Assembly: GCA_001899635.1 (NCBI GenBank)
Contig: MKVQ01000040.1
Coordinates: 3,915 to 67,914, forward strand
Source: Myxococcales bacterium 68-20
GTDB lineage: Bacteria > Myxococcota_A > Polyangia > Polyangiales > Polyangiaceae
Reading direction: 5' to 3'
Length of the DNA: 64,000 nucleotides
Positions 1-64,000 of the stretch are shown here, piece after piece. Within the stretch, counting starts at the first letter, position 1; each line of letters opens with the position of its first letter. Both the position numbers and the translations under genes were made by a program. Below the pieces are notes generated by a model, which was not told the DNA's origin, did not search any database, and saw only the letters and a program-made list of their open reading frames with translations.

Positions 1-86
1 GGGGGGACAACCTCGCCGGGCAGCTCGGACGAGGGACGCGGGATCAGGAGATCCACGTCGAGCCTGCCCCAATCGTGATCGAGTGA
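1..86 (+). CDS. C-terminal end of an RCC1-repeat lipoprotein (truncated by window edge)
   Basis: Reading from base 3 gives an open frame ending in TGA at 84-86 whose residues GDNLAGQLGRGTRDQ match the last RCC1 blade of the two complete RCC1 proteins further right (GTNYYGQLGNG and GANYYGQLGNG at their C termini). The gene start lies outside the window. It is followed 13 bases later by an IgGFc-domain lipoprotein, the same RCC1-then-IgGFc order seen at 14412-17599 and 26761-29936, so it should be the seventh gene of a third copy of the cassette. Too short to say more than the family. Confidence 0.75.
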   Translation, partial: GDNLAGQLGRGTRDQEIHVEPAPIVIE

Positions 87-99
87 TCGAGGAACAGTC

Positions 100-1908
100 A
101 TGCGCAGCCCCATTCGCTCTCTCCCTCTCGTCATGCTCCTCGTCGTCCCCGCTGCGTGGATCGCGTGCTCGTCCGATCGCGCCATCTACGACGAGGGCGC
201 GCAGGTCTTCGAGGCCCCGCCCGAGGCCGGCTTGGATTCGTGCGAAGGTCTCGCCTGCTCGCGAGACCTTCGCTCCGTGCTCGACTGCACCGGCAACGTC
301 GTCGAACGATGCGCTGAGGACCAGGCCTGCGGCAACCAGAGGTGCATCGACCCGTGCAGCGCCGCGGCAGCGAATGCGGGATCCGTGGGCTGTTCGTTCG
401 CCGTCCCCCCGCCGAACGGAGACCTCATCGGCAGGGGGAACTGCTACGCCTTCTTCGTCGCGAACAACTGGACGTCACCCGCCACGCTGCGGCTGGAGTT
501 CGATGGGCAGGAAAAGGCGCTCGACGGCGCCGTGTGGGTCTCCTCGGTCGAAAACGGCAAGGTCAAGCACACGCAGCTCGACGGGCCGATACCGCCGGGT
601 GGAGGAGCGGTCGTCTTCTTCTCCGAGGACCAGCGCCACGCCGGCTCGCAGACGTTCACGGCATGCCCGGACGGCGTCCGTCCGGTCCTCGACAGGGACC
701 CCGTCGTCCACGAGACGGGGATCGGCCGAACGTCGTTCGTGACCGCGAACGTGCCGGTCTCGATGTACGCGATCTACCCGTACGGAGGCGCGAAGACCCA
801 CTTCCCGAGCGCCACGCTGCTGTTCCCGACGACTTCCTTCGGGGACAAGTACGTCCTGCTCAGCGCCTGGGGCGGCAAGGGCGATACATTCGGCCGAGGC
901 ATGCTGCGCGGCGCCGACACGGCCACGACGCAGTTCGGGAAGCCCACGATCCAGATCGTCGCGATCGAGGACGAGACGACCCTCGAGCTCCTGCCCAGGG
1001 TCGACATCGTCGGGGGACCGGGCGTCGCCGCGAGCTCGCGTGGCCAGGTAGCGAGCTATCGCCTGAAGCGAGGCGACGTCCTGCAGCTCACGCAGGAGAA
1101 CGAGCTCGTGGGCTCCGTCATGGAGTCGAACAAGCCGGTCGGTGTCTTCGCCGGCAGCTCCGGCTTGAACGTACCGAGCGACGTCAGGGCCGCCGATCAG
1201 GAGAACGATCAGATCCCGCCGGTCTCGGCGTGGGGACACGAGTACGCCGTCGTCCCTGCCCCGAATCGCGCGAGCCTGCTGTCCCAGGGCCGCGAGAAGG
1301 AGCGCGACCCGAGCGTGATCCGCATCGTCGGCGCCGCGGACGGCACCGAGCTCGTCTACGAGCCCGCGGCGCCCAAAGAGGCGCCGCGCCGCCTCGGCGC
1401 CGGAGAGCTCGCCACGTTCTTCGCAGAGCAGCCGTTCGTCGTACGGAGTCAGGACAGCGATCATCCGTTCTTCGTCGCTGCCTACATGACGGGCGCCGCG
1501 GCCTCCTCGTACGAGGTCGGCGACCCGGAGCTCGCGATGGTCGTCGCGACGGACCAGTGGCTCGACACCTACGGGTTCTTCTCCGACTCGAACTACGACT
1601 CGAGCTCCGTCGTCGTGACGCGTCGGAAGGATCGGGGCTCGTTTCACGATGTCGCGCTCGACTGCGCCGGCACGCTCACGGGATGGACGGCGATCACGCC
1701 GGAGTACGAGTGGGCGCAGGTCACGCTCACGCGCTCCGGGGATGCGCAGAGGTATGACGCCGGGACGTGCACGGACGGGGCGCACCGGATCCAGAGCGAA
1801 GGCCCGTTCACGATCACCGTCTGGGGCGTCTCGGGATACGCGAGCTATGCGTACCCCGGGGGGACGGGCTTGCGACCGATCTCCAGGACGAACCTGACCG
1901 TGCGCTGA
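100..1908 (+). CDS. IgGFc-binding-domain surface lipoprotein, cassette 0 copy
   Basis: 602-residue exported protein. Signal peptide with lipobox WIAC (Cys23), then a short Cys-rich segment (about 40-100, several CxxxxxC pairs) and a long domain (about 105-600) with the hallmarks of the IgGFc-binding N-terminal domain: PVSMYAIYPYGG, a YVLLSAW-type strand, an EDETTLELLP strand, a NKPVGVFAG strand, and a terminal YASYAYPGGTG block shared with the two paralogues at 15809 and 28128. GAGGAA at 89-94 supports the ATG at 100. Known for the family: found in secreted or surface proteins and sometimes adhesive; no myxobacterial function is established. It is the most divergent of the three copies. Probably surface exposed and anchored by lipid. 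Confidence 0.8.
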   Translation: MRSPIRSLPLVMLLVVPAAWIACSSDRAIYDEGAQVFEAPPEAGLDSCEGLACSRDLRSVLDCTGNVVERCAEDQACGNQRCIDPCSAAAANAGSVGCSFAVPPPNGDLIGRGNCYAFFVANNWTSPATLRLEFDGQEKALDGAVWVSSVENGKVKHTQLDGPIPPGGGAVVFFSEDQRHAGSQTFTACPDGVRPVLDRDPVVHETGIGRTSFVTANVPVSMYAIYPYGGAKTHFPSATLLFPTTSFGDKYVLLSAWGGKGDTFGRGMLRGADTATTQFGKPTIQIVAIEDETTLELLPRVDIVGGPGVAASSRGQVASYRLKRGDVLQLTQENELVGSVMESNKPVGVFAGSSGLNVPSDVRAADQENDQIPPVSAWGHEYAVVPAPNRASLLSQGREKERDPSVIRIVGAADGTELVYEPAAPKEAPRRLGAGELATFFAEQPFVVRSQDSDHPFFVAAYMTGAAASSYEVGDPELAMVVATDQWLDTYGFFSDSNYDSSSVVVTRRKDRGSFHDVALDCAGTLTGWTAITPEYEWAQVTLTRSGDAQRYDAGTCTDGAHRIQSEGPFTITVWGVSGYASYAYPGGTGLRPISRTNLTVR

Positions 1909-2147
1909 TCCGCGCGGCTTGATCGAGGCCCGCGCTCTCCGCGACGTCGCGGACCGGCGGCTCGGCCAGCGCGAGCGGAGGGCCGCCGCGAGGCACTCGC
2001 GTTCCTGCTTCGCGAGCGGTTCGTCAACGAAGCCGTCGTTACCGACATCCTGTCCGTGCTGCACCGCTCGCTCGACGCCTCGAAGGTCATCCGGGCGCTA
2101 CTGCTCGGGCTCGGCGATGTACTTGGTGACCACGAGAAGATCACGAA

Positions 2148-2471
2148 GTGGCTCGGGCCGTTGCGGACCGCGCGCTCCGCGACGGACACCTCCCGTCGTT
2201 CATCACCGCGGGGCGGCCCATCCGCTCTGGTGCGCCTGCGCCGGACGTGCAGAAGCTCGCTGGTCACCTCCACCTCCACGTAACTCAACGCTACGCGCAC
2301 AGCAGCGAGGCCTCGCAGGAGGCGGCCATGACGGCGTTCTCGGTGAGGATGATGGAGGCGAGCGGTCGTGGTAGCAGCGTGGAAACGGAGCCGATGAACG
2401 CCGTTCCGCGGAAGCGCTCGATCAGCCGGAAGGGGCGCAAATCAGGGCGATCTCGCGTGGCGGGCGAGTGA
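2148..2471 (+). pseudogene. C-terminal remnant of a tyrosine recombinase/phage integrase
   Basis: Residues VQKLAGHLHLHVTQRYAH (2247-2300) match the box II end of tyrosine integrases, where LGH...TxxRYAH carries the conserved His and the nucleophilic Tyr. The upstream catalytic Arg and the core-binding domain are not found in frame, so only the last part of the gene survives. Immediately downstream (2488-2540) lies the 3' portion of a tRNA-Ser, the usual target of such enzymes, which supports an integrative-element origin. Not expected to be functional. Confidence 0.6.
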
Positions 2472-2487
2472 GGCCTCCCGCCTTTTC

Positions 2488-2540
2488 GGAAACCGCCGTG
2501 GGGCAACCCACCGGGAGTTCGAATCTCTCCTCCTCCGCCA
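2488..2540 (+). tRNA. 3' fragment of tRNA-Ser (probable GGA anticodon), attachment-site scar
   Basis: From GGA (2488-2490, anticodon position) the sequence gives a 3' anticodon-stem strand, a long variable arm (stem GTGGG/CCCAC), a T arm around TTCGAAT with stem GGGAG/CTCTC, an acceptor strand CTCCTCC, discriminator G and encoded CCA at 2538-2540. The long variable arm and G73 indicate Ser. No matching 5' half (an acceptor GGAGGAG with D arm) is present upstream; instead the integrase remnant ends 16 bases before. It is therefore not a complete tRNA but the 3' half typically carried at an attL/attR site, with crossover in or near the anticodon loop. Confidence 0.65.
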
Positions 2541-2632
2541 GCACTTACGCGATCGTTTTGCGGCGCGCCGTCCGTGCTACTCCGCAAACCACGCCGCAGA
2601 AAGCAGCGGTTTGCGGGCGTCGCAGTCGCGCC

Positions 2633-3129
2633 ATGCGTCGACGTATCGTGCCTTACCAGGATGATGACCTTCGACGAGGGCGAGGCGCCCCCCCCTGGGG
2701 GCTTCATGATGCCTACCTCGAAGGTATCGTCCTCGACTGGCTTGGTGCTCGGCTCGAACTCGAAGTTCGCCTGATGATGAGCGAGCACCAAGACATGGAC
2801 CAGCGAGCCTGCGTCACCGTGACCGGACTGGTCTACTGCGCGATCGATCCCCCCGAGATCGATCCGACGCGAGGCTAGGTGGCGATCCCGGAGCACGGCC
2901 CTTGGATCGACACGGGGGCGGGAGCAGTCACGACCGGCGTAGCGTCCCGTTTGCCGAGACCCCTGCAGGATGCCTTCTGCAATGGATCTTCGTGCATGAC
3001 TGGAACCGCTGCATTCTCATCTGCGGGAAGGACGCGAGCCTCTCGTGGTTGGAGCCCGTCCCCGTGCCGTCGAGGGCGCTCACCAGGGCCCTCTTTCCAG
3101 GCGAGACCGTTCCCGACGCCGCAGTCTGA
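2633..3129 (+). pseudogene. Hypothetical protein interrupted by a stop and a frameshift
   Basis: An open frame from ATG 2633 reads HDAYLEGIVLDWLGARL and CAIDPPEID, stops at TAG 2876-2878, continues in the same frame with EHGPWIDTGAG (2891 on), and then resumes in the neighbouring frame with LLQWIFVHDWNRCILI to a stop at 3127-3129. Pieced together this is one globular protein of roughly 150 residues with aromatic-rich strands. I do not recognise the family. The interrupting stop plus frame change suggest decay, although a sequencing error cannot be excluded. Confidence 0.4.
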
Positions 3130-3601
3130 TGAGCGCGGAGTCTCGACGCCTTCCGACCCGCTTTACGTTCGATGGAACGTCCGCCTTCCGAAGGTCCTGT
3201 CTGATGCGGCGGAGGCAGCGAGGACGGATGGGACGCCCCGCTGACCGCAGGCGACGCGAGCTGACTGCCAGCGCCCCGTGCTGACGGATCACGCCACGCG
3301 CCACCCAGCTGACCGATCGCGCCATGGCTCCGACGTCCCGAAGCCCCGCGTATTGGGCGTGTGTTCCGGCAAGGGGCGCGCTCGCGAGCTCCCGAACCCT
3401 AGCTCAGGGCGCGACCGCACCGAGCTTCTCGGCGAAGCGGTTCCGAAGCCTTCGACCGAAGCTGCTCACTCCGAGAGTTCTCGGGAGCGGAGAGCAGGGA
3501 AACCGCCTCCGCCCATTGTTCGAGTCGGCCGCTGCTTACCGAGATCGCGCGGCCGGATCCGAGCCAGGCCGGCCGCGGCTCGATGATCGTCACATCCAAC
3601 C
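3130..3601. other. Non-coding stretch, nothing recognised
   Basis: 472 bases between the interrupted hypothetical gene and the AraC fragment. Open frames here are short, mutually overlapping and low in complexity (Arg/Ser/Pro-rich), as expected of spurious frames in high-GC DNA. No tRNA, repeat or clear hairpin was seen. Confidence 0.4.
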
Positions 3602-4021
3602 GTGACACCGCCGGCCCAAGAGCGCAAAATGCCAGCGCGCGTTTCCGTCCGTGCGAAAGACATGCAGGCCGTATCGGCCCGCCCTCGTCTCTCGCTGTCA
3701 CGTTATCCCTATCTCGATGTCCGTTCGCTCGATGAGGCGTCGGACATCTACAGTCGAATGGCGGCCCCGGTGCACATCCATGGCATGCCCGGCAAGGAGT
3801 CCTTCTTGTGGCGCGTCCACCACCTCGCGCTCGGTCCCCTCGCGCTGGTCGCGAGTGAGACGAAGTCCGGCGTGTGGGCGGATTGCGAGGGCGCGTCCGA
3901 CGCATATCTGTTGTCGCTGCCGCTCGAGTCGAACGCCACGGCCGAGATGACCGTCGGCAAGAGCGTGACCCCCGTCGTGCTTGGCCGCACATCGGCTCCC
4001 AGAACAATGGCACCCTGGTGA
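3602..4021 (+). pseudogene. N-terminal fragment of an AraC-family regulator (AraC-binding-like domain)
   Basis: Residues about 29-120 (YPYLDVRSLDEASDIYSRM, RVHHLALGPLALV, SLPLESNATAEM) match the N-terminal ligand-binding domain of AraC-type activators of the same kind as the intact regulator at 62509-63531 (there TSRIDEASELSSSVY). The match stops at about 3995 and no AraC helix-turn-helix follows; the last residues run into unrelated sequence. A C-terminal AraC helix-turn-helix relic without an N-terminal domain lies at 7766-7927, so the two could be halves of one old gene, though this is speculative. Not expected to bind DNA. Confidence 0.5.
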
Positions 4022-4178
4022 ACAAGGGCACGATGAAGATCGACGGCGCGAAGTTCACCAACGCGGGCACGCTGTCGAACGCGGGCAGCTCAAGAAGCCG
4101 CAGTGCGTCGGCCAGATCGGGCGTCACCCGTACCGCTTTGGTGCTGCCGACGCGTTCCTCGCGATGGGGAAGTGAGCG

Positions 4179-4346
4179 ATGGCCAAGCGGACGTCCTCCT
4201 CGTCGAACCGTAAGCTGAGTGATCGCCTTCAGCCCGATCTCAAGGACGGCAACGTCGAGGCCATCATTGTCGAGAACCATGCCCACGCGGCGAGTGCCAC
4301 GTTGCCGTTCGCTCTGCGCGCCGCTTCGTCGGCGCGTTCGACGTGA
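4179..4346 (+). CDS. Small hypothetical ORF (55 aa)
   Basis: ATG at 4179 opens 55 codons to TGA 4344-4346, encoding a Ser/Arg/Lys-rich start (MAKRTSSSSNRKLSDRL) followed by DLKDGNVEAIIVENHAHAAS. It sits in a decayed zone: upstream (3990-4090) are residues GTLVNKGTMKIDGAKFTNAG resembling a repeat of a haemagglutinin-like protein. No family is recognised and the ribosome site is weak (GGGGAAGTGAGCG). It may be a fragment of mobile-element DNA or not coding at all. Confidence 0.2.
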   Translation: MAKRTSSSSNRKLSDRLQPDLKDGNVEAIIVENHAHAASATLPFALRAASSARST

Positions 4347-4841
4347 CTAGCCGCCCGACCCCGTGTTCCGGGCATCTCGAGATGCTCGCGACGCCGTCAG
4401 GCGGGCTATCGGTCGGTGAGGGGGTGCCGCCGTTCGTCGCAGGCGCATCGGCTGGCTTCGTCGCGCAGAGTGTTGCAGAGGTAAGACGCCGGCCTGCGGG
4501 GGCCCTCACGGCAGAGGTCGGCGGCGCTCACGATCCCAGGGAAAATCTGGGGGCAGAACCTGGTCGCGCATTGTAGTCCGAAGGGACGACGCCGGCCGGT
4601 CGAAGGCCGGCCGCTCCAAGTGACGATGCAGGTTGCGCAGGCTGCGCTGCGCACGGTGCGCATTGCGCAATCGGAACGAGCCTGAATCGCCGCTCTTACG
4701 GGAGTGGGCCGCTGCGCATGTCGATTGCAATGCACACTGCGCCGTCACGGACGGCATTCTTCGCTGAAGACTCGTGTTTCGCTTCGCTCGTCTTACCTCG
4801 CTCGCTTCCTCTTGGCTTCCTACTCATTGGAGACATTTCGC
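4347..4841. other. Intergenic stretch with a 7-bp hairpin
   Basis: About 500 bases without a credible gene. A hairpin with stem GCCGGCC (4591-4597) and GGCCGGC (4605-4611) around a 7-base loop is present, without a T tract. Just before the lipoprotein start, GGAG at 4829-4832 is a reasonable ribosome site for ATG 4842. Nothing else was identified. Confidence 0.35.
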
Positions 4842-5657
4842 ATGGTGATCTGGCGTCGACTCGCGTTTCTCTCACCTTGCCTTCTCGCTGCGGCTCTCGC
4901 GGTCGCATGCACGGAGACGTCGAAGTCCTCTACGTCGTCGGGAGGACCACCGCCCGGAGAACTGGACGACGATGGTGGGACGAAGGACGTCGGTCCGAAC
5001 GAAGAAGCCAGCGCGTATGTCGTCGCCGGCACGATCGTCGGCACGAACGGCGAGCCGCTTCCGGATGTCGAGGTCTACGCGGACAACCAGCTCGTCGAAG
5101 GTTCGACGCTCGTCGCGTACACCGATTCAGCCGGGCGCTACCGCCTCGAGCTACCCGAGACCGCCACCACGTGGGCGATGTCGGCGACCCACACTGTCGA
5201 GTATCACGGGACGTCCTATTCGTTCCCGCTTCATCCGGAGAACGACAGAGTGTTTGCCGGCAACACCGGCGCGATCCGGAACTTCTCGTGGAAGCTGACG
5301 GGCACCCGCCCCGACGACGGCAACTACGGCGCTTTCGTCGTCGGCTACACGGAGCCGGCGGAGTTCGGCTTCGAGCTGAGTGACGTCGAGCTCACGCTCG
5401 AGCCGGACGGCCCGCTCGTCGACGGCTCGAACGGAAAGGCAATCACGAAGAAGCTCGAGCGAACGCCCGAGGGCGATGCGATCGACGACGTTCCGCTCGG
5501 GCGCTACACGATCTCCGCGAAGTTGCCGTCGGGACCGCTGGTCGTGCGCATTCGCAATGGGGGCGGCGACTACGCGTCGTCGATCACGGCGGACTTCGAC
5601 GCGCCGTACGGATCGCTCCCGATCTACCAGATCGATGTCGAGATGAAGCAGCCGTGA
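4842..5657 (+). CDS. Lipoprotein with carboxypeptidase-regulatory-like (Ig-like) domain
   Basis: 271 residues. Start chosen at ATG 4842 (GGAG 10 bases upstream), giving a clean signal peptide with lipobox LAVAC (Cys23) and an Asp/Gly/Pro-rich linker. Residues about 60-115 (VVAGTIVGTNGEPLPDVEV, then DSAGRYRLELP) are the classic carboxypeptidase-regulatory-like/transthyretin-type fold: a beta sandwich used as a binding or spacer domain. The rest is beta-rich without a catalytic motif (LSDVELTLEPDGPL, PLGRYTISAKLPSG). Stand-alone gene between the first IgGFc gene and cassette A. Likely surface or periplasmic; function unknown. Confidence 0.75.
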   Translation: MVIWRRLAFLSPCLLAAALAVACTETSKSSTSSGGPPPGELDDDGGTKDVGPNEEASAYVVAGTIVGTNGEPLPDVEVYADNQLVEGSTLVAYTDSAGRYRLELPETATTWAMSATHTVEYHGTSYSFPLHPENDRVFAGNTGAIRNFSWKLTGTRPDDGNYGAFVVGYTEPAEFGFELSDVELTLEPDGPLVDGSNGKAITKKLERTPEGDAIDDVPLGRYTISAKLPSGPLVVRIRNGGGDYASSITADFDAPYGSLPIYQIDVEMKQP

Positions 5658-6162
5658 ATCACCCGCGGAGAGGGGATGGGATAGCGCAACCAGACTGAGG
5701 CGCGCCTCGTCCTTCTCGCGTTCGCGCGCAAGCCAGTACGCCCGCGCGTCGTCGTTCGTCCACGCGTGCTCCAGCTCGGCGGCGCAATCGCCCCCCGCGC
5801 TCGAGGCCCTCGAGCGCCGGTTCGCGAACAACCCGACGCGCTCACGAAGAAGCCGCTGCTCGAGGCGCTCGGGCCAGGCATCCCGCCGCCGTGAGGCGGT
5901 CGACGGCGTTGATCAGGCACCTGCCTACCGGAACGCCACGATCCTCGATGCCCACCCCGAGCCTCGCGACGGGCACAACTGGCGGGTCGCCGCTTCGACC
6001 GAGGCTGACGACTTCTGGGCCTCGGTGGAGCACGCTCGACGAGCGCGACACCGTCAACGCGATTCTCGGCCGGTTGGTCGAAGCGAACAGCGACGCGAGG
6101 ACGCGCCGTCGATCCGGAACCTGTGGCCAGTCGAGGGCGCTCCGTGGAATGATTCGCATTTC
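5658..6162. other. Intergenic stretch, no gene recognised
   Basis: 505 bases between two lipoprotein genes. A short frame near 5920-6030 contains ATILDAHPEPRDGHNWRVA, which reads like a protein fragment, but it has no start, stop or family match I can name. Otherwise only spurious high-GC frames. No repeats or RNA seen. Confidence 0.3.
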
Positions 6163-7512
6163 ATGCGAAACTTCGCTCTGTTCGCTTTGATCGTCGTGGG
6201 CTGCGGTGCTGGCCCTGACGCCAACAGCGGCCCTGGCAGCAAGAGTGTTGCGCCGAGTGATGCGGGGGGAACAGAGGCCGACGCGTCATTGGGGGGGGCC
6301 ACGGATGCAGGTGCGGATGGGAACACTTCGCAGCAGACGTATCCGCCTTGGATCCGACAGTTCGGTGGGAGCGATATGGACGCGGCCACTGCGCTTGCCG
6401 TGGACGGCAGCGGCAACGTCTACGTCACCGGCTACACCGGCCATAGGGGCATTAACGTCGGCACTGCTGACGCATTCGTGCAGAAGTATGATCCGTCGGG
6501 AGCGCTCGTGTGGGCGCAGCAGTTCGGATCCGCCAAAGACGACCTCCCAAACGCGATCCGCGTGGACGCGAGCGGAAGTGTGTACGTGGTCGGCGCAACC
6601 TACGGATCGCTCACCGGCGAGGCGAACGGTGGCGTGGATGCGTTCGTTCGGAAGCACGACGCAGCGGGGGCGCCAGTGTGGACCCGACAGTTTGGGACGG
6701 GTGGGGTGGTGTCCGCCCAATCGGTGACTTTGGACGCGCGCGGAAACGTGTATGTCGGCGGCACGACAAATGCGGCGTTGGCCGGGCAAACGAGAGCCGG
6801 ACAGGATGACGCGTACGTTCGTAAGTACGACCCGCTGGGCACGCTCGTTTGGACTCGGCAGTTCGGCTCCAGCGACTTCGACTATTGTTCAGAGATAGGC
6901 ATCGACGGGAGCGGGAATGTCTATGTGACCGGGATCGCGCGAAAGGCTCTCCCAGGGCAGACGAGCGCGGGCGGCGCGTTCGTGCATACCTACGACGTGC
7001 ACGGAGCGTTCGTGTCGACCCTGCAGTTCGGGACGATGAACGCAGGCGGTATCCACGTGCACCGCGACGTGAGCGGAATGCTCTACCTCACGGGGACCAT
7101 CATGGGGACGCTGCCAGGGCAGACGAGCGCGGGCCTCCTCGATGCCTTCCTTCAGAAATTCGATTCCGGCGGGACTCTCCTGTGGGGTCACCAGTTCGGG
7201 GCGAGTGATCACGACAGCGTGCACGCGGTGGTCGTCGACGCGAGCGGAAGCGTGTTCGTTGCCGGGCACGCGTCCGGCAGCCTTCCGGAGCAGACCGGCT
7301 TTGGAGGAGGCGACGCCTTTGTTCGAGAGTACGATGCATCGGGGATGCTCAAATGGCCGGGCCTGGTCGGCACGGATTTGGGAGATACGGCGCTTGCGAT
7401 CGCGTTGGATGGGAGCGGGGGCGTGTACCTCGCGGGAACCACGTACGGCGCGCTGACCGGGCAGACGAACGCGGGCCAGACGGACGCGTTCGTCATGCAC
7501 CTCCTCCGCTGA
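6163..7512 (+). CDS. SBBP-repeat beta-propeller lipoprotein
   Basis: 449 residues. Lipobox IVVGC (Cys14), Ala/Gly/Asp linker to about 60, then seven or so tandem repeats of about 50-55 residues with core W-x-RQFG...D-x-SGNVYV-x-G-x-T...DAFV-x-KYD, the SBBP (beta-propeller) repeat. Examples: WIRQFGGSDMDAATALAVDG, WAQQFGSAKDDLPNAI, WTRQFGSSDFDYCSEIGIDG. The fold is a single propeller, known from secreted or surface proteins; the ligand is unknown. Start at ATG 6163 gives the best signal peptide, though no strong ribosome site precedes it. Not part of either cassette, but the same class of export and lipid anchoring. Confidence 0.85.
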   Translation: MRNFALFALIVVGCGAGPDANSGPGSKSVAPSDAGGTEADASLGGATDAGADGNTSQQTYPPWIRQFGGSDMDAATALAVDGSGNVYVTGYTGHRGINVGTADAFVQKYDPSGALVWAQQFGSAKDDLPNAIRVDASGSVYVVGATYGSLTGEANGGVDAFVRKHDAAGAPVWTRQFGTGGVVSAQSVTLDARGNVYVGGTTNAALAGQTRAGQDDAYVRKYDPLGTLVWTRQFGSSDFDYCSEIGIDGSGNVYVTGIARKALPGQTSAGGAFVHTYDVHGAFVSTLQFGTMNAGGIHVHRDVSGMLYLTGTIMGTLPGQTSAGLLDAFLQKFDSGGTLLWGHQFGASDHDSVHAVVVDASGSVFVAGHASGSLPEQTGFGGGDAFVREYDASGMLKWPGLVGTDLGDTALAIALDGSGGVYLAGTTYGALTGQTNAGQTDAFVMHLLR

Positions 7513-7765
7513 CGTGCAACCGACGGTTCCCATCGAGCCCGAGCGCCTCACAGCTCACCGCCGGCGCGTCGAGGGATTTCTCTAGGAGGCCCAAACCGTG
7601 ACGTGCCCGCACCACTCGGCAGGTGAGCGCACTGCGAGCCTCTCGTTCATCCGACCCAGAAGATCGCCGACAGGCTCGTGGACAAGCTGGCGATCCAGCT
7701 CGACTCGCTCCGCCTCCGGGGGCTCGGCGCGCACCGTGTTCGCCGCGAGGATCTCGGCGCGGTAG

Positions 7766-7927
7766 CTGGCGGAGGCTCGGCGGCCCCTGCTTCACTCGGA
7801 CGAGATGGTCGACGTCATCGCCGAGCGTGTGGGGTACGCGGACGCGACGTACTTCATCCGGATGTTTCGCCGCGAGCACGGCGCCACTCCCGCTGCGTGG
7901 TGTGCAGCTCAGGCCCCCAAGCGCTGA
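7766..7927 (+). pseudogene. Relic of AraC-family C-terminal helix-turn-helix
   Basis: The frame from just after a TAG (7763-7765) to TGA 7925-7927 reads VIAERVGYADATYFIRMFRR then EHGATPAAW, a textbook second helix-turn-helix of AraC regulators (GY-x-D-x-x-YF-x-R-x-FRRE-x-G-x-TP-x-x-W). About 53 codons remain and the first helix-turn-helix and sensor domain are missing. No start codon is evident. It lies just upstream of cassette A; an intact AraC gene sits at the comparable place before cassette B (19691-20473), though that one belongs with the fsr exporter. Confidence 0.65.
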
Positions 7928-8029
7928 AGCTCCGGTCGTCGCGCATGCCCGAGCGATGCGCCGCACATTCAGGCGCTCGGCGGACGGGCAGCTGCGCTCC
8001 ACGCCAGCGTGTGCTCTTCTTCGGACAAG

Positions 8030-9097
8030 ATGCGGGATAGCAGGCGAAGGGCGAGGGGAGGATGGCTGACGCCGCCTTCGTTGCTCGTCCTGGCGCTGGT
8101 CTTCTCCGCGAAGGTGTCGTTCGCGGCAGAGTCTCCTCCCGTCCGGATCTCGGAGTCGCTTCACCAAGGGTGTCCGAAGCAACCGAGCATGCGCGAGCGC
8201 ATCAAGGCCCATCTCGGGACGATTCGAGATGCGCGTCCCGACGAGTTGGCGATCGAGGTGGCGTTTCGTATCGAGCGCCGTAACGCGCTCAGCCACGGGA
8301 CCGTCACGCTCTCCCTCGGGGGAGTCAGCACGGAACGAAAGGCTTCGTCGAAGTCCTGCGCGGACGTCGTTGCCGCTCTCAGCATGATGGCGGCCATCGC
8401 GATCGGGGAAGAGGCGGAGCGACTCTCGAGCGAGCTGCCGGAAGAGCCGCCCACTGCGGTCGACGAGCCCTCGCCGTTGCCGGCTTCTTCACGAGCCGCT
8501 CCCTCGAGCGACGCGCACCCGGTGCAGGTGCAGCCGATGCCCAGCGCCGCTCGGCCGCAGGCCAAGGCTGGGCATGTCGATCGTCTCAGGGGGGCACTGG
8601 GCACAGGTATCGAGCTCAACGGCAATCGGGAGCTCGTCCTCATGCCGACCGGGTTCGCTCAGCTCACGTTTCCCGCACGGTTCGATCCCGTGGTGAGGGT
8701 AGGGCTGGCGCGAAGCTTTAGAGGTCGGGCGTCGTCGTCTCGTGGCGAGGTGGCGATCCGCTGGAGCGTCATCAAGCTCGCAGGTTGTGCGGACGTTCTT
8801 CGTGCGGAAGCCTTCCGACTCGGGTCATGCCTGGTCGGTGAGCTCGGCCTTTTGGAGGCGGCCAAGGTCGACCCGTTGCCGGCGCGTGAGTTCTCGTACT
8901 TTTGGCTCAGCCTTGGCGCCTCCGCCAAAGCCGCCTGGCGACTGCTTCCGGGCTTCTACATCGAGACGATGGTGGGAGCGCGCGTGCCGGTGACCCAGAG
9001 AGAGCTCTACTTCAACCCGTACACGGAACCGCTCGCGTACAAGAGCCCGCTGGTGGTGCCGTTCGCGGCGGTGAGCCTCGTCGCACAGGTGCCGTAG
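8030..9097 (+). CDS. Cassette A gene 1: secreted/outer-membrane protein, unknown family
   Basis: 355 residues. Start at ATG 8030 gives a basic n-region and the hydrophobic signal LLVLALVFSAKVSFAAES. The N-terminal domain (about 35-140) has a Cys near the start (HQGCPKQPS) and another at KSCADVVAALSMMAAIAI, pattern-matched by the paralogue at 20622 (PAGCPDSG and APLCATLADASAVLIALAL). A Pro/Ser/Ala-rich linker (about 148-195) leads to a beta-rich C terminus (about 200-355) consistent with a small outer-membrane barrel. Always directly before an ECF sigma gene here, so it may be the outer component of a surface-signalling circuit. That role is inference; no named family was recognised. Confidence 0.65.
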   Translation: MRDSRRRARGGWLTPPSLLVLALVFSAKVSFAAESPPVRISESLHQGCPKQPSMRERIKAHLGTIRDARPDELAIEVAFRIERRNALSHGTVTLSLGGVSTERKASSKSCADVVAALSMMAAIAIGEEAERLSSELPEEPPTAVDEPSPLPASSRAAPSSDAHPVQVQPMPSAARPQAKAGHVDRLRGALGTGIELNGNRELVLMPTGFAQLTFPARFDPVVRVGLARSFRGRASSSRGEVAIRWSVIKLAGCADVLRAEAFRLGSCLVGELGLLEAAKVDPLPAREFSYFWLSLGASAKAAWRLLPGFYIETMVGARVPVTQRELYFNPYTEPLAYKSPLVVPFAAVSLVAQVP

Positions 9098-9195
9098 ACG
9101 CGAGCGTCTGCCCCGTCGTGGATGGTGTGGGCGCCCGATTTTCGAGGTGGGCGACGATTTTACTCTTGGCTGCCTGAGCGCACGACATTGCTAAC

Positions 9196-9783
9196 GTGTT
9201 GGTCGCCCTGCCTGCCATCACGAGTCGGTCGTCCGGCACCACCGAGGACATCTCGGGCAGTGCGAGTTCGGCAGACGAACGTCTGCACGACATCGTCGTC
9301 GAATACTACGACTTCGTCTGGCGTTCGCTGCGCAGGCTCGGGGTCACGCCGCCCGAGACGGACGACGCTGCTCAACAGGTCTTCATGATCGTCGCGAAGA
9401 AGTTCGCCGACATCGAGGAGGGCAAGGAGCGGCCGTTCGTCTTCGGCATCGTCATGCGCGTCGCCGCCAATGCTCGTCGAGCTCGGGCCAAGCTTCGTGA
9501 AGTACCCGAGGAAGACGCACCGGACTTAGGCCTCGTTCAGCCCAATGCCGAAGCATCACTCGATCGTGCTGCAGCGCGCGCGGCGCTCGACGAGATCCTC
9601 GGCAGAATGCCGGACGAACGACGCGCGGTACTCGTCCTCTCCGTCTTCGAGGAGCTCTCGCTCCCGGAGATCGCGGCGACGCTCCAGATCCCGGTCACAA
9701 CCGCCGCGTGGCGATTGAAGCGCGCACGCGAAGAGCTCGATGCTGGCATCGCTCGGCTTCGCGCACGAAGGCAAGGAGTCTGA
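9196..9783 (+). CDS. Cassette A gene 2: ECF-type RNA polymerase sigma factor
   Basis: 195 residues, normal for group 4 sigma-70. Region 2 (about 29-90: IVVEYYDFVWRSLRRLGV, DDAAQQVFMIVAKKF) recognises the -10 element and binds core polymerase; region 4 (about 132-182: LPEIAATLQIPVTTAAWRLK) is the -35-reading helix-turn-helix. GTG start at 9196. The next gene begins one base after its stop, so the pair is translationally coupled. Known for ECF factors: held inactive by a co-transcribed partner until a signal arrives. It probably drives this cassette, but I could not identify an ECF promoter with confidence. Confidence 0.88.
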   Translation: MLVALPAITSRSSGTTEDISGSASSADERLHDIVVEYYDFVWRSLRRLGVTPPETDDAAQQVFMIVAKKFADIEEGKERPFVFGIVMRVAANARRARAKLREVPEEDAPDLGLVQPNAEASLDRAAARAALDEILGRMPDERRAVLVLSVFEELSLPEIAATLQIPVTTAAWRLKRAREELDAGIARLRARRQGV

Positions 9784-9784
9784 C

Positions 9785-10573
9785 GTGTCCCAGTTCGAAC
9801 GCGAGTCGCGCCATGTCGATGACGGCGACCAGCTGAAACAGAAGGTTCTCGACTCCGCTCTCGACGATGTTCCTCCGCCGGACGGACGCAAGCGGGTGCT
9901 CTCAGCGCTGAACCTGGTGTCACCATCGGCCCGCGCGACCACGCGTCCGTCACCCCGGGGCGGAGTCGGCGGCCGCTCCAGCCACGTTCTACACGCCGCG
10001 CTCGCCCTCGGGGTCGCCGTCGCGGTCGTCATGACCGCGTTCAACGGTGACGAGCCGGTCGCTACAGAACCAAGGGCCGGAGCTCCAGCGCCTGCCGCTC
10101 CGACCGCGACGACAGCCGAAGAGGCGACGACCGAGGCGCGGGTCGAGCCACCCCCAGCCGCAGTGGCGTCCGCCGCCGAGACCGTTGCTCCACCAACGGC
10201 ATCGGCGAGCAGCACCACGAGCAGTGCGCGCGCTGCGCGTCCGCCGTCGAGCGCTTCCGACGACTCGACGCTCGGTCGCGAGCTCGCGCGTGTATCTGCC
10301 GCTCGCTCGGCGCTGGGTGCGGGAGATGCCGAACACGCGCTGAAGTTGCTCGATGCGTATGACGCAGAGTTCGCTTCGGGCACTTTCTCGGTCGAGGTGT
10401 CCGTGCTTCGAATCGAGGCGCTCGCGCGAGCCGGTCGCGCCGACGAGGCACGACGGTTGGGCAATGAGTTCTTGGCGCACCATCCGCAAGGCGTGCTCGC
10501 GCGTCGGGTCTCGACGACATTGCGAATGGTCGCTCCTCACGAGTCGAATCCGGCGCCTACCCCAAGCTGGTGA
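9785..10573 (+). CDS. Cassette A gene 3: single-pass membrane protein, probable sigma regulator
   Basis: 262 residues from GTG 9785, one base after the sigma stop. Cytoplasmic N terminus (about 1-66, with ESRHVDDGDQLKQKVLDSAL), one transmembrane segment (HVLHAALALGVAVAVVMTAF, about 67-86), an Ala/Pro/Thr-rich spacer (about 90-165), and a helical TPR-like C terminus (SALGAGDAEHALKLLDAYDA, about 190-255) expected in the periplasm. Topology and position match an anti-sigma factor, but the zinc-binding HxxxCxxC motif of ZAS anti-sigmas is absent. The paralogue at 22320 has the same layout. Role as the sigma partner is inferred. Confidence 0.65.
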   Translation: MSQFERESRHVDDGDQLKQKVLDSALDDVPPPDGRKRVLSALNLVSPSARATTRPSPRGGVGGRSSHVLHAALALGVAVAVVMTAFNGDEPVATEPRAGAPAPAAPTATTAEEATTEARVEPPPAAVASAAETVAPPTASASSTTSSARAARPPSSASDDSTLGRELARVSAARSALGAGDAEHALKLLDAYDAEFASGTFSVEVSVLRIEALARAGRADEARRLGNEFLAHHPQGVLARRVSTTLRMVAPHESNPAPTPSW

Positions 10574-10591
10574 CAGCGTCGCCGAATCTCC

Positions 10592-10598
10592 AAGGAGA
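10592..10598 (+). promoter_or_regulatory. Ribosome binding site selecting a TTG start
   Basis: AAGGAGA at 10592-10598 lies 7 bases before TTG 10606. It makes TTG the likely start of the Cys-rich lipoprotein, in preference to the in-frame GTG at 10570 that would overlap the preceding gene and put 12 extra residues before the signal peptide. Confidence 0.6.
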
Positions 10599-10605
10599 CT
10601 CAAAG

Positions 10606-11832
10606 TTGAAACTCCGCACTCTCGGACCTGCTCTCGCACTGACGCTGGCGTGTCTTGCTCCGTCTTGTTCGAGCGCCGACTCGCTTGGCGACGGACGCGA
10701 TTCCGGCGCGCCCGCCCAAGAGTTCGCGCCTACCGACGCGGGCACGGCGACGCTCGATGCCCCCGCAACCCTCACGTCGTACTGTCCCTCGGACAAATGT
10801 CCTGAGGGTTGGACGACATGCCCGAATTCTCGCTTTCCGTGCGACGTGAACCTGCGAACGGACCGCGAAAATTGTGGCGCCTGCGGCTCGCGCTGTCCCG
10901 CTCCCATGACGGACTTGTCTGCTCGGGAGATCTTCGAGTGCGTCGAGGGTAGCTGCGCCATGACGTGCGGGACCGTGACCGCGCTGGATTGCGACGGCAT
11001 CGTCGACAACGGCTGCGAGACTCCGACGAACGATCCGAACAACTGCGGCGCGTGTGGCAACGTCTGTACGGATCCAGCCAAGCCCTGCATCGTGAGAACG
11101 GATGCCCCTGGTGGCGCCGCCTGCGGCTGTCCGGCCGGACAGCTGGCGTGCCCGATCCGTCCCGGCGGGCCCTCCCGCTGTCTCGAGGTCGATGCGAACG
11201 ACAGCAACTGTGGAGCATGCGGCAACGTCTGCCCGTCGAATCCCGACGGCGGAGCGCTCCCACAAAATGCATATCATGGATGCCTCCGCCGCGAATGTGG
11301 GCATCTGAAATGCCGGGCGAATACTGGCGACTGCAACGGCGACCTCGTCGACGCGGACCGCGGTGACGGCTGCGAGACGGACCTGACGACGAACGAGCAC
11401 TGCGGAGCATGCGGAAATGCTTGCGCTCCGGGTGAGGCCTGTCGACGGAACTCTACCGGCGTCTACGAGTGCCTGTGCCCGCCGGGGCTGACCTACTGCG
11501 GCAACACGTGCGTCGACCTCGCTACGAACCCGACCAACTGTGGCTCTTGTGGAGTTCTATGCAAGGACACGGTCATCCAGGGAGGTCTCTATAATGCGAA
11601 GACGGAGATCGGCATATGTGTCTACGGCATGTGCAAGCGCCAGTGTGTCGCCGGTCGCGCGGATTGCAACGGGAACTCCGAGGACGGTTGCGAGGTAAAC
11701 ACCAACAGCGATCCTCGAAATTGCGGCGGGTGCGGTGTCGAGTGTGACGCTGCCGCTGGTCAGGCGTGCGTGGGTGGGCGATGCGCGGTCGAGCCATGCG
11801 AACAACTCGATGGTGGGCCGGTGACGCGATGA
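10606..11832 (+). CDS. Cassette A gene 4: Cys-rich repeat lipoprotein (NCGxCG repeats)
   Basis: 408 residues from TTG 10606 (strong ribosome site). Signal peptide with two candidate lipobox Cys (LTLAC, Cys16; LAPSC, Cys21). After a short linker come many Cys pairs built on the repeat NCGACG-N-x-C (RENCGACGSRC, NNCGACGNVC, SNCGACGNVC, EHCGACGNAC, TNCGSCGVLC, RNCGGCGVEC) alternating with DCDG/DCNGD-type calcium-like loops and GCE(T/V)N. This is a disulfide-rich extracellular stalk typical of myxobacterial surface proteins; sequences of this kind have no established function. Its stop overlaps the next start by ATGA. The paralogue at 23078 keeps the same repeats. Confidence 0.8.
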   Translation: MKLRTLGPALALTLACLAPSCSSADSLGDGRDSGAPAQEFAPTDAGTATLDAPATLTSYCPSDKCPEGWTTCPNSRFPCDVNLRTDRENCGACGSRCPAPMTDLSAREIFECVEGSCAMTCGTVTALDCDGIVDNGCETPTNDPNNCGACGNVCTDPAKPCIVRTDAPGGAACGCPAGQLACPIRPGGPSRCLEVDANDSNCGACGNVCPSNPDGGALPQNAYHGCLRRECGHLKCRANTGDCNGDLVDADRGDGCETDLTTNEHCGACGNACAPGEACRRNSTGVYECLCPPGLTYCGNTCVDLATNPTNCGSCGVLCKDTVIQGGLYNAKTEIGICVYGMCKRQCVAGRADCNGNSEDGCEVNTNSDPRNCGGCGVECDAAAGQACVGGRCAVEPCEQLDGGPVTR

Positions 11833-13073
11833 GAGCACGATACTTCACCCTTGCCGGGATCCTGGCGGCGTCGGGCGCTGCAGCACTCAGCGCTTGCGCG
11901 ACTCATGTCGACGAATTTCTGGCGGAGCCGGCTCCCGAGGTCGTCGTGCCGGCGCCCGAAGCGGAAGCCGGAGCCGATGCTGCTGCGCCGTTCGACGCGA
12001 GCGATGCCGCGCCGTGCGCCGATTGCGAGTACTTCCCCGAGGTGTGCACCGACGACGTCCTCTGCCAGAATGGCCTCTTTGGCACCGACGGGGGGCTGGA
12101 TCCCAGGGCGCAGGTCAACGTCATTCGGGGGCGCTCTGCAAGCGACGTGTGGATCGCCGGAGCGCTCGGAGCGCTCGCTCACTTCGATGGCGTCTCGTGG
12201 ACGCCCTCGGACCTGGGAGTACGCGAGACCGTCCACGCCCTTTGGCTCGACGACTCGGGGGAAGTTTCGGCAGCCTCGCTCCAGCGGCTCTTCAGCCGTG
12301 GGCTCGACGACCCGAACGACGCAGGCGTGTCGGACGGCGGCTGGACATCCCGCACGACGCGCACGCCGTCGGCTGAATATCGGAGGTGGTCGAGGACCCT
12401 CGTCTCCGGGTGGTCCTTCCCTGGCTCGGAGTGGCGATGGGGAGTGACCACGAATCACTGTGCCTCGTCCACCTGCTTGGTCTCGGACCCGAGCCCGACG
12501 AGCGGCGTCTGGCGATTTCGTTCTTCGCCCGTCGCGCCAGGGTCCTTCGATATCGCTGACGTAATCAGTAAGAACATGTGTGCGAGGATTTCGTGCGGCG
12601 ACATGATGAGCATTCACGGCTCGTCGGCGAATGATCTCTGGGCTGTCGGGAACGGCGGCGCTGCGGTTCGAATCACTGAGGCAGAGAGCAATGCGCCGAC
12701 GATCCTGGCCTTCAACACTCAGACATTGAGCACGCTCCATGGGGTGTGGGCGGCCTCCGAATCCGAGGCATGGGCGGTCGGTGCGCAAGGCCTCGTTCGG
12801 CACTACTCGGGCCATCCCGTGCTGTGGGACATCGTGTCGGACGTGCCGACCAACGAAGATCTCTTCGCTGTATGGGGCTCCTCGCCTTCCGACGTCTGGG
12901 TCGTGGGTGATGCGGCGACTGTCCTGCACTACGACGGGGTGACGTGGTCGCGTGTGAAGATCGCGAGCCTTGGGGCTCGCCGGCCCAAGCTGACCGCCGT
13001 CTGGGTGCCATCGCCAGGGCACGTCTGGATCGGCGGTCAAGGGGTCCTGCTCTCTCTAGGAGGCAAGCCGTGA
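11829..13073 (+). CDS. Cassette A gene 5: beta-propeller-like lipoprotein
   Basis: 414 residues; ATG 11829 overlaps the previous stop (ATGA). Lipobox ALSAC (Cys23), then CADCEYFPEVC, a Cys cluster shared with the paralogue at 24280. The body has repeats with core S-x-(S/N)D-(V/L)W-(I/V/A)-x-G: RGRSASDVWIAGALGALAHF, GSSANDLWAVGNGGAAVRIT, GSSPSDVWVVGDAATVLHYD. Blades of this type form propellers in secreted proteins. Ends in GGQGVLLSLGGKP, identical in layout to the paralogue. Function unknown; coupled by GTGA overlap to gene 6. Confidence 0.75.
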   Translation: MRARYFTLAGILAASGAAALSACATHVDEFLAEPAPEVVVPAPEAEAGADAAAPFDASDAAPCADCEYFPEVCTDDVLCQNGLFGTDGGLDPRAQVNVIRGRSASDVWIAGALGALAHFDGVSWTPSDLGVRETVHALWLDDSGEVSAASLQRLFSRGLDDPNDAGVSDGGWTSRTTRTPSAEYRRWSRTLVSGWSFPGSEWRWGVTTNHCASSTCLVSDPSPTSGVWRFRSSPVAPGSFDIADVISKNMCARISCGDMMSIHGSSANDLWAVGNGGAAVRITEAESNAPTILAFNTQTLSTLHGVWAASESEAWAVGAQGLVRHYSGHPVLWDIVSDVPTNEDLFAVWGSSPSDVWVVGDAATVLHYDGVTWSRVKIASLGARRPKLTAVWVPSPGHVWIGGQGVLLSLGGKP

Positions 13074-14437
13074 AGCGAGCACTCTCGATCTCCATCATCT
13101 CCCTCGTCCTCGCGGTCGTGGGAGCGTGCGCTACGTCGGAAGACGGCACGCCGGCGGCTTCTCCCGATCTGGACTCCGACCCGATCACCGTTGGCGATGC
13201 GGCGTCGAACGAAGACGCGGCGTTCGACGCGGGTGCCGACGCCGACACGGATGCGAGCAATTGCAGTTCGGCAGGTTGGTGCGTGACGTCCATCCCCGAT
13301 TCGGACCTCACGTTCAGAGACATCTGGGCGCTCCCCGGGCGTGCCTTCGCGGTCGCAGAGAGCCCGACGCTCGGGGTCAAGGTGCTCGAGTGGAAGGACG
13401 AAGACGCGAAGTGGTCTTACATCGATGACAATACGCAGAACGAGTCGGGCCGAGGCAGCTACGCCGGCAGAATATGGGCGCCCAGCGAGGATGAAGTCTA
13501 TTACGCTGTAGCGCCTCGAACCATCTACCACGGCAAGCGCAGCGACTCTCCGACTGCCGCCTGGTCGTGGACGTATTCGCAGCTGGAGAATCGTGTCCCG
13601 ACGTATGCCCCCGAGCCCCAACATCCGGGCCACTACGTTGGTCGGCCTTGGTATCAGATGTGTCACTGCGGTGGGGTCAACGGGCTCGTGACCGGTGAGC
13701 TCGGGGATATCCCGGCATTGGGTGTCTTCGGGACGAGCTCCGACGACGTCTACGCGTTCTACGCCAACACGATCTATCACCTATCGAGCGACGAGGCTGG
13801 GGCGCGCACGTGGCAGGTAGAGTACGTTGCGGACGATCGCGATCGCGACGACGAGCAGCTCGTCTTCTTGAGCGCAACCGCGGTGAGTCGAGACGACGTC
13901 TGGTTCGGGGGTGGGCGAGGCGGTAGGCCTACCGACAACCGTATGTGTCCCATCGCCGTGCGTAGGACGCCTTCGGGATACGTCCGCGTTGCGGACGGCG
14001 TCGGCGTCACTGGCGCGACGCCATGTGCAGCGCGGAGCGACACACTCTCCATCGGCGGCGCGGCGGGCTGGCTTGCAGATCTCGATGTCGACTCCACGAA
14101 CGCGGTCGTCGGCCTCAAGGCAGCCCGCGAGGTCGTGCGCATTACGGCGGATGGAGACACGTATTCGGCCGCGATTTCGGCGCCGTTTCCCATGCCGCTC
14201 TCTCTGAAGCCGCTGCGGTCGCTCTCGGCGGTTCCGGACGAGTCGACCCTCTGGATCGGCGGGACCAACCTCGTCGCTCGGAGCGACGACGCCTGGGACG
14301 GCGGCTCATACCAAATTTCCACGATTTCGCTCAACGGTGGGTGGCTGGAAACGCCAATCAACCGAGTTCGAGGTTCGTCCAAGAATGACCGCTGGGCGGT
14401 TGGAGTTCGCTATGCACTACACAAGACGACTCCTTGA
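13070..14437 (+). CDS. Cassette A gene 6: second propeller-like lipoprotein
   Basis: 455 residues. GTG 13070 is chosen because AGGAGG (13058-13063) lies 6 bases before it and because it gives a clean lipoprotein signal (lipobox VVGAC, Cys20). A Cys pair SSAGWCVTS is conserved with the paralogue at 25467. The body has WxxxxxDVYxF/VxxxTIYH elements (IWAPSEDEVYYAVAPRTIYH, GTSSDDVYAFYANTIYHLSS, RDDVWFGGGRGG), suggesting a propeller; the C terminus NDRWAVGVRYALHKTTP closely matches the paralogue. Its last 26 bases overlap the start of the RCC1 gene. Confidence 0.7.
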   Translation: MKRALSISIISLVLAVVGACATSEDGTPAASPDLDSDPITVGDAASNEDAAFDAGADADTDASNCSSAGWCVTSIPDSDLTFRDIWALPGRAFAVAESPTLGVKVLEWKDEDAKWSYIDDNTQNESGRGSYAGRIWAPSEDEVYYAVAPRTIYHGKRSDSPTAAWSWTYSQLENRVPTYAPEPQHPGHYVGRPWYQMCHCGGVNGLVTGELGDIPALGVFGTSSDDVYAFYANTIYHLSSDEAGARTWQVEYVADDRDRDDEQLVFLSATAVSRDDVWFGGGRGGRPTDNRMCPIAVRRTPSGYVRVADGVGVTGATPCAARSDTLSIGGAAGWLADLDVDSTNAVVGLKAAREVVRITADGDTYSAAISAPFPMPLSLKPLRSLSAVPDESTLWIGGTNLVARSDDAWDGGSYQISTISLNGGWLETPINRVRGSSKNDRWAVGVRYALHKTTP

Positions 14438-15809
14438 ACGGCGCTGGTCGGGCGCACTCGTCGTCGCCTCCCTGACATCTGCAGGTGCCGTCGCGAGCTG
14501 TGCGAGCTCGGACGAGGAGCCGCCCGCAGTCGCCGATGTGCCCGACGCCGCGCCCAGCGCGCCGTCGGTCCCCGACGCGACCGTCCCGGATGCGCCAGAG
14601 GAGCGAGACGCTGCTCCCTTCGACGGCGGCCCGCTGCCCGTGGTCTGCGCGGGGACACCCTGCGCGATGGCGCTCGTGACGACCCGCGGAGCCGGCGTCT
14701 CCGATCGCGGCGAGGGATTCTGTGTGCTGCTCCACGACGGTGCGGTCGCGTGCTGGGGCGCAGGCGGGGCCGGACAGCTCGGTCGCGGTGCGGAGGCCGG
14801 CGTTGGTGACAGCGCGTCGCCCGAGCGCGTGTCCGGTCTGACGGAGATCGTCGCGCTCGACCACACCTGCGCGGTCGACAAGGCCGGCGCCGCCTACTGC
14901 TGGGGGACCGGCCCGTTCCTTCGCAGCACTTCGGCGGCCACCACCACGGAGCGCACCCCCGTCAAGCTCGACATCCCGAGCGTGACGAAGGTTGCCGTCG
15001 GCGTCTCCACGGGCTGCGCCTTGAGCGATGGACGAGTTCTCTGCTGGGGATCGAACGTGAACGCGCAGATCGCTCCCCTCGAGTCTCAAGCCCCCTCCGC
15101 CGTCCTACCGGTGACGGAGCGCGCTCTCCCCGAGGGCGCGGCGGTTCGAGATCTGGCCGTCGGCGATGCGACCTTCGCCATTCGCGTCGACGGTACCGTC
15201 GTGACGTGGGGCGCGAACCCTCCGCTCGCGCGCGTTTCGTCGCTGCCCCGCGATCCGTATCCGATGCCGAGCCTCCTCGTCGGAGTCACGACAATCGACC
15301 TTGCCGAAGACAACGCCTGCACGACCGTTGCGGGGGTCGGTCAGTGCTGGGGGACCATCATCGCCAGGGAGTCCGAGCTGCAGCAGGGTGTCAAGCGCCT
15401 CGACCGAGCGCTCCCCAATCCAGTCGCCACACCGGAGCCCGTCGTCCAGATCGCCACGACGCGACCGAGCACGGCCATCGATCCCGTCCCGGTGCGGGAG
15501 GGGATCGGATGGAGCGCGCCCGTGCAGCCGCAACGCTGGTGCGCGATCGGAGCATCTGGCGCCGTGTACTGCTGGGGATACAACGCGAGCGGCCAGGCGG
15601 GCGACGGGACGAAGGAGTTTGCATACCGAGCGGTCAAGGTCGTTGGTCTTCCGGAGCCCGCGGCGCAGGTCAGGACGACCGCCGACGCGACGTGCGCGTT
15701 GCTCACCACCGGCAAAGTCTACTGCTGGGGCACGAATTATTACGGACAGCTCGGCAACGGCACGATCCGAATCCCCAGCCTCACACCGCAGGAAGTGGTG
15801 CTGCCTTGA
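14412..15809 (+). CDS. Cassette A gene 7: RCC1-repeat lipoprotein
   Basis: 465 residues. ATG 14412 lies inside the end of gene 6 (26-base overlap), and the same overlap exists in cassette B, which supports this start. Lipobox AVASC (Cys30), Asp/Ala/Pro linker, then RCC1 blades with the signature CWG-x-G...GQLGRG and CALxxxGxVYCWG (VACWGAGGAGQLGRG, AAYCWGTGPFLR, VYCWGYNASGQAGDG, VYCWGTNYYGQLGNG). RCC1-type seven-bladed propellers bind proteins in other organisms; in bacteria they appear in exported proteins of unknown ligand. The stop and the IgGFc start share one base (TGATG). Confidence 0.85.
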   Translation: MHYTRRLLERRWSGALVVASLTSAGAVASCASSDEEPPAVADVPDAAPSAPSVPDATVPDAPEERDAAPFDGGPLPVVCAGTPCAMALVTTRGAGVSDRGEGFCVLLHDGAVACWGAGGAGQLGRGAEAGVGDSASPERVSGLTEIVALDHTCAVDKAGAAYCWGTGPFLRSTSAATTTERTPVKLDIPSVTKVAVGVSTGCALSDGRVLCWGSNVNAQIAPLESQAPSAVLPVTERALPEGAAVRDLAVGDATFAIRVDGTVVTWGANPPLARVSSLPRDPYPMPSLLVGVTTIDLAEDNACTTVAGVGQCWGTIIARESELQQGVKRLDRALPNPVATPEPVVQIATTRPSTAIDPVPVREGIGWSAPVQPQRWCAIGASGAVYCWGYNASGQAGDGTKEFAYRAVKVVGLPEPAAQVRTTADATCALLTTGKVYCWGTNYYGQLGNGTIRIPSLTPQEVVLP

Positions 15810-17599
15810 TGAATGCTCGAATGATTGGGGTTGCTGCGCCGCTCATCCTCGCCGTCTTCGCGGCGGTAGCATGCGTGGACGACAGGGATGGATTCGTATC
15901 CGAGGGGCCCCGCGACTTCGGAGGTGATGCGGGAAGCGACGCGCCAGCGGCCTCGCTGTGTCCGTTCCAGTGTTCACTCGACGGCCGATCGATCGTTCGA
16001 GCGTGTACAGGCGAAGTCGTCGAGCAATGTCCGCCGGAGCTCGCGTGTGGCGAGGCGCGTTGTCAGGCGCCGTGCGCGGCAGCGGCGGCGGATGCGCGTT
16101 CGGACGGATGCGAGTTCTATTTTCAAGCTCCGCGGTTCAAGAGGAATCTCCGTCAATCTTGTTTTGCGATGTTCGTCGTGAATACGTCGATTCAGGCGGT
16201 CGACCTCTCCCTGGATATCGATGGTGCGTCGCTAGATATATCGAAGTCTGTCTACCGGACGACTGCCGGCGATGCCACGTTGATCCCTCATAGCGGTTCG
16301 CTTGCGTCGGGCGAGAGCGCAATCCTCTTCGTCTCGGATCAAGACCCAAGCAAGCCTACCACCGGCAACGGCGCGGCTTGTCCGTACGGCGTGGTCCCTG
16401 CCACGTATCAGGACGATCTCCCGAACGGCACCGGCTATGCGCCTGCGTTCCATCTGAAGTCGAACGTGCCTGTAGCCGTCACCTCGATGTACCCCTTCGG
16501 GGGCGCGATCAGTCATTTTCCAACGGCATCGCTTCTGCTCCCGGTAGCGACATGGTCGAAGGAGCACATCCTCATCAACGGCTGGGAGACCGGGTACAGC
16601 GGTGAGCCGGCCGCGCAGATCGTCGCGTCCGAGGATGACACCGAGGTGACCATCACTCCGACCCGTGACATCCAAGACGGCTCTGGCGTCGTCGGGGCAT
16701 TGGCCGGAACGCCAGCTTCCTACCGGCTCGCAAAGGGGCAGCTCCTTCAGATCACGCAGAGCGAGGAGCTCTCCGGAAGCATCGTCTCCTCGACGAAGCC
16801 GACGACCATCTTCGGAGGTCATTCCGCTGCGGACATCCCCACCACCGGAGGGACGGCCGACGTCCTGGCTCAACAGATACCAGGCTTCGATCGCTGGGGC
16901 TCCGAGTACGTCGGTGTCGGCTACCGGCCGCGCCTCGGCAACGAACACGAGCTCGTGGGATACCGCATCGTCGCGGCACGTGACGGGACGCGCCTCGAGT
17001 ATGACCCGCAGATCCCTGCCGGCGCTCCCGTCACGATGTCTGCTGGCGAGGTGGCCATGTTCGCTCACGGGACGGGGAATGCCTTCGTCGTCCGTACGCA
17101 GGACGCCGAGCATCCGATCTATGTCTCGGCCCACATGAGCGGCCAGAGACAGGGCTTCGAAGGGCCTGCCGGCGGTGACACCTCGTTCGCACAGCGGGGC
17201 GATCCGGAGTTCGTCAACGTCATTCCGACGAGCCAATACCTGAGCTCATATAGCTTTTACGCGGATCCAACGTACGGTGATTCGTCCCTCGTCGTCGTGA
17301 GGGCCAAGAGCGGCGGGCAGTTCAAGGACGTCTGGCTCGAATGCGCCGGCAACCTCACGGGCTTTCGCCCCATCGGGACGAGAGGTGATTACGAGTACGT
17401 CCGAGTCGATCTCAGTCGCGACGACGGACCCGGCGACAAGTTCGGTGACGGGGTCTGTCAAACAGGTCGCCACCGCATGAGAAGTGAGGGGCCCTTCACA
17501 GCGACCCTGTGGGGCTGGGACTACTGCGCGAGCTACGCGTACCCCGGTGGAACCGCGCAGCGTAAGCTCGTGGAGACGCCGCTCGTGCCGGTCAATTGA
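15809..17599 (+). CDS. Cassette A gene 8: IgGFc-binding-domain lipoprotein
   Basis: 596 residues; ATG 15809 overlaps the RCC1 stop, preceded by AGGAAG. Lipobox AVAC (Cys22), then CPFQCSLDGRSIVRACTGEV and further Cys pairs (about 45-100), then the IgGFc-binding N-terminal domain (about 110-590): PVAVTSMYPFGGAISHFPTA, SEDDTEVTITPTRDIQDGSG, STKPTTIFGGHS, QIPGFDRWGSEYVGVGYRPR, terminal YASYAYPGGTAQRKLVETPL. The paralogue at 28128 is much closer than the one at 100. Role as adhesin or surface-recognition protein is inferred from domain type and lipid anchor only. Confidence 0.82.
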   Translation: MNARMIGVAAPLILAVFAAVACVDDRDGFVSEGPRDFGGDAGSDAPAASLCPFQCSLDGRSIVRACTGEVVEQCPPELACGEARCQAPCAAAAADARSDGCEFYFQAPRFKRNLRQSCFAMFVVNTSIQAVDLSLDIDGASLDISKSVYRTTAGDATLIPHSGSLASGESAILFVSDQDPSKPTTGNGAACPYGVVPATYQDDLPNGTGYAPAFHLKSNVPVAVTSMYPFGGAISHFPTASLLLPVATWSKEHILINGWETGYSGEPAAQIVASEDDTEVTITPTRDIQDGSGVVGALAGTPASYRLAKGQLLQITQSEELSGSIVSSTKPTTIFGGHSAADIPTTGGTADVLAQQIPGFDRWGSEYVGVGYRPRLGNEHELVGYRIVAARDGTRLEYDPQIPAGAPVTMSAGEVAMFAHGTGNAFVVRTQDAEHPIYVSAHMSGQRQGFEGPAGGDTSFAQRGDPEFVNVIPTSQYLSSYSFYADPTYGDSSLVVVRAKSGGQFKDVWLECAGNLTGFRPIGTRGDYEYVRVDLSRDDGPGDKFGDGVCQTGRHRMRSEGPFTATLWGWDYCASYAYPGGTAQRKLVETPLVPVN

Positions 17600-17717
17600 C
17601 GTAACGATCACGACGCGAAGCGGATGGCCACGCTCGCGAGCGCTCCGTCTGTTGAATCCGTCCTCCGGCCCCTTCGAGCGACAAGACTGCGTGCTCAATG
17701 CACAATGTTTCTTGCCG

Positions 17718-17768
17718 ACCGATCAGTGGCTCGACGCCTACGGCTTCTTCTCCGACTATTCGTACGCG
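17718..17768 (+). pseudogene. Relic of a fourth IgGFc-domain gene
   Basis: Bases 17718-17768 translate to TDQWLDAYGFFSDYSYA, nearly the same as TDQWLDTYGFFSDSNYD in the cassette 0 protein (bases about 1552-1602), and clearly unlike the equivalent segment of cassettes A and B (SQYLSSYSFYADPTYG). No other part of the gene is evident around it. It therefore marks a lost copy of the cassette-0 type between cassettes A and B. Confidence 0.6.
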
Positions 17769-17769
17769 A

Positions 17770-17922
17770 TCAGTCGATCGCGAGCAGCTCGATGGTGAAG
17801 ACCAGACGGCTGGATGAGGCGTCTCGTCGCGTCGCCGTAGGCGAGGGAGCCAGAGCGCCACAAGCGCGCCTTCTCGCTCGCGGCCATCATCCGCAAGAAT
17901 CTCTCCTCCTCCGTCAGCAGTC
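17770..17922 (-). pseudogene. C-terminal relic of an FKBP-type peptidyl-prolyl isomerase, frameshifted
   Basis: Reading the minus strand from 17922, one frame gives LLTEEERFLRMMAASEKARL then GSLAYGDATRR, and the adjacent frame gives SSSRLVFTIELLAID followed by TGA (17772-17770). LAYGD and LVF-x-IELL-x-I are the conserved end of FKBP isomerases, here separated by a frameshift. The front of the domain is missing. It abuts the IgGFc relic tail to tail. Confidence 0.45.
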
Positions 17923-17983
17923 TTCCTCGCGTTTCGAGCGGCTAGGCGCAGTGCTTTAGAGCGCGGACGTGGTGGAGCCGGGA

Positions 17984-18088
17984 TCAGGTCAGTGCGAGAC
18001 GACCTCGAACCTTGCAGAGCCGAACGGCCTCGGCCTTGAACTCCGGCGTGAACGAGCGCCGGGCCCTCCGTGTCTGTCGCTTCGGCAT
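17984..18088 (-). pseudogene. IS3-family OrfA transposase stub
   Basis: ATG at 18088 (preceded on the minus strand by GAGGAG) opens 34 codons reading MPKRQTRRARRSFTPEFKAE then AVRLCKVRGR before a premature stop at 17986-17984. RR-S-FTPEFKAEAV-x-L is the start of IS3-group OrfA proteins. The helix-turn-helix remainder, OrfB and terminal inverted repeats were not found. It is evidence of insertion activity between the cassettes. Confidence 0.65.
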
Positions 18089-18287
18089 CGAACACTCCTC
18101 GCGCATACTCGCTCTACTCGGGGTGTCCACGGAAGCGGGTGAGGATCACGCGCGTCCAGGACCGGAGCGTGGACACGACCCGCGGCCGTGTACATGACCG
18201 GCGCAAACTTTGGCGGAGGCAACCTCGGGACGGTTACAGTCGCGCTCGGACGGGGGCGAACGTCGGCTTCGCCCCCCGAAACGGCAG

Positions 18288-19565
18288 CTACCGCTCGGCC
18301 GAGCGCGCTTGCGCGGATGTTGGGCGCGCGCTCGAGCTTGGCGCTGCCCGCCTTTCCAGATTTGGCAGAAACACCGCAACTAGCCCGATCAGCGGCAGGT
18401 ACGCGCAGAGGCCATAGACATACTCGATGCCTCGCACGTCTGCGATTCGCCCCAGTACCGACGCGCCGATGCCGCCCATCCCGAAGGCGAATCCGAAGAA
18501 CAGGCCGGAGATCATGCCTACGCGTCCAGGGATCAGCTCCTGCGCATAGACCAGGATCGCCGAGAACGCCGAGGACAGGATGAGGCCGATGATCACGATC
18601 AGCACTCCGGTCCAGAACAAGTTTACGTGTGGCAAGAGCAGCGTGAACGGCGCCACACCCAGAATGGACGCCCAGATTACCCACTTGCGTCCGATGCGGT
18701 CGCCGATGGGACCGCCGAGCAGCGAGCCGGCGGCTACCGCGAAGAGGAACACGAATAGGTGTGTCTGCGCCGTGGGAACCTCCACGCCGAATTTGTGAAT
18801 CAGGTAGAAGGTGTAGTAGCTGTTGATGCTGGCCAGATAGAAATACTTGGAGAAGATCAGCACGCCCAGGATGAGCAGCGAGACGGCGATCTTTCCGCGC
18901 GTCAGCGGCAAAAGCTCCGTGTACCGGGCCTTGGCTTTGCCACGAACGGCATGGTGGTCGCGATACCAGCGGCTCACCTGTAGCAGCACCACGATGGCCA
19001 GCAGCGTTGCCCCCGAGAACCACGCCACGCTGCCTCGCCCATTCGGCACGATGATCCACGCGGCCAGTAGCGGTCCGAGCGATGTACCGGCATTGCCGCC
19101 CACCTGGAAGAGCGACTGCGCCAGTCCGTAGCGCCCTCCCGACGCCATGCGCGCCACGCGCGAGGATTCAGGATGGAAGACCGAGGACCCGATGCCCACC
19201 AGCGCAGCGGCGAGCAACAACGTGGGGAAATTGGGGGCCGAGGCGAGTAGCAGCAGGCCGCCCAGCGTGAAGACCATGCCGACCGGCAAAGAATACGGCA
19301 TCGGCTTCTTGTCGGTGATCATGCCTACCGCCGGCTGCAGTAGCGAGGCGGCGAGCTGGTACGTGAGCGTGATCGTGCCGATCTGGCCGAAGCTGAGGTC
19401 GAAGTCGCTCTTGAGGATGGGATAGATGGCCAGGATCAACGACTGGATCATGTCGTTGAGCAGGTGCGAAAAACTGATTGCCCCCAAGATTCGGAAGTCG
19501 GTGCCGTGTTCGGTGCGTGCGGCGGGGGCCGCCGGGAGCGGCGTGTCATCAACGCGGGGTCGCAT
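18288..19565 (-). CDS. fsr: Fosmidomycin-resistance-type MFS exporter
   Basis: 425 residues with about 12 transmembrane helices. It follows E. coli Fsr closely along its length: ILGAISFSHLLNDMIQSLIL, GSSVFHPESSRVARMASGGR, GLAQSLFQVGGNAGTSLGPL, FSKYFYLASINSYYTFYL, GGPIGDRIGRKWVIWASILG, SGLFFGFAFGMGG. Fsr is an inner-membrane major-facilitator efflux pump that exports fosmidomycin when overexpressed; its natural substrate is uncertain. It is divergent from an AraC regulator (19691) with a 125-base gap, the usual layout for a regulator-exporter pair. The pair separates cassettes A and B and looks like a laterally acquired module, because its proteins resemble those of Gammaproteobacteria more than the surrounding ones do. 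Confidence 0.9.
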   Translation of the reverse strand: MRPRVDDTPLPAAPAARTEHGTDFRILGAISFSHLLNDMIQSLILAIYPILKSDFDLSFGQIGTITLTYQLAASLLQPAVGMITDKKPMPYSLPVGMVFTLGGLLLLASAPNFPTLLLAAALVGIGSSVFHPESSRVARMASGGRYGLAQSLFQVGGNAGTSLGPLLAAWIIVPNGRGSVAWFSGATLLAIVVLLQVSRWYRDHHAVRGKAKARYTELLPLTRGKIAVSLLILGVLIFSKYFYLASINSYYTFYLIHKFGVEVPTAQTHLFVFLFAVAAGSLLGGPIGDRIGRKWVIWASILGVAPFTLLLPHVNLFWTGVLIVIIGLILSSAFSAILVYAQELIPGRVGMISGLFFGFAFGMGGIGASVLGRIADVRGIEYVYGLCAYLPLIGLVAVFLPNLERRAAPSSSARPTSAQARSAER

Positions 19566-19690
19566 GGGCTCTCTCGGGTCGGATGCAGCAAGTCGGCGCG
19601 GGTTGCGACGCCGGGGTCCTCACTCTAGGGTGACAAGGCTCGGCCCGCTCGCATCAGCGGGTCACTTTCTGTCGAGTTTGGGCAAAACCG

Positions 19691-20473
19691 GTGCGTAACA
19701 CCCTCGCCGACGCCTTCGAGAGCACGCCTCGCGACGTGATCGCGACCGGCAACGAGTACCCGTCCCACTACGTCCTGGCAGCTCATGCGCACCGGCGCAG
19801 CCAGCTCTTGTACGCCTCGTCCGGTGTGCTGACCGCCATCACCGGCGAAGGCAGCTGGGTGGTGCCCCCGCGTCGCGCGCTGTGGATCCCTGCCGGGGTC
19901 TCGCACGAGGTGCACATGGATGGCCCCGTCTCCACGCGCAGCGCCTACGTCATCCAGGAGGCGACGTTTGCGGCTGGGCTGCCGCAACATTGCCAGGTCA
20001 TCGCCGTGTCGCCTCTGCTCCACGAGCTGCTGCAGGAGGCGGTGGACCTTCCGCCAGAATACGATCTCGGTGGCCGCGATGGCCGCGTGATGGCCCTGCT
20101 GCTGGACGAGATCCGCCACGCGCCGGCGCTGCCACTCAGCACACCCTTGCCGCGCAATAAGCGACTATCCGCGCTCTGCCGCAAATTGCTCGAGCGCCCA
20201 TCGCAGGAAACCAAAATTGACGACATGGCCCAGCGCGCCGGCATGAGCCGACGCAGTTTCACGCGCGCCTTTCGTGCCGAGACCGGCATGAGCTTCACCG
20301 CTTGGCGCCAGCAGGCGTGCTTGCTCGCGGCGTTGACCCGACTGGGCAAAGGCGAGCCCATCACGCGGGTGGCGATCGACCTTGGCTACGGCAATCCCAG
20401 CGCCTTCACTGCTGCATTCCGACGTGTGCTGGGCGCGGCGCCGAGTCGGTATCTCAGCGCACCGAAACGGTGA
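19691..20473 (+). CDS. AraC-family regulator (cupin + AraC HTH), divergent from fsr
   Basis: 260 residues from GTG 19691. N-terminal cupin (about 15-100: SHYVLAAHAHRRSQLLYASS, WVVPPRRALWIPAGVSHEVH) and C-terminal double helix-turn-helix (about 160-258: MAQRAGMSRRSFTRAFRAET, VAIDLGYGNPSAFTAAFRRV, PSRYL). This short cupin-AraC class commonly controls an adjacent efflux gene, as with NimR in E. coli. Divergent position suggests it regulates fsr and itself from the 19566-19690 region. No relation to the downstream cassette B is evident. Confidence 0.85.
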   Translation: MRNTLADAFESTPRDVIATGNEYPSHYVLAAHAHRRSQLLYASSGVLTAITGEGSWVVPPRRALWIPAGVSHEVHMDGPVSTRSAYVIQEATFAAGLPQHCQVIAVSPLLHELLQEAVDLPPEYDLGGRDGRVMALLLDEIRHAPALPLSTPLPRNKRLSALCRKLLERPSQETKIDDMAQRAGMSRRSFTRAFRAETGMSFTAWRQQACLLAALTRLGKGEPITRVAIDLGYGNPSAFTAAFRRVLGAAPSRYLSAPKR

Positions 20474-20621
20474 GTACCGGCACGGCCTTCCGGCGAATGT
20501 CGGTCGAACCCGCATGAGCCGGCGGCGCGGGGCCAAGAAGAAAGGGGCAACTTGCTCGTGGGGGCCGGCCGTCATGGAGGAACCTCCTCTCGGGAGTGAA
20601 GCTTCAGCTACAGTTCGGCGC

Positions 20622-21677
20622 GTGAAGGTCTTGCCGCAGGCGATCGCGCTGGTGGGCATTCTCTGCCTGTCGACCAGTGCTCTCGCCGTGCCGCGCTCGG
20701 ACCTTCCGCTCGAGCTGACGTGGTCGGTTCCGGCAGGATGTCCCGACAGCGGGGTTGTGCGCTCGGGCGTCGAACGCATCGTGAAGGACACGCGCGCGAC
20801 GCCGGTGATGGCGGACGGGCGCATCGTCGCCGTCGAAGGCGGCTTCAAGCTCGAGCTTTCGATGCGGGTCGAGGACGTCACGGAGACCCGGACGGTCAAA
20901 GCGCCGCTCTGCGCAACGTTGGCGGATGCCTCGGCGGTCCTGATCGCGCTCGCGCTCGACTCGAAGAAGGACGCGCCTCCGCCTCCGGCCTCGATCGAGC
21001 GCGATGATGTCCTCGCGCTCGAGCCCGGCGTGGACGAGCCTCCGTCGAACGGAGCTCACGCTCCGGCGGCTCGTCGCGAGGAGCAGCGAAGGGCTCCGCG
21101 TCCGGAGCATTCGACGGGAGCTCGCCCTGGAGAGCAGCCGGGCGCTCGCCGATCAGCTCTGCAGTTTGGCCTTGCACTCGCTCCGGCCTTGGAGCTTGGA
21201 ACGCTCCCACGTGCGAGCGCGGGGCTCTGGTCGCACGGGGTGCTCCGGCACGGACGCTTTCGCGCCGGAGTGAGCGGCTCGGTGTGGCTTCGCCAGCGGC
21301 CTACCTTCGACGGTGACGGACGGGCAGGTGCCGCGTTCGACATGTTGCAAGGCGCGCTGTTCGGCTGTTTCATGAGCCCGCTCTGGCGGCTGGCTCTTGG
21401 CCCGTGTGCCAATGGCCAGGTGTCGTACGTCGTCGTCGAAGGGTTCGGAATTCGCATGCCTCAGCGGCAGGCAACGCTCTGGCCATCCGTGGGAGCTGGC
21501 CTCCTTGGAGAATGGAGCTTCGGGCGTGTCGGCTTGTTCGCACGCGCCGACCTCGCGGCCTCGATCGGCGCGCCGAGCTTTGCGCTCATGACGAGGGCGG
21601 CGGATGGCACGTCTCTCTACGACCCGAGCGGGATCGTCAGCCGTTTCGTCGTTGGAGCCGAAATCGTCATCCCGTAG
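20622..21677 (+). CDS. Cassette B gene 1: secreted/outer-membrane protein, paralogue of 8030 gene
   Basis: 351 residues from GTG 20622 (signal peptide PQAIALVGILCLSTSALAVP); an in-frame ATG at 20574 would add 16 residues and cannot be excluded. The N-terminal domain has Cys at PAGCPDSG and APLCATLADASAVLIALAL as in the cassette A protein, followed by an Arg/Pro/Glu-rich linker (about 130-180) and a beta-rich C terminus (about 185-351) resembling a small outer-membrane barrel (GHVL-type strands such as ASAGLWSHGVLRHGRFRAGV). 43 bases before the sigma gene. Function unknown; sensor or porin-like role inferred from position. Confidence 0.65.
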   Translation: MKVLPQAIALVGILCLSTSALAVPRSDLPLELTWSVPAGCPDSGVVRSGVERIVKDTRATPVMADGRIVAVEGGFKLELSMRVEDVTETRTVKAPLCATLADASAVLIALALDSKKDAPPPPASIERDDVLALEPGVDEPPSNGAHAPAARREEQRRAPRPEHSTGARPGEQPGARRSALQFGLALAPALELGTLPRASAGLWSHGVLRHGRFRAGVSGSVWLRQRPTFDGDGRAGAAFDMLQGALFGCFMSPLWRLALGPCANGQVSYVVVEGFGIRMPQRQATLWPSVGAGLLGEWSFGRVGLFARADLAASIGAPSFALMTRAADGTSLYDPSGIVSRFVVGAEIVIP

Positions 21678-21720
21678 CAACTTTCTGAACGATTTGCGGG
21701 GCTGCCGGAAGCTTACGGGT

Positions 21721-22323
21721 ATGACGCTCGGTGCCGGCGAGGCCTGGATTGAAGGTCGGCTCTCCGGCGCACCCCAAGCCGTGACCACGCCATCGGCCCA
21801 GGAGTTTGCAGAGCTCTACAGAACGCATTGGGCCTACGTGTGGAAGAGCGCGAGGCGGCTGGGCGTGCCAGCCGAAGAGGTGGAAGACGTCGTTCAAGAG
21901 ACCTTCCTCACGCTTCACCGTGTTCTTCATGACCAGGAGCCGCAAAGGTCGCTGAACGGTCTCCTCTTCTCGATCCTCCTTCGGATCATTCAGAGGCAAC
22001 GACGCTCGAAGCGTCGGCGGCTTGCCGTGCGCGAGGAAGTAGCTCTCGCCCATCAGGCCATCGAGCCAATCGATCCTGGTCCTGACAAGACCGCCGAGGC
22101 TGCGGAGTCGCTCCGCATCCTCGAGGAAATCATGGACCGACTCGATCCGGCCAAGCGCGTCGTTCTCGTCTTGGCGGAGCTCGAGGGGAAACCGGTCGTC
22201 GAGATCGCTGAAATCCTGGGCATCAACATCAACACCGCTGCCACCCGCTTACGACGTGCGCGCGAGTTCGTGGAGGCGAGCCTTGCCCGCTACGAGGCAC
22301 GTGAGCGACGGAGGTTCAAGTGA
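21721..22323 (+). CDS. Cassette B gene 2: ECF-type sigma factor
   Basis: 200 residues. ATG 21721 (GGAAG upstream) is preferred to in-frame codons inside the previous gene. Region 2 about 30-92 (LYRTHWAYVWKSARRLGV, EEVEDVVQETFLTLHRVLHD) and region 4 about 133-185 (PVVEIAEILGININTAATRL). Length and domain order are normal for ECF factors. Its stop overlaps the GTG of the membrane regulator by four bases. Region 4 differs from that of the cassette A sigma, so the two probably read different -35 sequences. Confidence 0.88.
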   Translation: MTLGAGEAWIEGRLSGAPQAVTTPSAQEFAELYRTHWAYVWKSARRLGVPAEEVEDVVQETFLTLHRVLHDQEPQRSLNGLLFSILLRIIQRQRRSKRRRLAVREEVALAHQAIEPIDPGPDKTAEAAESLRILEEIMDRLDPAKRVVLVLAELEGKPVVEIAEILGININTAATRLRRAREFVEASLARYEARERRRFK

Positions 22324-23081
22324 CTGTGGACGGAAAAAAGAAGCTCTCGATCCTTCAGCCGATGGCCGACGCGTACGAGCCGTCAACTGAAGAGGGACAG
22401 CGCGTCTTTCGAAAGCTGCAGGCGACCCTCTATGAGGGGGCTCCGTCTTCGCCGGAAAGGGCGTTGCCAGTGAACGCCATGACGTTCCTCGGTCTTTGTT
22501 GCGTCGCAGGAGTGCTCGCCTTGGGTTCCATGGTGTACGGCCGTCACGCCTCGGGGCCCGCTTCGGACACGATGTCGAAAGAGAACGTGGCCGACGTGTC
22601 TTCGCCCAAGCTCGCGAGCTCCGGCACATCTAGGGAGGGAGACATTCAACTTCCAGAATCGTTGGGCGACAGCGATAATTCAGTTCCCTGCGTTGCGGTC
22701 GACGACTTGCCCGAGCTTGTCGGAACGGCTCCAACGCAAGCGATGCCGATTCCGGCACGCTCCCGTCCTCCAATCGCGATCGCCTCGGCCGCGGTGGAAG
22801 AGAGCACACTGGAGCGGGAAGCGCGCTTGATCGCTGGGGCGGACAGCGCCCTACGCGACGGAGATGCCCCGCGCGCGCTCGCGCTCCTGGACGAGCACGC
22901 GCGCCTCTTTCCGCAAGGCTGGCTGGCGAGCGATCGCGCAGGCGAGCGAGTCCTCGTACTGTGCGCTTTAGGCCAGCATGAACGCGCCATCCGCGAGGCG
23001 GAGGCATTCTTACAAGGGCGCGCACCGAGCCCTCTCACGCGTCGGATCGCGGGAAGCTGCGCCGGGGACCTGGGAAAATGA
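22320..23081 (+). CDS. Cassette B gene 3: single-pass membrane protein, probable sigma regulator
   Basis: 253 residues from GTG 22320 overlapping the sigma stop. Cytoplasmic N terminus about 1-51 (EEGQRVFRKLQATLYEG), one transmembrane segment about 52-73 (AMTFLGLCCVAGVLALGSMV), a low-complexity spacer, and a helical TPR-like tail about 165-250 (ADSALRDGDAPRALALLDEH, GQHERAIREAEAFLQG). Same topology as the cassette A gene although the spacer is not conserved. No zinc anti-sigma motif. Overlaps the Cys-rich gene by ATGA. Confidence 0.65.
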   Translation: MTVDGKKKLSILQPMADAYEPSTEEGQRVFRKLQATLYEGAPSSPERALPVNAMTFLGLCCVAGVLALGSMVYGRHASGPASDTMSKENVADVSSPKLASSGTSREGDIQLPESLGDSDNSVPCVAVDDLPELVGTAPTQAMPIPARSRPPIAIASAAVEESTLEREARLIAGADSALRDGDAPRALALLDEHARLFPQGWLASDRAGERVLVLCALGQHERAIREAEAFLQGRAPSPLTRRIAGSCAGDLGK

Positions 23082-24283
23082 CCATGAAGCGCTATCTTTT
23101 CGGAGTTGTCCTTTTTGTGCCGCTCCTGACGATACCCTCATGCGGGTCGGAGCGCGTCTTCATCGGCGCCGACTGCGAAACAGGGTTCTGCGACGCTGGG
23201 ACCGCATCGAGCTTCGGGGGCCCCGACGCGGGGGATGCGGCCGCGCCTGAGCAGATTAGCGACCTCACCTCGTATTGCCCATCGAACAAGTGTCCCGAGG
23301 GATACACGAATTGTCCGAATTCGCGATTCCCCTGCGACGTCAACTTGCGGACGGACCTGCGCAACTGTGGCGCGTGTGGTGTCGTCTGCCCGCTCCCCAC
23401 GGGGCGCGAATGGTACGAGTGCGTGGACGGGCACTGCGTTCCCCAATGTCTGTCCCAGCCTCCGACCTTCGATTGTGATGGGCTCCCCGACAACGGCTGC
23501 GAAGCCAATATCTCGAACGACTCTTGCGGGGGGTGCGGAATCAAGTGCACGGACCCCGCCAAGCCGTGTGTGAAGCGGGATCTGTCGAACGACTACGGTT
23601 GCGGGTGCAAAGATGACAAGCTTCTGTGTTTTGGAAGTTGTGTCGATGTTACGACTCACGACAACCATTGTGGTCGATGCGGGAACTCATGTCCTCGCAG
23701 GGGAGATGGGGGTGTCCTCGACCCGAATGCGCATATGTACTATGGGTGCCTGGACAGCCAGTGCGGTCGTCCGAAATGCGACAGCAACTGGGGTAACTGC
23801 GATGGCGACTTCGGGAACGGGTGTGAGGCGAGTCTGCGTACGGCCGAAAACTGCGGCGCTTGCGGGAACGCGTGCGCTCCGGGGGAGGAGTGCAAAATCG
23901 ATCCCTATGTCGGGCCCAAATGCATGTGCTCCGACGGAAAGACGTTCTGCCCGCAATCGCCCGACCTTCTCTACGGCTATTGCGTCGATACCGCCTCCGA
24001 CCCGGACAACTGCGGGGGATGTGGCAACTCATGCGTCGTGAGCGCAGGATCCGTCATTGGGACGTGCGTGAATGGAATGTGCGTCAGGCAGTGCGCTGCC
24101 GGACGAGCCGATTGCAACGGGAATACGATCGATGGCTGTGAGGTGAACTCCGATAGCGATCCCCGAAACTGCGGCGGATGCGGAATCACCTGCGATGCGG
24201 TTGCCGGTCAAGCGTGCGTTGGCGGTAGGTGTGTGGTGGAGCCGTGCGATCGAGACGCGGGCAGCGCCGGAGGTCCGCAATGA
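23078..24283 (+). CDS. Cassette B gene 4: Cys-rich repeat lipoprotein
   Basis: 401 residues, ATG 23078 (a second in-frame ATG at 23084). Lipobox TIPSC (Cys22). The segment LTSYCPSNKCPEGYTNCPNS matches cassette A almost residue for residue, then NCGxCG repeats (RNCGACGVVC, DSCGGCGIKC, NHCGRCGNSC, ENCGACGNAC, DNCGGCGNSC, RNCGGCGITC) and DCNGNTIDGCEVN. Disulfide-rich extracellular scaffold. It ends with AGQACVGGRCVVEPC as in cassette A. Translationally coupled to both neighbours. Confidence 0.8.
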   Translation: MTMKRYLFGVVLFVPLLTIPSCGSERVFIGADCETGFCDAGTASSFGGPDAGDAAAPEQISDLTSYCPSNKCPEGYTNCPNSRFPCDVNLRTDLRNCGACGVVCPLPTGREWYECVDGHCVPQCLSQPPTFDCDGLPDNGCEANISNDSCGGCGIKCTDPAKPCVKRDLSNDYGCGCKDDKLLCFGSCVDVTTHDNHCGRCGNSCPRRGDGGVLDPNAHMYYGCLDSQCGRPKCDSNWGNCDGDFGNGCEASLRTAENCGACGNACAPGEECKIDPYVGPKCMCSDGKTFCPQSPDLLYGYCVDTASDPDNCGGCGNSCVVSAGSVIGTCVNGMCVRQCAAGRADCNGNTIDGCEVNSDSDPRNCGGCGITCDAVAGQACVGGRCVVEPCDRDAGSAGGPQ

Positions 24284-25470
24284 GCAGGCGATGGTTGGTT
24301 CTCGTCGCATGCGCAACGGCGTGTGCTTCGACCGAGGTACTCGACGGTTCGGGCCCTCCCGACGAGTCACGCGGCGTGCCGGAGCCAGGGCCTTCACTGG
24401 ACGGCGGGCTCGACGCCGCGAGAGAGGTCGACGCGTGCCCCGATGCCGACTGCGAGTACTTTCCCGAGGTCTGCTCGCCCGACAGCCTCTGTCCTAACGG
24501 TCCCTTCGACTCGACTCCTTCCGGCGATGGCCTCGACCCGCTTCTGATGATCAACGTCATCCGGGGTCGCTCGACCAGCGACATCTGGGCAGCCGGCGCG
24601 ATGGGAGCCATTGCTCACTTCGACGGAACATCCTGGACACGGTCGGATCTGGGCAGCCGTGAGACGCTGAAGGCCCTTTGGCTCCTCGATTCGGGCGAGG
24701 TCACGTTCGGTACGTTCTCACGCACCTACACGCGCGGGCTGGAGGTCGGTGACGCCGGAGCAGGAGCCTCGGCCGGAGGTTGGACTCTTGGTGTCCCGGC
24801 CATCCCGCCCGACCTTCGCCCCACCCAGGTCCAGCTTGGATCTACCTGGAGCGCGCCTGGCTCGAAGTGGCTTTGGTGCGCTGCGACGCCCATATTTCAG
24901 GGCAGTGGCTTGTGGCGAATGCGTCGTTCGCCGGAGGCGGTGCTCGCGGTGGAGGCCGGCGGCGCCGCGGACGTCTGCAGTGTCGAGCCATGCGGCCGGA
25001 TGAACAGCATCCACGGCGCGTCAGCGAACGAGTTGTGGGCGGTCGGAGAGGTCGGCTCTGCAGTGCGAATCACCGGAGCGGATGGAGACTCGCCGGTCAT
25101 CCAGGGGTTCAACACCCAAACGTGGAACGCTCTGAACGGAGTCTGGGCGGCGTCCCCCACCGACGTCTGGGCTGTCGGCGCGGGCGGAACCGTCCGCCAC
25201 TACACGGGCGACGCGATGCTCTGGGAGACCGTTGCGGGCGTCCCGACGAACGAAGTTCTGAGGGCCATATCAGGTTCGTCATCGAGCGATATCTGGGCCG
25301 TCGGTGATGCCGGGATCGTACTTCACTATGACGGCAAGAGCTGGTCGCGGGTCAAGGTTGCGGGCCTCGGTCCGCGTCGCCCGGACTTCACGACCGTCTG
25401 GGTCGCGGCGCCTGGCCACGTCTGGGTAGGCGCGCAGGGCGTGATTCTCTCCCTCGGAGGAAAGCCATGA
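24280..25470 (+). CDS. Cassette B gene 5: beta-propeller-like lipoprotein
   Basis: 396 residues; ATG 24280 within ATGA overlap. Signal peptide RRWLVLVACATACAS with lipobox Cys11 or Cys15, then CPDADCEYFPEVC as in the cassette A paralogue. Repeat elements RGRSTSDIWAAGAMGAIAHF, GASANELWAVGEVGSAVRIT, SPTDVWAVGAGGTVRHYTG, SSSDIWAVGDAGIVLHYDG indicate a propeller of about five or more blades. C terminus VGAQGVILSLGGKP. Same size class and ends as the cassette A gene; middle region diverged. Confidence 0.75.
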   Translation: MSRRWLVLVACATACASTEVLDGSGPPDESRGVPEPGPSLDGGLDAAREVDACPDADCEYFPEVCSPDSLCPNGPFDSTPSGDGLDPLLMINVIRGRSTSDIWAAGAMGAIAHFDGTSWTRSDLGSRETLKALWLLDSGEVTFGTFSRTYTRGLEVGDAGAGASAGGWTLGVPAIPPDLRPTQVQLGSTWSAPGSKWLWCAATPIFQGSGLWRMRRSPEAVLAVEAGGAADVCSVEPCGRMNSIHGASANELWAVGEVGSAVRITGADGDSPVIQGFNTQTWNALNGVWAASPTDVWAVGAGGTVRHYTGDAMLWETVAGVPTNEVLRAISGSSSSDIWAVGDAGIVLHYDGKSWSRVKVAGLGPRRPDFTTVWVAAPGHVWVGAQGVILSLGGKP

Positions 25471-26786
25471 GGCTGATGTCCCTGATGTATTGCGGGGCAC
25501 TCGCGCTCGGCGCTGCCATGTCCGTCTTCGCGTGCGCGGCGTCCGGCGGCGAACGGTTGGAGCTCCCTTCACCTGATTCAGGGGACGGCGTGACCGTGAT
25601 CGAGGACGCCGGAGCGGCCCTGTCCGATGCGCCCGCGTCGGAGCCCGACTCGTCGCCCATCGACGGGCCGACGTGCAGTGACGCAGGTTGGTGTCGAACC
25701 GAGTTGCCCGACGTAGATCTCGTCCTCAAGGACATCTGGCCGGTCGGCGCACATGCGTTCGCGGTCGCGGATAGCCCGACCCTCGGCGTCAAGGTGCTCG
25801 AGTGGTCGGATACCAGCTCCAGCTGGCAGTACATCGACGACAGCTCTCAGAACTCCATCGGCGTCGGCAAATACGCCGGAAGGCTCTGGGCGCCGAACGA
25901 GAACGAGGTCTACTACGGAGTTGCGCCTGGCTACATCTATCACGGGACACGGCCGGTCCCGCCCGCGACGACGTGGGGATGGATACGGCATAGGCTCGGT
26001 GGCAACAGCGGTGCCGGGAACGTCGATCCCCAGGCCGGATATCCGAGCTACTGGAAGATCGGCGCCAACTATCCGGCGTTGGGGGTCTGGGGTACGAGCG
26101 CCAGTGACGTCTACGCGTGGTTCTCGAACACCATCTATCACTGGACGAGCGTCGACGGCGGAGCGCCGGAGTGGGTCCCCGAATACGTAGCGGACGATGC
26201 CTCGGCGGCGACGGAGCGGATGTTCTTTCTTGCTGCGGCAGGTACGGGGCCTGACGGGATCTGGTTCGCCGGCGCGCGGTCTCGGCCGAGTGCGGCGTGT
26301 GCCGTCATCGTGAGAAAGACCAGTGCGGGATATGAACGGATCGCGGATGGAGCTCTCACGAACGATTTCGCTCGGTGCGGACCGCGAGCGGGGTCGCTGT
26401 TGATCAGCGGAGGGGAGGAAGGATGGCTCACCGACATTCAGGCCACGTCGGCGGATCGGATCCTCGGCCTCAAGGGAGGTCGTGACTTGGTCAGAATCTC
26501 GGCCGCGGGGGACGGGTACGAGGTCCGCGTCTCTCCGGTCCCCTTGCGAGTCTCCCCGAGGCCGTTGAGCTCGTTCTGGCGAGCGCCCGACAGCATGTGG
26601 CTTGCTGGCTGGGGGATCGTCGTTCGAGCCACCGAGAGCGTCTGGGACGGTGGTGCATACGAGGTCTCGACGATTTCGATGGCCGGAGCGCCGCTCGCTC
26701 GACCGCTCTACCAAGTTCGCGGAACTTCCGACACCAAGCTCTGGGCCATCGGTGAACGCAATGCGCTCCACAAGACGACTCCTTGA
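25467..26786 (+). CDS. Cassette B gene 6: second propeller-like lipoprotein
   Basis: 439 residues; ATG 25467, ribosome site GGAGGA about 25457-25462 and ATGA overlap. Lipobox SVFAC (Cys23), conserved Cys pair SDAGWCRTE. It shares with the cassette A gene the blocks FAVADSPTLGVKVLEWSDTS, KYAGRLWAPNENEVYYGVAP, GTSASDVYAWFSNTIYHWTS and the C terminus ALHKTTP. Function unknown. The RCC1 gene starts 26 bases before its stop, exactly as in cassette A. Confidence 0.7.
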   Translation: MRLMSLMYCGALALGAAMSVFACAASGGERLELPSPDSGDGVTVIEDAGAALSDAPASEPDSSPIDGPTCSDAGWCRTELPDVDLVLKDIWPVGAHAFAVADSPTLGVKVLEWSDTSSSWQYIDDSSQNSIGVGKYAGRLWAPNENEVYYGVAPGYIYHGTRPVPPATTWGWIRHRLGGNSGAGNVDPQAGYPSYWKIGANYPALGVWGTSASDVYAWFSNTIYHWTSVDGGAPEWVPEYVADDASAATERMFFLAAAGTGPDGIWFAGARSRPSAACAVIVRKTSAGYERIADGALTNDFARCGPRAGSLLISGGEEGWLTDIQATSADRILGLKGGRDLVRISAAGDGYEVRVSPVPLRVSPRPLSSFWRAPDSMWLAGWGIVVRATESVWDGGAYEVSTISMAGAPLARPLYQVRGTSDTKLWAIGERNALHKTTP

Positions 26787-28131
26787 TAGATATTCAACCA
26801 TCGCTGTTCTTCTCGTCGCCAGTCTGGCGGCAGGTGCCGCTGGTGTCAGTTGTTCGAGCTCGAGCGACGGCAGGGGACTCGCTCCGGAAGACGCCGGTAC
26901 GGAGACGTCGACAGCGGATGATGACGCTGCCCCATCCGACGGCGGGGGCGGCGATGAGATGAGGGATGACGCGGCTCCGCCGCCCTTCGATGGAGGAGCT
27001 CGTGCGGTCATCTGCACGACGGATCCATGCGCGACGTCGCTCGTGACGACGATCCCGCTCAGCGACTCCGATCGCGGTGAGGGATACTGCGCGCTCCTCG
27101 GCGACGGCACGGTGGCGTGTTGGGGCGCAAACACGGCCGGGCAGCTCGGCCGTGGTGATGACGCCGGCACCGACGACGATCCGACGCCTGGGCGCGTGGT
27201 CGGGCTCTCAGACGTCGAGCGACTCGATCACACGTGTGCGCTCGACAAGAGCGGCAGCATTTGGTGCTGGGGCACGGGACCGTTCCTCCGCAATGACGCC
27301 GGCGCGCGGACGACCGAGCGGACACCGATCAAGTTGCCGCTTCCGCCCGCGGACCACGTCGGGCTCGGAGCAGAGGTCGCCTGCGCGTCGGTCGACGCCG
27401 GCATCTTCTGCTGGGGCAGAAACCTGAACGGGCAACTTTCGCCGCTTGCGGCAAACCCCGCATGGGCGACGCTCCCGCCACAACCGATCTCCATCCCGAA
27501 CGGAGCGCCGATCCGAGACCTCCTCGTGGGCAGAGCCTCGTTCATTCTCCGCGACGACGGCGAGGTGTCGAGCTGGGGCGCGAACCCGCCGCTTGGCCGG
27601 GTCTCGTCGCTCAGCCCGGATCCGTATCCGCTTCCGATTGCGCTTGGCGGCATCTCTGCGATCGACGTGACGAGCGGGAGCGCGTGCGCCACGACGGGCG
27701 GAGTCGGCTATTGCTGGGGAACACTCGTCGGCGGTAGCTCACCGCTCGATCGCGCCCTGCCCGAGCCGGTCGCCGCACCGGAGCCGCTCGTTCAGATCGC
27801 CACGACGACCGCCGGAGTCACCGTCGAGTCCAATACGACCATCATTCGCCCGCAGCGTTGGTGCGCCGTGGGCGCGTCGGGCGCGGTCTATTGCTGGGGA
27901 TTCAACGAGAGTGGCCAGGCGGGCGACGGGAGCAAGGCGAACGCGTACACCGCCGTCAAGGTTCAAGATCTGCCGACGAGCGCGGCACAGGTAAGAACGA
28001 TGCCCGATTCGACGTGTGCGCTTCTCACGAACGGTAAAGTGTATTGCTGGGGCGCGAACTATTACGGACAACTCGGAAATGGCAAGCTCAGGGTGCCGAG
28101 CGTCGTCCCGCAGGAAGTGGTGCTGCCATGA
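26761..28131 (+). CDS. Cassette B gene 7: RCC1-repeat lipoprotein
   Basis: 456 residues from ATG 26761, inside gene 6. Lipobox AGVSC (Cys31) and acidic Asp/Gly linker. RCC1 blades: VACWGANTAGQLGRGDDAG, IWCWGTGPFLRNDAG, IFCWGRNLNGQLS, VYCWGFNESGQAGDGSKA, VYCWGANYYGQLGNG. Layout is the same as the cassette A gene, including the short blade without a Cys (EVSSWGANPPLGRVSSL). Stop overlaps the IgGFc start (ATGA). Confidence 0.85.
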   Translation: MRSTRRLLDRYSTIAVLLVASLAAGAAGVSCSSSSDGRGLAPEDAGTETSTADDDAAPSDGGGGDEMRDDAAPPPFDGGARAVICTTDPCATSLVTTIPLSDSDRGEGYCALLGDGTVACWGANTAGQLGRGDDAGTDDDPTPGRVVGLSDVERLDHTCALDKSGSIWCWGTGPFLRNDAGARTTERTPIKLPLPPADHVGLGAEVACASVDAGIFCWGRNLNGQLSPLAANPAWATLPPQPISIPNGAPIRDLLVGRASFILRDDGEVSSWGANPPLGRVSSLSPDPYPLPIALGGISAIDVTSGSACATTGGVGYCWGTLVGGSSPLDRALPEPVAAPEPLVQIATTTAGVTVESNTTIIRPQRWCAVGASGAVYCWGFNESGQAGDGSKANAYTAVKVQDLPTSAAQVRTMPDSTCALLTNGKVYCWGANYYGQLGNGKLRVPSVVPQEVVLP

Positions 28132-29936
28132 AGCACATGACGATGAGCCGCGCGGTCGGCATGATGATCTGCGTCGCGTCGGCCGTGGCGAGCGCGGGGG
28201 CATGCTCGAATGACCGCGACGGGTTCACCCCCAATGCGCAAGGGATCCTTCCCGAGGATGACGCGTCCACCGTGCCGGACGCCCCGGACTGCCGCCTCCA
28301 GTGCTCGCTCGACGGCCGCTCGGTCATCGAGACGTGCACGGGGAGCGTCGTCGAGACGTGCGCAGCCGATCTCGCGTGCGGGGCCGGACGATGTCAGGAT
28401 CCGTGCGCCGCGGCGGCGGCGGATCGAAGCTCGAACGGCTGCGACTTCTACTTTCAGATGCCGCGTATGGACAAGAGCTATCCCCATAGTTGCAATGCCG
28501 CGTTCCTCGTCAACGCATCGAACCAGCCTGCCGAGGTCCTTCTCGAACGCGATGGGGTCACGATCGACGTCTCGAAGTCGATCTTTCGAACCGAGCCGGG
28601 CAGTGCCACGCTGATCTCTCACCATGGGCCGATCGAGCCGGGGGAGAGCGTCATTCTCTTTCTGTCGGATTCTGCGCCGGGGACGACGTATCCCGCCGGG
28701 AGTCATTTCATCAAGTGTCCGGCCGGAGTGACGCCCGCGACGATCGACGACAAGGTTCCGCATAGGACCGGCATCGGTTCCTCGTTCCGCCTCAAGAGCA
28801 GCATGCCGGTCGCGCTGACATCCATGTATCCGTTCGGCGGAGCGGCTTCGTACGTACCGACGGCCACCCTCGTCCTGCCGGTCTCGACGTGGGCGACGGA
28901 GCACGTCATCGTCAACGGCTGGGCGGCTAGCCGATCGGGCTCACCGTCCGCGCAGATCGTGGCGTCCGAAGACGATACCGAGATCACGATCCTGCCGAAG
29001 AAGGACATCCAGAGCGGTCGAGGCGTAAGCGGTGGGCTCGCCCACGAGCCCGCGAAGTATCGACTTGCACGAGGACAGTTCTTGCAGATCGTGCAGGAGG
29101 AGGAGCTCTCCGGAAGCACCGTCGTCTCGAACAAACCGACGACCGTCTTCGGTGGGAACTCGTGCGCCTTCCTTCCCACGACGGCCGGAGCCTGCGATGT
29201 GCTCTCGCAGCAAATTCCGGCGTTCCAGCAATGGGGATCCGAGTACGTCGGGGTCGCCTATCGCCCACGCGGGGGCAACGAGCACGAGCCCGTGCCGTAT
29301 CGAATCGTCGCCGCAAGGGATGGCACCCGCCTCGATTACGACCCAGCGATTCCGCCGGGCGCGCCGACCACGATGAGCGCCGGCGAGGTGGCGATGTTCC
29401 GTCAGGGAACAGGGGATGCGTTCGTCGTCCGAACGCAAGACGTCGAGCACCCGATCTACGTCTCCGCCCACATGACCGGCGCCGACGGCGATACCTTCTC
29501 TGCGCCGAACTACAAAGGGGCTGGTGATCCGGAGTTCGTGAACATCGTTCCGGCAGGCCAGTATTTGAGCTCGTACAGCTTCTACGCAGATCCCACGTAC
29601 GCGGAGACGTCACTCGTCATCGTCCGAAAGAAGCTCGGCGCCGAGTTCAAGGACGTCTGGCTCGAGTGTGCCGGCGATCTGACCAAATGGACGCCCGTCG
29701 GGACGCGGGGCGAGTATGAGTTCACCAGGGTCGATCTCTCGCGTGGGAAGGGGCCCGGCGACAGCTTCGGCGATGGCCCGACCACGAAGGTCTGCCGAAC
29801 TGGCCTGCAGCGCATGCGGAGCGAAGGTCCATTCACCGCCACGTTGTGGGGGTGGGACTCATACGCGAGTTACGCCTATCCGGGTGGAACTGCCCAGCGA
29901 AAGCTCGTCGAGACGCCGCTCAAGCCGGTCAACTGA
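28128..29936 (+). CDS. Cassette B gene 8: IgGFc-binding-domain lipoprotein
   Basis: 602 residues; ATG 28128 overlaps the RCC1 stop, AGGAAG upstream. Lipobox AGAC (Cys26), Cys-rich segment CRLQCSLDGRSVIETCTGSV, then the IgGFc-binding domain: LTSMYPFGGAASYVPTATLV, SEDDTEITILPKKDIQSGRG, SNKPTTVFGGNSCAFLPTTA, QIPAFQQWGSEYVGVAYRPR, and the terminal YASYAYPGGTAQRKLVETPL identical to cassette A. Last gene of the cassette; no terminator hairpin was seen after it. Confidence 0.82.
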   Translation: MKHMTMSRAVGMMICVASAVASAGACSNDRDGFTPNAQGILPEDDASTVPDAPDCRLQCSLDGRSVIETCTGSVVETCAADLACGAGRCQDPCAAAAADRSSNGCDFYFQMPRMDKSYPHSCNAAFLVNASNQPAEVLLERDGVTIDVSKSIFRTEPGSATLISHHGPIEPGESVILFLSDSAPGTTYPAGSHFIKCPAGVTPATIDDKVPHRTGIGSSFRLKSSMPVALTSMYPFGGAASYVPTATLVLPVSTWATEHVIVNGWAASRSGSPSAQIVASEDDTEITILPKKDIQSGRGVSGGLAHEPAKYRLARGQFLQIVQEEELSGSTVVSNKPTTVFGGNSCAFLPTTAGACDVLSQQIPAFQQWGSEYVGVAYRPRGGNEHEPVPYRIVAARDGTRLDYDPAIPPGAPTTMSAGEVAMFRQGTGDAFVVRTQDVEHPIYVSAHMTGADGDTFSAPNYKGAGDPEFVNIVPAGQYLSSYSFYADPTYAETSLVIVRKKLGAEFKDVWLECAGDLTKWTPVGTRGEYEFTRVDLSRGKGPGDSFGDGPTTKVCRTGLQRMRSEGPFTATLWGWDSYASYAYPGGTAQRKLVETPLKPVN

Positions 29937-30550
29937 GAGCCGGCGACGCGTGAGCGCCCTCCAACCCTCGCCGAGGTGGCGCGCGAGCGTGCGCGCGTAG
30001 GCGTCGAGAAGGGACCGACGATCTCGCGCCCGCGTCTGACCGCTCGTCGCTCCGCTGTTGCGCCGCAACGGCCGGTGAAAGCGATGATGGCATCGAGCGC
30101 CAAGGAGAACGCAGCTCGGTGCTGACGCACGCGTGGGGGCTCCGTCGTGCGTCCCGCGTTCTTGATCGGATTCCGTTTCGGACGGACGGCGCGCTCTGCA
30201 TCGCCCCACCATTCTCAGGGCCGAGAGCTCGTTGACGTTCGGGATGGCTTTCGGAAGGCGGGGAGGGCGGCGGCGCGACCGGTCCCGACTGAACACGCGG
30301 CGTCGGGACCCGTCACCTCCTACGGTCCCCCGCCGTGCGGAGACGCAGCACCGACGTCGTAGGAGGCTGCGCCGCCTCGGACGCAGCGCTCGGAGAGTGC
30401 TGCCCTTGAACCGAATCGCTCTCGTCCTGCGTGGGTGACGGCGGGCTAGCGCGGAAGACGGTTGCCTGTCCCCTGTGAGAGGCCGACCCTCGAAGAGCAG
30501 TACTTTCTGCGGGAATTAGCGATGGCACGCGGTCTGCTAAAGCGGCGAGC
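29937..30550. other. 614-base intergenic gap between cassette B and the sulfur island
   Basis: No credible gene on either strand. There is a loose 8-base inverted repeat CTCCTACG (30317-30324) / CGTAGGAG (30358-30365) of unclear meaning. The right end holds the start region of the binding-protein gene. Confidence 0.35.
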
Positions 30551-31822
30551 GTGTCCGTTATAGCGAACGAGCGTACGTTAAACTATCGACCCGGAAGCGC
30601 GGCCGTTGCCACGCTCGTCGGGCTCGCGGCTGTCACCCTCTCGAGCGTTGCCAGCGCGGCCCCGTGTCCGACCAACCTCCCCAATCCGATCTACGGCGCC
30701 GGAGGCAGCGCAGTCACCGCGACGCTCGGCGCGGTCGCCACGGCGCTCGCTGGCCTGCCGGAGAACGAGCGCGTCACGCTGTTCTACTGGGATCCGGGGG
30801 CCTGCAAGGGATACGAAGCCTTCGTCGAGAAGGACACGGGCTCCGGTCTCGCGACCGCGCCGGCCTACTTCAAGTACTGGGACGCCGCGGGGAACCTCAC
30901 GCAATGCGAGCCGTCGGGGGCCGAGGAGCTCAGCTTCGCGCACATGGGCAATACGCCCGCGCTGTGTCCGGCGAAGCGACCGCTGCCGGCGGGCTTCGGA
31001 CGATTCAGCGCTCCGATTCAGACGGTGAACATCATCACGCACGCAGCCTCGCAGTACGACTCGATCTCGGCCGAGGCCTTCTATCACGTGTACGGCTTCG
31101 GTCCCGGCGCGGCTGGGCACTCGGTCGCTCCGTGGACCGTACCGGAAGCGGTCTTCGCCCGTGCGACGAACTCCTTCGTTCATCAGATGCTGGCGGCGGC
31201 CTTCAAGGTTCCGGCCACGGCGTTCAAGGTCCCGGCATCGAACCTTCCGAGCACCAATCCGCAGACGGTGCAGGGCGTCTTTGCATGGGGCTCGAGCAAC
31301 GATCCGAGTCAGTCGCTCGGCTACGTGTCCGGCAGCGCCGCCGATCAGGGCGCAGATGACGGACAGATCAAGACGCTCGCCGTCCAGTACTTCGATCAGA
31401 CCTGCGGATACCTGCCCGATTCGAGTCGCACGCGGAAGGACAAGCTCAACGTGCGCAACGGGCAATACGCGCTCTTCACGCCCGGTCAGTTCTACGCGAA
31501 GGTCGATGGGGCTGGTGCGGTCGCAAACGCGCAGGTGAAGAAGCTCGTTCACTGGTTCGACGGCTCACTCGCCGCTCCGGGCGGGCTCGACATCGTCAAG
31601 ATCATCATCCAGTCGGGCGACGTCCCGCTCTGTGCGATGCACGCGAATCGACCTGACGGTGATCTCAACCCAATCGTGTCGTACGCGCCGACGAATCCGT
31701 GCAACGGCTACTTCGAGTCGATCGCGACGGGTTCGACCAGCCTGGCGGCATGCACCGCCGACAGCCAATGCAAGACCGCAGCGGGTGAGAAATGCCGCTA
31801 CGGGTTCTGCGAGCTCTACTGA
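30551..31822 (+). CDS. Exported periplasmic-binding-protein-like (PstS-type fold) protein
   Basis: 423 residues from GTG 30551. Hydrophobic signal (VATLVGLAAVTLSSVASAAP) then LPNPIYGAGGSAVTATLGAV, the opening seen in PstS-like anion-binding proteins, and later FVHQML, NGQYALFTPGQFYAKV. The C terminus has Cys pairs (CTADSQCKTAAGEKCRYGFC) outside the usual fold. A short internal tandem repeat encodes FKVPATAFKVPAS. First gene of a cluster with an OprO/P-like porin and a TonB system, so it probably binds an oxyanion; sulfate or a sulfate ester is inferred from the cys genes nearby. The start codon overlaps a putative operator, so the true start is uncertain. Confidence 0.6.
   Translation: MSVIANERTLNYRPGSAAVATLVGLAAVTLSSVASAAPCPTNLPNPIYGAGGSAVTATLGAVATALAGLPENERVTLFYWDPGACKGYEAFVEKDTGSGLATAPAYFKYWDAAGNLTQCEPSGAEELSFAHMGNTPALCPAKRPLPAGFGRFSAPIQTVNIITHAASQYDSISAEAFYHVYGFGPGAAGHSVAPWTVPEAVFARATNSFVHQMLAAAFKVPATAFKVPASNLPSTNPQTVQGVFAWGSSNDPSQSLGYVSGSAADQGADDGQIKTLAVQYFDQTCGYLPDSSRTRKDKLNVRNGQYALFTPGQFYAKVDGAGAVANAQVKKLVHWFDGSLAAPGGLDIVKIIIQSGDVPLCAMHANRPDGDLNPIVSYAPTNPCNGYFESIATGSTSLAACTADSQCKTAAGEKCRYGFCELY
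30553..30568 (-). promoter_or_regulatory. Putative operator, site 1 of the shared sulfur-island element
   Basis: On the minus strand this reads GTTCGCTATAACGGAC: half sites GTTC and GGAC flanking N2-TATAAC. It is one of four similar elements (others at 40354, 41529, 45793). It overlaps the annotated GTG of the binding-protein gene. The regulator is unknown. Confidence 0.4.
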
Positions 31823-31839
31823 GTCGGAAGGACCTGGCC

Positions 31840-32157
31840 ATGCGATCCATTCACAGCGTTCTTCTTCTCGCTTCTTCGACCGTTCTCTTGTCGCTCGTCG
31901 TCGCCTGCTCTTCGAGCGATGACGGTGCGGCAGCCCCCTCGCGGCCGCCGACGCCGCCTCCGGCGAGCTCGTCCCAAACCGACGGTGGCGGCGATGGCGG
32001 TCAAAGCAGCGACAACTGCTTCGACACGACGAAGGACAAGCCGGTCCAGCAGATCGACTTTTTGAATCAGTGCAACGGGACCGAGTGCTTCCCGTTCGAG
32101 AACGGAGCGCGGATCGAGGGGTACACACCCGGCGCTCCGCTCCCGCCGCTGAACTGA
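31840..32157 (+). CDS. Small lipoprotein of the uptake cluster
   Basis: 105 residues; GGAAGGA at 31826-31832 supports ATG 31840. Signal peptide with lipobox LVVAC (Cys23 or thereabouts), Pro/Ser/Gly/Asp-rich linker, then a short Cys-containing tail (DNCFDTTKDKPVQQIDFLNQ, NGTECFPFENGARIEGYTPG). 17 bases after the binding-protein stop and 13 before the porin, so within the operon. No family recognised; probably an accessory envelope lipoprotein. Confidence 0.7.
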   Translation: MRSIHSVLLLASSTVLLSLVVACSSSDDGAAAPSRPPTPPPASSSQTDGGGDGGQSSDNCFDTTKDKPVQQIDFLNQCNGTECFPFENGARIEGYTPGAPLPPLN

Positions 32158-32170
32158 GCTCGAGCGATCG

Positions 32171-33685
32171 ATGTTCGTGATGAACAGCCCTTTTCGCAGG
32201 GTGGTGGGGACCTGCGCGCTGGCCGCGGCGTTTTTCGCCGCGGCGCGGGCGAACGCCCAGACGCAAGCTCCTTCGAGCCCGGCGCAAGACGAGGACGCGG
32301 AGGTCGTCGTCCCCTCCGCGCCTCCGCCTCCGACTCCGAGCGCGCCACCTCCCGCGAGCGCTCCGTCGCCGGCACCCGCACCTCCAGCACCAGCCCCGTC
32401 CGCGCCACCGCTCACGGAGCGAACGCCCGCTTCTCTTGCGGGCCTTCCGTCGACCACGGCACCGGCCGGTCCTTCGGGCTCGCCGCAGACCCTCGTGGCC
32501 GAGGGGAGCAACTACGTGCGTCCCATTCGCCGTGGGCTCGCGTGGTGGGGCTTCGTGCAGGCCCAATACCAGCGCAACCAGCTCTCGGAAGACCAGCTCG
32601 CACCGGGCGGCGAGCCGCTCAACCTCGACGAGTTCGTCCTCCGGCGCGCGCGCCTGCGTATCGATCACGGATGGGAGTACGCCGCCGCGACGCTCGAGCT
32701 GGACGCGACCACCCTCAACGGTCTCCGTGTTGGCCCGCGGCGCGCCGAGGCCTCCCTCCTCTATCGAGGTGGCAACGACGATCGCGTCACGCCGCTGCTC
32801 GTGCTCACGGCGGGGATCACCGACCTGCCGTTTGGCGCCGAGATCGCCGAGTCGCAGCGCGACCGCGTCTTCATGGAGCGAAGCCTTGGCTCGACGGCGC
32901 TCTTCCCGACCGAGGCAGACATCGGCGTCAAGCTCTGGGGCGCGTACCGATTCCTCAACTACGCCGTCGCGGTGGTCAACGGGCAGCCGCTCGTGAACAG
33001 CTTCTTCCCGCGCGATCCGACCGCCGCGAAGGATGTCGTCGGTCGCGTCGGCGCTCGCATCCCCGTGTTGCCCTCGCTCGGAATCGAGGGCGGCGTGTCG
33101 TTCTACAACGGCACCGGCTTCAGCCCTGGTCGCGACGCGACGAAGGACTCGATCACGTGGGTCGACGACAACACGAACCGCTTCGCCGAGCCTCATGAGC
33201 TCCAGGGCGTGCCGGGGTCGGCGGCCGTACCGTCCCGCAACTTCCGGAGGTGGGCGCTCGGGCTCGATCTCGCGGCGAACCTGCGGACGCCGCTCGGCGT
33301 GACCCGCGCCGCCGGCGAGGTCGCGCTCGCCTCGAACCTCGATCGCGGTCTGCTCGTGTCGGATCCGGTGCTCTCCGGCGCCGACGTGCGGCAGCTCGTG
33401 CTCGCCGTCTCCGGGATCCAGCAGTTCTTCGACTACGGCCTCGCGGGCGTTCGCGTCGCGTATTACGACCCGAACAGCGACGTCCTCGAGCAGCGAGCGG
33501 GCGTCTTCCACATCAAGGACGAGTCGTTCTGGGTGTTCTCGCCCACGATCGGCCTGACGCTTCCGCATGGGCGCCTCGTCGGGCAATACGACATCGTCAC
33601 GGATCACCTCGCGCGCGACGATCGTGGCGTTCCTGCGAACGCGAAGAACAATCAGCTCACCGTTCGCCTTCAGGTGGACCTGTGA
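32171..33685 (+). CDS. OprO/OprP-type phosphate-selective-like porin
   Basis: 504 residues. Signal peptide ending ARANAQ, a long Pro/Ala/Ser-rich spacer (about 35-110), then a barrel resembling OprO/P porins: YVRPIRRGLAWWGFVQAQYQ, LRRARLRIDHGWEYAAATLE, FGAEIAESQRDRVFMERSLG, KLWGAYRFLNYAVAVVNGQP, IGLTLPHGRLVGQYDIVTDH and an aromatic/aliphatic final strand (RLQVDL). Such trimeric porins pass small anions across the outer membrane. The proline-rich spacer is unusual for the family and could cross the peptidoglycan. Operon with the binding protein; stop overlaps the next GTG. Confidence 0.75.
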   Translation: MFVMNSPFRRVVGTCALAAAFFAAARANAQTQAPSSPAQDEDAEVVVPSAPPPPTPSAPPPASAPSPAPAPPAPAPSAPPLTERTPASLAGLPSTTAPAGPSGSPQTLVAEGSNYVRPIRRGLAWWGFVQAQYQRNQLSEDQLAPGGEPLNLDEFVLRRARLRIDHGWEYAAATLELDATTLNGLRVGPRRAEASLLYRGGNDDRVTPLLVLTAGITDLPFGAEIAESQRDRVFMERSLGSTALFPTEADIGVKLWGAYRFLNYAVAVVNGQPLVNSFFPRDPTAAKDVVGRVGARIPVLPSLGIEGGVSFYNGTGFSPGRDATKDSITWVDDNTNRFAEPHELQGVPGSAAVPSRNFRRWALGLDLAANLRTPLGVTRAAGEVALASNLDRGLLVSDPVLSGADVRQLVLAVSGIQQFFDYGLAGVRVAYYDPNSDVLEQRAGVFHIKDESFWVFSPTIGLTLPHGRLVGQYDIVTDHLARDDRGVPANAKNNQLTVRLQVDL

Positions 33686-34659
33686 AGCGCCTCGCTTGCG
33701 CCGGCGTCGTCGCGCTCGCGTCGCTCGCTTGCGGCGAGACGCCGATCACGCAGGGGCTCGAGGAGCCCTTCGCCGTCCAGGGCGGGCAGTTCTTCGAGGG
33801 TGAGCTGCCCGGCTCGCCTCCGGCCCCGTCCCCGATGTCCCCGCGCGCGACCGCAGTGACGACCGAGCTCACGCAGCTTCGTCCCGGTCTCGCAGGCGTA
33901 CCGTTCTTCGGCTGGGCCACGCTCGACGCCGTTGCAGTGGCGGCGCGGATCGAAGGGCAGGGCAGCGGCTACTGGGTCGTGCCGGCGGGGCCTCCCGATC
34001 CGGCGGTCCAGGGCGATCCGGTCCGCGTCTGGCGCTTCGTCGCCGATCTCCATCAGTCGCTCACGCCCGGACGCCACCGCATGTTCGTCGCCGCGCTCGA
34101 CCAGAGTGGACGCGCAGGCAGCCAGCTCGAGAGCTCGATCTGCATCAACCGGACAGTCCCGGACAACGGCAACGCCTGCGACCCGAAGAAGGCGCCGCCC
34201 GAGCTCGTCGTGAGCCTCGCCTGGGATCGACCTGCCGATCTCGATCTCATCGTCGTCACTCCCGACAGCCAACAGATCTCGTCCAGGAGTCCGTCGAAGG
34301 GACTGGCGCCAGACGGCAAGATCAGTCGGAGCTCACCGGAGACGAATCCGCCGCCGGTCGGCTATCTGGACCTCGACTCCAACGTTGGCTGCACGAACGA
34401 CGGGCGGCAGCTCGAGAACATCGTCTTCCAGGAGCGCCCCGCACCTGGATCGTACCTGGTCTACGTGAACCTCCATTCCTCGTGCGGCGTGGCGAGCACG
34501 CACTACTCGGTCACGCGCTACACGCGGGCCGTCGCCGACGCCGCCGCGGGCACGTTCTCCGTCGACGCGGCGAGCCGCACTCATGGAACCGCGCTCGCCG
34601 TTCAGGCCAACGGGAGCGCGCGCATCGGGACCTTCGTGACCGAGTTTTTCGTGCCGTAG
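33682..34659 (+). CDS. Lipoprotein with DUF2135/YfaP-like domain
   Basis: 325 residues from GTG 33682 (GTGA overlap). Lipobox ASLAC (Cys17). The C-terminal part (about 180-285) has LAWDRPADLDLIVVTPDSQQ, GYLDLDSNVGCTNDG and YLVYVNLHSSCG, the pattern of DUF2135-type domains, where WDxxxDLDLHVxxP and xxLDVDxxxG are conserved. Probably an extracytoplasmic beta-sandwich. Between porin and exbB in the same operon; accessory role inferred. Confidence 0.65.
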   Translation: MKRLACAGVVALASLACGETPITQGLEEPFAVQGGQFFEGELPGSPPAPSPMSPRATAVTTELTQLRPGLAGVPFFGWATLDAVAVAARIEGQGSGYWVVPAGPPDPAVQGDPVRVWRFVADLHQSLTPGRHRMFVAALDQSGRAGSQLESSICINRTVPDNGNACDPKKAPPELVVSLAWDRPADLDLIVVTPDSQQISSRSPSKGLAPDGKISRSSPETNPPPVGYLDLDSNVGCTNDGRQLENIVFQERPAPGSYLVYVNLHSSCGVASTHYSVTRYTRAVADAAAGTFSVDAASRTHGTALAVQANGSARIGTFVTEFFVP

Positions 34660-34672
34660 GAGACATCAGGCC

Positions 34673-35458
34673 ATGTTGATCGAACGACTGACGAAGCTGG
34701 CACTGCTCGGGAGCGCGTGGGTTCTCTACGTTCTCCTCTTCCTCTCGGTGATCTCGATCTCCACGATGGTCGAGCGCTGGGTCTACTTCGCGCGGCGAAG
34801 CGGCGATCTCGAGCGGCAGCGGCCGAAGCTCGTCGATCACCTGGAGCGCGCCGACCTCGACGGGCTCGAGAAACTCTTGGCGGCCGATCGTACCCTGCAA
34901 GCCCGCATCACGCGCGAGGCGATCCGCTGGCTCTCCGGCGGACCCGAAGCGATGGCGGACGCCGTCGACGCGGAGCTCGCGCGCATCCGCAACGAGCTCG
35001 AACGAGGCACGAACTTCCTCGGCACGCTCGGGAACAACGCGCCCTTCCTCGGGCTCTTCGGGACGGTTCTCGGCGTCATCATCGCGTTCCACTCGCTCGG
35101 AGCGGCGGGCGGCAACACGAGCGCGATGGGTGGTGTCATGGGAGGCATCGCCGAAGCCCTCGTCGCGACCGGCGTCGGTCTGTTCGTCGCGCTCCCGGCC
35201 GTCGTTGGCTACAACGTCATCCAGCGGAAGGTCGGTCAGGTCGAAGGCGATGCCGCGGCGCTCGTGAAGCTGATCAGCGCCTACGCGAAGTCCAACCCGA
35301 GCCTCATCGATCGGGCGCGTCTCCTCTCGTCCGCTCCGGCCGTGAGCGGCGAGGTCGTGCGGCGCCGTTCCTCCATCACCATCGTCAAGGACGGCGCCTC
35401 CGAGCCGTCCGTCGACTCCGGTAGCCAGGTCGTCATTCCTGGCGAGGCCCAGGGCTGA
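34673..35458 (+). CDS. exbB: ExbB/TolQ/MotA-family proton channel
   Basis: 261 residues, ATG 34673 with AGGAGA upstream. Three transmembrane helices: about 10-32, 130-155 (APFLGLFGTVLGVIIAFHSL) and 160-185 (EALVATGVGLFVALPAVVGY). The LGLFGTVxGxxxAF and ATxxGLxxALPAVxxYN motifs identify ExbB. With ExbD it uses the proton gradient to energise TonB. Followed by exbD and tonB, giving a dedicated energising complex for the receptor at 36603. Confidence 0.92.
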   Translation: MLIERLTKLALLGSAWVLYVLLFLSVISISTMVERWVYFARRSGDLERQRPKLVDHLERADLDGLEKLLAADRTLQARITREAIRWLSGGPEAMADAVDAELARIRNELERGTNFLGTLGNNAPFLGLFGTVLGVIIAFHSLGAAGGNTSAMGGVMGGIAEALVATGVGLFVALPAVVGYNVIQRKVGQVEGDAAALVKLISAYAKSNPSLIDRARLLSSAPAVSGEVVRRRSSITIVKDGASEPSVDSGSQVVIPGEAQG

Positions 35459-35470
35459 GGGCGCTCACAC

Positions 35471-35887
35471 ATGGCATCTGTCCAGACCGCACGCGGCCCC
35501 GGCTCTCGAGGCGGGATCGTCGGCATCAACGTCACGCCGTTCGTCGACATCGCCCTCGTCCTCCTCGTCATCATGATGGTCTCGTCCACGTACATCGTGT
35601 CGCAGGCGCTCAAGGTGGAGCTGCCGAAGACGGCGACCTCGGACGAGAAGGTCTCGAGGACCTACGTCGTCACGCTCTCCAAGGACGGTGAGCTCTTGTT
35701 CAACGACGCAGCCGTGTCGGTGAAGGAGCTCGAAACGACGCTTCGATCCGCACGCGCGAGCGAAGACGTGAACCTCGTGATCAGCGCAGACCAGGCCGCT
35801 CTCCACGGCCGCGTCGTCGAGATCATCGACACCGCGAAGCTCGCCGGTGTCACGAAGTTCGCCATCAACGTGGAGCGCTCCAAGTAG
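35471..35887 (+). CDS. exbD: ExbD/TolR biopolymer transport protein
   Basis: 138 residues. Short cytoplasmic tail, one transmembrane helix about 17-38 (INVTPFVDIALVLLVIMMVS) with the essential Asp in the NVTPFVDI motif, and a periplasmic domain ending VTKFAINVE. Normal length for ExbD. Lies 12 bases after exbB and 5 before tonB. Confidence 0.92.
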   Translation: MASVQTARGPGSRGGIVGINVTPFVDIALVLLVIMMVSSTYIVSQALKVELPKTATSDEKVSRTYVVTLSKDGELLFNDAAVSVKELETTLRSARASEDVNLVISADQAALHGRVVEIIDTAKLAGVTKFAINVERSK

Positions 35888-35892
35888 GAGTC

Positions 35893-36594
35893 ATGTCGCT
35901 GCGCGCTGTCCTCATCGGGGGGAGCCTCCTCGCTCATGCCGTCGCGGTCGTGGCGCTCGGAGCAGTCCGCGCACCCGAGGCGATCACCGCGACCGCGATC
36001 GAGGTCGTGGAGACGACGAAGCCCGAGCCGCCGCCTCCGCCGGCCAACGTGGAGCCGGCGCCGGAGCCCGTCGTCCCGCACGACCCGCCTCCGCGCGCGC
36101 AGCGTGCAAAGGCGCCTGCCGAGGCCGCTCCACCCGCAGACGCTCCGGCGCCTGCTCCGAATGCGCTCGCGGCGCTCCCGGACCTCGGCCTCGAGCTCAG
36201 TGGTGGCGGCGGGCCCGGGGGCATGGCGGTGCCGCCCGCGGCGCCGGCTCCGCGAGCGGCGCCCACGACGAAGACGCTCGCGGCTGCGCCCGCGCCAAAG
36301 CGCGTGCAGGACGCGTGCGACGAGCCTCCCGCGAAGCCGAAGCTCGTGAAGCTCCCGCAGCCGGCGTACACCGACACGGCGCGTGCCGCGGGGATCGAGG
36401 GGAAGGTGCGCCTCGAGATCGTGGTCGACGAGACGGGCAAGGTCATCGACGTGAAGCCGCTCACCAGTCTCGGTCACGGGCTGGACGAAGCAGCCATCGC
36501 CGCCGCGCGCGCTGCGACCTTCGAGCCGGCGCAGCGCTGCGGCCGTCCGAGTCGGTCGACGTTCACGATCGCCATCCGCTTCGCCGCCTCCTGA
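35893..36594 (+). CDS. tonB: TonB energy transducer
   Basis: 233 residues. N-terminal membrane anchor (LIGGSLLAHAVAVVALGAV, about 6-26), Pro/Ala/Glu spacer (KPEPPPPPANVEPAPEPVVP on) about 43-140, and a TonB C-terminal domain about 150-233 (QPAYTDTARAAGIEGKVRLE, VDETGKVIDVKPLTSLGHGL, AARAATFEPAQRCGRPSRST). Couples ExbBD to the receptor plug. The next gene also begins with a TonB-like C-terminal domain, so two such domains occur in this operon. Confidence 0.9.
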   Translation: MSLRAVLIGGSLLAHAVAVVALGAVRAPEAITATAIEVVETTKPEPPPPPANVEPAPEPVVPHDPPPRAQRAKAPAEAAPPADAPAPAPNALAALPDLGLELSGGGGPGGMAVPPAAPAPRAAPTTKTLAAAPAPKRVQDACDEPPAKPKLVKLPQPAYTDTARAAGIEGKVRLEIVVDETGKVIDVKPLTSLGHGLDEAAIAAARAATFEPAQRCGRPSRSTFTIAIRFAAS

Positions 36595-36602
36595 CGCCCC
36601 GT

Positions 36603-39263
36603 ATGTTTTTGCCTCGTCGCATTTCCACCATCGCGCTGCTGCTCGCCGTCACGTTCGCTTCGAAGGCTGCTTTCACGCAGCCACGTGCGCCCGAGGCGTC
36701 GCCCACCAAGGCACGTCTGACGAAGCCACCGGAGCTCATCGAGTTCGTCGAGGCGGCGTATCCCGAAGCCGCGCTTGCGGAGGGGCGTGCCGCGACGGTC
36801 GTGCTCTCCGTCGCGATCTCGAAAGACGGTGCAGTGGACGAAGCCGCGGTCCTCGAGTCCGCCGGGGCAGCGTTCGATGTGGCGGCGCTCGAGGCCGTGC
36901 GGCGGTTCCGGTTCCGGCCGGCCGAGATCGACCACAAGCCCGCGCCGGTGAAGATCACCTACCGCTACGTCTTCACGCCGAAGGTGGCGGTGCCGACGAC
37001 CGGCAAGCTGCGCGGCGTCGTCTTGTCCAAAGCGAACGGGCAGCCTCTCGCTGGAGTGAAGGTGGAGGTCGCGGGTTCAGGTGAGACCATCACGGACGGC
37101 GAGGGCCGGTTCTCCTTCGACGACCTGCCGCCCGGCGAGACGGCCGTGACGCTGTCGCGAGCGGATCTCACGCCGCTCCAGACGCAGGAGACCGTCGAGG
37201 CGGGACGCACGCTCGAGGCGCGGTACAGCATCGAGCTCCCGGTCTCGGGAGCGGCGGCGGACGAAGACAAAGACGACTTCGAGGTCGTCGTCGTGGCGCC
37301 GAAGCTCGTCAAGCAGGTCGTCAGCACGGAGGTCAGCGCCGACGAGGCGCGGCGCGTTCCCGGCACTCAAGGTGATGTGCTGAAGGTCGTCGAGAACCTG
37401 CCCGGTGTCGCGCGCGCGGGCGCCGGGTCCGGGCAGGTCGTCGTTTGGGGTGCCGCGCCTCACGATACGCGCACGTACATCGGCGCGGTGCGGATCCCGA
37501 TGCTGTACCACTTCGGCGGTCTCAGGTCGGTGCTGCACAACGATCGCGTCGCGTCCGTCGAGCTGATCCCCGGTGGCTACGGCGCACCGTACGGACGCGG
37601 CCTCGGCGGCCTCGTGCGCGTGACGACGCGCGATCCTGCCAAGGACCGTCTACACGGCAGCGCGCAGCTCGATCTCCTCGATGCGTCGGCGGCGGTCACG
37701 GCGCCGATCGGCGATCGCCTCAGCTTTGCCGTATCCGGCCGGCGCAGCCACATCGCCGACGCCGCGAAGCTGCTCGAAGAGCAGAGCTTCCAGTCCTTCT
37801 TCACGCTCCCGCAGTACCACGATGGTCAGGCGCGCCTCCGCTGGCAGCTCGGAGCGAACGAGTGGATCGAGACCGGCGGGCTGTTCTCCGGTGACCGTCA
37901 GTCGCGTACGCAGCCGAGCAACGATCCGGCGCGCCGCGTGACCGATACGCGGGTGCTCCACTTCCAGCGTTTCGACGTCGCCTACCACAAGCAGCTCGCG
38001 GACGGCTCCGAGGTCGACGTCGTGCCCTGGTATGGACACGACCTGTCACGGCGCTCAGGCGACTTCGGCGGAGTGCCGACGAGCCTCGAGTCGGAGTCGC
38101 ACATCGTCGGGGTCCGCACCGAGTGGCGCGGACGTCTTGCCAAGGACTGGACGGCGCGCACCGGGCTCGACTTCGAGCTCGTCCAGAGCGAGGCGCGGCG
38201 GAGCGGCTCGATCACCTCACCGCCGCGTGAGGGCGACGCGTACGTCTTCGGTCGTCCTCCTGCCGATCAGGTGAGCGCCGACGTATGGAAGTCCACGATC
38301 GCGAGTGCTGCACCGTACGTCGAGGCCGATTGGAGTCTCCTCCGGGATCGTCTGCACCTGACTCCGGGGGCCCGGCTCGAGCCCTACTTCGTCAACGTCA
38401 ACCGGCGAAGGCCTCACGCTCCGAGCACGCCCGATCTCGGCGCGTCCCTCCAGGACATCTCGGTCCAGCCGCGCTTGGCGGTGCGCTGGGCCGTCGAGCC
38501 ACGCCTCACCTACAAAGCGGCCGTCGGGCTCTATCGGCAGCCGCCGCTTCACGACGACCTCTCGGCGATCTTCGGGAACCCCGCGCTCGGGATCTCGACC
38601 GGGCCTCACGTGGTCGGCGGCGCCGAGCTCCGCGCGACCTCGCTCCTCGCCCTGGAGACGACGGCGTTCTACACGACCTCGGAGAACCTCGCGGCGCGGA
38701 ACTCCTCGAGCACACCTCGCGCCGGAGAGGCGCTGCTCCAGCATGGGGAAGGGCGCTCGATCGGCGCGCAGTTCCTCTTGCGACGGGAGAAAGGGACCGG
38801 CAAGTTCTTCGGTTGGATCGCGTACACGCTCCTCCGGAGCGAGCGGAGAGACGAGCCCACCGCGCGCTGGCGGCTGTCGGACTACGATCAGACACACGTC
38901 CTCACCGCGCTCGCCTCGTACGACCTCGGCGCGGGCTTCGAAGTGGGCGCCCGCGCCCGCGTCGCCTCCGGCTATCCGAGGACGCCGCTCGCCTACGTCT
39001 ACTTCGACGCGCGGAGGAATCGCTACGAGCCGACGCTCGTGGAGTACAACACCGACCGGATTCCCGCCTTCTGGCAGCTCGACGCGCGCGTCACCAAGCG
39101 CTTCAAGCTCCCCGGCTCGGAGCTCGAGGTCTACCTCGACGTGCAGAACGTGAGCAACCGAGGCAATCCGGAGGAGATCGCCTACGCGCCCGACTACTCC
39201 CGGCGCCGCTACATCCTCGGCCTGCCGATCCTGCCCGTCCTCGGCGCTCGTTGGAGCTTTTGA
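36603..39263 (+). CDS. TonB-dependent receptor with N-terminal TonB-like and carboxypeptidase-like domains
   Basis: 886 residues from ATG 36603. Signal peptide to about 25; TonB C-terminal-like domain about 44-124 (AAYPEAALAEGRAATVVLSV, ALEAVRRFRFRPAEIDHKPA); carboxypeptidase-regulatory-like domain about 135-205 (GKLRGVVLSKANGQPLAGVK, DGEGRFSFDDLPPGE); plug about 235-345 (ARRVPGTQGDVLKVVENLPG, VELIPGGYGAPYGRGLGGLV); then the 22-strand barrel ending LGARWSF with a terminal Phe. The ligand is unknown. Placement with exbBD-tonB, porin and cys genes suggests a sulfur compound. Stop overlaps the next start. Confidence 0.88.
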   Translation: MFLPRRISTIALLLAVTFASKAAFTQPRAPEASPTKARLTKPPELIEFVEAAYPEAALAEGRAATVVLSVAISKDGAVDEAAVLESAGAAFDVAALEAVRRFRFRPAEIDHKPAPVKITYRYVFTPKVAVPTTGKLRGVVLSKANGQPLAGVKVEVAGSGETITDGEGRFSFDDLPPGETAVTLSRADLTPLQTQETVEAGRTLEARYSIELPVSGAAADEDKDDFEVVVVAPKLVKQVVSTEVSADEARRVPGTQGDVLKVVENLPGVARAGAGSGQVVVWGAAPHDTRTYIGAVRIPMLYHFGGLRSVLHNDRVASVELIPGGYGAPYGRGLGGLVRVTTRDPAKDRLHGSAQLDLLDASAAVTAPIGDRLSFAVSGRRSHIADAAKLLEEQSFQSFFTLPQYHDGQARLRWQLGANEWIETGGLFSGDRQSRTQPSNDPARRVTDTRVLHFQRFDVAYHKQLADGSEVDVVPWYGHDLSRRSGDFGGVPTSLESESHIVGVRTEWRGRLAKDWTARTGLDFELVQSEARRSGSITSPPREGDAYVFGRPPADQVSADVWKSTIASAAPYVEADWSLLRDRLHLTPGARLEPYFVNVNRRRPHAPSTPDLGASLQDISVQPRLAVRWAVEPRLTYKAAVGLYRQPPLHDDLSAIFGNPALGISTGPHVVGGAELRATSLLALETTAFYTTSENLAARNSSSTPRAGEALLQHGEGRSIGAQFLLRREKGTGKFFGWIAYTLLRSERRDEPTARWRLSDYDQTHVLTALASYDLGAGFEVGARARVASGYPRTPLAYVYFDARRNRYEPTLVEYNTDRIPAFWQLDARVTKRFKLPGSELEVYLDVQNVSNRGNPEEIAYAPDYSRRRYILGLPILPVLGARWSF

Positions 39264-40327
39264 TGATGAAGCGGCCGCGATCCATCCTCGTTGCTCTCTT
39301 CCTCTTCGCGCTCTGGGCGTTCGCCTGCGTCCCGGAGTTCTCCGACGATCTGGCGCTCGTGACCCAGCCGCGCATCCTTGCCGTGCGCGCCGAGCCTGCC
39401 GAGGCGAGGGCTGGGCAGCGGGTGACCCTCACGGCCCTCGTCGCAGCGCCGCCGGGCGCTTCCTCTGCAAGCGAGCGGTTGGAGTGGGCGATGTGTCTGG
39501 CGCGGAAGCCTCTCACCGAGCTCGGTCCGGTCGCGCACGAGTGCATCGATCGCTTTGGCGCCGGAGGGGAGATCTTCCAGCGTCTCGGGAGAGGCCCGAG
39601 CGTGTCGGCGACGATCCCGTCGGACGCGTGCAACCGGTTCGGTCCGCTGACCCCTCCCGCAACGGCGGGTGGCGTGGCCGGGCGCCCAGTCGATCCCGAT
39701 CTCTCGGGGGGCTACCACCAGCCTCTCGTCCTCGGCAACGAGACCGGCACCGCGCTCGGATCCGTTCGCCTCACGTGCGGCGTCATTGGCGTGCCGAGCA
39801 CGGAGGCGGCGCGCTACGGGCAGGGCTACCGCCCGAACGAGAACCCCGAGATCGATCGCCTGGAGATCACCTCGGGGAGCGTGCGCACGATCGAGCCGGG
39901 GACCGAAAGGCCTGGGGCAAACGTCCCCGCCGGCGCGAGAGTCGACCTGCGCGTCGTGTGGGCCGCGTGCCCTCGCGCGCCGGCGTGTGGCGACGGCCTG
40001 TGCACCTCGGGAGAAAACCAGAGCACGTGCGCGGCCGATTGCCGTGATGCGCCACGCGGGTGCACCGGCGCCGAGACGTACCTCTGGGCGAACCCGGACA
40101 CGCGCAAAGTGGAAGAGCGGCGAGAGGGAGTGACGGTCTCGTGGTTCGCCAGCGCTGGCTCGTTCGCAGAGGAGCAGACGGGCCGCTCCGAACGTGACGT
40201 GGACGTGAGCCATGGTTCCAACGTCTGGACCGCACCGAGCGCTCCAGCCACCGTCCACGTCTGGGTCGTGCTCCGCGACGATCGTGGAGGCGTGGGATTC
40301 CGCGAGTACCTACTCAGGGTCGACTGA
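39263..40327 (+). CDS. Lipoprotein, last gene of the TonB uptake operon
   Basis: 354 residues; ATGATG at 39263 overlapping the receptor stop. Lipobox WAFAC (Cys22). No catalytic domain recognised; a first part with RILAVRAEPAEARAGQRVTL and LTALVAAPPG reads like an Ig-like fold, a middle part has ACGDGLCTSGENQSTCAADC, a disulfide loop common in myxobacterial surface proteins, and the end TVHVWVVLRDDRGGVGFREY is another beta-sandwich. Possibly surface lipoprotein partner of the receptor. Confidence 0.7.
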   Translation: MMKRPRSILVALFLFALWAFACVPEFSDDLALVTQPRILAVRAEPAEARAGQRVTLTALVAAPPGASSASERLEWAMCLARKPLTELGPVAHECIDRFGAGGEIFQRLGRGPSVSATIPSDACNRFGPLTPPATAGGVAGRPVDPDLSGGYHQPLVLGNETGTALGSVRLTCGVIGVPSTEAARYGQGYRPNENPEIDRLEITSGSVRTIEPGTERPGANVPAGARVDLRVVWAACPRAPACGDGLCTSGENQSTCAADCRDAPRGCTGAETYLWANPDTRKVEERREGVTVSWFASAGSFAEEQTGRSERDVDVSHGSNVWTAPSAPATVHVWVVLRDDRGGVGFREYLLRVD

Positions 40328-40353
40328 TTCACCCGACGGCTCTTGCTTCTGGT

Positions 40354-40369
40354 GTCTGGTATAACGGAA
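40354..40369 (+). promoter_or_regulatory. Putative operator, site 2 of the shared element
   Basis: GTCTGGTATAACGGAA, 24-39 bases before the ATG of the sigma-54 activator. It shares the TATAACGGA core with site 1 and the spacing of half sites with site 3. Downstream, TATAGT at 40380-40385 could be a -10 element. Regulator unknown. Confidence 0.4.
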
Positions 40370-40392
40370 AACTGTTTGCTATAGTAGCAGGC

Positions 40393-41484
40393 ATGTCCGG
40401 CGCGACAATGGGTGCACGCTCGGCGATGTCCAGCCCGATTCCGAGGCTCGGCTCGCCGTCGTCGAGCCTCTTGGATGACGGAGTCGCCGCTCAGGAAGAC
40501 GAGCTCCTCATCATCGGCAGCGCTGCGGGGCTCGCGAACGCAGTGGCGCGCGTCGAGCAGGTTGCGCCGACGGACGCTCCGGTCCTTCTTCAAGGCGAAA
40601 CCGGGGCGGGCAAGGAGCTGCTGGCCCGCCTGATCCACTCGCGATCGCAGCGCGCGAGTGGTCCGATGATCCGCGTGAACTGCGGTGCGATTCCGGCGGA
40701 GCTCATCGACTCGGAGCTCTTCGGCCACGAGCGCGGGAGCTTCACCGGCGCCACGGGGACGCGGCTCGGCTGGTTCGAGCGCGCGGACGGAGGGACGTTG
40801 TTCCTCGATGAGGTCGCCGAGCTTCCGCTCGCGGCGCAGGTTCGCCTCTTGCGCGTTCTGCAGGAGGGGACGTTCACACGCGTGGGCGGGTCGAAGAGCC
40901 GTCATGTTTCCGTTCGCGTGATCACGGCAACACATCGCGACCTCCGGGCGATGTGCGCCGAGGCGACCTTCCGCTCGGACCTCTGGTACCGCATCGGCGT
41001 CTTCACGGTGCAGATCCCGGCGCTCCGCGAGCGCCTCGAGGATGTCGCGCCGCTCGCCCGCCACTTCGCGCGGAAGTCCGGTATCGCCCTGACCGGAGTG
41101 CCTCTCGTTCCGAGCTCGGAGGAGATCGAGGCGCTTCGCCGCTACTCCTGGCCGGGCAACGTGCGCGAGCTCGCGGCCGTCGTGGAGCGCGCCGCGATCC
41201 TCGGCGGAGGGCGTCGCCTGGAGATCGCGGCGGCGCTCGGGGATTCGGTGGGCGGATCGTCGAAACCGCTCTCCTCGACTTCGCTCCCCGTGGCGCCGCC
41301 CGCGAACGAGGCGCTCCCCACGCTCGACGACGCGATGCGCGCTCTCATCATCCGAGCGCTCGGGCTCACGCGTGGTCGTGTCGAAGGGCGCGGCGGGGCA
41401 GCCGACCTCCTCGGGGTGAACCCGCACACGCTGCGCGGAAAGATGCGGCGTCTGAAGATCGAGTGGAGCGTGTATCGGCGCTGA
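40393..41484 (+). CDS. Sigma-54-dependent activator lacking a sensor domain
   Basis: 363 residues. Only about 38 residues precede the AAA+ domain. Walker A GETGAGKE (68-75); GSFTGA loop (115-120) in place of the usual GAFTGA, which contacts sigma-54; Walker B GTLFLDE (134-140); arginine-finger region FRSDLWYRIGVF; sensor II PGNVREL; Fis-type helix-turn-helix at the C terminus (GGAADLLGVNPHTLRGKMRR). It hydrolyses ATP to open sigma-54 promoters. With no receiver, GAF or FHA domain, control may be at expression level or by a separate partner. Between the TonB operon and cysD, so sulfur regulation is inferred. Confidence 0.88.
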   Translation: MSGATMGARSAMSSPIPRLGSPSSSLLDDGVAAQEDELLIIGSAAGLANAVARVEQVAPTDAPVLLQGETGAGKELLARLIHSRSQRASGPMIRVNCGAIPAELIDSELFGHERGSFTGATGTRLGWFERADGGTLFLDEVAELPLAAQVRLLRVLQEGTFTRVGGSKSRHVSVRVITATHRDLRAMCAEATFRSDLWYRIGVFTVQIPALRERLEDVAPLARHFARKSGIALTGVPLVPSSEEIEALRRYSWPGNVRELAAVVERAAILGGGRRLEIAAALGDSVGGSSKPLSSTSLPVAPPANEALPTLDDAMRALIIRALGLTRGRVEGRGGAADLLGVNPHTLRGKMRRLKIEWSVYRR

Positions 41485-41528
41485 TGACGGAGACTCCGAA
41501 CGGCAGGGGTGTGCGGTACGCGACCGAT

Positions 41529-41544
41529 GTTCACCATAACGAAC
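41529..41544 (+). promoter_or_regulatory. Putative operator, site 3 of the shared element (perfect half sites)
   Basis: GTTCACCATAACGAAC, extending to a 6-base inverted repeat ATGTTC...GAACAT (41527-41546), 41-56 bases before the cysD start. Best-conserved of the four copies. TATGCT (41555-41560) downstream could be a -10 box. Confidence 0.5.
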
Positions 41545-41584
41545 ATCAATTCCTTATGCTAGACATGGATCCGAAGGAGAGGCC

Positions 41585-42490
41585 GTGAATCATCTAGGGC
41601 GCCATCTCGCAGCACTCGAGAGCGAGTCCGTGTTCGTCTTGAGAGAGGTCGTCGCGACGCGTGAGCGGCCCGTCCTCCTGTTCTCGGGAGGGAAAGACTC
41701 GGTCGTGCTCTTACACCTCGCGCTGAAGGCGTTCCGCCCGGCGCGCCTACCGTTCCCGCTCATGCACGTCGACACCGGGCACAACTTCGACGAGGTGATC
41801 GCGTTCCGTGACGCGCGCATCCGCGAGCTCGGCGAGACGCTCATCGTGGCGAGCGTCGAGGAGAGCATCCGCCGCGGCCGCGTCGAGGACGAGGCGGGAC
41901 CGCGCGCGTCGAGAAACCGCCTCCAGAGCGTCACGCTGCTCGACGCGATCGCCGAGCACGGCTTCGATGTCGCGTTCGGCGGCGCGCGCCGCGACGAGGA
42001 CCGCGCCCGCGCCAAGGAGCGCGTCGTCAGCGTGCGCGACGAGCTCGGGCAATGGCACCCGCAGGCCCAGCGCCCGGAGCTCTGGAGCCTCTACAACACG
42101 CGCATCAAGAGCGGTGAACACCTCCGCGTCTTTCCGCTGTCGAACTGGACCGAGCTCGACGTATGGCAGTACATCCGCGCCGAGCGCCTCGCCATCCCGT
42201 CGATCTATTTCGCGCACGAGCGCGAGGTCTTCGCGCGTGACGGCATGCTCTACGCTGTCTCGCCCCACGTGAAGCTCCTGCCTCGCGAGGCGCCGTTCCG
42301 CGCCACCGTGCGCTTCCGGACCGTGGGCGACCTCACGTGCACCGGCTCGATCCGCTCCACCGCGCGGACCGTCGACGAGATCATCGAGGAGACGTCGATC
42401 GCGACGACCAGCGAGCGCGGCGCAACGCGCGCCGACGACAAAGCGGGGGACGCCGCGATGGAAGACCGGAAACGTGAGGGGTACTTCTGA
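41585..42490 (+). CDS. cysD: Sulfate adenylyltransferase subunit 2
   Basis: 301 residues from GTG 41585 (GAAGGAGAG upstream). PP-loop ATPase with SGGKDS at 34-39, HVDTGHNFDEVIAFRD, and the CysD segment RIKSGEHLRVFPLSNWTELD plus RFRTVGDLTCTGSI. With CysN it makes adenosine 5'-phosphosulfate from sulfate and ATP, the first step of assimilation. ATGA overlap with cysN. Full length for the family. Confidence 0.95.
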   Translation: MNHLGRHLAALESESVFVLREVVATRERPVLLFSGGKDSVVLLHLALKAFRPARLPFPLMHVDTGHNFDEVIAFRDARIRELGETLIVASVEESIRRGRVEDEAGPRASRNRLQSVTLLDAIAEHGFDVAFGGARRDEDRARAKERVVSVRDELGQWHPQAQRPELWSLYNTRIKSGEHLRVFPLSNWTELDVWQYIRAERLAIPSIYFAHEREVFARDGMLYAVSPHVKLLPREAPFRATVRFRTVGDLTCTGSIRSTARTVDEIIEETSIATTSERGATRADDKAGDAAMEDRKREGYF

Positions 42491-43785
42491 TGAGCGAGAA
42501 CACCGAACACGACGCGCCCGCGCTGGCGCCCCTCCGCTGCGCCACCGCCGGAAGCGTCGACGACGGCAAGAGCACGCTGCTCGGACGCCTCCTCTTCGAC
42601 GCGAAGGGGCTCATGGCCGACCAGCTCGCGCACGTCGAGGAGGCGAGCCGCCGCCGCGGGTACGCGCGCACCGATCTCGCGCTCATCACGGACGGTCTCC
42701 GCTCCGAGCGCGAACAAGGCATCACCATCGACGTCGCCTGGCGCTACTTCGCGACCCCGTCCCGCCGGTTCGTCCTCGCCGATGCGCCGGGGCACGTCGA
42801 GTACACGCGCAACATGGTGACGGCCGCGTCGCAGGCGGACGTCGCGCTCATCCTCGTCGACGCACGGGCCGGGCTGCTCGAGCAGACGCGCCGGCATCTG
42901 TTCGTCTCGCGTCTGCTCGGCGTCCCTGCGCTCGTGGTGGCGGTCAACAAGATGGACCTCGTCGGGTTCGACCACGCCGTCTTCGCGCGCATCCGTGACG
43001 ACGTCGCGCAATACGTCGCGAATCTTCCGGTTCCGTGCAGCGCGCCGAACCTGGCGTTCTTCCCGATCTCCGCCCTCCACGGCGACAACATCGTCGAGTC
43101 CTCGTCGTCCATGCCCTGGTACGACGGACCCACGCTGCTCCACCACCTCGAGACGCTTCGGACGGACGCAGACGTGAAGGACGCGCCCGCCCGCTTCCCG
43201 GTGCAGTGGGTGATCCGTCCGCAGGACGACGAGCGCCCCGACTACCGCGGCTACGCCGGCCGCGTCGCGTCGGGCGTGCTCCGGCCCGGGCAGCGTGTCC
43301 GCGTCGTTCCGTCTCGCACCGAGTCGCGGATCGCGTCGATCGAGACGTACGACGGCCCGCGCGACGAGGCGGAGGCCGGGCTCTCCTGCGTGATCCATCT
43401 CGAGGACGACGTCGCCGTCGCGCGCGGAGACGTGCTCGTGCCGGTCGACGCGAAGCAGCCTGCGCTCGTCGAGGCGTTCACCGCAGACGTCGCGTGGGTG
43501 CACACGCAGGCCGCCAAGCCGGGCGAGCGCTACCTCGTGAAGCACGGCACCCGCGAGGTCCGCGCCATCATCGAGGGGGTCGAGGCGCTGCTCGACGTGG
43601 AGAGCGGCCGCGCAATCCCCGGCGCGGCGCCGCTCGTGCTGAACACGCTCGCGCGCGTGCGCGTCCGCCTCTTCGAGCCGCTCGCGGTCGACGCGTACGC
43701 GGACCTCCGTGAGTCCGGCAGCTTCCTTCTGATCGACCCGGCAAGCGGGGCCACGCGCGCGGCCGGCATGGTGCGCGCGTGGTGA
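42490..43785 (+). CDS. cysN: Sulfate adenylyltransferase subunit 1 (GTPase)
   Basis: 431 residues. G1 loop GSVDDGKS (21-28), switch region REQGITIDVAWRYF, DAPGHVEYTRNM (G3) and NKMDL (G4) of the EF-Tu-like GTPase, then two beta-barrel domains (FPVQWVIRPQDDERPDYRGY, VASGVLRPGQRVRVVPS). GTP hydrolysis drives sulfate activation by CysD. No C-terminal APS kinase (CysC) is fused, so APS must be reduced directly or phosphorylated by a kinase elsewhere. Confidence 0.95.
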   Translation: MSENTEHDAPALAPLRCATAGSVDDGKSTLLGRLLFDAKGLMADQLAHVEEASRRRGYARTDLALITDGLRSEREQGITIDVAWRYFATPSRRFVLADAPGHVEYTRNMVTAASQADVALILVDARAGLLEQTRRHLFVSRLLGVPALVVAVNKMDLVGFDHAVFARIRDDVAQYVANLPVPCSAPNLAFFPISALHGDNIVESSSSMPWYDGPTLLHHLETLRTDADVKDAPARFPVQWVIRPQDDERPDYRGYAGRVASGVLRPGQRVRVVPSRTESRIASIETYDGPRDEAEAGLSCVIHLEDDVAVARGDVLVPVDAKQPALVEAFTADVAWVHTQAAKPGERYLVKHGTREVRAIIEGVEALLDVESGRAIPGAAPLVLNTLARVRVRLFEPLAVDAYADLRESGSFLLIDPASGATRAAGMVRAW

Positions 43786-43949
43786 TCCCGCTCCGGGTAG
43801 CTGGTCCATCAGGGCCGTGAGGTGGCCGACGTGGGTCAGGTGGTCGCGCTGATGCTCGTGATGATCACGGAGTCCACAGCGGTTGGGCGGCTCGGCTTCG
43901 TGAGGCTCGAGCGGCGCGTCCACGCGCGCTGCGGGCTCGGAGGCATGCG

Positions 43950-44867
43950 ATGAAGATCCTGGACCTCGTCGGCAGCACTTCCCTCGTCGAGCTCGATACT
44001 GGCGTCGAGAGTCGGAGCATCCGGCTCCTCGCCAAGCTCGAGGGCAACAACCCTGCGGGCAGCGTGAAGGATCGTCCCGCGCGCTCGATGATCCTCGGCG
44101 CCGAGGCGCGAGGCGAGCTCCGCCCGGGCATGCGGCTCATCGAGCCGACGAGCGGCAACACCGGCATCGCGCTCGCGATGATCGCCGCCGCGCGCGGCTA
44201 CCCGATCGAGCTCGTCATGCCGGAGAACGCGACGGCCGAGCGCGTCCGCGTGATGCGCGCGTTCGGCGCGGAGGTCATCCTCACGCCTGCAGCCCGCGGG
44301 ATGGAAGGCGCCATCGACATCGCGCGCGAGAAGGTCGCGAAGGGCGGCTACGTGATGCTCGACCAGTTCGGAAACGACGACAACTGGCGCGCGCACGTCG
44401 AAACGACGGGCCCCGAGATCTGGCAGGGCACGCGCGGTGAGATCACGCACTTCGTCAGCTCGATGGGGACGACGGGCACGATCATGGGCGTCTCGCGCTT
44501 CTTGAAGGAGAAGGACCGGCGCGTCACGATCGTCGGCTGCCAGCCGACCGACGGCTCGAGCATCCCCGGCATTCGGCGGTGGACGAAGGAGTACTTGCCG
44601 AGGATCTTCGACCCGAACCGCGTCGACCGCATCATCGACGTCTCGCAGGTGGACGCCGAGCGCACGACGCGCGCGTTGGCGCGCAGGGAAGGGGTGTTCG
44701 GCGGCGTCAGCTCGGGCGGCGCGGTCTGGGCGGCGCGTGTCGTCTGCAAGGAGCTCGCGGCGGCCGGCAAGGGCGGCACGGTCGTGTGCGTCATGTGCGA
44801 TCGCGGCGATCGGTACCTCTCGTCGCCCGTGTTCGACGCGCAGGACGAGCAACCCGGACCCGGATGA
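43950..44867 (+). CDS. cysM: Cysteine synthase B-type (O-acetylserine sulfhydrylase)
   Basis: 305 residues. Fold-type II PLP enzyme: LEGNNPAGSVKDRPARSMI with PLP Lys40, EPTSGNTGIALAM, SSMGTTGTIMGVSRFLKEKD (phosphate loop) and VFGGVSSGGAVWAA. C terminus CDRGDRYLSSPVFD is CysM-typical. Makes cysteine from O-acetylserine and sulfide or thiosulfate. It is coupled by ATGA to a truncated osmC-like ORF, and a second, internally deleted cysM sits at 46904 coupled to an intact osmC, evidence of a duplication. Confidence 0.93.
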   Translation: MKILDLVGSTSLVELDTGVESRSIRLLAKLEGNNPAGSVKDRPARSMILGAEARGELRPGMRLIEPTSGNTGIALAMIAAARGYPIELVMPENATAERVRVMRAFGAEVILTPAARGMEGAIDIAREKVAKGGYVMLDQFGNDDNWRAHVETTGPEIWQGTRGEITHFVSSMGTTGTIMGVSRFLKEKDRRVTIVGCQPTDGSSIPGIRRWTKEYLPRIFDPNRVDRIIDVSQVDAERTTRALARREGVFGGVSSGGAVWAARVVCKELAAAGKGGTVVCVMCDRGDRYLSSPVFDAQDEQPGPG

Positions 44868-44971
44868 AGGTCGCGCTTCGCCGGATCGGCACCGCGGCAT
44901 TCGACGCGGTGCTCGGGCCTTCCTTCGGCGGCTTCGCCTACTTCGCGGCGAACGCCTTCTCGATCAGGTAG
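44864..44971 (+). pseudogene. Truncated osmC-like stub coupled to cysM
   Basis: 35 codons from ATG 44864 overlapping the cysM stop. MKVALRRIGTAAFDAVLG aligns with VKVTLERIGHAAFEATAG, the start of the intact OsmC protein at 47023. After about 18 codons the frame runs into the opposite-strand end of the ferredoxin reductase gene and stops. The rest of osmC is missing, so this is a degenerate copy. Confidence 0.7.
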
Positions 44972-45747
44972 TCGCCAGGCTCGCCGCTGTTTCCCTCCTC
45001 GAAGCCGCGTGCCTCGAGCAGCGCCGACGTCTCCTTGAGCATCTCGGGGTTGCCGCAGAGCATCACGCGATCGCGCGACCGATCCAGCGGCGGGAGACCG
45101 AGATCGGTGCACGCGCGGCCGCTCGCCAAGAGGTCTGTGATGCGGCCGGTCGTACGGAAGGACTCGCGGGTGACCGACGGATAATAGAGGAGGCGCGGCC
45201 GGACGAGCTCTCCGAGCAGATCGCTCGAGGGGAGCTCGTGCTCGATGAAGCGCGCATACGCGAGGTCATCGACGTTGCGGCAGGTATGCGTGAGGACGAC
45301 GCGCTCGAAGCGCTCGTACGTCTCGGGGTCTTTGATGACGCTCATGAAGGGCGCGAGCCCCGTTCCGGTCGCGAGCAGCCAGAGCGTGTTGCCCGGACGG
45401 AGGTTGCTGATCGTCAGCGTACCGGTCGGGCGCTTGCCGACGAGGATGCTGTCGCCGACCTTCACGTGCTGGAGGCGCGACGTCAGCGGGCCCTGTTCGA
45501 CCTTGATCGAGAAGAACTCGAGCGTCTCCTCGTAGTTCGCGCTCGCCATCGAATACGCGCGGACGATGGGCTGCCCCGCAACTTCGAGTCCCATCATCAC
45601 GAATTGGCCGTTCGCGAACCGAAAGCCGCCGCTACGCGTGCACCGGATCGTGAAGAGCCGGTCGGTCCAGTGGTGGACGTCGAGGACGCGTTCGAAGGTG
45701 TACTTGGCCGACAGGGCGCTCGAGGAGGAGATCGGAGAAGCGTTCAT
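44938..45747 (-). CDS. fpr: Ferredoxin--NADP reductase
   Basis: 269 residues. FAD site RAYSMAS (RxYSxxS), FSIKVEQGPLTSRLQ, NADP-binding LLATGTGLAPFMSVIKDPET, VMLCGNPEMLKETSALLEAR, and an aromatic-poor tail IEKAFAAK. Transfers electrons between NADPH and ferredoxin; in this setting it could feed ferredoxin-dependent sulfite or APS reduction, though those reductases are not in the window. Minus strand, 3' end overlaps the osmC stub. A copy of the shared operator (45793-45808) lies 46-61 bases upstream. Confidence 0.9.
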   Translation of the reverse strand: MNASPISSSSALSAKYTFERVLDVHHWTDRLFTIRCTRSGGFRFANGQFVMMGLEVAGQPIVRAYSMASANYEETLEFFSIKVEQGPLTSRLQHVKVGDSILVGKRPTGTLTISNLRPGNTLWLLATGTGLAPFMSVIKDPETYERFERVVLTHTCRNVDDLAYARFIEHELPSSDLLGELVRPRLLYYPSVTRESFRTTGRITDLLASGRACTDLGLPPLDRSRDRVMLCGNPEMLKETSALLEARGFEEGNSGEPGDYLIEKAFAAK

Positions 45748-45792
45748 CGTTGAGCTCGAGACCTCACGCGACGAGGCGTGGGGGGGATGGGT

Positions 45793-45808
45793 ATCTTGTA
45801 TGACGAAC
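45793..45808 (+). promoter_or_regulatory. Putative operator, site 4 of the shared element
   Basis: ATCTTGTATGACGAAC on the plus strand, upstream of the minus-strand ferredoxin reductase gene. Matches GTTC-N2-TATAAC-GRAC in the right half site and core with two or three changes; weakest of the four copies. Confidence 0.3.
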
Positions 45809-45968
45809 AGAAATTCATTTACATGAAGATGGGCCGGGCGTCACCACAAGCATGCCAACGCGAATGCAGAGCTTCGGGGACATGCGGACCGTCTTCCGTC
45901 ACGGACGCTCCCGTCGAAGGTGGACCTCGTGGCGCTGTGTGTGGGTTGGTGCACGCAAAGGACGCGTT

Positions 45969-46877
45969 CTAGCCCTCGTTGCCGCGACCCCGGCCGAACA
46001 CCTTCGAGTCGGGCGGCACCGAGCTCGTGAGCCACACGTTGCCGCCGACGATCGATCGCGCGCCGATGACGGTGTCCCCGCCCAGGATCGTCGCGCCCGC
46101 GTAGATCGTGACGCCGTCCTCGATCGTGGGGTGCCGCTTCTTTCTGACCTCGTCTCGGTGGGGCACACTCAGCGCGCCGAGCGTGACGCCTTGGTAGAGC
46201 TTCACGTCGTTCCCGATCTCGGTCGTCTCGCCGATGACGACGCCGGTCCCGTGATCGATGAAGAAGCGCTCGCCGATCGTGGCGCCGGGGCTGATATCGA
46301 TGCCGGTCTGCGCATGCGCATGCTCCGTGATGATGCGCGGGATCATGGGCACGCCGGCGCGGTGCAGGCGGTTCGCGATCCGGTAGGCCACGACGGCTTC
46401 AATCGACGGATAGGAGAAGACGACCTCCTCGATGTTCCTTGCGGCAGGGTCGCCTTCGTACGCAGCGCGGACGTCGGCGTTGATCAGGCGGCGAAGCTCC
46501 GGGAGCTCGGCAAAGAGCGAAAGCACGACGCTCTCGCCGGATCCTGTCGGGAGGCGGCACGACGTGCGCCCCATGCGGTGATCGTAGGTGAGGGCGCGCT
46601 CGATCTGGTCGACGAGCATGTGATGGCCGGCGTAGAGGTGCTCGGCGATGCCCTGCCTGAGGTTGTCGCGTGTGAGCGCCTGCGTGGCGTAGAACCCCAC
46701 GAAGATGGCCGACTTGACGTGCTCGAGTGCCTCGATCACCGTGCGCTTGTTCGGGAGCGCGGCACTCTCGAGGTTGTCGATCTCGAGCTGTCCACCGTAG
46801 CTCGCGACGACGGCGTCGATCGCCGCTTCGAGCTCGCGAAAGCGCTTCGGCTCCGTTGCCATGGGTGTACCGTTCAT
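45969..46877 (-). CDS. cysE: Serine O-acetyltransferase
   Basis: 302 residues if started at the ATG at 46877 (MNGTPMATEPKRF); the ATG at 46862 is an alternative. Helical N-terminal domain, then the left-handed beta-helix with hexapeptide repeats: TGIDISPGATIGERFFIDHG, TGVVIGETTEIGNDVKLYQG, VTLGALSVPHRDE, HPTIEDGVTIYAGATILGGD. Makes O-acetylserine, the carbon substrate for CysM. Divergent from the cysM relic/osmC pair with a 26-base gap. C terminus is short after GRGRGNEG, so whether it can bind cysteine synthase through a terminal Ile is doubtful. Confidence 0.92.
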   Translation of the reverse strand: MNGTPMATEPKRFRELEAAIDAVVASYGGQLEIDNLESAALPNKRTVIEALEHVKSAIFVGFYATQALTRDNLRQGIAEHLYAGHHMLVDQIERALTYDHRMGRTSCRLPTGSGESVVLSLFAELPELRRLINADVRAAYEGDPAARNIEEVVFSYPSIEAVVAYRIANRLHRAGVPMIPRIITEHAHAQTGIDISPGATIGERFFIDHGTGVVIGETTEIGNDVKLYQGVTLGALSVPHRDEVRKKRHPTIEDGVTIYAGATILGGDTVIGARSIVGGNVWLTSSVPPDSKVFGRGRGNEG

Positions 46878-46903
46878 CCCACAACGCGAGGCGCACCGCA
46901 CGC

Positions 46904-47026
46904 ATGAAGATGGGCGATCTGGTTGGGGGTACACCGATGGTCGAGCTCGAACGCGGGGGTGCTCGTCCGGGCAACCGCTACGTGTCGTCACCGCTGTTTC
47001 GCGATCCGAAAGCGGTGACCTCGTGA
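46904..47026 (+). pseudogene. Internally deleted cysM relic (40 codons) coupled to osmC
   Basis: ATG 46904 to TGA 47024-47026. MKMGDLVGGTPMVEL matches the first 15 residues of CysM (MKILDLVGSTSLVEL) and GNRYVSSPLFRD matches its C-terminal end (GDRYLSSPVFDA), with everything between deleted in frame. It still overlaps the next GTG by GTGA, as intact cysM does with the osmC stub. Cannot be enzymatic; it may survive only as a coupled leader for osmC. Confidence 0.7.
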
Positions 47027-47433
47027 AGGTCACGCTCGAGAGGATCGGCCATGCGGCCTTCGAGGCGACGGCCGGCTCGGGCGGCAAGCTCGTCGTCGAC
47101 GGCTCGCCGGAGATCGGCGGTGAGGGCCGCGGCATGCGGCCGATGGAGTTGCTCCTTTCCGCGGTCGCGAGCTGCAGCGCGATGGATGTCGTTCACATCC
47201 TCGTCAACAAGCAGAAGCAGCCGCTCGAGCACCTGCGCATCGAGATCGAAGGCGAGCGCCCGAACACGACTCCGGCGCCGTTCACGCGGATGAAACTGGT
47301 GTTCATCGCCAAGGGAGACGTCGACGAGAACAAGCTGGAGCGCGCGGTCTCGCTCGCGGTCGAGAAGTACTGCTCGGTGCGCGAGACCCTCGGAGGCGTC
47401 GAGGTGACGTGGGAGGCGCGGCTGGAGCGCTGA
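47023..47433 (+). CDS. OsmC/Ohr-family protein
   Basis: 136 residues from GTG 47023. The family's two reactive Cys are in place: ELLLSAVASCSAMDVVHIL (Cys51) and KYCSVRETLGG (Cys117). N-terminal strand VKVTLERIGHAAFEATAG is followed by GEGRGMRPMELLL. OsmC-type proteins reduce organic peroxides or handle reactive sulfur; those next to cysM may protect or supply sulfur chemistry, which is inference. Coupled to the cysM relic. Confidence 0.85.
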   Translation: MKVTLERIGHAAFEATAGSGGKLVVDGSPEIGGEGRGMRPMELLLSAVASCSAMDVVHILVNKQKQPLEHLRIEIEGERPNTTPAPFTRMKLVFIAKGDVDENKLERAVSLAVEKYCSVRETLGGVEVTWEARLER

Positions 47434-47748
47434 CGTCCGGAGTTGCGCGGAGGCGCGAACGTCTCGCACCACTGAGGATCCCCCCGGCCTCCAATCGGTC
47501 TCCGCAGCCGCTCCCCGACTCGGAATACTGACCGATTCGGATGTGAGACCTCGTCATGAGGAGAGCCTCGCGCGTCGAAGTCGAATCCCTACGCCTGCGC
47601 TTCAGCGGGCACCGACACCACGCTACCGCTTCGTCATCGATGTGACGGCGTTTGGAGGGGACATCCGGAGGCGAACCGACGATGCGCTCCTCGACGATGC
47701 TGCATCCGAGCGGCCGCGTCGTCGAGCCGATGACGTGCATCGAGGCGC

Positions 47749-47946
47749 TCAGGCGTGGAGAAACGGCCGGAGGTTGCGCGGAGGACGGCCGGTCACGCGC
47801 TCGACCGCGTCGCTAACCTCGGCCTCGGCCTCGGCCTCGGCGGCGAGGCGTGTGTCGATGAAAGCGAGGAGCTGCGCGTATGCCTCCGGAACGCCGTGGC
47901 GTGTGAGGTGCGCGGCGAGCTCGTCGGGCGGAAGCGCGACGTGGCG
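47749..47946 (-). pseudogene. C-terminal fragment of an NmrA-like NAD(P)-binding protein
   Basis: Minus strand reads VRHVALPPDELAAHLTRHGV, PEAYAQLLAFIDTRLAAEAE and the end VERVTGRPPRNLRPFLHA. The TGRPPR motif followed by a short tail, after an A-x-x-L-x-x-G-x-P-x-x-Y segment, is the usual C terminus of NmrA-type/atypical SDR proteins. The Rossmann domain is absent upstream. Probably a decayed gene. Confidence 0.45.
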
Positions 47947-48065
47947 CACGCGCGAGGAGCGCGGCGACCATTGTACAAGTGATGCTTCGAAGGCGCCGTA
48001 GCACAGACGTGCTCGAGGCCGCACGCTCACATGGCGGGCGAGCATAGCTGAACGGCCTAGTAGTT

Positions 48066-48344
48066 CTAACCGTGCGGCCATCGTCGATGGCCGCAGCGCT
48101 TCTTCAGAATCGTCTTGCGCCAGGAGGTAGCGACCTCGGCCGCGCGCAATGCCAGGTAGATGCGCAGGTGGCCACCGCTGCTGCGCTGGGGGATGAAGCT
48201 CCGCCCGTCGGCTATTGCGAAGCTCTTGCCCCGGGGCATTCGCTCGGTGAGGGCGGGATGGTTGTCGACGTCCGCGACTCGATCCCCACGAAGGTCACGC
48301 CCGTATGGCTCCTGGGGCGTCGTCGACGAGAAGTTCTGGAGCAA
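48066..48344 (-). pseudogene. Fragment of an FAD-dependent monooxygenase
   Basis: The minus-strand frame contains NHPALTERMPRGKSFAIADG followed by RSFIPQRSSGGHLRIYLALR, which resembles the substrate-domain strand (F-x-x-GDGRxLIxQRxGxGxIRVYxALR) of TetX/PheA-type flavin monooxygenases. No GxGxxG dinucleotide motif lies in frame. Adjacent to another oxidoreductase fragment; both look like debris. Confidence 0.4.
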
Positions 48345-48656
48345 CGCGCACGTGAGCCGGCTTCACGCGATCAGCTCGGTGTCACCGAGGGCGCCCCTTC
48401 GCGAGGACACCGTGAATCGATCGGACGCACGCCACCCTTTGATCGAAGAATGACGGCACGTCGTGCAGCGTTTTTGTCGAAATCGATTGCTTTCGCAGAA
48501 TTGCACACTATCATTTCCCTCGCGCAACGCTGCCCTTTGCGAAGCGCGCGGGAGGTCGCAGCCACGGCTCTCACGGTCATCACGAATAGCGTGGTGCCGG
48601 AGGTGTGGTGGCGTGTTGTCGATAGTCTGAAAGTTAATCATCGGGAGGTCCGACCA

Positions 48657-49400
48657 ATGATGAAGAAACTGCTCAACGTCACGTTCCTCGTTGCCTTTGG
48701 CGCCGGCTGCTCGGTGTCAACCGAATCACCGGGGGCCTCTGAAGAGCCTTCGACACGTACAGGCGAAGAGCGTGATTTCGAGGATCTCGGCGATCCGGAT
48801 GAAGTGTTTACGCAGACACTGATCGTCGCCAACGAGGACGGTTCAATCGAGACACGCTCGTCAACCATTACGCGCGCGGAGCAATGGGAGATTCGAAGGC
48901 GAGAACGAGAACTTCAGGGCCGTGGCGTTGACTGGCACTCTAACGCGGCTCCTCAGCACAACTGGAGAACGGTGGCTCCAGGTCCCCTCGGGGTTTGCAG
49001 CGGCAGCAGTCTGTTGCTCCTTTGGGATGAAGAGAACTATGTCGGAAACCAGCTGTGCTTCGCATACCAACAGCAGTGGGTCACCTCAGGGGTGCCGTTC
49101 GTTCCCCTCGGCTTGGACATGTCGACGTTTGCGCGAGGCCCCACTCTTCCAGGTTGTGGTGCCCACTCGTGGTGGGAGGCGCCTCGTTCATGCGTCTACA
49201 AGAACGGAGCGTGGCAGTGGGAATATCAGCCTCTCGGCTTGGTTACTCTCCAGGCTCGAAGTGCGAAAAACAATGCAGCTGTGGCAGCATTGTTCTCCAC
49301 CCACGCTGCGCGCAATCAGGGAACTTACTCCACGGTTGCCGCTGGCGCGCAGCCCTCTTCGATGTTCCTGACTCAGCGATATCTCAAGGCGCTGCCCTGA
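48657..49400 (+). CDS. Lipoprotein, possibly crystallin-like/I36-like fold
   Basis: 247 residues; GGGAGG at 48643-48648 supports ATG 48657. Lipobox GAGC (Cys19 or so), acidic Ser/Thr/Glu-rich linker, then LLLLWDEENYVGNQLCFAYQ and SWWEAPRSCVYKNGAWQWEY: an L-x-D-x-x-NYxG-x-x-x-C-F strand followed later by S-W-x-x-x-x-S-C-V-Y is reminiscent of beta/gamma-crystallin or I36 peptidase-inhibitor folds, but this is a weak match. Codon use and G+C are lower than in neighbouring genes, so it may be a recent arrival. Followed by a strong hairpin. Confidence 0.6.
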   Translation: MMKKLLNVTFLVAFGAGCSVSTESPGASEEPSTRTGEERDFEDLGDPDEVFTQTLIVANEDGSIETRSSTITRAEQWEIRRRERELQGRGVDWHSNAAPQHNWRTVAPGPLGVCSGSSLLLLWDEENYVGNQLCFAYQQQWVTSGVPFVPLGLDMSTFARGPTLPGCGAHSWWEAPRSCVYKNGAWQWEYQPLGLVTLQARSAKNNAAVAALFSTHAARNQGTYSTVAAGAQPSSMFLTQRYLKALP

Positions 49401-49414
49401 AAAGCGAATAGCGG

Positions 49415-49453
49415 GACTTGACGCAGTTTCACGGAGCGGGGCTGCGTCAAGTC
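49415..49453. terminator. 12-bp perfect-stem hairpin after the 48657 lipoprotein
   Basis: Left arm 49415-49426 (GACTTGACGCAG) pairs perfectly with 49442-49453 (CTGCGTCAAGTC) around a 15-base loop, 14 bases after the stop codon. No T tract follows. Most simply an intrinsic-type terminator; alternatively the end of a lost insertion element, since a transposase-like stub follows. Confidence 0.45.
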
Positions 49454-49460
49454 GTCAACC

Positions 49461-49580
49461 GTGCTGGAAGCGGCATGCCGTGCCAGGGTCGCCGAGCTCG
49501 AGGCCGCACTGATCTCGATGACGACGGAGCTCGAGACGGTCCGTGCCGATCGCGCCGAGCTTCCGCGCGCACCTGGAGCT
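49461..49580 (+). pseudogene. Possible IS66-type transposase N-terminal stub
   Basis: From about 49461 the frame reads MLEAACRARVAELEAALISM then TTELETVRADRAEL; the next frame continues with RAHLELLARAGGG. A coiled-coil ELEAxLAxMxxELExLRAxRAxLRAxLELLRR is typical of the start of IS66 TnpC transposases. Only about 40 codons exist, apparently frameshifted, and the remainder is absent. Confidence 0.3.
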
Positions 49581-49626
49581 CCTCGCGCGCGCAGGTGGCG
49601 GGCCGCAAGTCGCGGCCGGAACGGTC

Positions 49627-50256
49627 TCACTTGGCGGCGGTGTCGCTCTCGAAGGTGGTTTGGAGCACCGCTCCTTCCGGCACCTTGATCGAGAAGGTCT
49701 GCGTATTGACCGGCTTCGCAGGAGGGGTGTCCGGCGCCTCGAACGCCTTCTGGAACACCGAGACTTCCACCAACGTCTCCGACTTGCGAGTGACCGTAGC
49801 TTGGTCGGTCTGTGCACCGCCAGCGCAGACCAGCAACGCCGTGTCTCCATCGATCGACGTAGCCGCTTGCGCGGTCGCTTCGTCCTTGAGCAGGTAGCAG
49901 CTGGCGTGGGTCACGGGCGTTTTGTATTCGAACGTCTGGTCGTCGCTCGTCTTGACACGCAGCTTGGCGCGGTAGCCTGTCTTCGTGGTGACAGCACGGT
50001 CGTAGAGCTGAAAGACGATCTTGAAAGGAGCACCGGCGTCGCGTTGGGCCACCGCCCAAGGTGCGGAGGCGGAAGCAACCGGCGCGCTGGCGCTCGGAGC
50101 GGCGCTCGCTGCCCGCGCCGCCCCGGAGGCCGCTTCCGCCGCCGTTGACTGCGCCGCGCCCGGTGACTTGTCGCACGCCGAAATCGCTACGAGGAGAACC
50201 GCGGGAAGGGCTCGAACAACGCCGAAGAGAAGAGGGCGCGACATGTCGACTATCAT
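49627..50256 (-). CDS. Lipoprotein, hypothetical
   Basis: 209 residues if started at ATG 50256 (ATGs at 50259 and 50244 are alternatives). Signal peptide PLLFGVVRALPAVLLVAISA with lipobox Cys (ISAC), Ala/Ser/Pro linker, then a beta-rich domain (FKIVFQLYDRAVTTKTGYRA, KLRVKTSDDQTFEYKTPVTH, SETLVEVSVFQKAF). One Cys pair (HASCYLLKD, LLVCAGG). No family recognised. Isolated on the minus strand. Confidence 0.6.
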   Translation of the reverse strand: MIVDMSRPLLFGVVRALPAVLLVAISACDKSPGAAQSTAAEAASGAARAASAAPSASAPVASASAPWAVAQRDAGAPFKIVFQLYDRAVTTKTGYRAKLRVKTSDDQTFEYKTPVTHASCYLLKDEATAQAATSIDGDTALLVCAGGAQTDQATVTRKSETLVEVSVFQKAFEAPDTPPAKPVNTQTFSIKVPEGAVLQTTFESDTAAK

Positions 50257-50472
50257 CATTATTCTAGGAAAACGCGAACGTCGGCACGCCGATTTCGCCT
50301 TACGGCATACGCCACGCGCGAGGCGTCCCGGCAGGTAGGCGAGCGCTTGGTCGAGGCCGCTCTCGAGTGCAGCGCGCGAAGCGGAGTGCGTGGCGGTATC
50401 CGCCGCCGTTCTTTTCGGCGTCGAAGCGCCTCGCGAACAGTCACCCACGAACGATGGGACGCGCCTCAGCGA

Positions 50473-51180
50473 CTACGCGGACCCTGGCATTTTTGTGCGA
50501 GCCTTGCGGCCTGACTCGAGGGGCGTGATTCGGTACGCGCAGCGTCGTGCTCCTTCGACGATGTGCTCGACGCGCACCACCTTCGCTTCGAGCACGTCTT
50601 CGAACGTTCGGAGCTCGGCGCGGCAAAAGCCGACGCAGCTCGTCGCTGCTGCACAGATCGGACAATGGTTCTCCACGAAGAGGAATTCACCGCCTTCCTC
50701 CGACCACTCGGCCATGTAGCCCTCGCGCGTACGTAGCTCGGCGAGGCGGGAGACGCGTTCGCCCAAGGTCCGAGCTCCCGCCATGCCTTCGCGGTATGAC
50801 GCGCGAGACTCCGCTTCGCGTGCCGAGATCAAGCGATCGATCGCGTCCTCTCCGAACAGGGACTGCACCGAAGTGAGGAGCTGGACGGTGAGCTCGGCGT
50901 GCGCGTTCGGAAACCGCGCGTGACCGGCCGATGTCAGCGACCAAAGCTGGGCCGGGCGGCCGACGCCACGTGCCTCGGTCGTCATCTCGACGAGGCCGTC
51001 GGCCTCGAGTCGCGTGAGCGTCTGACGAGCCGCTTCGGCGGTGATGCCCAGGGCGAGACTCAGGTCGGCGGCTCGCTGAGGGCCACGTGACTTGATCCGC
51101 AGAAGCACTCGTTCTCCCGCGCCCCGAAGCGCGGGGAGGGCATTTTCCAAGCTCCGTCTTGACATATTCGCCGTGAACAA
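50473..51180 (-). CDS. SufR-like winged-helix regulator with C-terminal cysteines
   Basis: 235 residues from ATG 51180 (ATG 51165 also possible). Winged helix-turn-helix about 20-85 (RAADLSLALGITAEAARQTL, RLEADGLVEMTTEARGVGRP), linker, then FVENHCPICAAATSCVGFCR and GARRCAYRI. SufR repressors carry [4Fe-4S] on C-x12-C-x13-C-x14-C; here the first C-x12-C and the final Cys are kept, the third is missing and two extra Cys lie inside the first loop. It is divergent from sodB with a 204-base gap, so control of sodB and possibly the YgfZ-like gene by Fe-S status is a reasonable inference. Confidence 0.8.
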   Translation of the reverse strand: MFTANMSRRSLENALPALRGAGERVLLRIKSRGPQRAADLSLALGITAEAARQTLTRLEADGLVEMTTEARGVGRPAQLWSLTSAGHARFPNAHAELTVQLLTSVQSLFGEDAIDRLISAREAESRASYREGMAGARTLGERVSRLAELRTREGYMAEWSEEGGEFLFVENHCPICAAATSCVGFCRAELRTFEDVLEAKVVRVEHIVEGARRCAYRITPLESGRKARTKMPGSA

Positions 51181-51384
51181 TATAGCAAGATTCGTCTTTG
51201 AAAAGGGCTCCGACCCTCATCGTGGTGCAAAGAGCAGCCGCGCCGACGACGCTCGTCGCTGGCCGTCGCGATTGCCGAGGATGAGCTTCGGAGCGTGTGG
51301 CTCGACACACTCGTGGCCGCGGGACGTTCTCGCGTCGAACGAGGACGAGCCGCGGTCGACACACGACAGAAGAGAGGAGTGCCA

Positions 51385-51975
51385 ATGACGATCTCGCTGC
51401 CCGACCTTCCGTACGCGAAGAACGCCCTCGAACCGCACATCAGCGCGGAGACGCTCGAGTTCCACCACGGCAAGCACCACAACGCGTACGTCACGAACCT
51501 GAACAAGCTCCTCGAGGGAAAGCCGGATGCGAGGAAGTCTCTCGAGGACCTGATTCGCGACTACGACGTAGGAACGCCGGTCTTCAACAACGCCGCGCAG
51601 GTCTGGAACCACATCTTCTATTGGTCCTCGATGCGTCCCGGCGGCGGCGGAGAGCCGAAGGGAGAGCTCTTCGACGCGATCAAACGCGACTTCGGTAGCT
51701 TCGACAGGTTCAAAGAGGAATTCTCGGCCGCCGCGACATCGCAGTTCGGCTCGGGATGGGCGTGGCTCGTGCTCGACAAGGGGAAGCTCGCCGTCACGAA
51801 GACGTCGAACGCGGATCTGCCCATGAAACACGGCCAGACCGCCCTCCTCACGATCGACGTGTGGGAGCACGCGTACTACATCGATTTTAGAAACCAGCGC
51901 CCCAAGTACGTCGAGACGTTCCTCGCCAGCCTGGCGAATTGGGAGCTCGCGACGATGAACCTCAAAGGCGCCTAG
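51385..51975 (+). CDS. sodB: Iron superoxide dismutase
   Basis: 196 residues; AGAGGAG 51372-51378 supports ATG 51385. Fe/Mn-SOD with ETLEFHHGKHHNAYVTNLNK (metal His27), NNAAQVWNHIFYWSSM (metal His76) and IDVWEHAYYIDFRNQRPKYV (metal Asp and His). Gln in NNAAQ and the AT-SQFGSGWAWL segment are those of the iron form. Cytoplasmic detoxification of superoxide. Three bases before the YgfZ-like gene, so probably co-transcribed. Confidence 0.95.
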   Translation: MTISLPDLPYAKNALEPHISAETLEFHHGKHHNAYVTNLNKLLEGKPDARKSLEDLIRDYDVGTPVFNNAAQVWNHIFYWSSMRPGGGGEPKGELFDAIKRDFGSFDRFKEEFSAAATSQFGSGWAWLVLDKGKLAVTKTSNADLPMKHGQTALLTIDVWEHAYYIDFRNQRPKYVETFLASLANWELATMNLKGA

Positions 51976-51978
51976 CAG

Positions 51979-52872
51979 ATGGCGCGTAGCGTCGAGCTCC
52001 GCACGCTCGCGGCTGGGGCGTTCGCCTATGTCCTCCCCGAGCGCGTGCGCATCGCCATTGGCGGACCGGACGGGCCGTCATGGCTCGGCGGCGTGCTGAC
52101 GTGCGTGGCCGGGAGCTCGGCGACCTACGGATGCGCGCTCAATGTGGCGGGCAAGATCGTCTCGGACGTCTACGTGATCGGCGCGAACGGAGAGCTTGGT
52201 GCGTACGTCGGCACGAAGAGCCTCGCGCGCATTCTCGGGCTCTGGGAAAAGCAGATCGTGATGGAGGAGGTCGTCCTCTCGCGGGACGCGATGTCGATGC
52301 TCGTCCTGATCCAAGGGGCGAGCGCGCGTTCGCTCGTCGAAAGCGCTGGGCTCGGGGAGGTCGCGTTGCCGCTCGACGACGTCGCCGGTGGTTGCGTCAT
52401 CGAGGCCGACGCGGCGGCGATCCCCGACCTGATGACGACGCTCCATGAAGCGGGGGTCACGCGACTACGAGAGGCCGAGCTTGCTTCGCTTCGCGTCCAA
52501 GCCGCGCGCGCGACGTTTGGCGCGGACTTCGTCGTCGAGACGAGCAGCGTGCACGAGCTGGGGCTGGAGCACCGCGCGGTCAGCCACACGAAGGGCATGT
52601 ATCTCGGGCATCGCGCCGTCTGCTCGACGGAGATGCGCGGCCGGGCCTCGCGGCGGCTCGTGCAGCTTCGTTTCGACTCGCACGGGAAGGACGTCGTCCT
52701 TCCCGGCGCGGAGGTCAACATCGAGGGGCAGGCGATTGGCTCGATCACGACGTCGACTGCGCTCGACCGCGCCGTATTCGCACTCGCGATGGTGAAGCAC
52801 TCCGAGGTCGCGCAAGGGACGCGCGTTCGCGTGGGCGATCTCGCTGGGGAGATCACGCAGCTCGCCGGCTAG
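51979..52872 (+). CDS. YgfZ/GcvT-like folate-binding protein lacking the key Cys
   Basis: 297 residues. Fold and order match YgfZ (folate-binding, needed for certain Fe-S enzymes): GCALNVAGKIVSDVYVIGAN near the start, the AAIPDLMTTLHEAG segment, and KGMYLGHRAVCSTEMRGRAS in the place of the KGCYxGQE signature. The signature Cys is Met here and QE is HR, so either it is a divergent paralogue with another role or the thiol is supplied by the nearby Cys (AVCS). Right behind sodB. Confidence 0.75.
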   Translation: MARSVELRTLAAGAFAYVLPERVRIAIGGPDGPSWLGGVLTCVAGSSATYGCALNVAGKIVSDVYVIGANGELGAYVGTKSLARILGLWEKQIVMEEVVLSRDAMSMLVLIQGASARSLVESAGLGEVALPLDDVAGGCVIEADAAAIPDLMTTLHEAGVTRLREAELASLRVQAARATFGADFVVETSSVHELGLEHRAVSHTKGMYLGHRAVCSTEMRGRASRRLVQLRFDSHGKDVVLPGAEVNIEGQAIGSITTSTALDRAVFALAMVKHSEVAQGTRVRVGDLAGEITQLAG

Positions 52873-52979
52873 ACGCGGTAGGCCGAGCCTTCCGACCTTC
52901 GGGAGCTGAAGGGCTCGATCGATTCCGCCAACGTGCCGGCGTCCGGTCGAGCTTCGCGCGGGAGTGGCCGAATCGAAGA

Positions 52980-52994
52980 TGAAAGTCATTTTCA
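52980..52994. promoter_or_regulatory. Candidate Fur box upstream of DUF3325 operon
   Basis: TGAAAGTCATTTTCA, a near-palindrome TGAAA-N5-TTTCA, 30 bases before the DUF3325 start and flanked by AT-rich bases in an otherwise G+C-rich window. It resembles Fur boxes, which fits the iron-uptake genes that follow. Confidence 0.5.
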
Positions 52995-53023
52995 TTTGGG
53001 CCCCGCAGCGCTAGGTTTTGGCC

Positions 53024-53317
53024 GTGATCGGATCCCCTGGGGGGAACACGAACGTCGCTCTCGGGCTGGGGCTCGTCGTTGCCGGTGCCGCGAGCCTCTA
53101 TCTGGCCTCTCCGCACCAGCGCTGGCTCGCGGCTCCATTGCCTGCTCGGCCCGCGCGCGCGGTCGCGCTCGCGCTGCTCGTGGCCAGCCCGATCGCGTTC
53201 TCTCGCGCGATGCAGATGGTGCCGGCCGTTTTCACGTTCGTCGCCTCGCTCATGCTGCTGCTCGTCCTGTTGCCGTATGTCGGGGGCGCGCTCGTCGCCC
53301 TGCGACGCCGTCGCTGA
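53024..53317 (+). CDS. DUF3325-type small membrane protein
   Basis: 97 residues from GTG 53024 (a TTG at 53018 is also possible). Three hydrophobic helices (VALGLGLVVAGAASLYLASP, AVALALLVASPIAFSRAM, AVFTFVASLMLLLVLLPYVG). Size, topology and position directly before a DUF3649 protein and a PepSY reductase match the DUF3325 genes of iron-siderophore uptake operons in Proteobacteria. Inner membrane; precise role unknown. Confidence 0.7.
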   Translation: MIGSPGGNTNVALGLGLVVAGAASLYLASPHQRWLAAPLPARPARAVALALLVASPIAFSRAMQMVPAVFTFVASLMLLLVLLPYVGGALVALRRRR

Positions 53318-53318
53318 C

Positions 53319-53612
53319 ATGTCGACGACGAAGGGACCTGACACGATCCGGCGCGATTGGATTTCCAAGTCGCTGGCCGGGGCGCTGCTCGGCTTCTCGC
53401 TCGCTCTGGGCTGCAGCGGGCTCTTCGCGCGTCTTGCGTCCGGCATGGTGATGGCCCTGAAGGTGCAGCTGACGATGTGGATGGTCATGCCGATCTGGCT
53501 GGCCGTCCTCAGTGGCTGCTTCCTCTTCCGCAGCGGCAAGCGAGCCTGGCTCTGGCTGGGCGTCGCCAACCTCGTGGTGTTCGGTGCCTTCGCGGCGACG
53601 CGCCTGTTCTGA
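53319..53612 (+). CDS. DUF3649-type iron-uptake membrane protein
   Basis: 97 residues; ATG 53319 one base after the previous stop. Two or three helices: KSLAGALLGFSLALGCSGLF, LTMWMVMPIWLAVLSGCFLF, AWLWLGVANLVVFGAFAATR. The LAGALLGFxLAL...SGLFA and MWMxxPIWLxVLSxxFLFRSGxRAWLWLGxAN signature is typical of DUF3649/iron transporter small proteins. Normally accompanies PepSY reductases as here. Confidence 0.75.
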   Translation: MSTTKGPDTIRRDWISKSLAGALLGFSLALGCSGLFARLASGMVMALKVQLTMWMVMPIWLAVLSGCFLFRSGKRAWLWLGVANLVVFGAFAATRLF

Positions 53613-53638
53613 ACGTCCGACCCGAAAGGAAGAACGAC

Positions 53639-55306
53639 GTGCGCTCCGAGATCATCCGCATCTACAAGATCGTCCACACGTGGACGGGGATCCTCGCGGG
53701 CATGGCGCTGTTCATCGCCTTCTACGCGGGTGCGATCACCGCCTTCAAAGAGCCCCTCGCGCGCTGGGCCTCTCCGCCCGCCGCGACCTCGATGGTCCCG
53801 CTCGAGGACGCGCAGAGCTTGATCACACGTACGCTGACGGCCCATCCGGAGGCCGCCCGGGAGCTTCGCGTGAACCTGCGACCGTCCGAGCAAGTGACGG
53901 CCCGGGTCGAGTGGGAGATCCACGATGAAGATGCCGACGAGCACGATCGCCTGTCGGCGCGACACTACGTTGCCACCGTCGACGAGGAGGGCGCGGTGCG
54001 CGTCGACGAGGCTCACCCCTCCCGGCTCGCGGAGCTCATCGACGTGCTCCACCGCGTGGTGGGGTTGCCGGTGGATGGAGATCTCAGCCGCTCCATCATG
54101 GGGGTGATCGCGACGCTCTACGCCCTGGCCCTCGTCTCGGGCGTGATCGTGCTCCTGCCTTCGCTGGTGAAGGACTTCTTCGCGCTGCGCGTGGGCAACA
54201 ACCTGAAGCGCATGTGGCTCGACGCGCACAACGTCGTGGGCGTCGTCAGTCTGCCGTTTCACCTCGTGATGGCCGTGACGGCGGCGGTGTTCGCGTTCCA
54301 CGACGGGATCTACTTCGTGCAAGACAAGATGATCCACGACGGCAAGCGGTCCGCGGCCTTCCAGGCGCGCAGCGCGCCGTCCGGCGGCGAGCCACGCGAT
54401 CCGGCGGCGATGCTTCCGCCCACCGAGCTCGTGGCGCGCGTCGAGGCGCTGTCGCCGACCTTCGAGCCGACGATGCTGCAATACGTGCAGGTCACGGGGC
54501 CGCGAGCTGCGGTGCGTGTCTGGGGGCACGACGCTCGGTCACTCTCGCCGCGAGCGCAGGGCGGCTTCGCCATGGTCGATCCCTACAGCGGACGGGTGGT
54601 GAGCACGGATTACCTTCCGGGCCGTCAGGATGCGCCACAGACCCTCCTCAGCAGCTTCTTCGCGCTGCACTTCGGTACCTACGGCGGCCATCCAGCGAAG
54701 TGGGTGTACTTCCTGCTCGGCCTGCTCGGAGCCTGGCTCTTCTACAGCGGCAACCTCCTGTGGATCGAGACGCGCCGTCGAAAGGCTTCCCGGCGCGGTC
54801 AGGGGGAAATCCCCGCTCAGCGTCGCGACACGAGCCTGATGGCATCCGCCACCGTCGGCGTGTGTCTCGGCAGCATCTGCGGCATCTCGCTGACCATCGT
54901 CGCGGCCAAGTGGCTGCATGGTCACGTCGCCGATCTGAGCGCGTGGCACCGGTATTTGTATTACGCAATGTTCTTCGGCGCGATCGGGTGGGCGTTCGTC
55001 CGCGGGGGCGCGCGGGCCGCGGTGAACCTCCTGTGGCTGGCGGCGGCCCTCACCGTCGCCATTCCGCTGACCACGCTGCTCGCGTGGCTCTTCCCCTCGC
55101 TCGGCATGTGGGCGCATACGAGCGCGGCGCCGCTCGGCGTCGATGCGACGGCGCTCGCGGGAGCGCTCGGCTTCGCATGCCTCGCGCGGGCGACGTCTCG
55201 GCGGGTCTACGAGGGCCCAACCGACAGCGTCTGGTCTGTGCGCCGGCCCTTGCCCGCGGTCGCTGGCGCGGAAGCCGCCCCGGACGTCGAGCGCGCGACC
55301 GGATAG
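53639..55306 (+). CDS. PepSY-associated transmembrane protein, probable ferric-siderophore reductase
   Basis: 555 residues from GTG 53639 (AAAGGAAG upstream). N-terminal helix with KIVHTWTGILAGMALFIAFY, heme-ligand-type His in VLHRVVGLPVDGD and AHNVVGVVSLPFHLVMAVTA, a large periplasmic loop, KWVYFLLGLLGAWLFYSGNL, and two or more helices at the C terminus. PepSY-TM proteins of this type sit in iron-uptake operons and are proposed to reduce ferric siderophores in the periplasm. It overlaps no other gene and ends before a bidirectional hairpin. Confidence 0.85.
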   Translation: MRSEIIRIYKIVHTWTGILAGMALFIAFYAGAITAFKEPLARWASPPAATSMVPLEDAQSLITRTLTAHPEAARELRVNLRPSEQVTARVEWEIHDEDADEHDRLSARHYVATVDEEGAVRVDEAHPSRLAELIDVLHRVVGLPVDGDLSRSIMGVIATLYALALVSGVIVLLPSLVKDFFALRVGNNLKRMWLDAHNVVGVVSLPFHLVMAVTAAVFAFHDGIYFVQDKMIHDGKRSAAFQARSAPSGGEPRDPAAMLPPTELVARVEALSPTFEPTMLQYVQVTGPRAAVRVWGHDARSLSPRAQGGFAMVDPYSGRVVSTDYLPGRQDAPQTLLSSFFALHFGTYGGHPAKWVYFLLGLLGAWLFYSGNLLWIETRRRKASRRGQGEIPAQRRDTSLMASATVGVCLGSICGISLTIVAAKWLHGHVADLSAWHRYLYYAMFFGAIGWAFVRGGARAAVNLLWLAAALTVAIPLTTLLAWLFPSLGMWAHTSAAPLGVDATALAGALGFACLARATSRRVYEGPTDSVWSVRRPLPAVAGAEAAPDVERATG

Positions 55307-55397
55307 CAGCGTTCACGTCGCCATCGTCGTTCGAGACTCGAGGTCGGGCGACGCAAGAAGGCTGTCGCTCGTCGTCCTCGCCATCAACGTCGACATC

Positions 55398-55432
55398 CGC
55401 GGGAGAGCCACCTTCGAGATGGCTCTCCCGCG
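55398..55432. terminator. Bidirectional terminator hairpin
   Basis: A perfect 13-bp stem (55398-55410 and 55420-55432) with a 9-base loop between the plus-strand PepSY gene (ends 55306) and the minus-strand MxcI-like gene (ends 55441). Strongest hairpin noticed in the window. Probably terminates both convergent transcripts. Confidence 0.7.
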
Positions 55433-55440
55433 CGAACGGC

Positions 55441-56784
55441 TCAGCGCAGTCGAACGATGCCCCAGGTCGTACCGGTGATCGTCGCGCTCGCGCGCTCGGT
55501 CGCGACGATTCCGTCGTCGGTCACCTCGTAGATCCGCGGGTTGACCGTGTCGGTCGTGTCGAACGTCGGCGTCACCGTGAAGCCCGTGTCGAGGAGCGCG
55601 GGTAGGACGCTCGCGGACTTCAACGGTGCGTCGAGGATCTCGAGCGACGGCGTGTCGCCCACCGTCAGGCGCGCGGTCTTCCAGACCGCCGCGCTCGAGA
55701 GCTGGCGTGGGTTCGTGAACGACGCGACCTGCGGTGCCGTGGTGTCGAGCACGTGGAGGAGCGGCGTGCCGCCGGGAGAAGCCGCCAGCGAGCCGACCGG
55801 TGCGCCGTTCGCGAGCGCGTTGAGCTTGACCGTGTACGACGCGTCGAACTGGTTCGTCGTGACGTTGAACCGGCGCAAGCACGGCTCCGGTCCGTTGGCG
55901 GCGTTCAGGTGGTGGACCGACGTGCCCACGGCCTCGGTCGCGATGTACAGCCAGTCACCGACGAGCACGGCGTCGCGCCCGTACCCGCAGCCGGCCTCGT
56001 CGACGACGATCTGGGCCGTGTCGGTGGCGGAGTCGATGATGACGACCGCGTACGCGGAGGGGACCTTGATCGTCCCGGCCATGCGGCTATCCCACGCCAC
56101 GAACGAGTAGAGCTTGCTGCCCTGGCGGTGCGCCGGCGTGGCGCTGAACGACGTCGTGTAGTTCGTCCCCGGGTTGGCGGGATCCGGGCGGATGACGCCC
56201 GAGAGATCGATCGCTCCCGTCACCGTGAGCTCCGTGGGGTTCCAGACGACGACCTTCCCCTCGCGCGAGAACCAGTAGGCCTTGTTCGCGTCGATGAACT
56301 CGAACGCCGAGCTGTAGCCGGCGAGGCCCGTCAGGCCCTGCACCGCGAAGTCGACGGTGCCATTCGCTTGGAGCTTGCTGTTGGCGTCGAGCGTGTATCG
56401 CGTCACCGCCGAGCTCGTGGAGTTGCCCACGAACAGCGTGCGGCCGCGGGCCGGTCCGCCCGCGACGGCGCCTCCCGGCACCTCGATCTGGGCGCTCTCG
56501 GGCTTGAGGTCACCGGTGAGCGTCTCGCTGACGATGATGTAGCTCGTCTGCTCGGTCCCGCCCGTGGCCGCGGGCAAGCTGACGACCGCGTAGAGCGGGG
56601 GCACGCTCGGGTCGTCGTCGCCGTTCGATCCGGGGTTCGTCCCCGGAGGCGGGGTCGTCCCTGGGCCGGTCCCGCCTCCCGGGTTGCTCGCGGAGTTGTC
56701 GTCGCTGCACGCCCAGACGCCTGCGGAGAGGAGGGCCGCGCAGGCGGCCGTGAAGAGGGAAAGTCGGTGGGAGGACAAGCGCAT
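55441..56784 (-). CDS. MxcI-like lipoprotein (beta-propeller)
   Basis: 447 residues. Lipobox GVWAC (Cys26), Gly/Pro/Asn-rich linker (NPGGGTGPGTTPPPGTNPGS), then a beta-propeller-like body with LYAVVSLPAATGGTEQTSYI, GRTLFVGNSTSSAVTRYTLD, KAYWFSREGKVVVWNPTELT, PCLRRFNVTTNQFDASYTVK. Type and position 12 bases downstream of a TonB receptor match MxcI of myxochelin clusters, where mxcH encodes the receptor. Probably a surface partner in siderophore uptake. No siderophore synthesis genes are in the window. Confidence 0.7.
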   Translation of the reverse strand: MRLSSHRLSLFTAACAALLSAGVWACSDDNSASNPGGGTGPGTTPPPGTNPGSNGDDDPSVPPLYAVVSLPAATGGTEQTSYIIVSETLTGDLKPESAQIEVPGGAVAGGPARGRTLFVGNSTSSAVTRYTLDANSKLQANGTVDFAVQGLTGLAGYSSAFEFIDANKAYWFSREGKVVVWNPTELTVTGAIDLSGVIRPDPANPGTNYTTSFSATPAHRQGSKLYSFVAWDSRMAGTIKVPSAYAVVIIDSATDTAQIVVDEAGCGYGRDAVLVGDWLYIATEAVGTSVHHLNAANGPEPCLRRFNVTTNQFDASYTVKLNALANGAPVGSLAASPGGTPLLHVLDTTAPQVASFTNPRQLSSAAVWKTARLTVGDTPSLEILDAPLKSASVLPALLDTGFTVTPTFDTTDTVNPRIYEVTDDGIVATERASATITGTTWGIVRLR

Positions 56785-56796
56785 GGTTGATTCCTT

Positions 56797-59049
56797 TCAG
56801 TAGTCCACGGTCCATTTCGTGAAGAACGCCCGACCTGGGCGCTGCACGCCGTAGAAGTCGAAGAGCTTGGCGTCGGTGAGGTTCTGCACCTCGAGGGTCG
56901 CCGCGAGCCGGAGCGCCGCGCCGTGCAGCGCGTACGTCAGCGACGCGCCCTGCGAGAGCTGCATGTCGATGATCAGCCGCTCGGCGTTCTGCGCCAGGCT
57001 CTCCCAACCGCGGAAGAACGAGTGCACGTAGCGCATGCTCCATGCGAGCTCGACGACGTCGGTGGGCACGACGACGCGTCGGCCGCGCAGGCGCACCGAC
57101 GCGTTCGACAGCAGGTACGGAATGTTCGGGATGCGGTCGCCGGCCTGCTTGGCGAGAGGGCCTTCGGACGAACGATTGCGCAGGTCTTGATACGTGACGC
57201 GCCCATCGACGACGAGCCAGTCGCCGCCCGGCACCGTCCAGCCGAGCCCGCCCTCGACGCCCAGCGCGCGTGCCTGCCAGACGTTCGCGTAGCTCAGGTA
57301 CTCGCCCTGGGCGAAGAGCGCGATCATGTCGTCGGTCCACCGCGCGAAGCCGTTCGCCGAGGCGCGAACGGTCCCGGCCCGCGTCCGGAGGTCTTCGACG
57401 AGCACGCCGAGGTTCGCGTTGTGGCTCGTCTCGGGGCGGAGGCCGAGGCTGTCGGCGACGAGCATCCCGTCGCCGAACAGCTCGTCGGTGCTGGGCTGGC
57501 GCATCGCGTATTCGTAGGAGCCCTTCACGTAGAGCTCGCGCGTCCACTGCATCCGCAGGCTCTCGCCGCCTCCGGCCCGGAAGATGTTGCGGGACATGTC
57601 GCGCCACTCGCCCGTGGCGAGGAGCGCCTGGCTATCGGTCGAGAGGCTGTAGCCCTTGACGAACGCGATGCTCGTCAGGCGCTCGGAGAAGAACTTGGAT
57701 TCGAGCTCGACGCCGGCGACGCCGGTGAAGAGGCGCCGCGGCTGCGCGAGCGGGTCGTAGCCCGGACCGCGGAGTCGGTTCTTTCCGGATCGATCCGCGT
57801 ACGTCGGTGCGAGCGCGAAGCGGAGGAGGTGATCGTCCGACAGGCGATGCGTCAGCGTCGAACGGAGGAAGATCGTGTCGGTCCGGAGATCCCGGTCGGT
57901 CGGCGTGCCGGAGAGCTCGCCCCGCACCGTCACGGGGGTTCGCGGGGCGCATCGGCCATACCAGTCGTAGACGCAGTTCGACAGGTCGCGGAACAGCGCC
58001 GTCGCTTGCGCGTAGCCCGCGATCGCTTCGAGGCGCGTGCTCGGTCCGACGCCGAGCGCGTATTTCACGTTCGCGCCCGAGCTCCGCCGCGCGAACGTGA
58101 CCTCGCCGTAGGGGCGCGCCATCGTCGCGCCGTTCTGTACGTCGTTGTCGAACGCGGAGACGAACCCTTGCAGGACGAGTCGATCGGCCCACGGCCTATC
58201 GGCGATCCCGACGCCGACGGTGGTGCCCGAGCCGCGGTAGCCGTCGTGGAAGCGTGGTACGGTCGCGGGGCGGGGCCGGCCCTGGGGGTCAGGAGTCGAG
58301 ACATCGACGCGGTAGTCGTTGTCCGCGAGGTCGAGGAACGTCGCGCTTCGGACGAAGAGGCCGCTCGGGCGGTGCACGTACCGTGCGGAGAGCGTCGCGC
58401 GATGCGTGCCGAACGATCCCATCTGGTACGAGGCCGTCGCGCGGCTCTTGCGCACGTCTTCGTCCGTCACGAGGTGCACCGCACCGCCGAGCGCGTCGGC
58501 GCCGAAGCGAACGGGCACGACGCCCTGGTAGACCTCGACGCGATCGACCAGGTTGACGGGGACGTTGGCAACGCCGGCCGAGTACCCCATGAGCTCGAGG
58601 GGGACGCCGTCGAGGAAGAAGCGCAGGCGCTCTCCGCTGAGCCCGCCGAGAGAGAAGGCGCTGCGCGAGCCGAGTGCTCCGGCTCGCTGCACCGTCACCG
58701 GCGTGCTCCGCGCGAGGACCTCGCCGAGGTCGGCGGTGTTCCGCTTCGCCTCCTCGGTGTCGACGACCGTGACCGCGTACGCCGAGCGCCGGAGCGCGTT
58801 CGCGCGCGAGGCGCCGCGTACGGACACCTCGTCGATCTGGCCGGGGGGTTTCGCTGGTGTGGGAGCCTCTCGAGGCTCTGCCGTATCTCGATGCTCGGGG
58901 GTCTCGGAGGTTCGGACTGGTGAGCGGTCGGGGGTGGCCGCGCCGGTATCGGGCTCGGGCTCGCCCGCGAGCGCGGGGGACGTGCACACGGCGACGCTGG
59001 CCGAGAGCCAGGCACCCCTCACGAAGCGCATCGAGCCACGCCGCTTCAT
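56797..59049 (-). CDS. TonB-dependent siderophore-type receptor (MxcH-like)
   Basis: 750 residues from ATG 59049 (ATG 59031 possible). Signal peptide, a Pro/Glu/Thr-rich spacer about 30-75, plug about 80-200 (EEAKRNTADLGEVLARSTPV, GVANVPVNLVDRVEVYQGVV, RFGADALGGAVHLVT) and barrel to the terminal KWTVDY. No signalling domain. Upstream, a Fur-like box (59083-59104) sits 34-55 bases before the start. It fits an outer-membrane ferric-siderophore receptor paired with the MxcI-like lipoprotein. Confidence 0.85.
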   Translation of the reverse strand: MKRRGSMRFVRGAWLSASVAVCTSPALAGEPEPDTGAATPDRSPVRTSETPEHRDTAEPREAPTPAKPPGQIDEVSVRGASRANALRRSAYAVTVVDTEEAKRNTADLGEVLARSTPVTVQRAGALGSRSAFSLGGLSGERLRFFLDGVPLELMGYSAGVANVPVNLVDRVEVYQGVVPVRFGADALGGAVHLVTDEDVRKSRATASYQMGSFGTHRATLSARYVHRPSGLFVRSATFLDLADNDYRVDVSTPDPQGRPRPATVPRFHDGYRGSGTTVGVGIADRPWADRLVLQGFVSAFDNDVQNGATMARPYGEVTFARRSSGANVKYALGVGPSTRLEAIAGYAQATALFRDLSNCVYDWYGRCAPRTPVTVRGELSGTPTDRDLRTDTIFLRSTLTHRLSDDHLLRFALAPTYADRSGKNRLRGPGYDPLAQPRRLFTGVAGVELESKFFSERLTSIAFVKGYSLSTDSQALLATGEWRDMSRNIFRAGGGESLRMQWTRELYVKGSYEYAMRQPSTDELFGDGMLVADSLGLRPETSHNANLGVLVEDLRTRAGTVRASANGFARWTDDMIALFAQGEYLSYANVWQARALGVEGGLGWTVPGGDWLVVDGRVTYQDLRNRSSEGPLAKQAGDRIPNIPYLLSNASVRLRGRRVVVPTDVVELAWSMRYVHSFFRGWESLAQNAERLIIDMQLSQGASLTYALHGAALRLAATLEVQNLTDAKLFDFYGVQRPGRAFFTKWTVDY

Positions 59050-59082
59050 GCGGAAAATTCCACCATCGCCAGCGGTGCTTAT

Positions 59083-59104
59083 AGCAAATGGTTTTCATTT
59101 TCAA
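59083..59104. promoter_or_regulatory. Candidate Fur box upstream of the TonB receptor
   Basis: Minus strand reads TTGAAAATGAAAACCATTTG, close to the AATGAxAA...-CATTT pattern of Fur boxes, in a short AT-rich island 34-55 bases before the receptor start. The plus-strand operon at 53024 has a similar box. Confidence 0.55.
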
Positions 59105-59285
59105 TAAGGCCCGCGGCCGGCCACGAACAGGCACGCCCAACGGCTCTGCTTGCTCATGACGTCAGTCCGTCTCCACGGTCGTGGGGGACGGCCCGGCGTC
59201 CGCGCTGGGAGAAACGAAGGAGCTCTCGCATCGAGCCCTCAAGTTCCGAGCGTCCGCGCCGTTCCTTCTCGGGAGAGGGCTTTCG

Positions 59286-59633
59286 ATGCGAACCGCACCA
59301 AGCGTCAAGCCGCTCCCGAAGCTCGGGGACGCGGACGCGGAAGAGGAAGAGCGAACGATCCGGCGTCCCCCCATGCGGGCCGTCCAGCAGCCGGCTGTCT
59401 GCGCGTACACGACCCGTGTGACGAGGTCCGTGGAGAAGGTGGACGCGCGGCTCATCGCGATCGCGCGAGGCGAGCTCGATCCGGAGCGGACGCTGGCGGA
59501 CTCTCAGTTGCCTCCGACGCTTCCTCCGGCGCCGTCGTCGTCGGTGATCCCTCTCACGGACGACGACTTGATCGAGGTCGGCGAGGACTGGCTCGCCATG
59601 GGTGTCGAGCCGGATCCGTTCCCGATGAAGTGA
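59286..59633 (+). CDS. Hypothetical protein, acidic C terminus
   Basis: 115 residues from ATG 59286 (GGGAGAG upstream; an upstream in-frame ATG at 59181 is less likely). No signal peptide. Segments EEEERTIRRPPMRAVQQPAV, KVDARLIAIARGELDPERTL and VIPLTDDDLIEVGEDWLAMG; acidic second half. Coding-like third-position G+C. No family recognised. It converges on the VanB-type reductase gene. Confidence 0.55.
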   Translation: MRTAPSVKPLPKLGDADAEEEERTIRRPPMRAVQQPAVCAYTTRVTRSVEKVDARLIAIARGELDPERTLADSQLPPTLPPAPSSSVIPLTDDDLIEVGEDWLAMGVEPDPFPMK

Positions 59634-59649
59634 CCCTCCCGCCGTCCCG

Positions 59650-60633
59650 CTAAAGGTCGAGGACGAGCCGAGCCGAGCGCGCGCGCGATACGCACACCAT
59701 CATCGTGCCGCCCTTCGCTCGCTCTTCGGGCGTCAACAAGGAGTCGCGGTGATCGGGCTCGCCCTCGAGGACCTTCGTCTCGCACGTGCCGCAGAACCCC
59801 TCGCAGCAGGAGCACGGGACCTGCACCCCCGCCGCCTCGATCGCGTCGAGGATCGATTGATCGGGCGCGACACGGAGGGTGAGGCGCGATCGCTGCAGGA
59901 CGACCTCGAAGCTTCGATCCTGCGCGCCGCGTGCCTCGCCGGGGGTCGCCGCCGCGAAGCGCTCGACGTGGAGCGCCCCGGGCGGCAAGGTCTTGCATGC
60001 GACCTCGACGGCGCGAATGAGCCCGTCGGGGCCGCAGCAATAGACAGCCGTATTCGGCCCGGCCGTGGCGACGAAGGACTGCACGTCGACGACGCCGAGC
60101 TCGTCTGTCGGTCGGATCGTGACGTGCTCCGGGTAGGCCTCGAGCTCGCGCACGAAAGCCATCGTGCAGCGGCGGCGGCCAAGGTAGTGGAGTTTCCACG
60201 GACGCTGCCGGTCGGCGATTGCGCGCACCATCGGCAACAACGGCGTTATCCCGATGCCCCCGGCGACGAGCCGGTAGTCCTCCGCGTCGACCAGCTCGAA
60301 GTGGTTCTTCGGACCTCGCGCGGGGAGTCGATCCCCCGGTCGCAGGCGCGAGTGGATCCACTCCGAGCCGCCGCGGCTCTTCGGTTCGCGCAGGACGGCG
60401 ATGCGCCAGCGCGCGCGGTCGCTCGGATCGCCGCATAACGAGTACTGCCGTTTGAGCCCGGCGCCCACGGTGACCTCGATGTGCGCGCCGGGCGACCACG
60501 TAGGAAGCGGCGCGCCATCCGGATGTTCGAGCCAGACGGACAGCACGCCCTCGGCTTCCCACACCGTCGAGCGGACGAGGAGGTTCAGGTCCGCGCCGGC
60601 ACCGGTCGCAGTAGTAGTCGGGTGGCCCGTCAC
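59650..60633 (-). CDS. VanB/PDR-type oxygenase reductase (FMN/NAD/2Fe-2S)
   Basis: 327 residues. Flavin domain (HIEVTVGAGLKRQYSLCGDP, RGPKNHFELV), NAD domain (AGGIGITPLLPMVRAI, VYCCGPDGLIRAVE), and a plant-type [2Fe-2S] end (CSCCEGFCGTCETKVLEGEP: C-x4-C-x2-C, fourth Cys near VCVSRAR). Domain order is that of the phthalate dioxygenase reductase family. Supplies electrons to the Rieske oxygenase two genes upstream. Its start overlaps the PfpI stop by four bases. Confidence 0.93.
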   Translation of the reverse strand: MTGHPTTTATGAGADLNLLVRSTVWEAEGVLSVWLEHPDGAPLPTWSPGAHIEVTVGAGLKRQYSLCGDPSDRARWRIAVLREPKSRGGSEWIHSRLRPGDRLPARGPKNHFELVDAEDYRLVAGGIGITPLLPMVRAIADRQRPWKLHYLGRRRCTMAFVRELEAYPEHVTIRPTDELGVVDVQSFVATAGPNTAVYCCGPDGLIRAVEVACKTLPPGALHVERFAAATPGEARGAQDRSFEVVLQRSRLTLRVAPDQSILDAIEAAGVQVPCSCCEGFCGTCETKVLEGEPDHRDSLLTPEERAKGGTMMVCVSRARSARLVLDL

Positions 60634-61322
60634 GCTTGCACGAGGTCCGCGATCGTTGCGGCGAGGGCCTCGGCGCTCTGCGCGTTCTGACCGGTGACGA
60701 GGTTGCCGTCACGTACCACGTGGCTCTTCCACGGCGCGCCCGCAGAGAACACGCCGCCGAGCTCGCGCATCCGATCCTCCACGAGGAAAGGCATGACCTC
60801 GGTCATCTGAATCTCGGCTTCTTCGACGTTGAGGAAGCCCGTAACCCGTCGCCCGTGGAGGACGGAGGCGCCGTCCGGCCGCTTGGCCGCGAGGAGGCCG
60901 GCGACTCCGTGGCAGAGCGCAGCGACGACTGCGCCCCGCCGATCGGCGTCTGCCACGAGCCGTGCGAGCTCCGCATCGTTCGGCAGGTCCCACATCACGC
61001 CGTGACCGCCGGCGATCCAGATCACGGCATAGTCTTCGGCGCGGACGTCGCGAAGCGCCAAGGTCGCGCCGATCGCCTCCTGCGCGACCGCGTCACCGCG
61101 AAAACGCGCGGATATGGACCCGGGCTCGTCCCCCCACGCGAGGCCACCGGGATCGGCGGGTGCCGGCCCGCCGCGAGGCGATGCGAAGTCGATCGCGAGC
61201 CCGACCTCCTGGAATGCGTAGTAAGGCGCGGCGACCTCCACGAGATAGTAGCCGGTCGTCTTTCCGGTGTTGCCGAGGTCTGCGTGCGAAGTCAGGACGA
61301 TGAGTGCGCGCTTGGCTGTCAT
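60630..61322 (-). CDS. DJ-1/PfpI-family protein (glyoxalase III/Hsp31-like)
   Basis: 230 residues. Nucleophile elbow AALCHGVAGLL with the catalytic Cys followed by His, EEAEIQMTEVMPFLVEDRMR and TGQNAQSAEALAATI as in class I DJ-1-type glyoxalases/deglycases of the Hsp31 branch. Would act on reactive aldehydes such as methylglyoxal. Co-transcribed with a Rieske oxygenase and its reductase, so it may deal with an aldehyde (for example formaldehyde or a glyoxal) released by the oxygenase; this is inference. Confidence 0.88.
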   Translation of the reverse strand: MTAKRALIVLTSHADLGNTGKTTGYYLVEVAAPYYAFQEVGLAIDFASPRGGPAPADPGGLAWGDEPGSISARFRGDAVAQEAIGATLALRDVRAEDYAVIWIAGGHGVMWDLPNDAELARLVADADRRGAVVAALCHGVAGLLAAKRPDGASVLHGRRVTGFLNVEEAEIQMTEVMPFLVEDRMRELGGVFSAGAPWKSHVVRDGNLVTGQNAQSAEALAATIADLVQA

Positions 61323-61370
61323 GGCGAGTTCTCCGTGCGAAGGGGGCTTTCGGAACAGTGAGCGGCGAGA

Positions 61371-62369
61371 TCAGCGCGGGTGAGCCGCGGCCGGGTTCGC
61401 TCGAGGCAGCTCCTTGAGGTAGCGGAGGAAGCGCGCGAGCGCGCGATCGCTCCGGGTCAGCTTCTCCGGAGAAAATCGCATCGTGGAGAGGATCGGCACG
61501 TCCTGCATGACGACGTCCGTCTCGAACCCCATGGCCCAGGCCAGGTATTCCTGTGCAGCCTTGTCGCCGGCTTCCGAGCCGTCACCCTTGGTCGTCGCGA
61601 TGATGAAGTAGCTCGTGAGGTGGCCCGAGCGGGTCAGCGTGCACGGGTACAGGAACCCCAGCCAACGGCCGTTCAGCGGGCCCTGCTGGACGAAGATGTT
61701 CGAGCCCACGATGCCGAGGCGGTAGGCGAGCGGCAGGTCCTGAATCGTGCCCCGAAGATCGTAGAAAACATTGAACTGGCCCCACTCGATATGCTCGTCG
61801 GGATCGTCGTGCGCCATCGTCACGCCGTGCACGACGCGGATGTGCTGGAAGTCGAGCGTGTTGCACATGAACTCCCAGGGCTCGCATCGGACGTCCATCA
61901 CCTTGACGGGGTGGAAGACGAGCTCCTCATCCGGAATGTCGAAGCCGGGTATATCGAATAGCGGCTTTTCCCCGTTGAATGCCCAGATGAGGCCGTACTT
62001 CTCGGCCGTTGGGTAATGGAACAGGTCCGCGCGCCTGGGTACGGGATCGCCGCTGCCTGTTCGTACGCACTTACCGGATTGGTCGTATTGCCAGTGATGG
62101 AACGGACAGCGCAGGCAGTTGTCGACGACCTGGCCGACGGTCAGATCGGCCCCCATGTGTGGGCAGTACGAGCTCACGACAGAAGCGACGCCGTTCTGTC
62201 CTCGGAAGACGGCGACGCGCCCGTCGAGGACCTCGCGGCTGATCACCTGTCCGGGGGCGACGTCGGCGGATGTCGCAACGGGAAACCAGGTCTGCGAATA
62301 GAGACCTCCGGTACCTTCCCGGAGTGAACGAGCCACGGGTTGAACGCTCGAGTCCTGGACTGCGGTCAT
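61371..62369 (-). CDS. Rieske non-heme iron oxygenase (VanA-like O-demethylase type)
   Basis: 332 residues from ATG 62369, chosen for AAAGGAG just upstream; an in-frame start at 62468 would add 33 odd residues. Rieske motif CPHMGADLTVGQVVDNCLRC with PFHH: C-x-H-x16-C-x2-H. Mononuclear iron motif DFQHIRVVHG: D-x2-H-x4-H. Acts with the reductase at 59650, probably demethylating or hydroxylating an aromatic or sterol-like substrate. First gene of the three-gene minus-strand operon. Confidence 0.9.
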   Translation of the reverse strand: MTAVQDSSVQPVARSLREGTGGLYSQTWFPVATSADVAPGQVISREVLDGRVAVFRGQNGVASVVSSYCPHMGADLTVGQVVDNCLRCPFHHWQYDQSGKCVRTGSGDPVPRRADLFHYPTAEKYGLIWAFNGEKPLFDIPGFDIPDEELVFHPVKVMDVRCEPWEFMCNTLDFQHIRVVHGVTMAHDDPDEHIEWGQFNVFYDLRGTIQDLPLAYRLGIVGSNIFVQQGPLNGRWLGFLYPCTLTRSGHLTSYFIIATTKGDGSEAGDKAAQEYLAWAMGFETDVVMQDVPILSTMRFSPEKLTRSDRALARFLRYLKELPRANPAAAHPR

Positions 62370-62508
62370 GGCAAGGCTCCTTTGCTGTAGGTCCGTCGAA
62401 ACGGCTCCCGCGCCGGCGCACACGTACGTACGCACGCACGCCGCGCGCTTCAGCGACCGTAGGTCCACCCCGGATCTGCGGCTATCCGATCACCGCAGCG
62501 ACGATCCG

Positions 62509-63531
62509 TTATTCGCAGCGAACTTTGGATGAAGCGTCGGAGCCCGAGCGCAGCGTCTGCGAAGGAGGCTCGCCGTATCGCTCTTGGTACGCCGCAGCGA
62601 AGCGCCCGAGGTGCGTGAAACCCCAGCGCGTCGCGACTTCGGTCACCGTCACGCCCGCGGCGAGATCCGCGGCCAGTAGATCGTGATGGACGCGCGCGAG
62701 CCGGACCTGCCGCAAGTAGGACATGGGTGACATCCCCACGTAGCGCTGGAACCCGGCTTCGAGCGAACGCACGCTCCGGCCCACTGCGGAGGCGAGCTCG
62801 GCGACGGTCAGCGGCTCGTCGGCACGGGCCTCGATGATGTCGACCGCGCGCTTGACCGTGCCAGGACGAACTGCCGCCTGCGGCGCGGCGAGGGAGTCGG
62901 AGTGGTCGTGCCTCTGGGCGAGGAGGAGCCCGGTGAGGAGGACGTTCTCGAGGTGCGCGGCGACGAGCGGCTGCGCGACGATTCCGTCGGACCGCTCGAA
63001 CTCCGAGACCAGCCACCGCACGGCGGCGAGCCAGCTCGCGGCCAAGCCTGTGGTGAGGTCCATTCCAAGGTCGAATCGGATCGGGTGGCGGACGGGGCGG
63101 CCGAGCAGGCGTTCGAGGTGCTGCTCGAGCGCGCGACGCTCGAGCTTCACGGCGAGTTGCGCGCAATCGCGCTCCCAGTCGACGGCGACGTGCTTCCCCG
63201 GGCTGAATACCGCCGCGCGCGTCGGTGAGGAGATGACCTCCTGTCCTCCGCAGGTCGACCGCGTCCGGCCCGTGAGCGGAATGTTGACGTGATACGACGA
63301 TACGAGCTCGTCCGTCGTCAGGTGAACGGCTGCCTCGTAGCGCGCGTAGCCGACGGTCACCACGCCGAGTGACGCGGCGTTGAGCTGGGCGTCGACGCGC
63401 GCCTGTCGCTCGCGGACACGGAGCTGGATCGGACAGTAGACCGAGCTCGAGAGCTCGCTCGCCTCGTCGATCCTCGACGTCCGATACACAAGGTGCCGCG
63501 CGAGCGGCGGCTCTCGCAGGGGGTCGCGCAT
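62509..63531 (-). CDS. AraC-family regulator of the Rieske oxygenase operon
   Basis: 340 residues from ATG 63531 (MRDPLREPPLARHLVYRTSR); longer in-frame starts extend into unlikely sequence. N-terminal AraC-binding-like domain about 15-200 (RIDEASELSSSVYCPIQLRV, NIPLTGRTRSTCGG), C-terminal double helix-turn-helix about 235-335 (ELASAVGRSVRSLEAGFQRY, VTEVATRWGFTHLGRFAAAY). Same strand, 139 bases upstream of the oxygenase gene, so it is the likely activator. Sensor-domain type is the same as the decayed fragment at 3602. Confidence 0.85.
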   Translation of the reverse strand: MRDPLREPPLARHLVYRTSRIDEASELSSSVYCPIQLRVRERQARVDAQLNAASLGVVTVGYARYEAAVHLTTDELVSSYHVNIPLTGRTRSTCGGQEVISSPTRAAVFSPGKHVAVDWERDCAQLAVKLERRALEQHLERLLGRPVRHPIRFDLGMDLTTGLAASWLAAVRWLVSEFERSDGIVAQPLVAAHLENVLLTGLLLAQRHDHSDSLAAPQAAVRPGTVKRAVDIIEARADEPLTVAELASAVGRSVRSLEAGFQRYVGMSPMSYLRQVRLARVHHDLLAADLAAGVTVTEVATRWGFTHLGRFAAAYQERYGEPPSQTLRSGSDASSKVRCE

Positions 63532-63732
63532 CGATGTTTCTCGAGGGCGCGCCGCGCTCGGCTCGCCACGCCTCGCTCCATGACGTAGCACGGCGCACGC
63601 GAACGACGAAATCGCGAGGCCCGACGACGAACGACGAGGCCACTGCGTCGCGGGCATCTTCACGAAACCGTGATCCGAATTGATCGTCCGGACGAGGTTG
63701 ATCGTCGGCAGACGCACAGCCATCATTGCGAC

Positions 63733-64000
63733 GTGCCGACGAGTCAGGTGAGCGTGCGAACCTATAGCGGCGAGCAGACCTCCCATCGGCACGAGTGGGA
63801 TCAGATCATCTTGCCGCTCGAGGGAACGCTGACGCTGGCGGTGGGGGCTCGTGAAGGTCGCGTCCGCCGTCTCGCCGGAGGCCTCGTCAGGGGAGGCGAG
63901 AGCCATGCCTTCGCGGCGAAGGGCTCGAACCGCTTCGTCGTCATCGACGTCGACACGCAGGAGCTTTCGGCGGTCGACGCCGCGCGCGCATGGCTCGATC
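63733..64000 (+). CDS. AraC-like cupin regulator, truncated by the window edge
   Basis: From GTG 63733 the frame stays open to the end of the window: VSVRTYSGEQTSHRHEWDQI then ILPLEGTLTLAVGAREGRV and GGESHAFAAKGSNRFVVIDV, a cupin of the kind at the N terminus of AraC regulators. The DNA-binding part lies outside the window. Divergent from the AraC gene at 62509. The start is provisional. Confidence 0.55.
   Translation, partial: MPTSQVSVRTYSGEQTSHRHEWDQIILPLEGTLTLAVGAREGRVRRLAGGLVRGGESHAFAAKGSNRFVVIDVDTQELSAVDAARAWLD

Follow-up and report, generated by a model that had tools for sequence, protein, structure and literature searches.

Separately inherited triad and pentad modules in an eight-gene ECF sigma/lipoprotein cassette that recurs throughout a Labilithrix-related genome

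Sequence comparison indicates that the cassette described here consists of two modules, a triad (OMP, SIG, and TM) and a pentad (CYS, PRO1, PRO2, RCC, and IGG), each inherited together and re-assorted with each other, a structure newly reported here. We give roughly even odds (about 0.5) to the reading that the cassette is a stimulus-output unit in which the triad would serve as input and the pentad as output, re-paired by recombination. Two complete cassettes, A and B, lie in the window, i.e., the whole 64,000-nucleotide stretch that was analyzed. The genome of the window, which belongs to the same genus as the Labilithrix MAGs, carries at least 127 copies, which are spread over 35 contigs and amount to 1.15 Mb or 9.6% of 11.9 Mb. 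One repeated operon thus makes up about a tenth of a bacterial genome, with its regulators and putative surface payloads re-paired, and we know of no counterpart to such an amplified, re-paired operon, nor did our searches find one.

The initial annotation listed eight gene types in identical order in A and B, and we recovered them at about the same positions, all on the forward strand. The triad of cassette A comprises OMP (8030..9097, start uncertain), with a signal peptide, a periplasmic alpha/beta domain, a Pro-rich linker, and a predicted 8-stranded OmpA/OmpX-like barrel; the ECF sigma factor SIG (9196..9783; PF08281, 46.1 bits; TIGR02937, 61.5 bits); and TM (9740..10573), a single-pass, probable anti-sigma protein with a short cytoplasmic N-terminal part and a BamD-like TPR C-terminal part. 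Its pentad comprises CYS (10570..11832), a Cys-rich lipoprotein that is STIG1-like/MXAN_6577-like according to Pfam and NCBIfam; PRO1 (11829..13073), a lipoprotein with propeller-like W/G repeats and weak profile matches; PRO2 (13070..14437), a second propeller-like lipoprotein of putative fold and without a Pfam match; RCC (14412..15809), an RCC1-repeat lipoprotein by Pfam; and IGG (15806..17599), an IgGFc_binding-domain lipoprotein (E = 9.7e-100) with a mostly-beta model (pTM 0.83). Cassette B comprises OMP (20622..21677, start uncertain), SIG (an ECF sigma at 21604..22323, start uncertain, 21781 by the family-model rule), TM (22320..23081, also a probable anti-sigma, with no NCBIfam match), CYS (23078..24283, SYCPS motif at 23270), PRO1 (24244..25470), PRO2 (25467..26786), RCC (26758..28131), and IGG (28122..29936; IgGFc_binding E = 2.2e-103). 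The ECF sigma, RCC1, and IgGFc_binding (PF17517) assignments are backed by Pfam in both cassettes. A further IGG lipoprotein gene at 100..1908 on the forward strand (C40:4050-5810, E = 1.5e-125; PF17517) closes a third cassette, L141, which is truncated by the contig edge lying upstream of the window and has the gene labels CYS-PRO1-PRO1-RCC-IGG; PF17517 was present in all 27 IGG members checked, this gene among them. Neither the third cassette nor the membership of A and B in a family of at least 127 genome copies had been noticed in the initial annotation.

A and B had also been called a tandem duplication, a description that we do not retain. A 3-kb interval containing a divergent MFS/AraC pair separates them, and among the 137 cassettes compared they are not mutual nearest relatives: the pentads nearest to A are L162 and L170 (genomes G006 and G003) and L045, at 59% each, and the pentad nearest to B is L033, at 63%. 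This comparison rules out a recent tandem duplication as the origin of the two. Their triads share background identity (27%), and best local BLASTP alignments gave 23% for OMP, 30% for SIG, and 35% for TM, compared with 50% for CYS, 51% for PRO1, 43% for PRO2, 52% for RCC, and 61% for IGG.

All eight genes were called in 92 of the 127 own-genome cassettes. The proposal of a dedicated gene set had been made to depend on conservation of the order beyond A and B, and that order, judged by stop codon, was identical in all 92 complete copies. IGG lay downstream of 63 of 63 strong PRO1 copies; fixed order and this linkage together reject chance co-occurrence of the eight genes. Five of the seven gene junctions in this genome have a median spacing of -4 bp, with exactly -4 bp at SIG>TM in 51/117, CYS>PRO1 in 80/127, PRO1>PRO2 in 103/123, PRO2>RCC in 28/121, and RCC>IGG in 64/124; the junctions at TM>CYS (median +32) and OMP>SIG (median +118) are looser. 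A terminator search downstream of IGG found a weak folding excess relative to mononucleotide shuffles (z < -2 in 24/127, versus 10/127 for the control). The figure of 127 is a lower bound because cassettes were gathered via IGG (150 of 173 candidates scored; 140 matches, of which 131 in 130 regions were used and 9 weak or partial ones dropped), because some candidates went unscored, and because rows were dropped, including regions L094, L159, and L160, which had no called CYS.

Cassettes are also present in Labilithrix ACE_MYX5 and MYX7, and a search of 108 family genomes from 48 genera found the Cys-rich gene limited to this genus (8 of its 12 genomes). Such confinement within the family, together with copy numbers from 0 to at least 127, could result if an operon with no selected function had been amplified selfishly or neutrally, and broken pieces do occur: PRO1 is split in L055 and RCC in L040, there are short IGG fragments, and OMPs at C43:625190 and C23:304607 contain an internal stop. 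Most genes are nevertheless open over their full length and dN/dS is below 1, and we regard this explanation as improbable.

Pairwise identities were strongly correlated among genes of the pentad (Spearman, 0.68 to 0.82), less so within the triad (0.38 to 0.43), and hardly at all between the two (-0.03 to 0.11). For the 40 pairs (37 cassettes) with pentads at least 65% identical, median SIG/TM identity was 28.7%, i.e., background, and reached 45% or more in 2 of the 40. SIG/TM identity was at least 60% in 18 pairs, 7 of which had pentads below 40%. The two pentad types require 1 change on the IGG, RCC, and PRO1 trees and 32 on the SIG+TM tree. SIG clusters require 7 changes, the minimum, on the TM and OMP trees and 29 on the IGG tree, hardly beyond chance (32.6 in shuffles). 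Triads are the more diverged part (median SIG, 32%; TM, 26%; OMP, 20%), as they would be if they merely evolved much faster than pentads in the absence of any reassortment. This account, which we consider highly improbable, is contradicted in both directions: 35 pairs combine near triads (SIG/TM, ≥52) with far pentads (<42), and the SIG clusters, in perfect agreement with the TM and OMP trees, do not fit the IGG tree. The separate inheritance of the two modules had escaped the initial annotation.

Reassortment is incomplete, and some linkage persists among the closest triads. Among the 18 pairs with SIG/TM of at least 60%, pentads had a median identity of 48.5 and were at least 45% identical in 10; over all 6786 pairs, 24.7% reached that level. 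The overall triad/pentad association was small (Mantel rho = 0.076, P = 0.014), and as few as the 32 changes of the pentad types on the SIG+TM tree were reached in only 8 of 300 shuffles. Within ACE_MYX5 alone, the correlations were 0.34 for SIG-IGG and 0.35 for OMP-IGG (78 pairs each). Between species, 11 of 22 cassettes had their best triad and best pentad matches in different G000 cassettes, and the other 11 kept the pairing.

Alignments place the junction between the modules close to the start of CYS. In cassette A, the junction zone covers the CYS signal peptide and linker (10606..10776, forward strand) and precedes the SYCPS motif at 10777. High-identity DNA (79 to 88%) begins 28 to 181 nt inside CYS in 8 of the 13 pairs examined and, in the same 8, runs to a point no more than 4 bp short of the IGG stop or 86 bp beyond it. 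The junction is blurrier from the triad side, a view based on 14 pairs out of the 35 triad-near/pentad-far ones, after alignments with an end deeper than 400 nt in CYS had been removed. CYS residues 1 to 30 track the triad weakly (0.11); motif-based scoring covered the 72 of 137 CYS proteins that have the motif pattern and used a score that depends on N-terminus length.

The triad resembles a unit of ECF sigma, anti-sigma, and outer-membrane protein. The AlphaFold2 model of cassette A OMP (mean pLDDT, 81.6; pTM, 0.55) is an 8-stranded OmpA/OmpX-like barrel, with OmpA as best Foldseek match (E = 8.8e-06; TMt, 0.68), and not a TonB-dependent receptor with a signaling domain; for this family, scoring covered 150 of 455 candidates and yielded 139 rows, of which 135 were kept and 4, being second pieces, were dropped. 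SIG has the regions 2 and 4 of an ECF sigma, TIGR02937 passing in A and B and region 2 of cassette A lying slightly below the Pfam cutoff (23.2 versus 24). TM is probably an anti-sigma factor, as suggested by its position, by its one membrane segment (a single segment in 110 of 118 TM proteins), and by a far-subthreshold match to an anti-sigma model in A only (E = 0.002; 18.2 of 100 bits), the TM of B having no match. The TM family profile matches BamD (E = 1.9e-05), and SIG and TM genes overlap by a median of 4 bp. When upstream regions were stacked, a motif emerged that marks a putative promoter of the cassette A sigma gene at 9153..9191 on the forward strand (GACGATTTT at 9153-9161 and GACATTGC at 9184-9191). 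The 8-mer GACGATTT is enriched upstream of SIG and occurs exactly in 16 of 125 sigma upstream regions, so that the motif is present in part of the copies only. The 118 cassette sigmas form 68 clusters at 60% identity, and 100 of the 150 PF08281 matches listed (150 of 443 candidates scored) are cassette sigmas, which would help to account for the abundance of ECF sigmas in this genome. Together with their likely partners, these roughly 118 sigmas would offer a natural set in which to study pair insulation.

An ECF sigma with an adjacent membrane protein and an outer-membrane protein in each unit is likewise found in FecI-FecR-FecA signaling (ECF242; PMC9239204), and in both systems sigma and partner co-evolve. 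The cassette differs in having an OmpA-like 8-stranded barrel rather than a TonB-dependent receptor, a TPR periplasmic domain, and a five-lipoprotein payload in at least 127 copies.

A lipobox is present in 542 of 628 pentad genes when starts are picked so as to favor lipoboxes. The Cys-rich protein exceeds the Stig1 cutoff in A and B, and that of cassette A scores 77.5 of 100 bits, below cutoff, against the NCBIfam MXAN_6577-like model. Searches with the PRO1 profile gave weak matches to Ycf48-like and tectonin 2 propellers (tectonin E = 0.002). For the IGG fold, the top eight Foldseek rows all had TM scores of 0.15 or less; VIA-align gave Z = 7.9 for 1nc7 (residues 248 to 361) and Z = 4.7 to 6.3 for Ig-like adhesin/pilin domains (about residues 97 to 251), all below 8, so that these may reflect merely a common arrangement. 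Domain scans of the cassette proteins (for NCBIfam, the eight of A and SIG and TM of B) recognized no enzyme, transporter, or toxin domain, and no PADLOC anti-phage defense model matched any of the seven cassette A proteins other than SIG. MXAN_6577-like Cys-rich, RCC1, and IgGFc_binding proteins are domain relatives of single pentad members; a literature search, mostly at the abstract level, found no report of all five pentad types together and no named system with the cassette composition.

Bacteroides polysaccharide utilization loci with ECF/anti-sigma pairs also exist as many paralogous loci, each with its own sigma and surface lipoproteins. By the same logic, the cassettes could be nutrient units whose triad senses a glycan that the pentad captures, and the tectonin match of PRO1 would suit such a role. 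We consider this rather unlikely, since no transporter, TonB receptor, SusC/SusD, or glycan hydrolase was recognized in A or B. Unlike the Bacteroides loci, the cassettes repeat one set of eight genes in most copies, with regulator and payload shuffled. A likelier, though still doubtful, alternative is bet hedging resembling antigenic variation, in which pentads would be interchangeable coats, few of them expressed per cell, diversified against phages or protist grazers, and triads would mainly supply each coat with its own switch. The very high copy number, the re-pairing, and the dN/dS values of the pentad (gene medians of 0.31 to 0.45 in 11 close pairs, with CYS stretches near 1) all agree with it, but the diversity of the sigmas is not that of a single expression site. 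The polymorphic toxin and SitA lipoprotein systems of myxobacteria (PMC8546572 and PMC3482391) are likewise modular, diverse lipoprotein or toxin families shaped by recombination; here the modules are whole operon halves, and no toxin domain was recognized in A and B.

For the stimulus-output reading, we propose that the OmpA-like barrel and its periplasmic domain may sense something at the outer membrane and pass the signal to the periplasmic TPR of TM, which would then free its ECF sigma. That sigma presumably pairs with its own TM, would regulate itself from the promoter between OMP and SIG, and would place the pentad under its control. The five lipoproteins, probably co-translated, could assemble at the surface into an adhesion or recognition complex. 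A pentad copy would be placed behind another triad by homologous recombination close to the conserved CYS motif and in the region of the IGG end, and the lineage would thereby continually draw new pairings of “when” and “what.” The pentad rather than the triad is suggested as the copied part because the most similar pentads are joined to unrelated triads, whereas the most similar triads retain pentads with some resemblance to each other. More tentatively, more than 100 envelope-sensor/sigma modules and more than 100 five-lipoprotein surface modules, re-paired via an anchor in one gene, may constitute a combinatorial sensing-and-display system. If so, it would be a bacterial case of combinatorial input-output wiring, with connections from signal to surface complex altered by module exchange rather than point mutation, perhaps within populations.

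Comparison of the flanks of 5 ACE_MYX5 loci with 11 G000 flank stretches gave no support for replacement of the pentad in place. Similarity to the upstream flank of L091 was seen for L178 (70% over 732 bp). L182 and L119, which kept their pairing, have a common flank that is 92% identical over 1.4 kb.

Translation of cassettes A and B, together with an A-versus-B BLASTP comparison, bore out the claim of the initial annotation that they comprise eight paralogous gene pairs in one common order: OMP (outer-membrane barrel), SIG (ECF sigma), TM (single-pass protein, probable anti-sigma), CYS (Cys-rich), PRO1 and PRO2 (propeller-like), RCC (RCC1), and IGG (IgGFc_binding). Identity between A and B was 43 to 61% for the last five genes, the lipoprotein pentad, and just 23 to 35% for the first three, the triad. 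The genes between the cassettes, a divergent MFS transporter (18288-19565, minus strand) and AraC-family regulator (19691-20473, plus strand), belong to families other than those of the cassettes. Upstream of A, a lipoprotein-like ORF (6025-7512, plus strand), which we take to be SBBP-like, carries repeated GxDAFVxKYDxxGxxxWTRQFG-like units.

The window corresponds to C40:3915-67914. The whole genome (11,892,454 bp in 52 contigs) holds 63 strong PRO1 copies plus many weaker ones, 77 PRO2 matches (part of them split), and at least 140 IGG matches; each of the strong PRO1 copies is followed by IGG, on its own strand and no more than 7 kb away. Cassettes were called from 131 IGG places in 130 regions with iterative profiles of all eight genes, and a CYS-to-IGG cassette was present in 127 of the 130 regions (i.e., at least 127 copies; OMP 102, SIG 118, TM 118, CYS 127, PRO1 127, PRO2 123, RCC 124, IGG 127). 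By stop codon, called plus-strand genes follow the common order in 127 of 127 cassettes, and hence in all 92 cassettes with all eight genes called. Cassettes sum to 1,145,481 bp (9.6% of the genome), with 66 on the plus and 61 on the minus strand; 104 stand alone, and there are 10 runs of two to four. Their sigmas account for 100 of the 150 PF08281 matches listed. OMP and ECF pairs apparently near contig ends (C43:746991, C46:34440, C3:234684, C52:2037, and C16:2133) may be cassettes cut by assembly, and the true copy number is therefore probably higher. One region (C9:51995-55568) has two tandem IGG genes and no called CYS, with an OMP/ECF pair a few kilobases away.

A second look covering both strands and the sequence behind IGG recovered SIG in cassette L045. 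Of the 25 cassettes in which OMP had not been called, 13 proved to have it further upstream, inverted, or just downstream. Cassettes L036, L037, L125, and L154 have no called OMP before SIG and carry it directly behind IGG on the same strand. The whole triad is inverted and divergent from the pentad in L114, L121, and L189, and its order is SIG-TM-OMP in L137. No recognizable triad lies within about 3.7 kb upstream of the L054, L102, L109, and L143 pentads, and L141 is truncated by a contig edge.

In the window's genome, pairwise identities were correlated within the pentad (0.68 to 0.82) and among OMP, SIG, and TM (0.38 to 0.43), with triad-to-pentad correlations of only -0.03 to 0.11 (Mantel rho for SIG/TM versus pentad = 0.076, P = 0.014, n = 117). 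For example, cassettes L073 and L077 have close pentads (CYS 71, PRO1 86, PRO2 84, RCC 89, and IGG 89% identity) despite triad identities of 21 (OMP), 29 (SIG), and 26% (TM); the reverse case is L050 and L158 (SIG 72, TM 57, mean pentad 31%). Recent pentad copies thus sit on unrelated triads: SIG/TM reached 45% in only 2 of the 40 pairs with pentads of at least 65% (L073/L084 and L101/L106). Close triads partly retain their pairing, since among 18 pairs with SIG/TM of at least 60%, pentads were under 40% in 7 and at least 45% in 10, compared to 24.7% of all 6786 pairs. This asymmetry suggests that the pentad is the unit that gets copied.

On FastTree trees, the split of 114 cassettes into two pentad types (62 and 52 members) costs one change each for IGG, RCC, and PRO1 but 32 changes for SIG+TM (shuffled, 37.6, standard deviation 2.7; 32 or fewer in 8 of 300 shuffles). 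Eight SIG clusters fit the trees of TM (n = 49) and OMP (n = 47) with 7 changes, the minimum; the IGG tree (n = 49) needs 29, compared to a mean of 32.6 and a minimum of 29 in shuffles.

The junction lies near the CYS start. Of 13 pairs compared at the DNA level, 8 share homology of 79 to 88% that begins 28 to 181 nt inside CYS and stops anywhere from 4 bp upstream to 86 bp downstream of the IGG stop codon. The alignment continues upstream at about 74 to 76% in L132/L135, L097/L098, and L101/L106, and two pairs, picked for close triads, aligned throughout. Among 14 listed pairs with near triads and far pentads, homology ends 54 to 111 nt inside CYS in six, 9 to 112 nt before it in seven, and 293 nt inside in one. 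When CYS is divided into 14 bins, close pentad pairs are unrelated in bins 1 and 2 (dN 1.00 and 0.56) and conserved in bin 3 (dN 0.06). In 30-residue blocks of CYS, the correlation with the triad is 0.11 for residues 1 to 30 and 0.02 for residues 31 to 60, and that with the pentad is 0.05 and 0.41, respectively. CYS N-termini had a median score of 85 in triad-near pairs (n = 11), higher than in pentad-near pairs (26, n = 88) and in distant pairs (-81.5, n = 44).

The likeliest mechanism is an ECF switch controlling a putative recognition or adhesion surface complex, held as a library with exchanged halves. The barrel, TPR anti-sigma, and sigma would form a trans-envelope switch activating the lipoprotein complex, and cassettes would be maintained as a library whose switches and complexes are exchanged among copies. 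The OMP model (24 sequences) combines an alpha/beta domain with a barrel of eight main strands at the C terminus, and its nearest structural matches include OmpA, Ail, NspA, and OmpX. TM proteins have a single hydrophobic segment in 110 of 118 cases, and their C-terminal TPR resembles BamD (E = 1.9e-05). A lipobox is present in 93/127 CYS, 113/127 PRO1, 112/123 PRO2, 106/124 RCC, and 118/127 IGG proteins. Only 4 of the 542 lipobox-bearing pentad proteins have Asp at position +2, which under the E. coli rule suggests an outer-membrane location. The IGG model is mostly beta (pTM 0.83). Median dN/dS over 11 close pairs was 0.45 (CYS), 0.34 (PRO1), 0.45 (PRO2), 0.41 (RCC), and 0.31 (IGG). In close pairs, dN is similar to or exceeds dS in CYS bins 11 (dN 0.26, dS 0.27) and 12 (dN 0.35, dS 0.29), possibly marking a diversifying region. 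A motif, GACGATTTT..., lies between OMP and SIG; exact GACGATTT occurs 16 times in 250 bp around 125 SIG starts, versus 0.6 expected, and the second half of the motif, judged by eye, differs by sigma cluster. ECF sigmas usually autoregulate, and by analogy the cassette sigmas would do so as well.

Near-full-length PRO1 matches were confined to this genome, Labilithrix sp. ACE_MYX5, and Labilithrix sp. ACE_MYX7 among 58 genomes (at most the best 31 places in each). CYS at E ≤ 1e-30 was found in 8 of the 12 genomes of the genus and in none of 96 family genomes outside it (108 genomes in all; at most the best 16 places in each). Among 377 phylum genomes (best 4 places in each), CYS at E ≤ 1e-25 yielded the own genome and one weak match, in G267. 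The same-family genome G034 had 343 first-look CYS candidates with no match at threshold among the best 16, and these are perhaps another expanded Cys-rich family. IGG matches numbered 38 in ACE_MYX5 and 11 in ACE_MYX7, some partial. Of 80 named loci, a set that may omit records of the window's own genome, 26 contain all or much of a cassette, and these come from one Polyangiaceae MAG and from ACE_MYX5, ACE_MYX7, and ACE_MYX8. The remaining 54 have PRO1-like propeller matches, a few with stray weak SIG, TM, or CYS matches.

For 11 of the 22 other-genome cassettes with a triad, the best triad and best pentad matches fall in the same cassette of the window's genome; for the other 11 they fall in different ones, with L175 and L176 being near ties and L183 based on TM alone. 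In cassette L186, for instance, the pentad is 86 to 91% identical to that of L142, and the best triad match is L130. Within ACE_MYX5 alone, correlations were mixed (SIG-IGG 0.34, OMP-IGG 0.35, TM-IGG 0.07, and SIG-RCC 0.08). The upstream stretch of one ACE_MYX5 cassette (L178:3903-5198, L269:9538-10827) is 70 to 73% like the upstream flank of L091 in the window's genome, and their triads are not best matches of each other.
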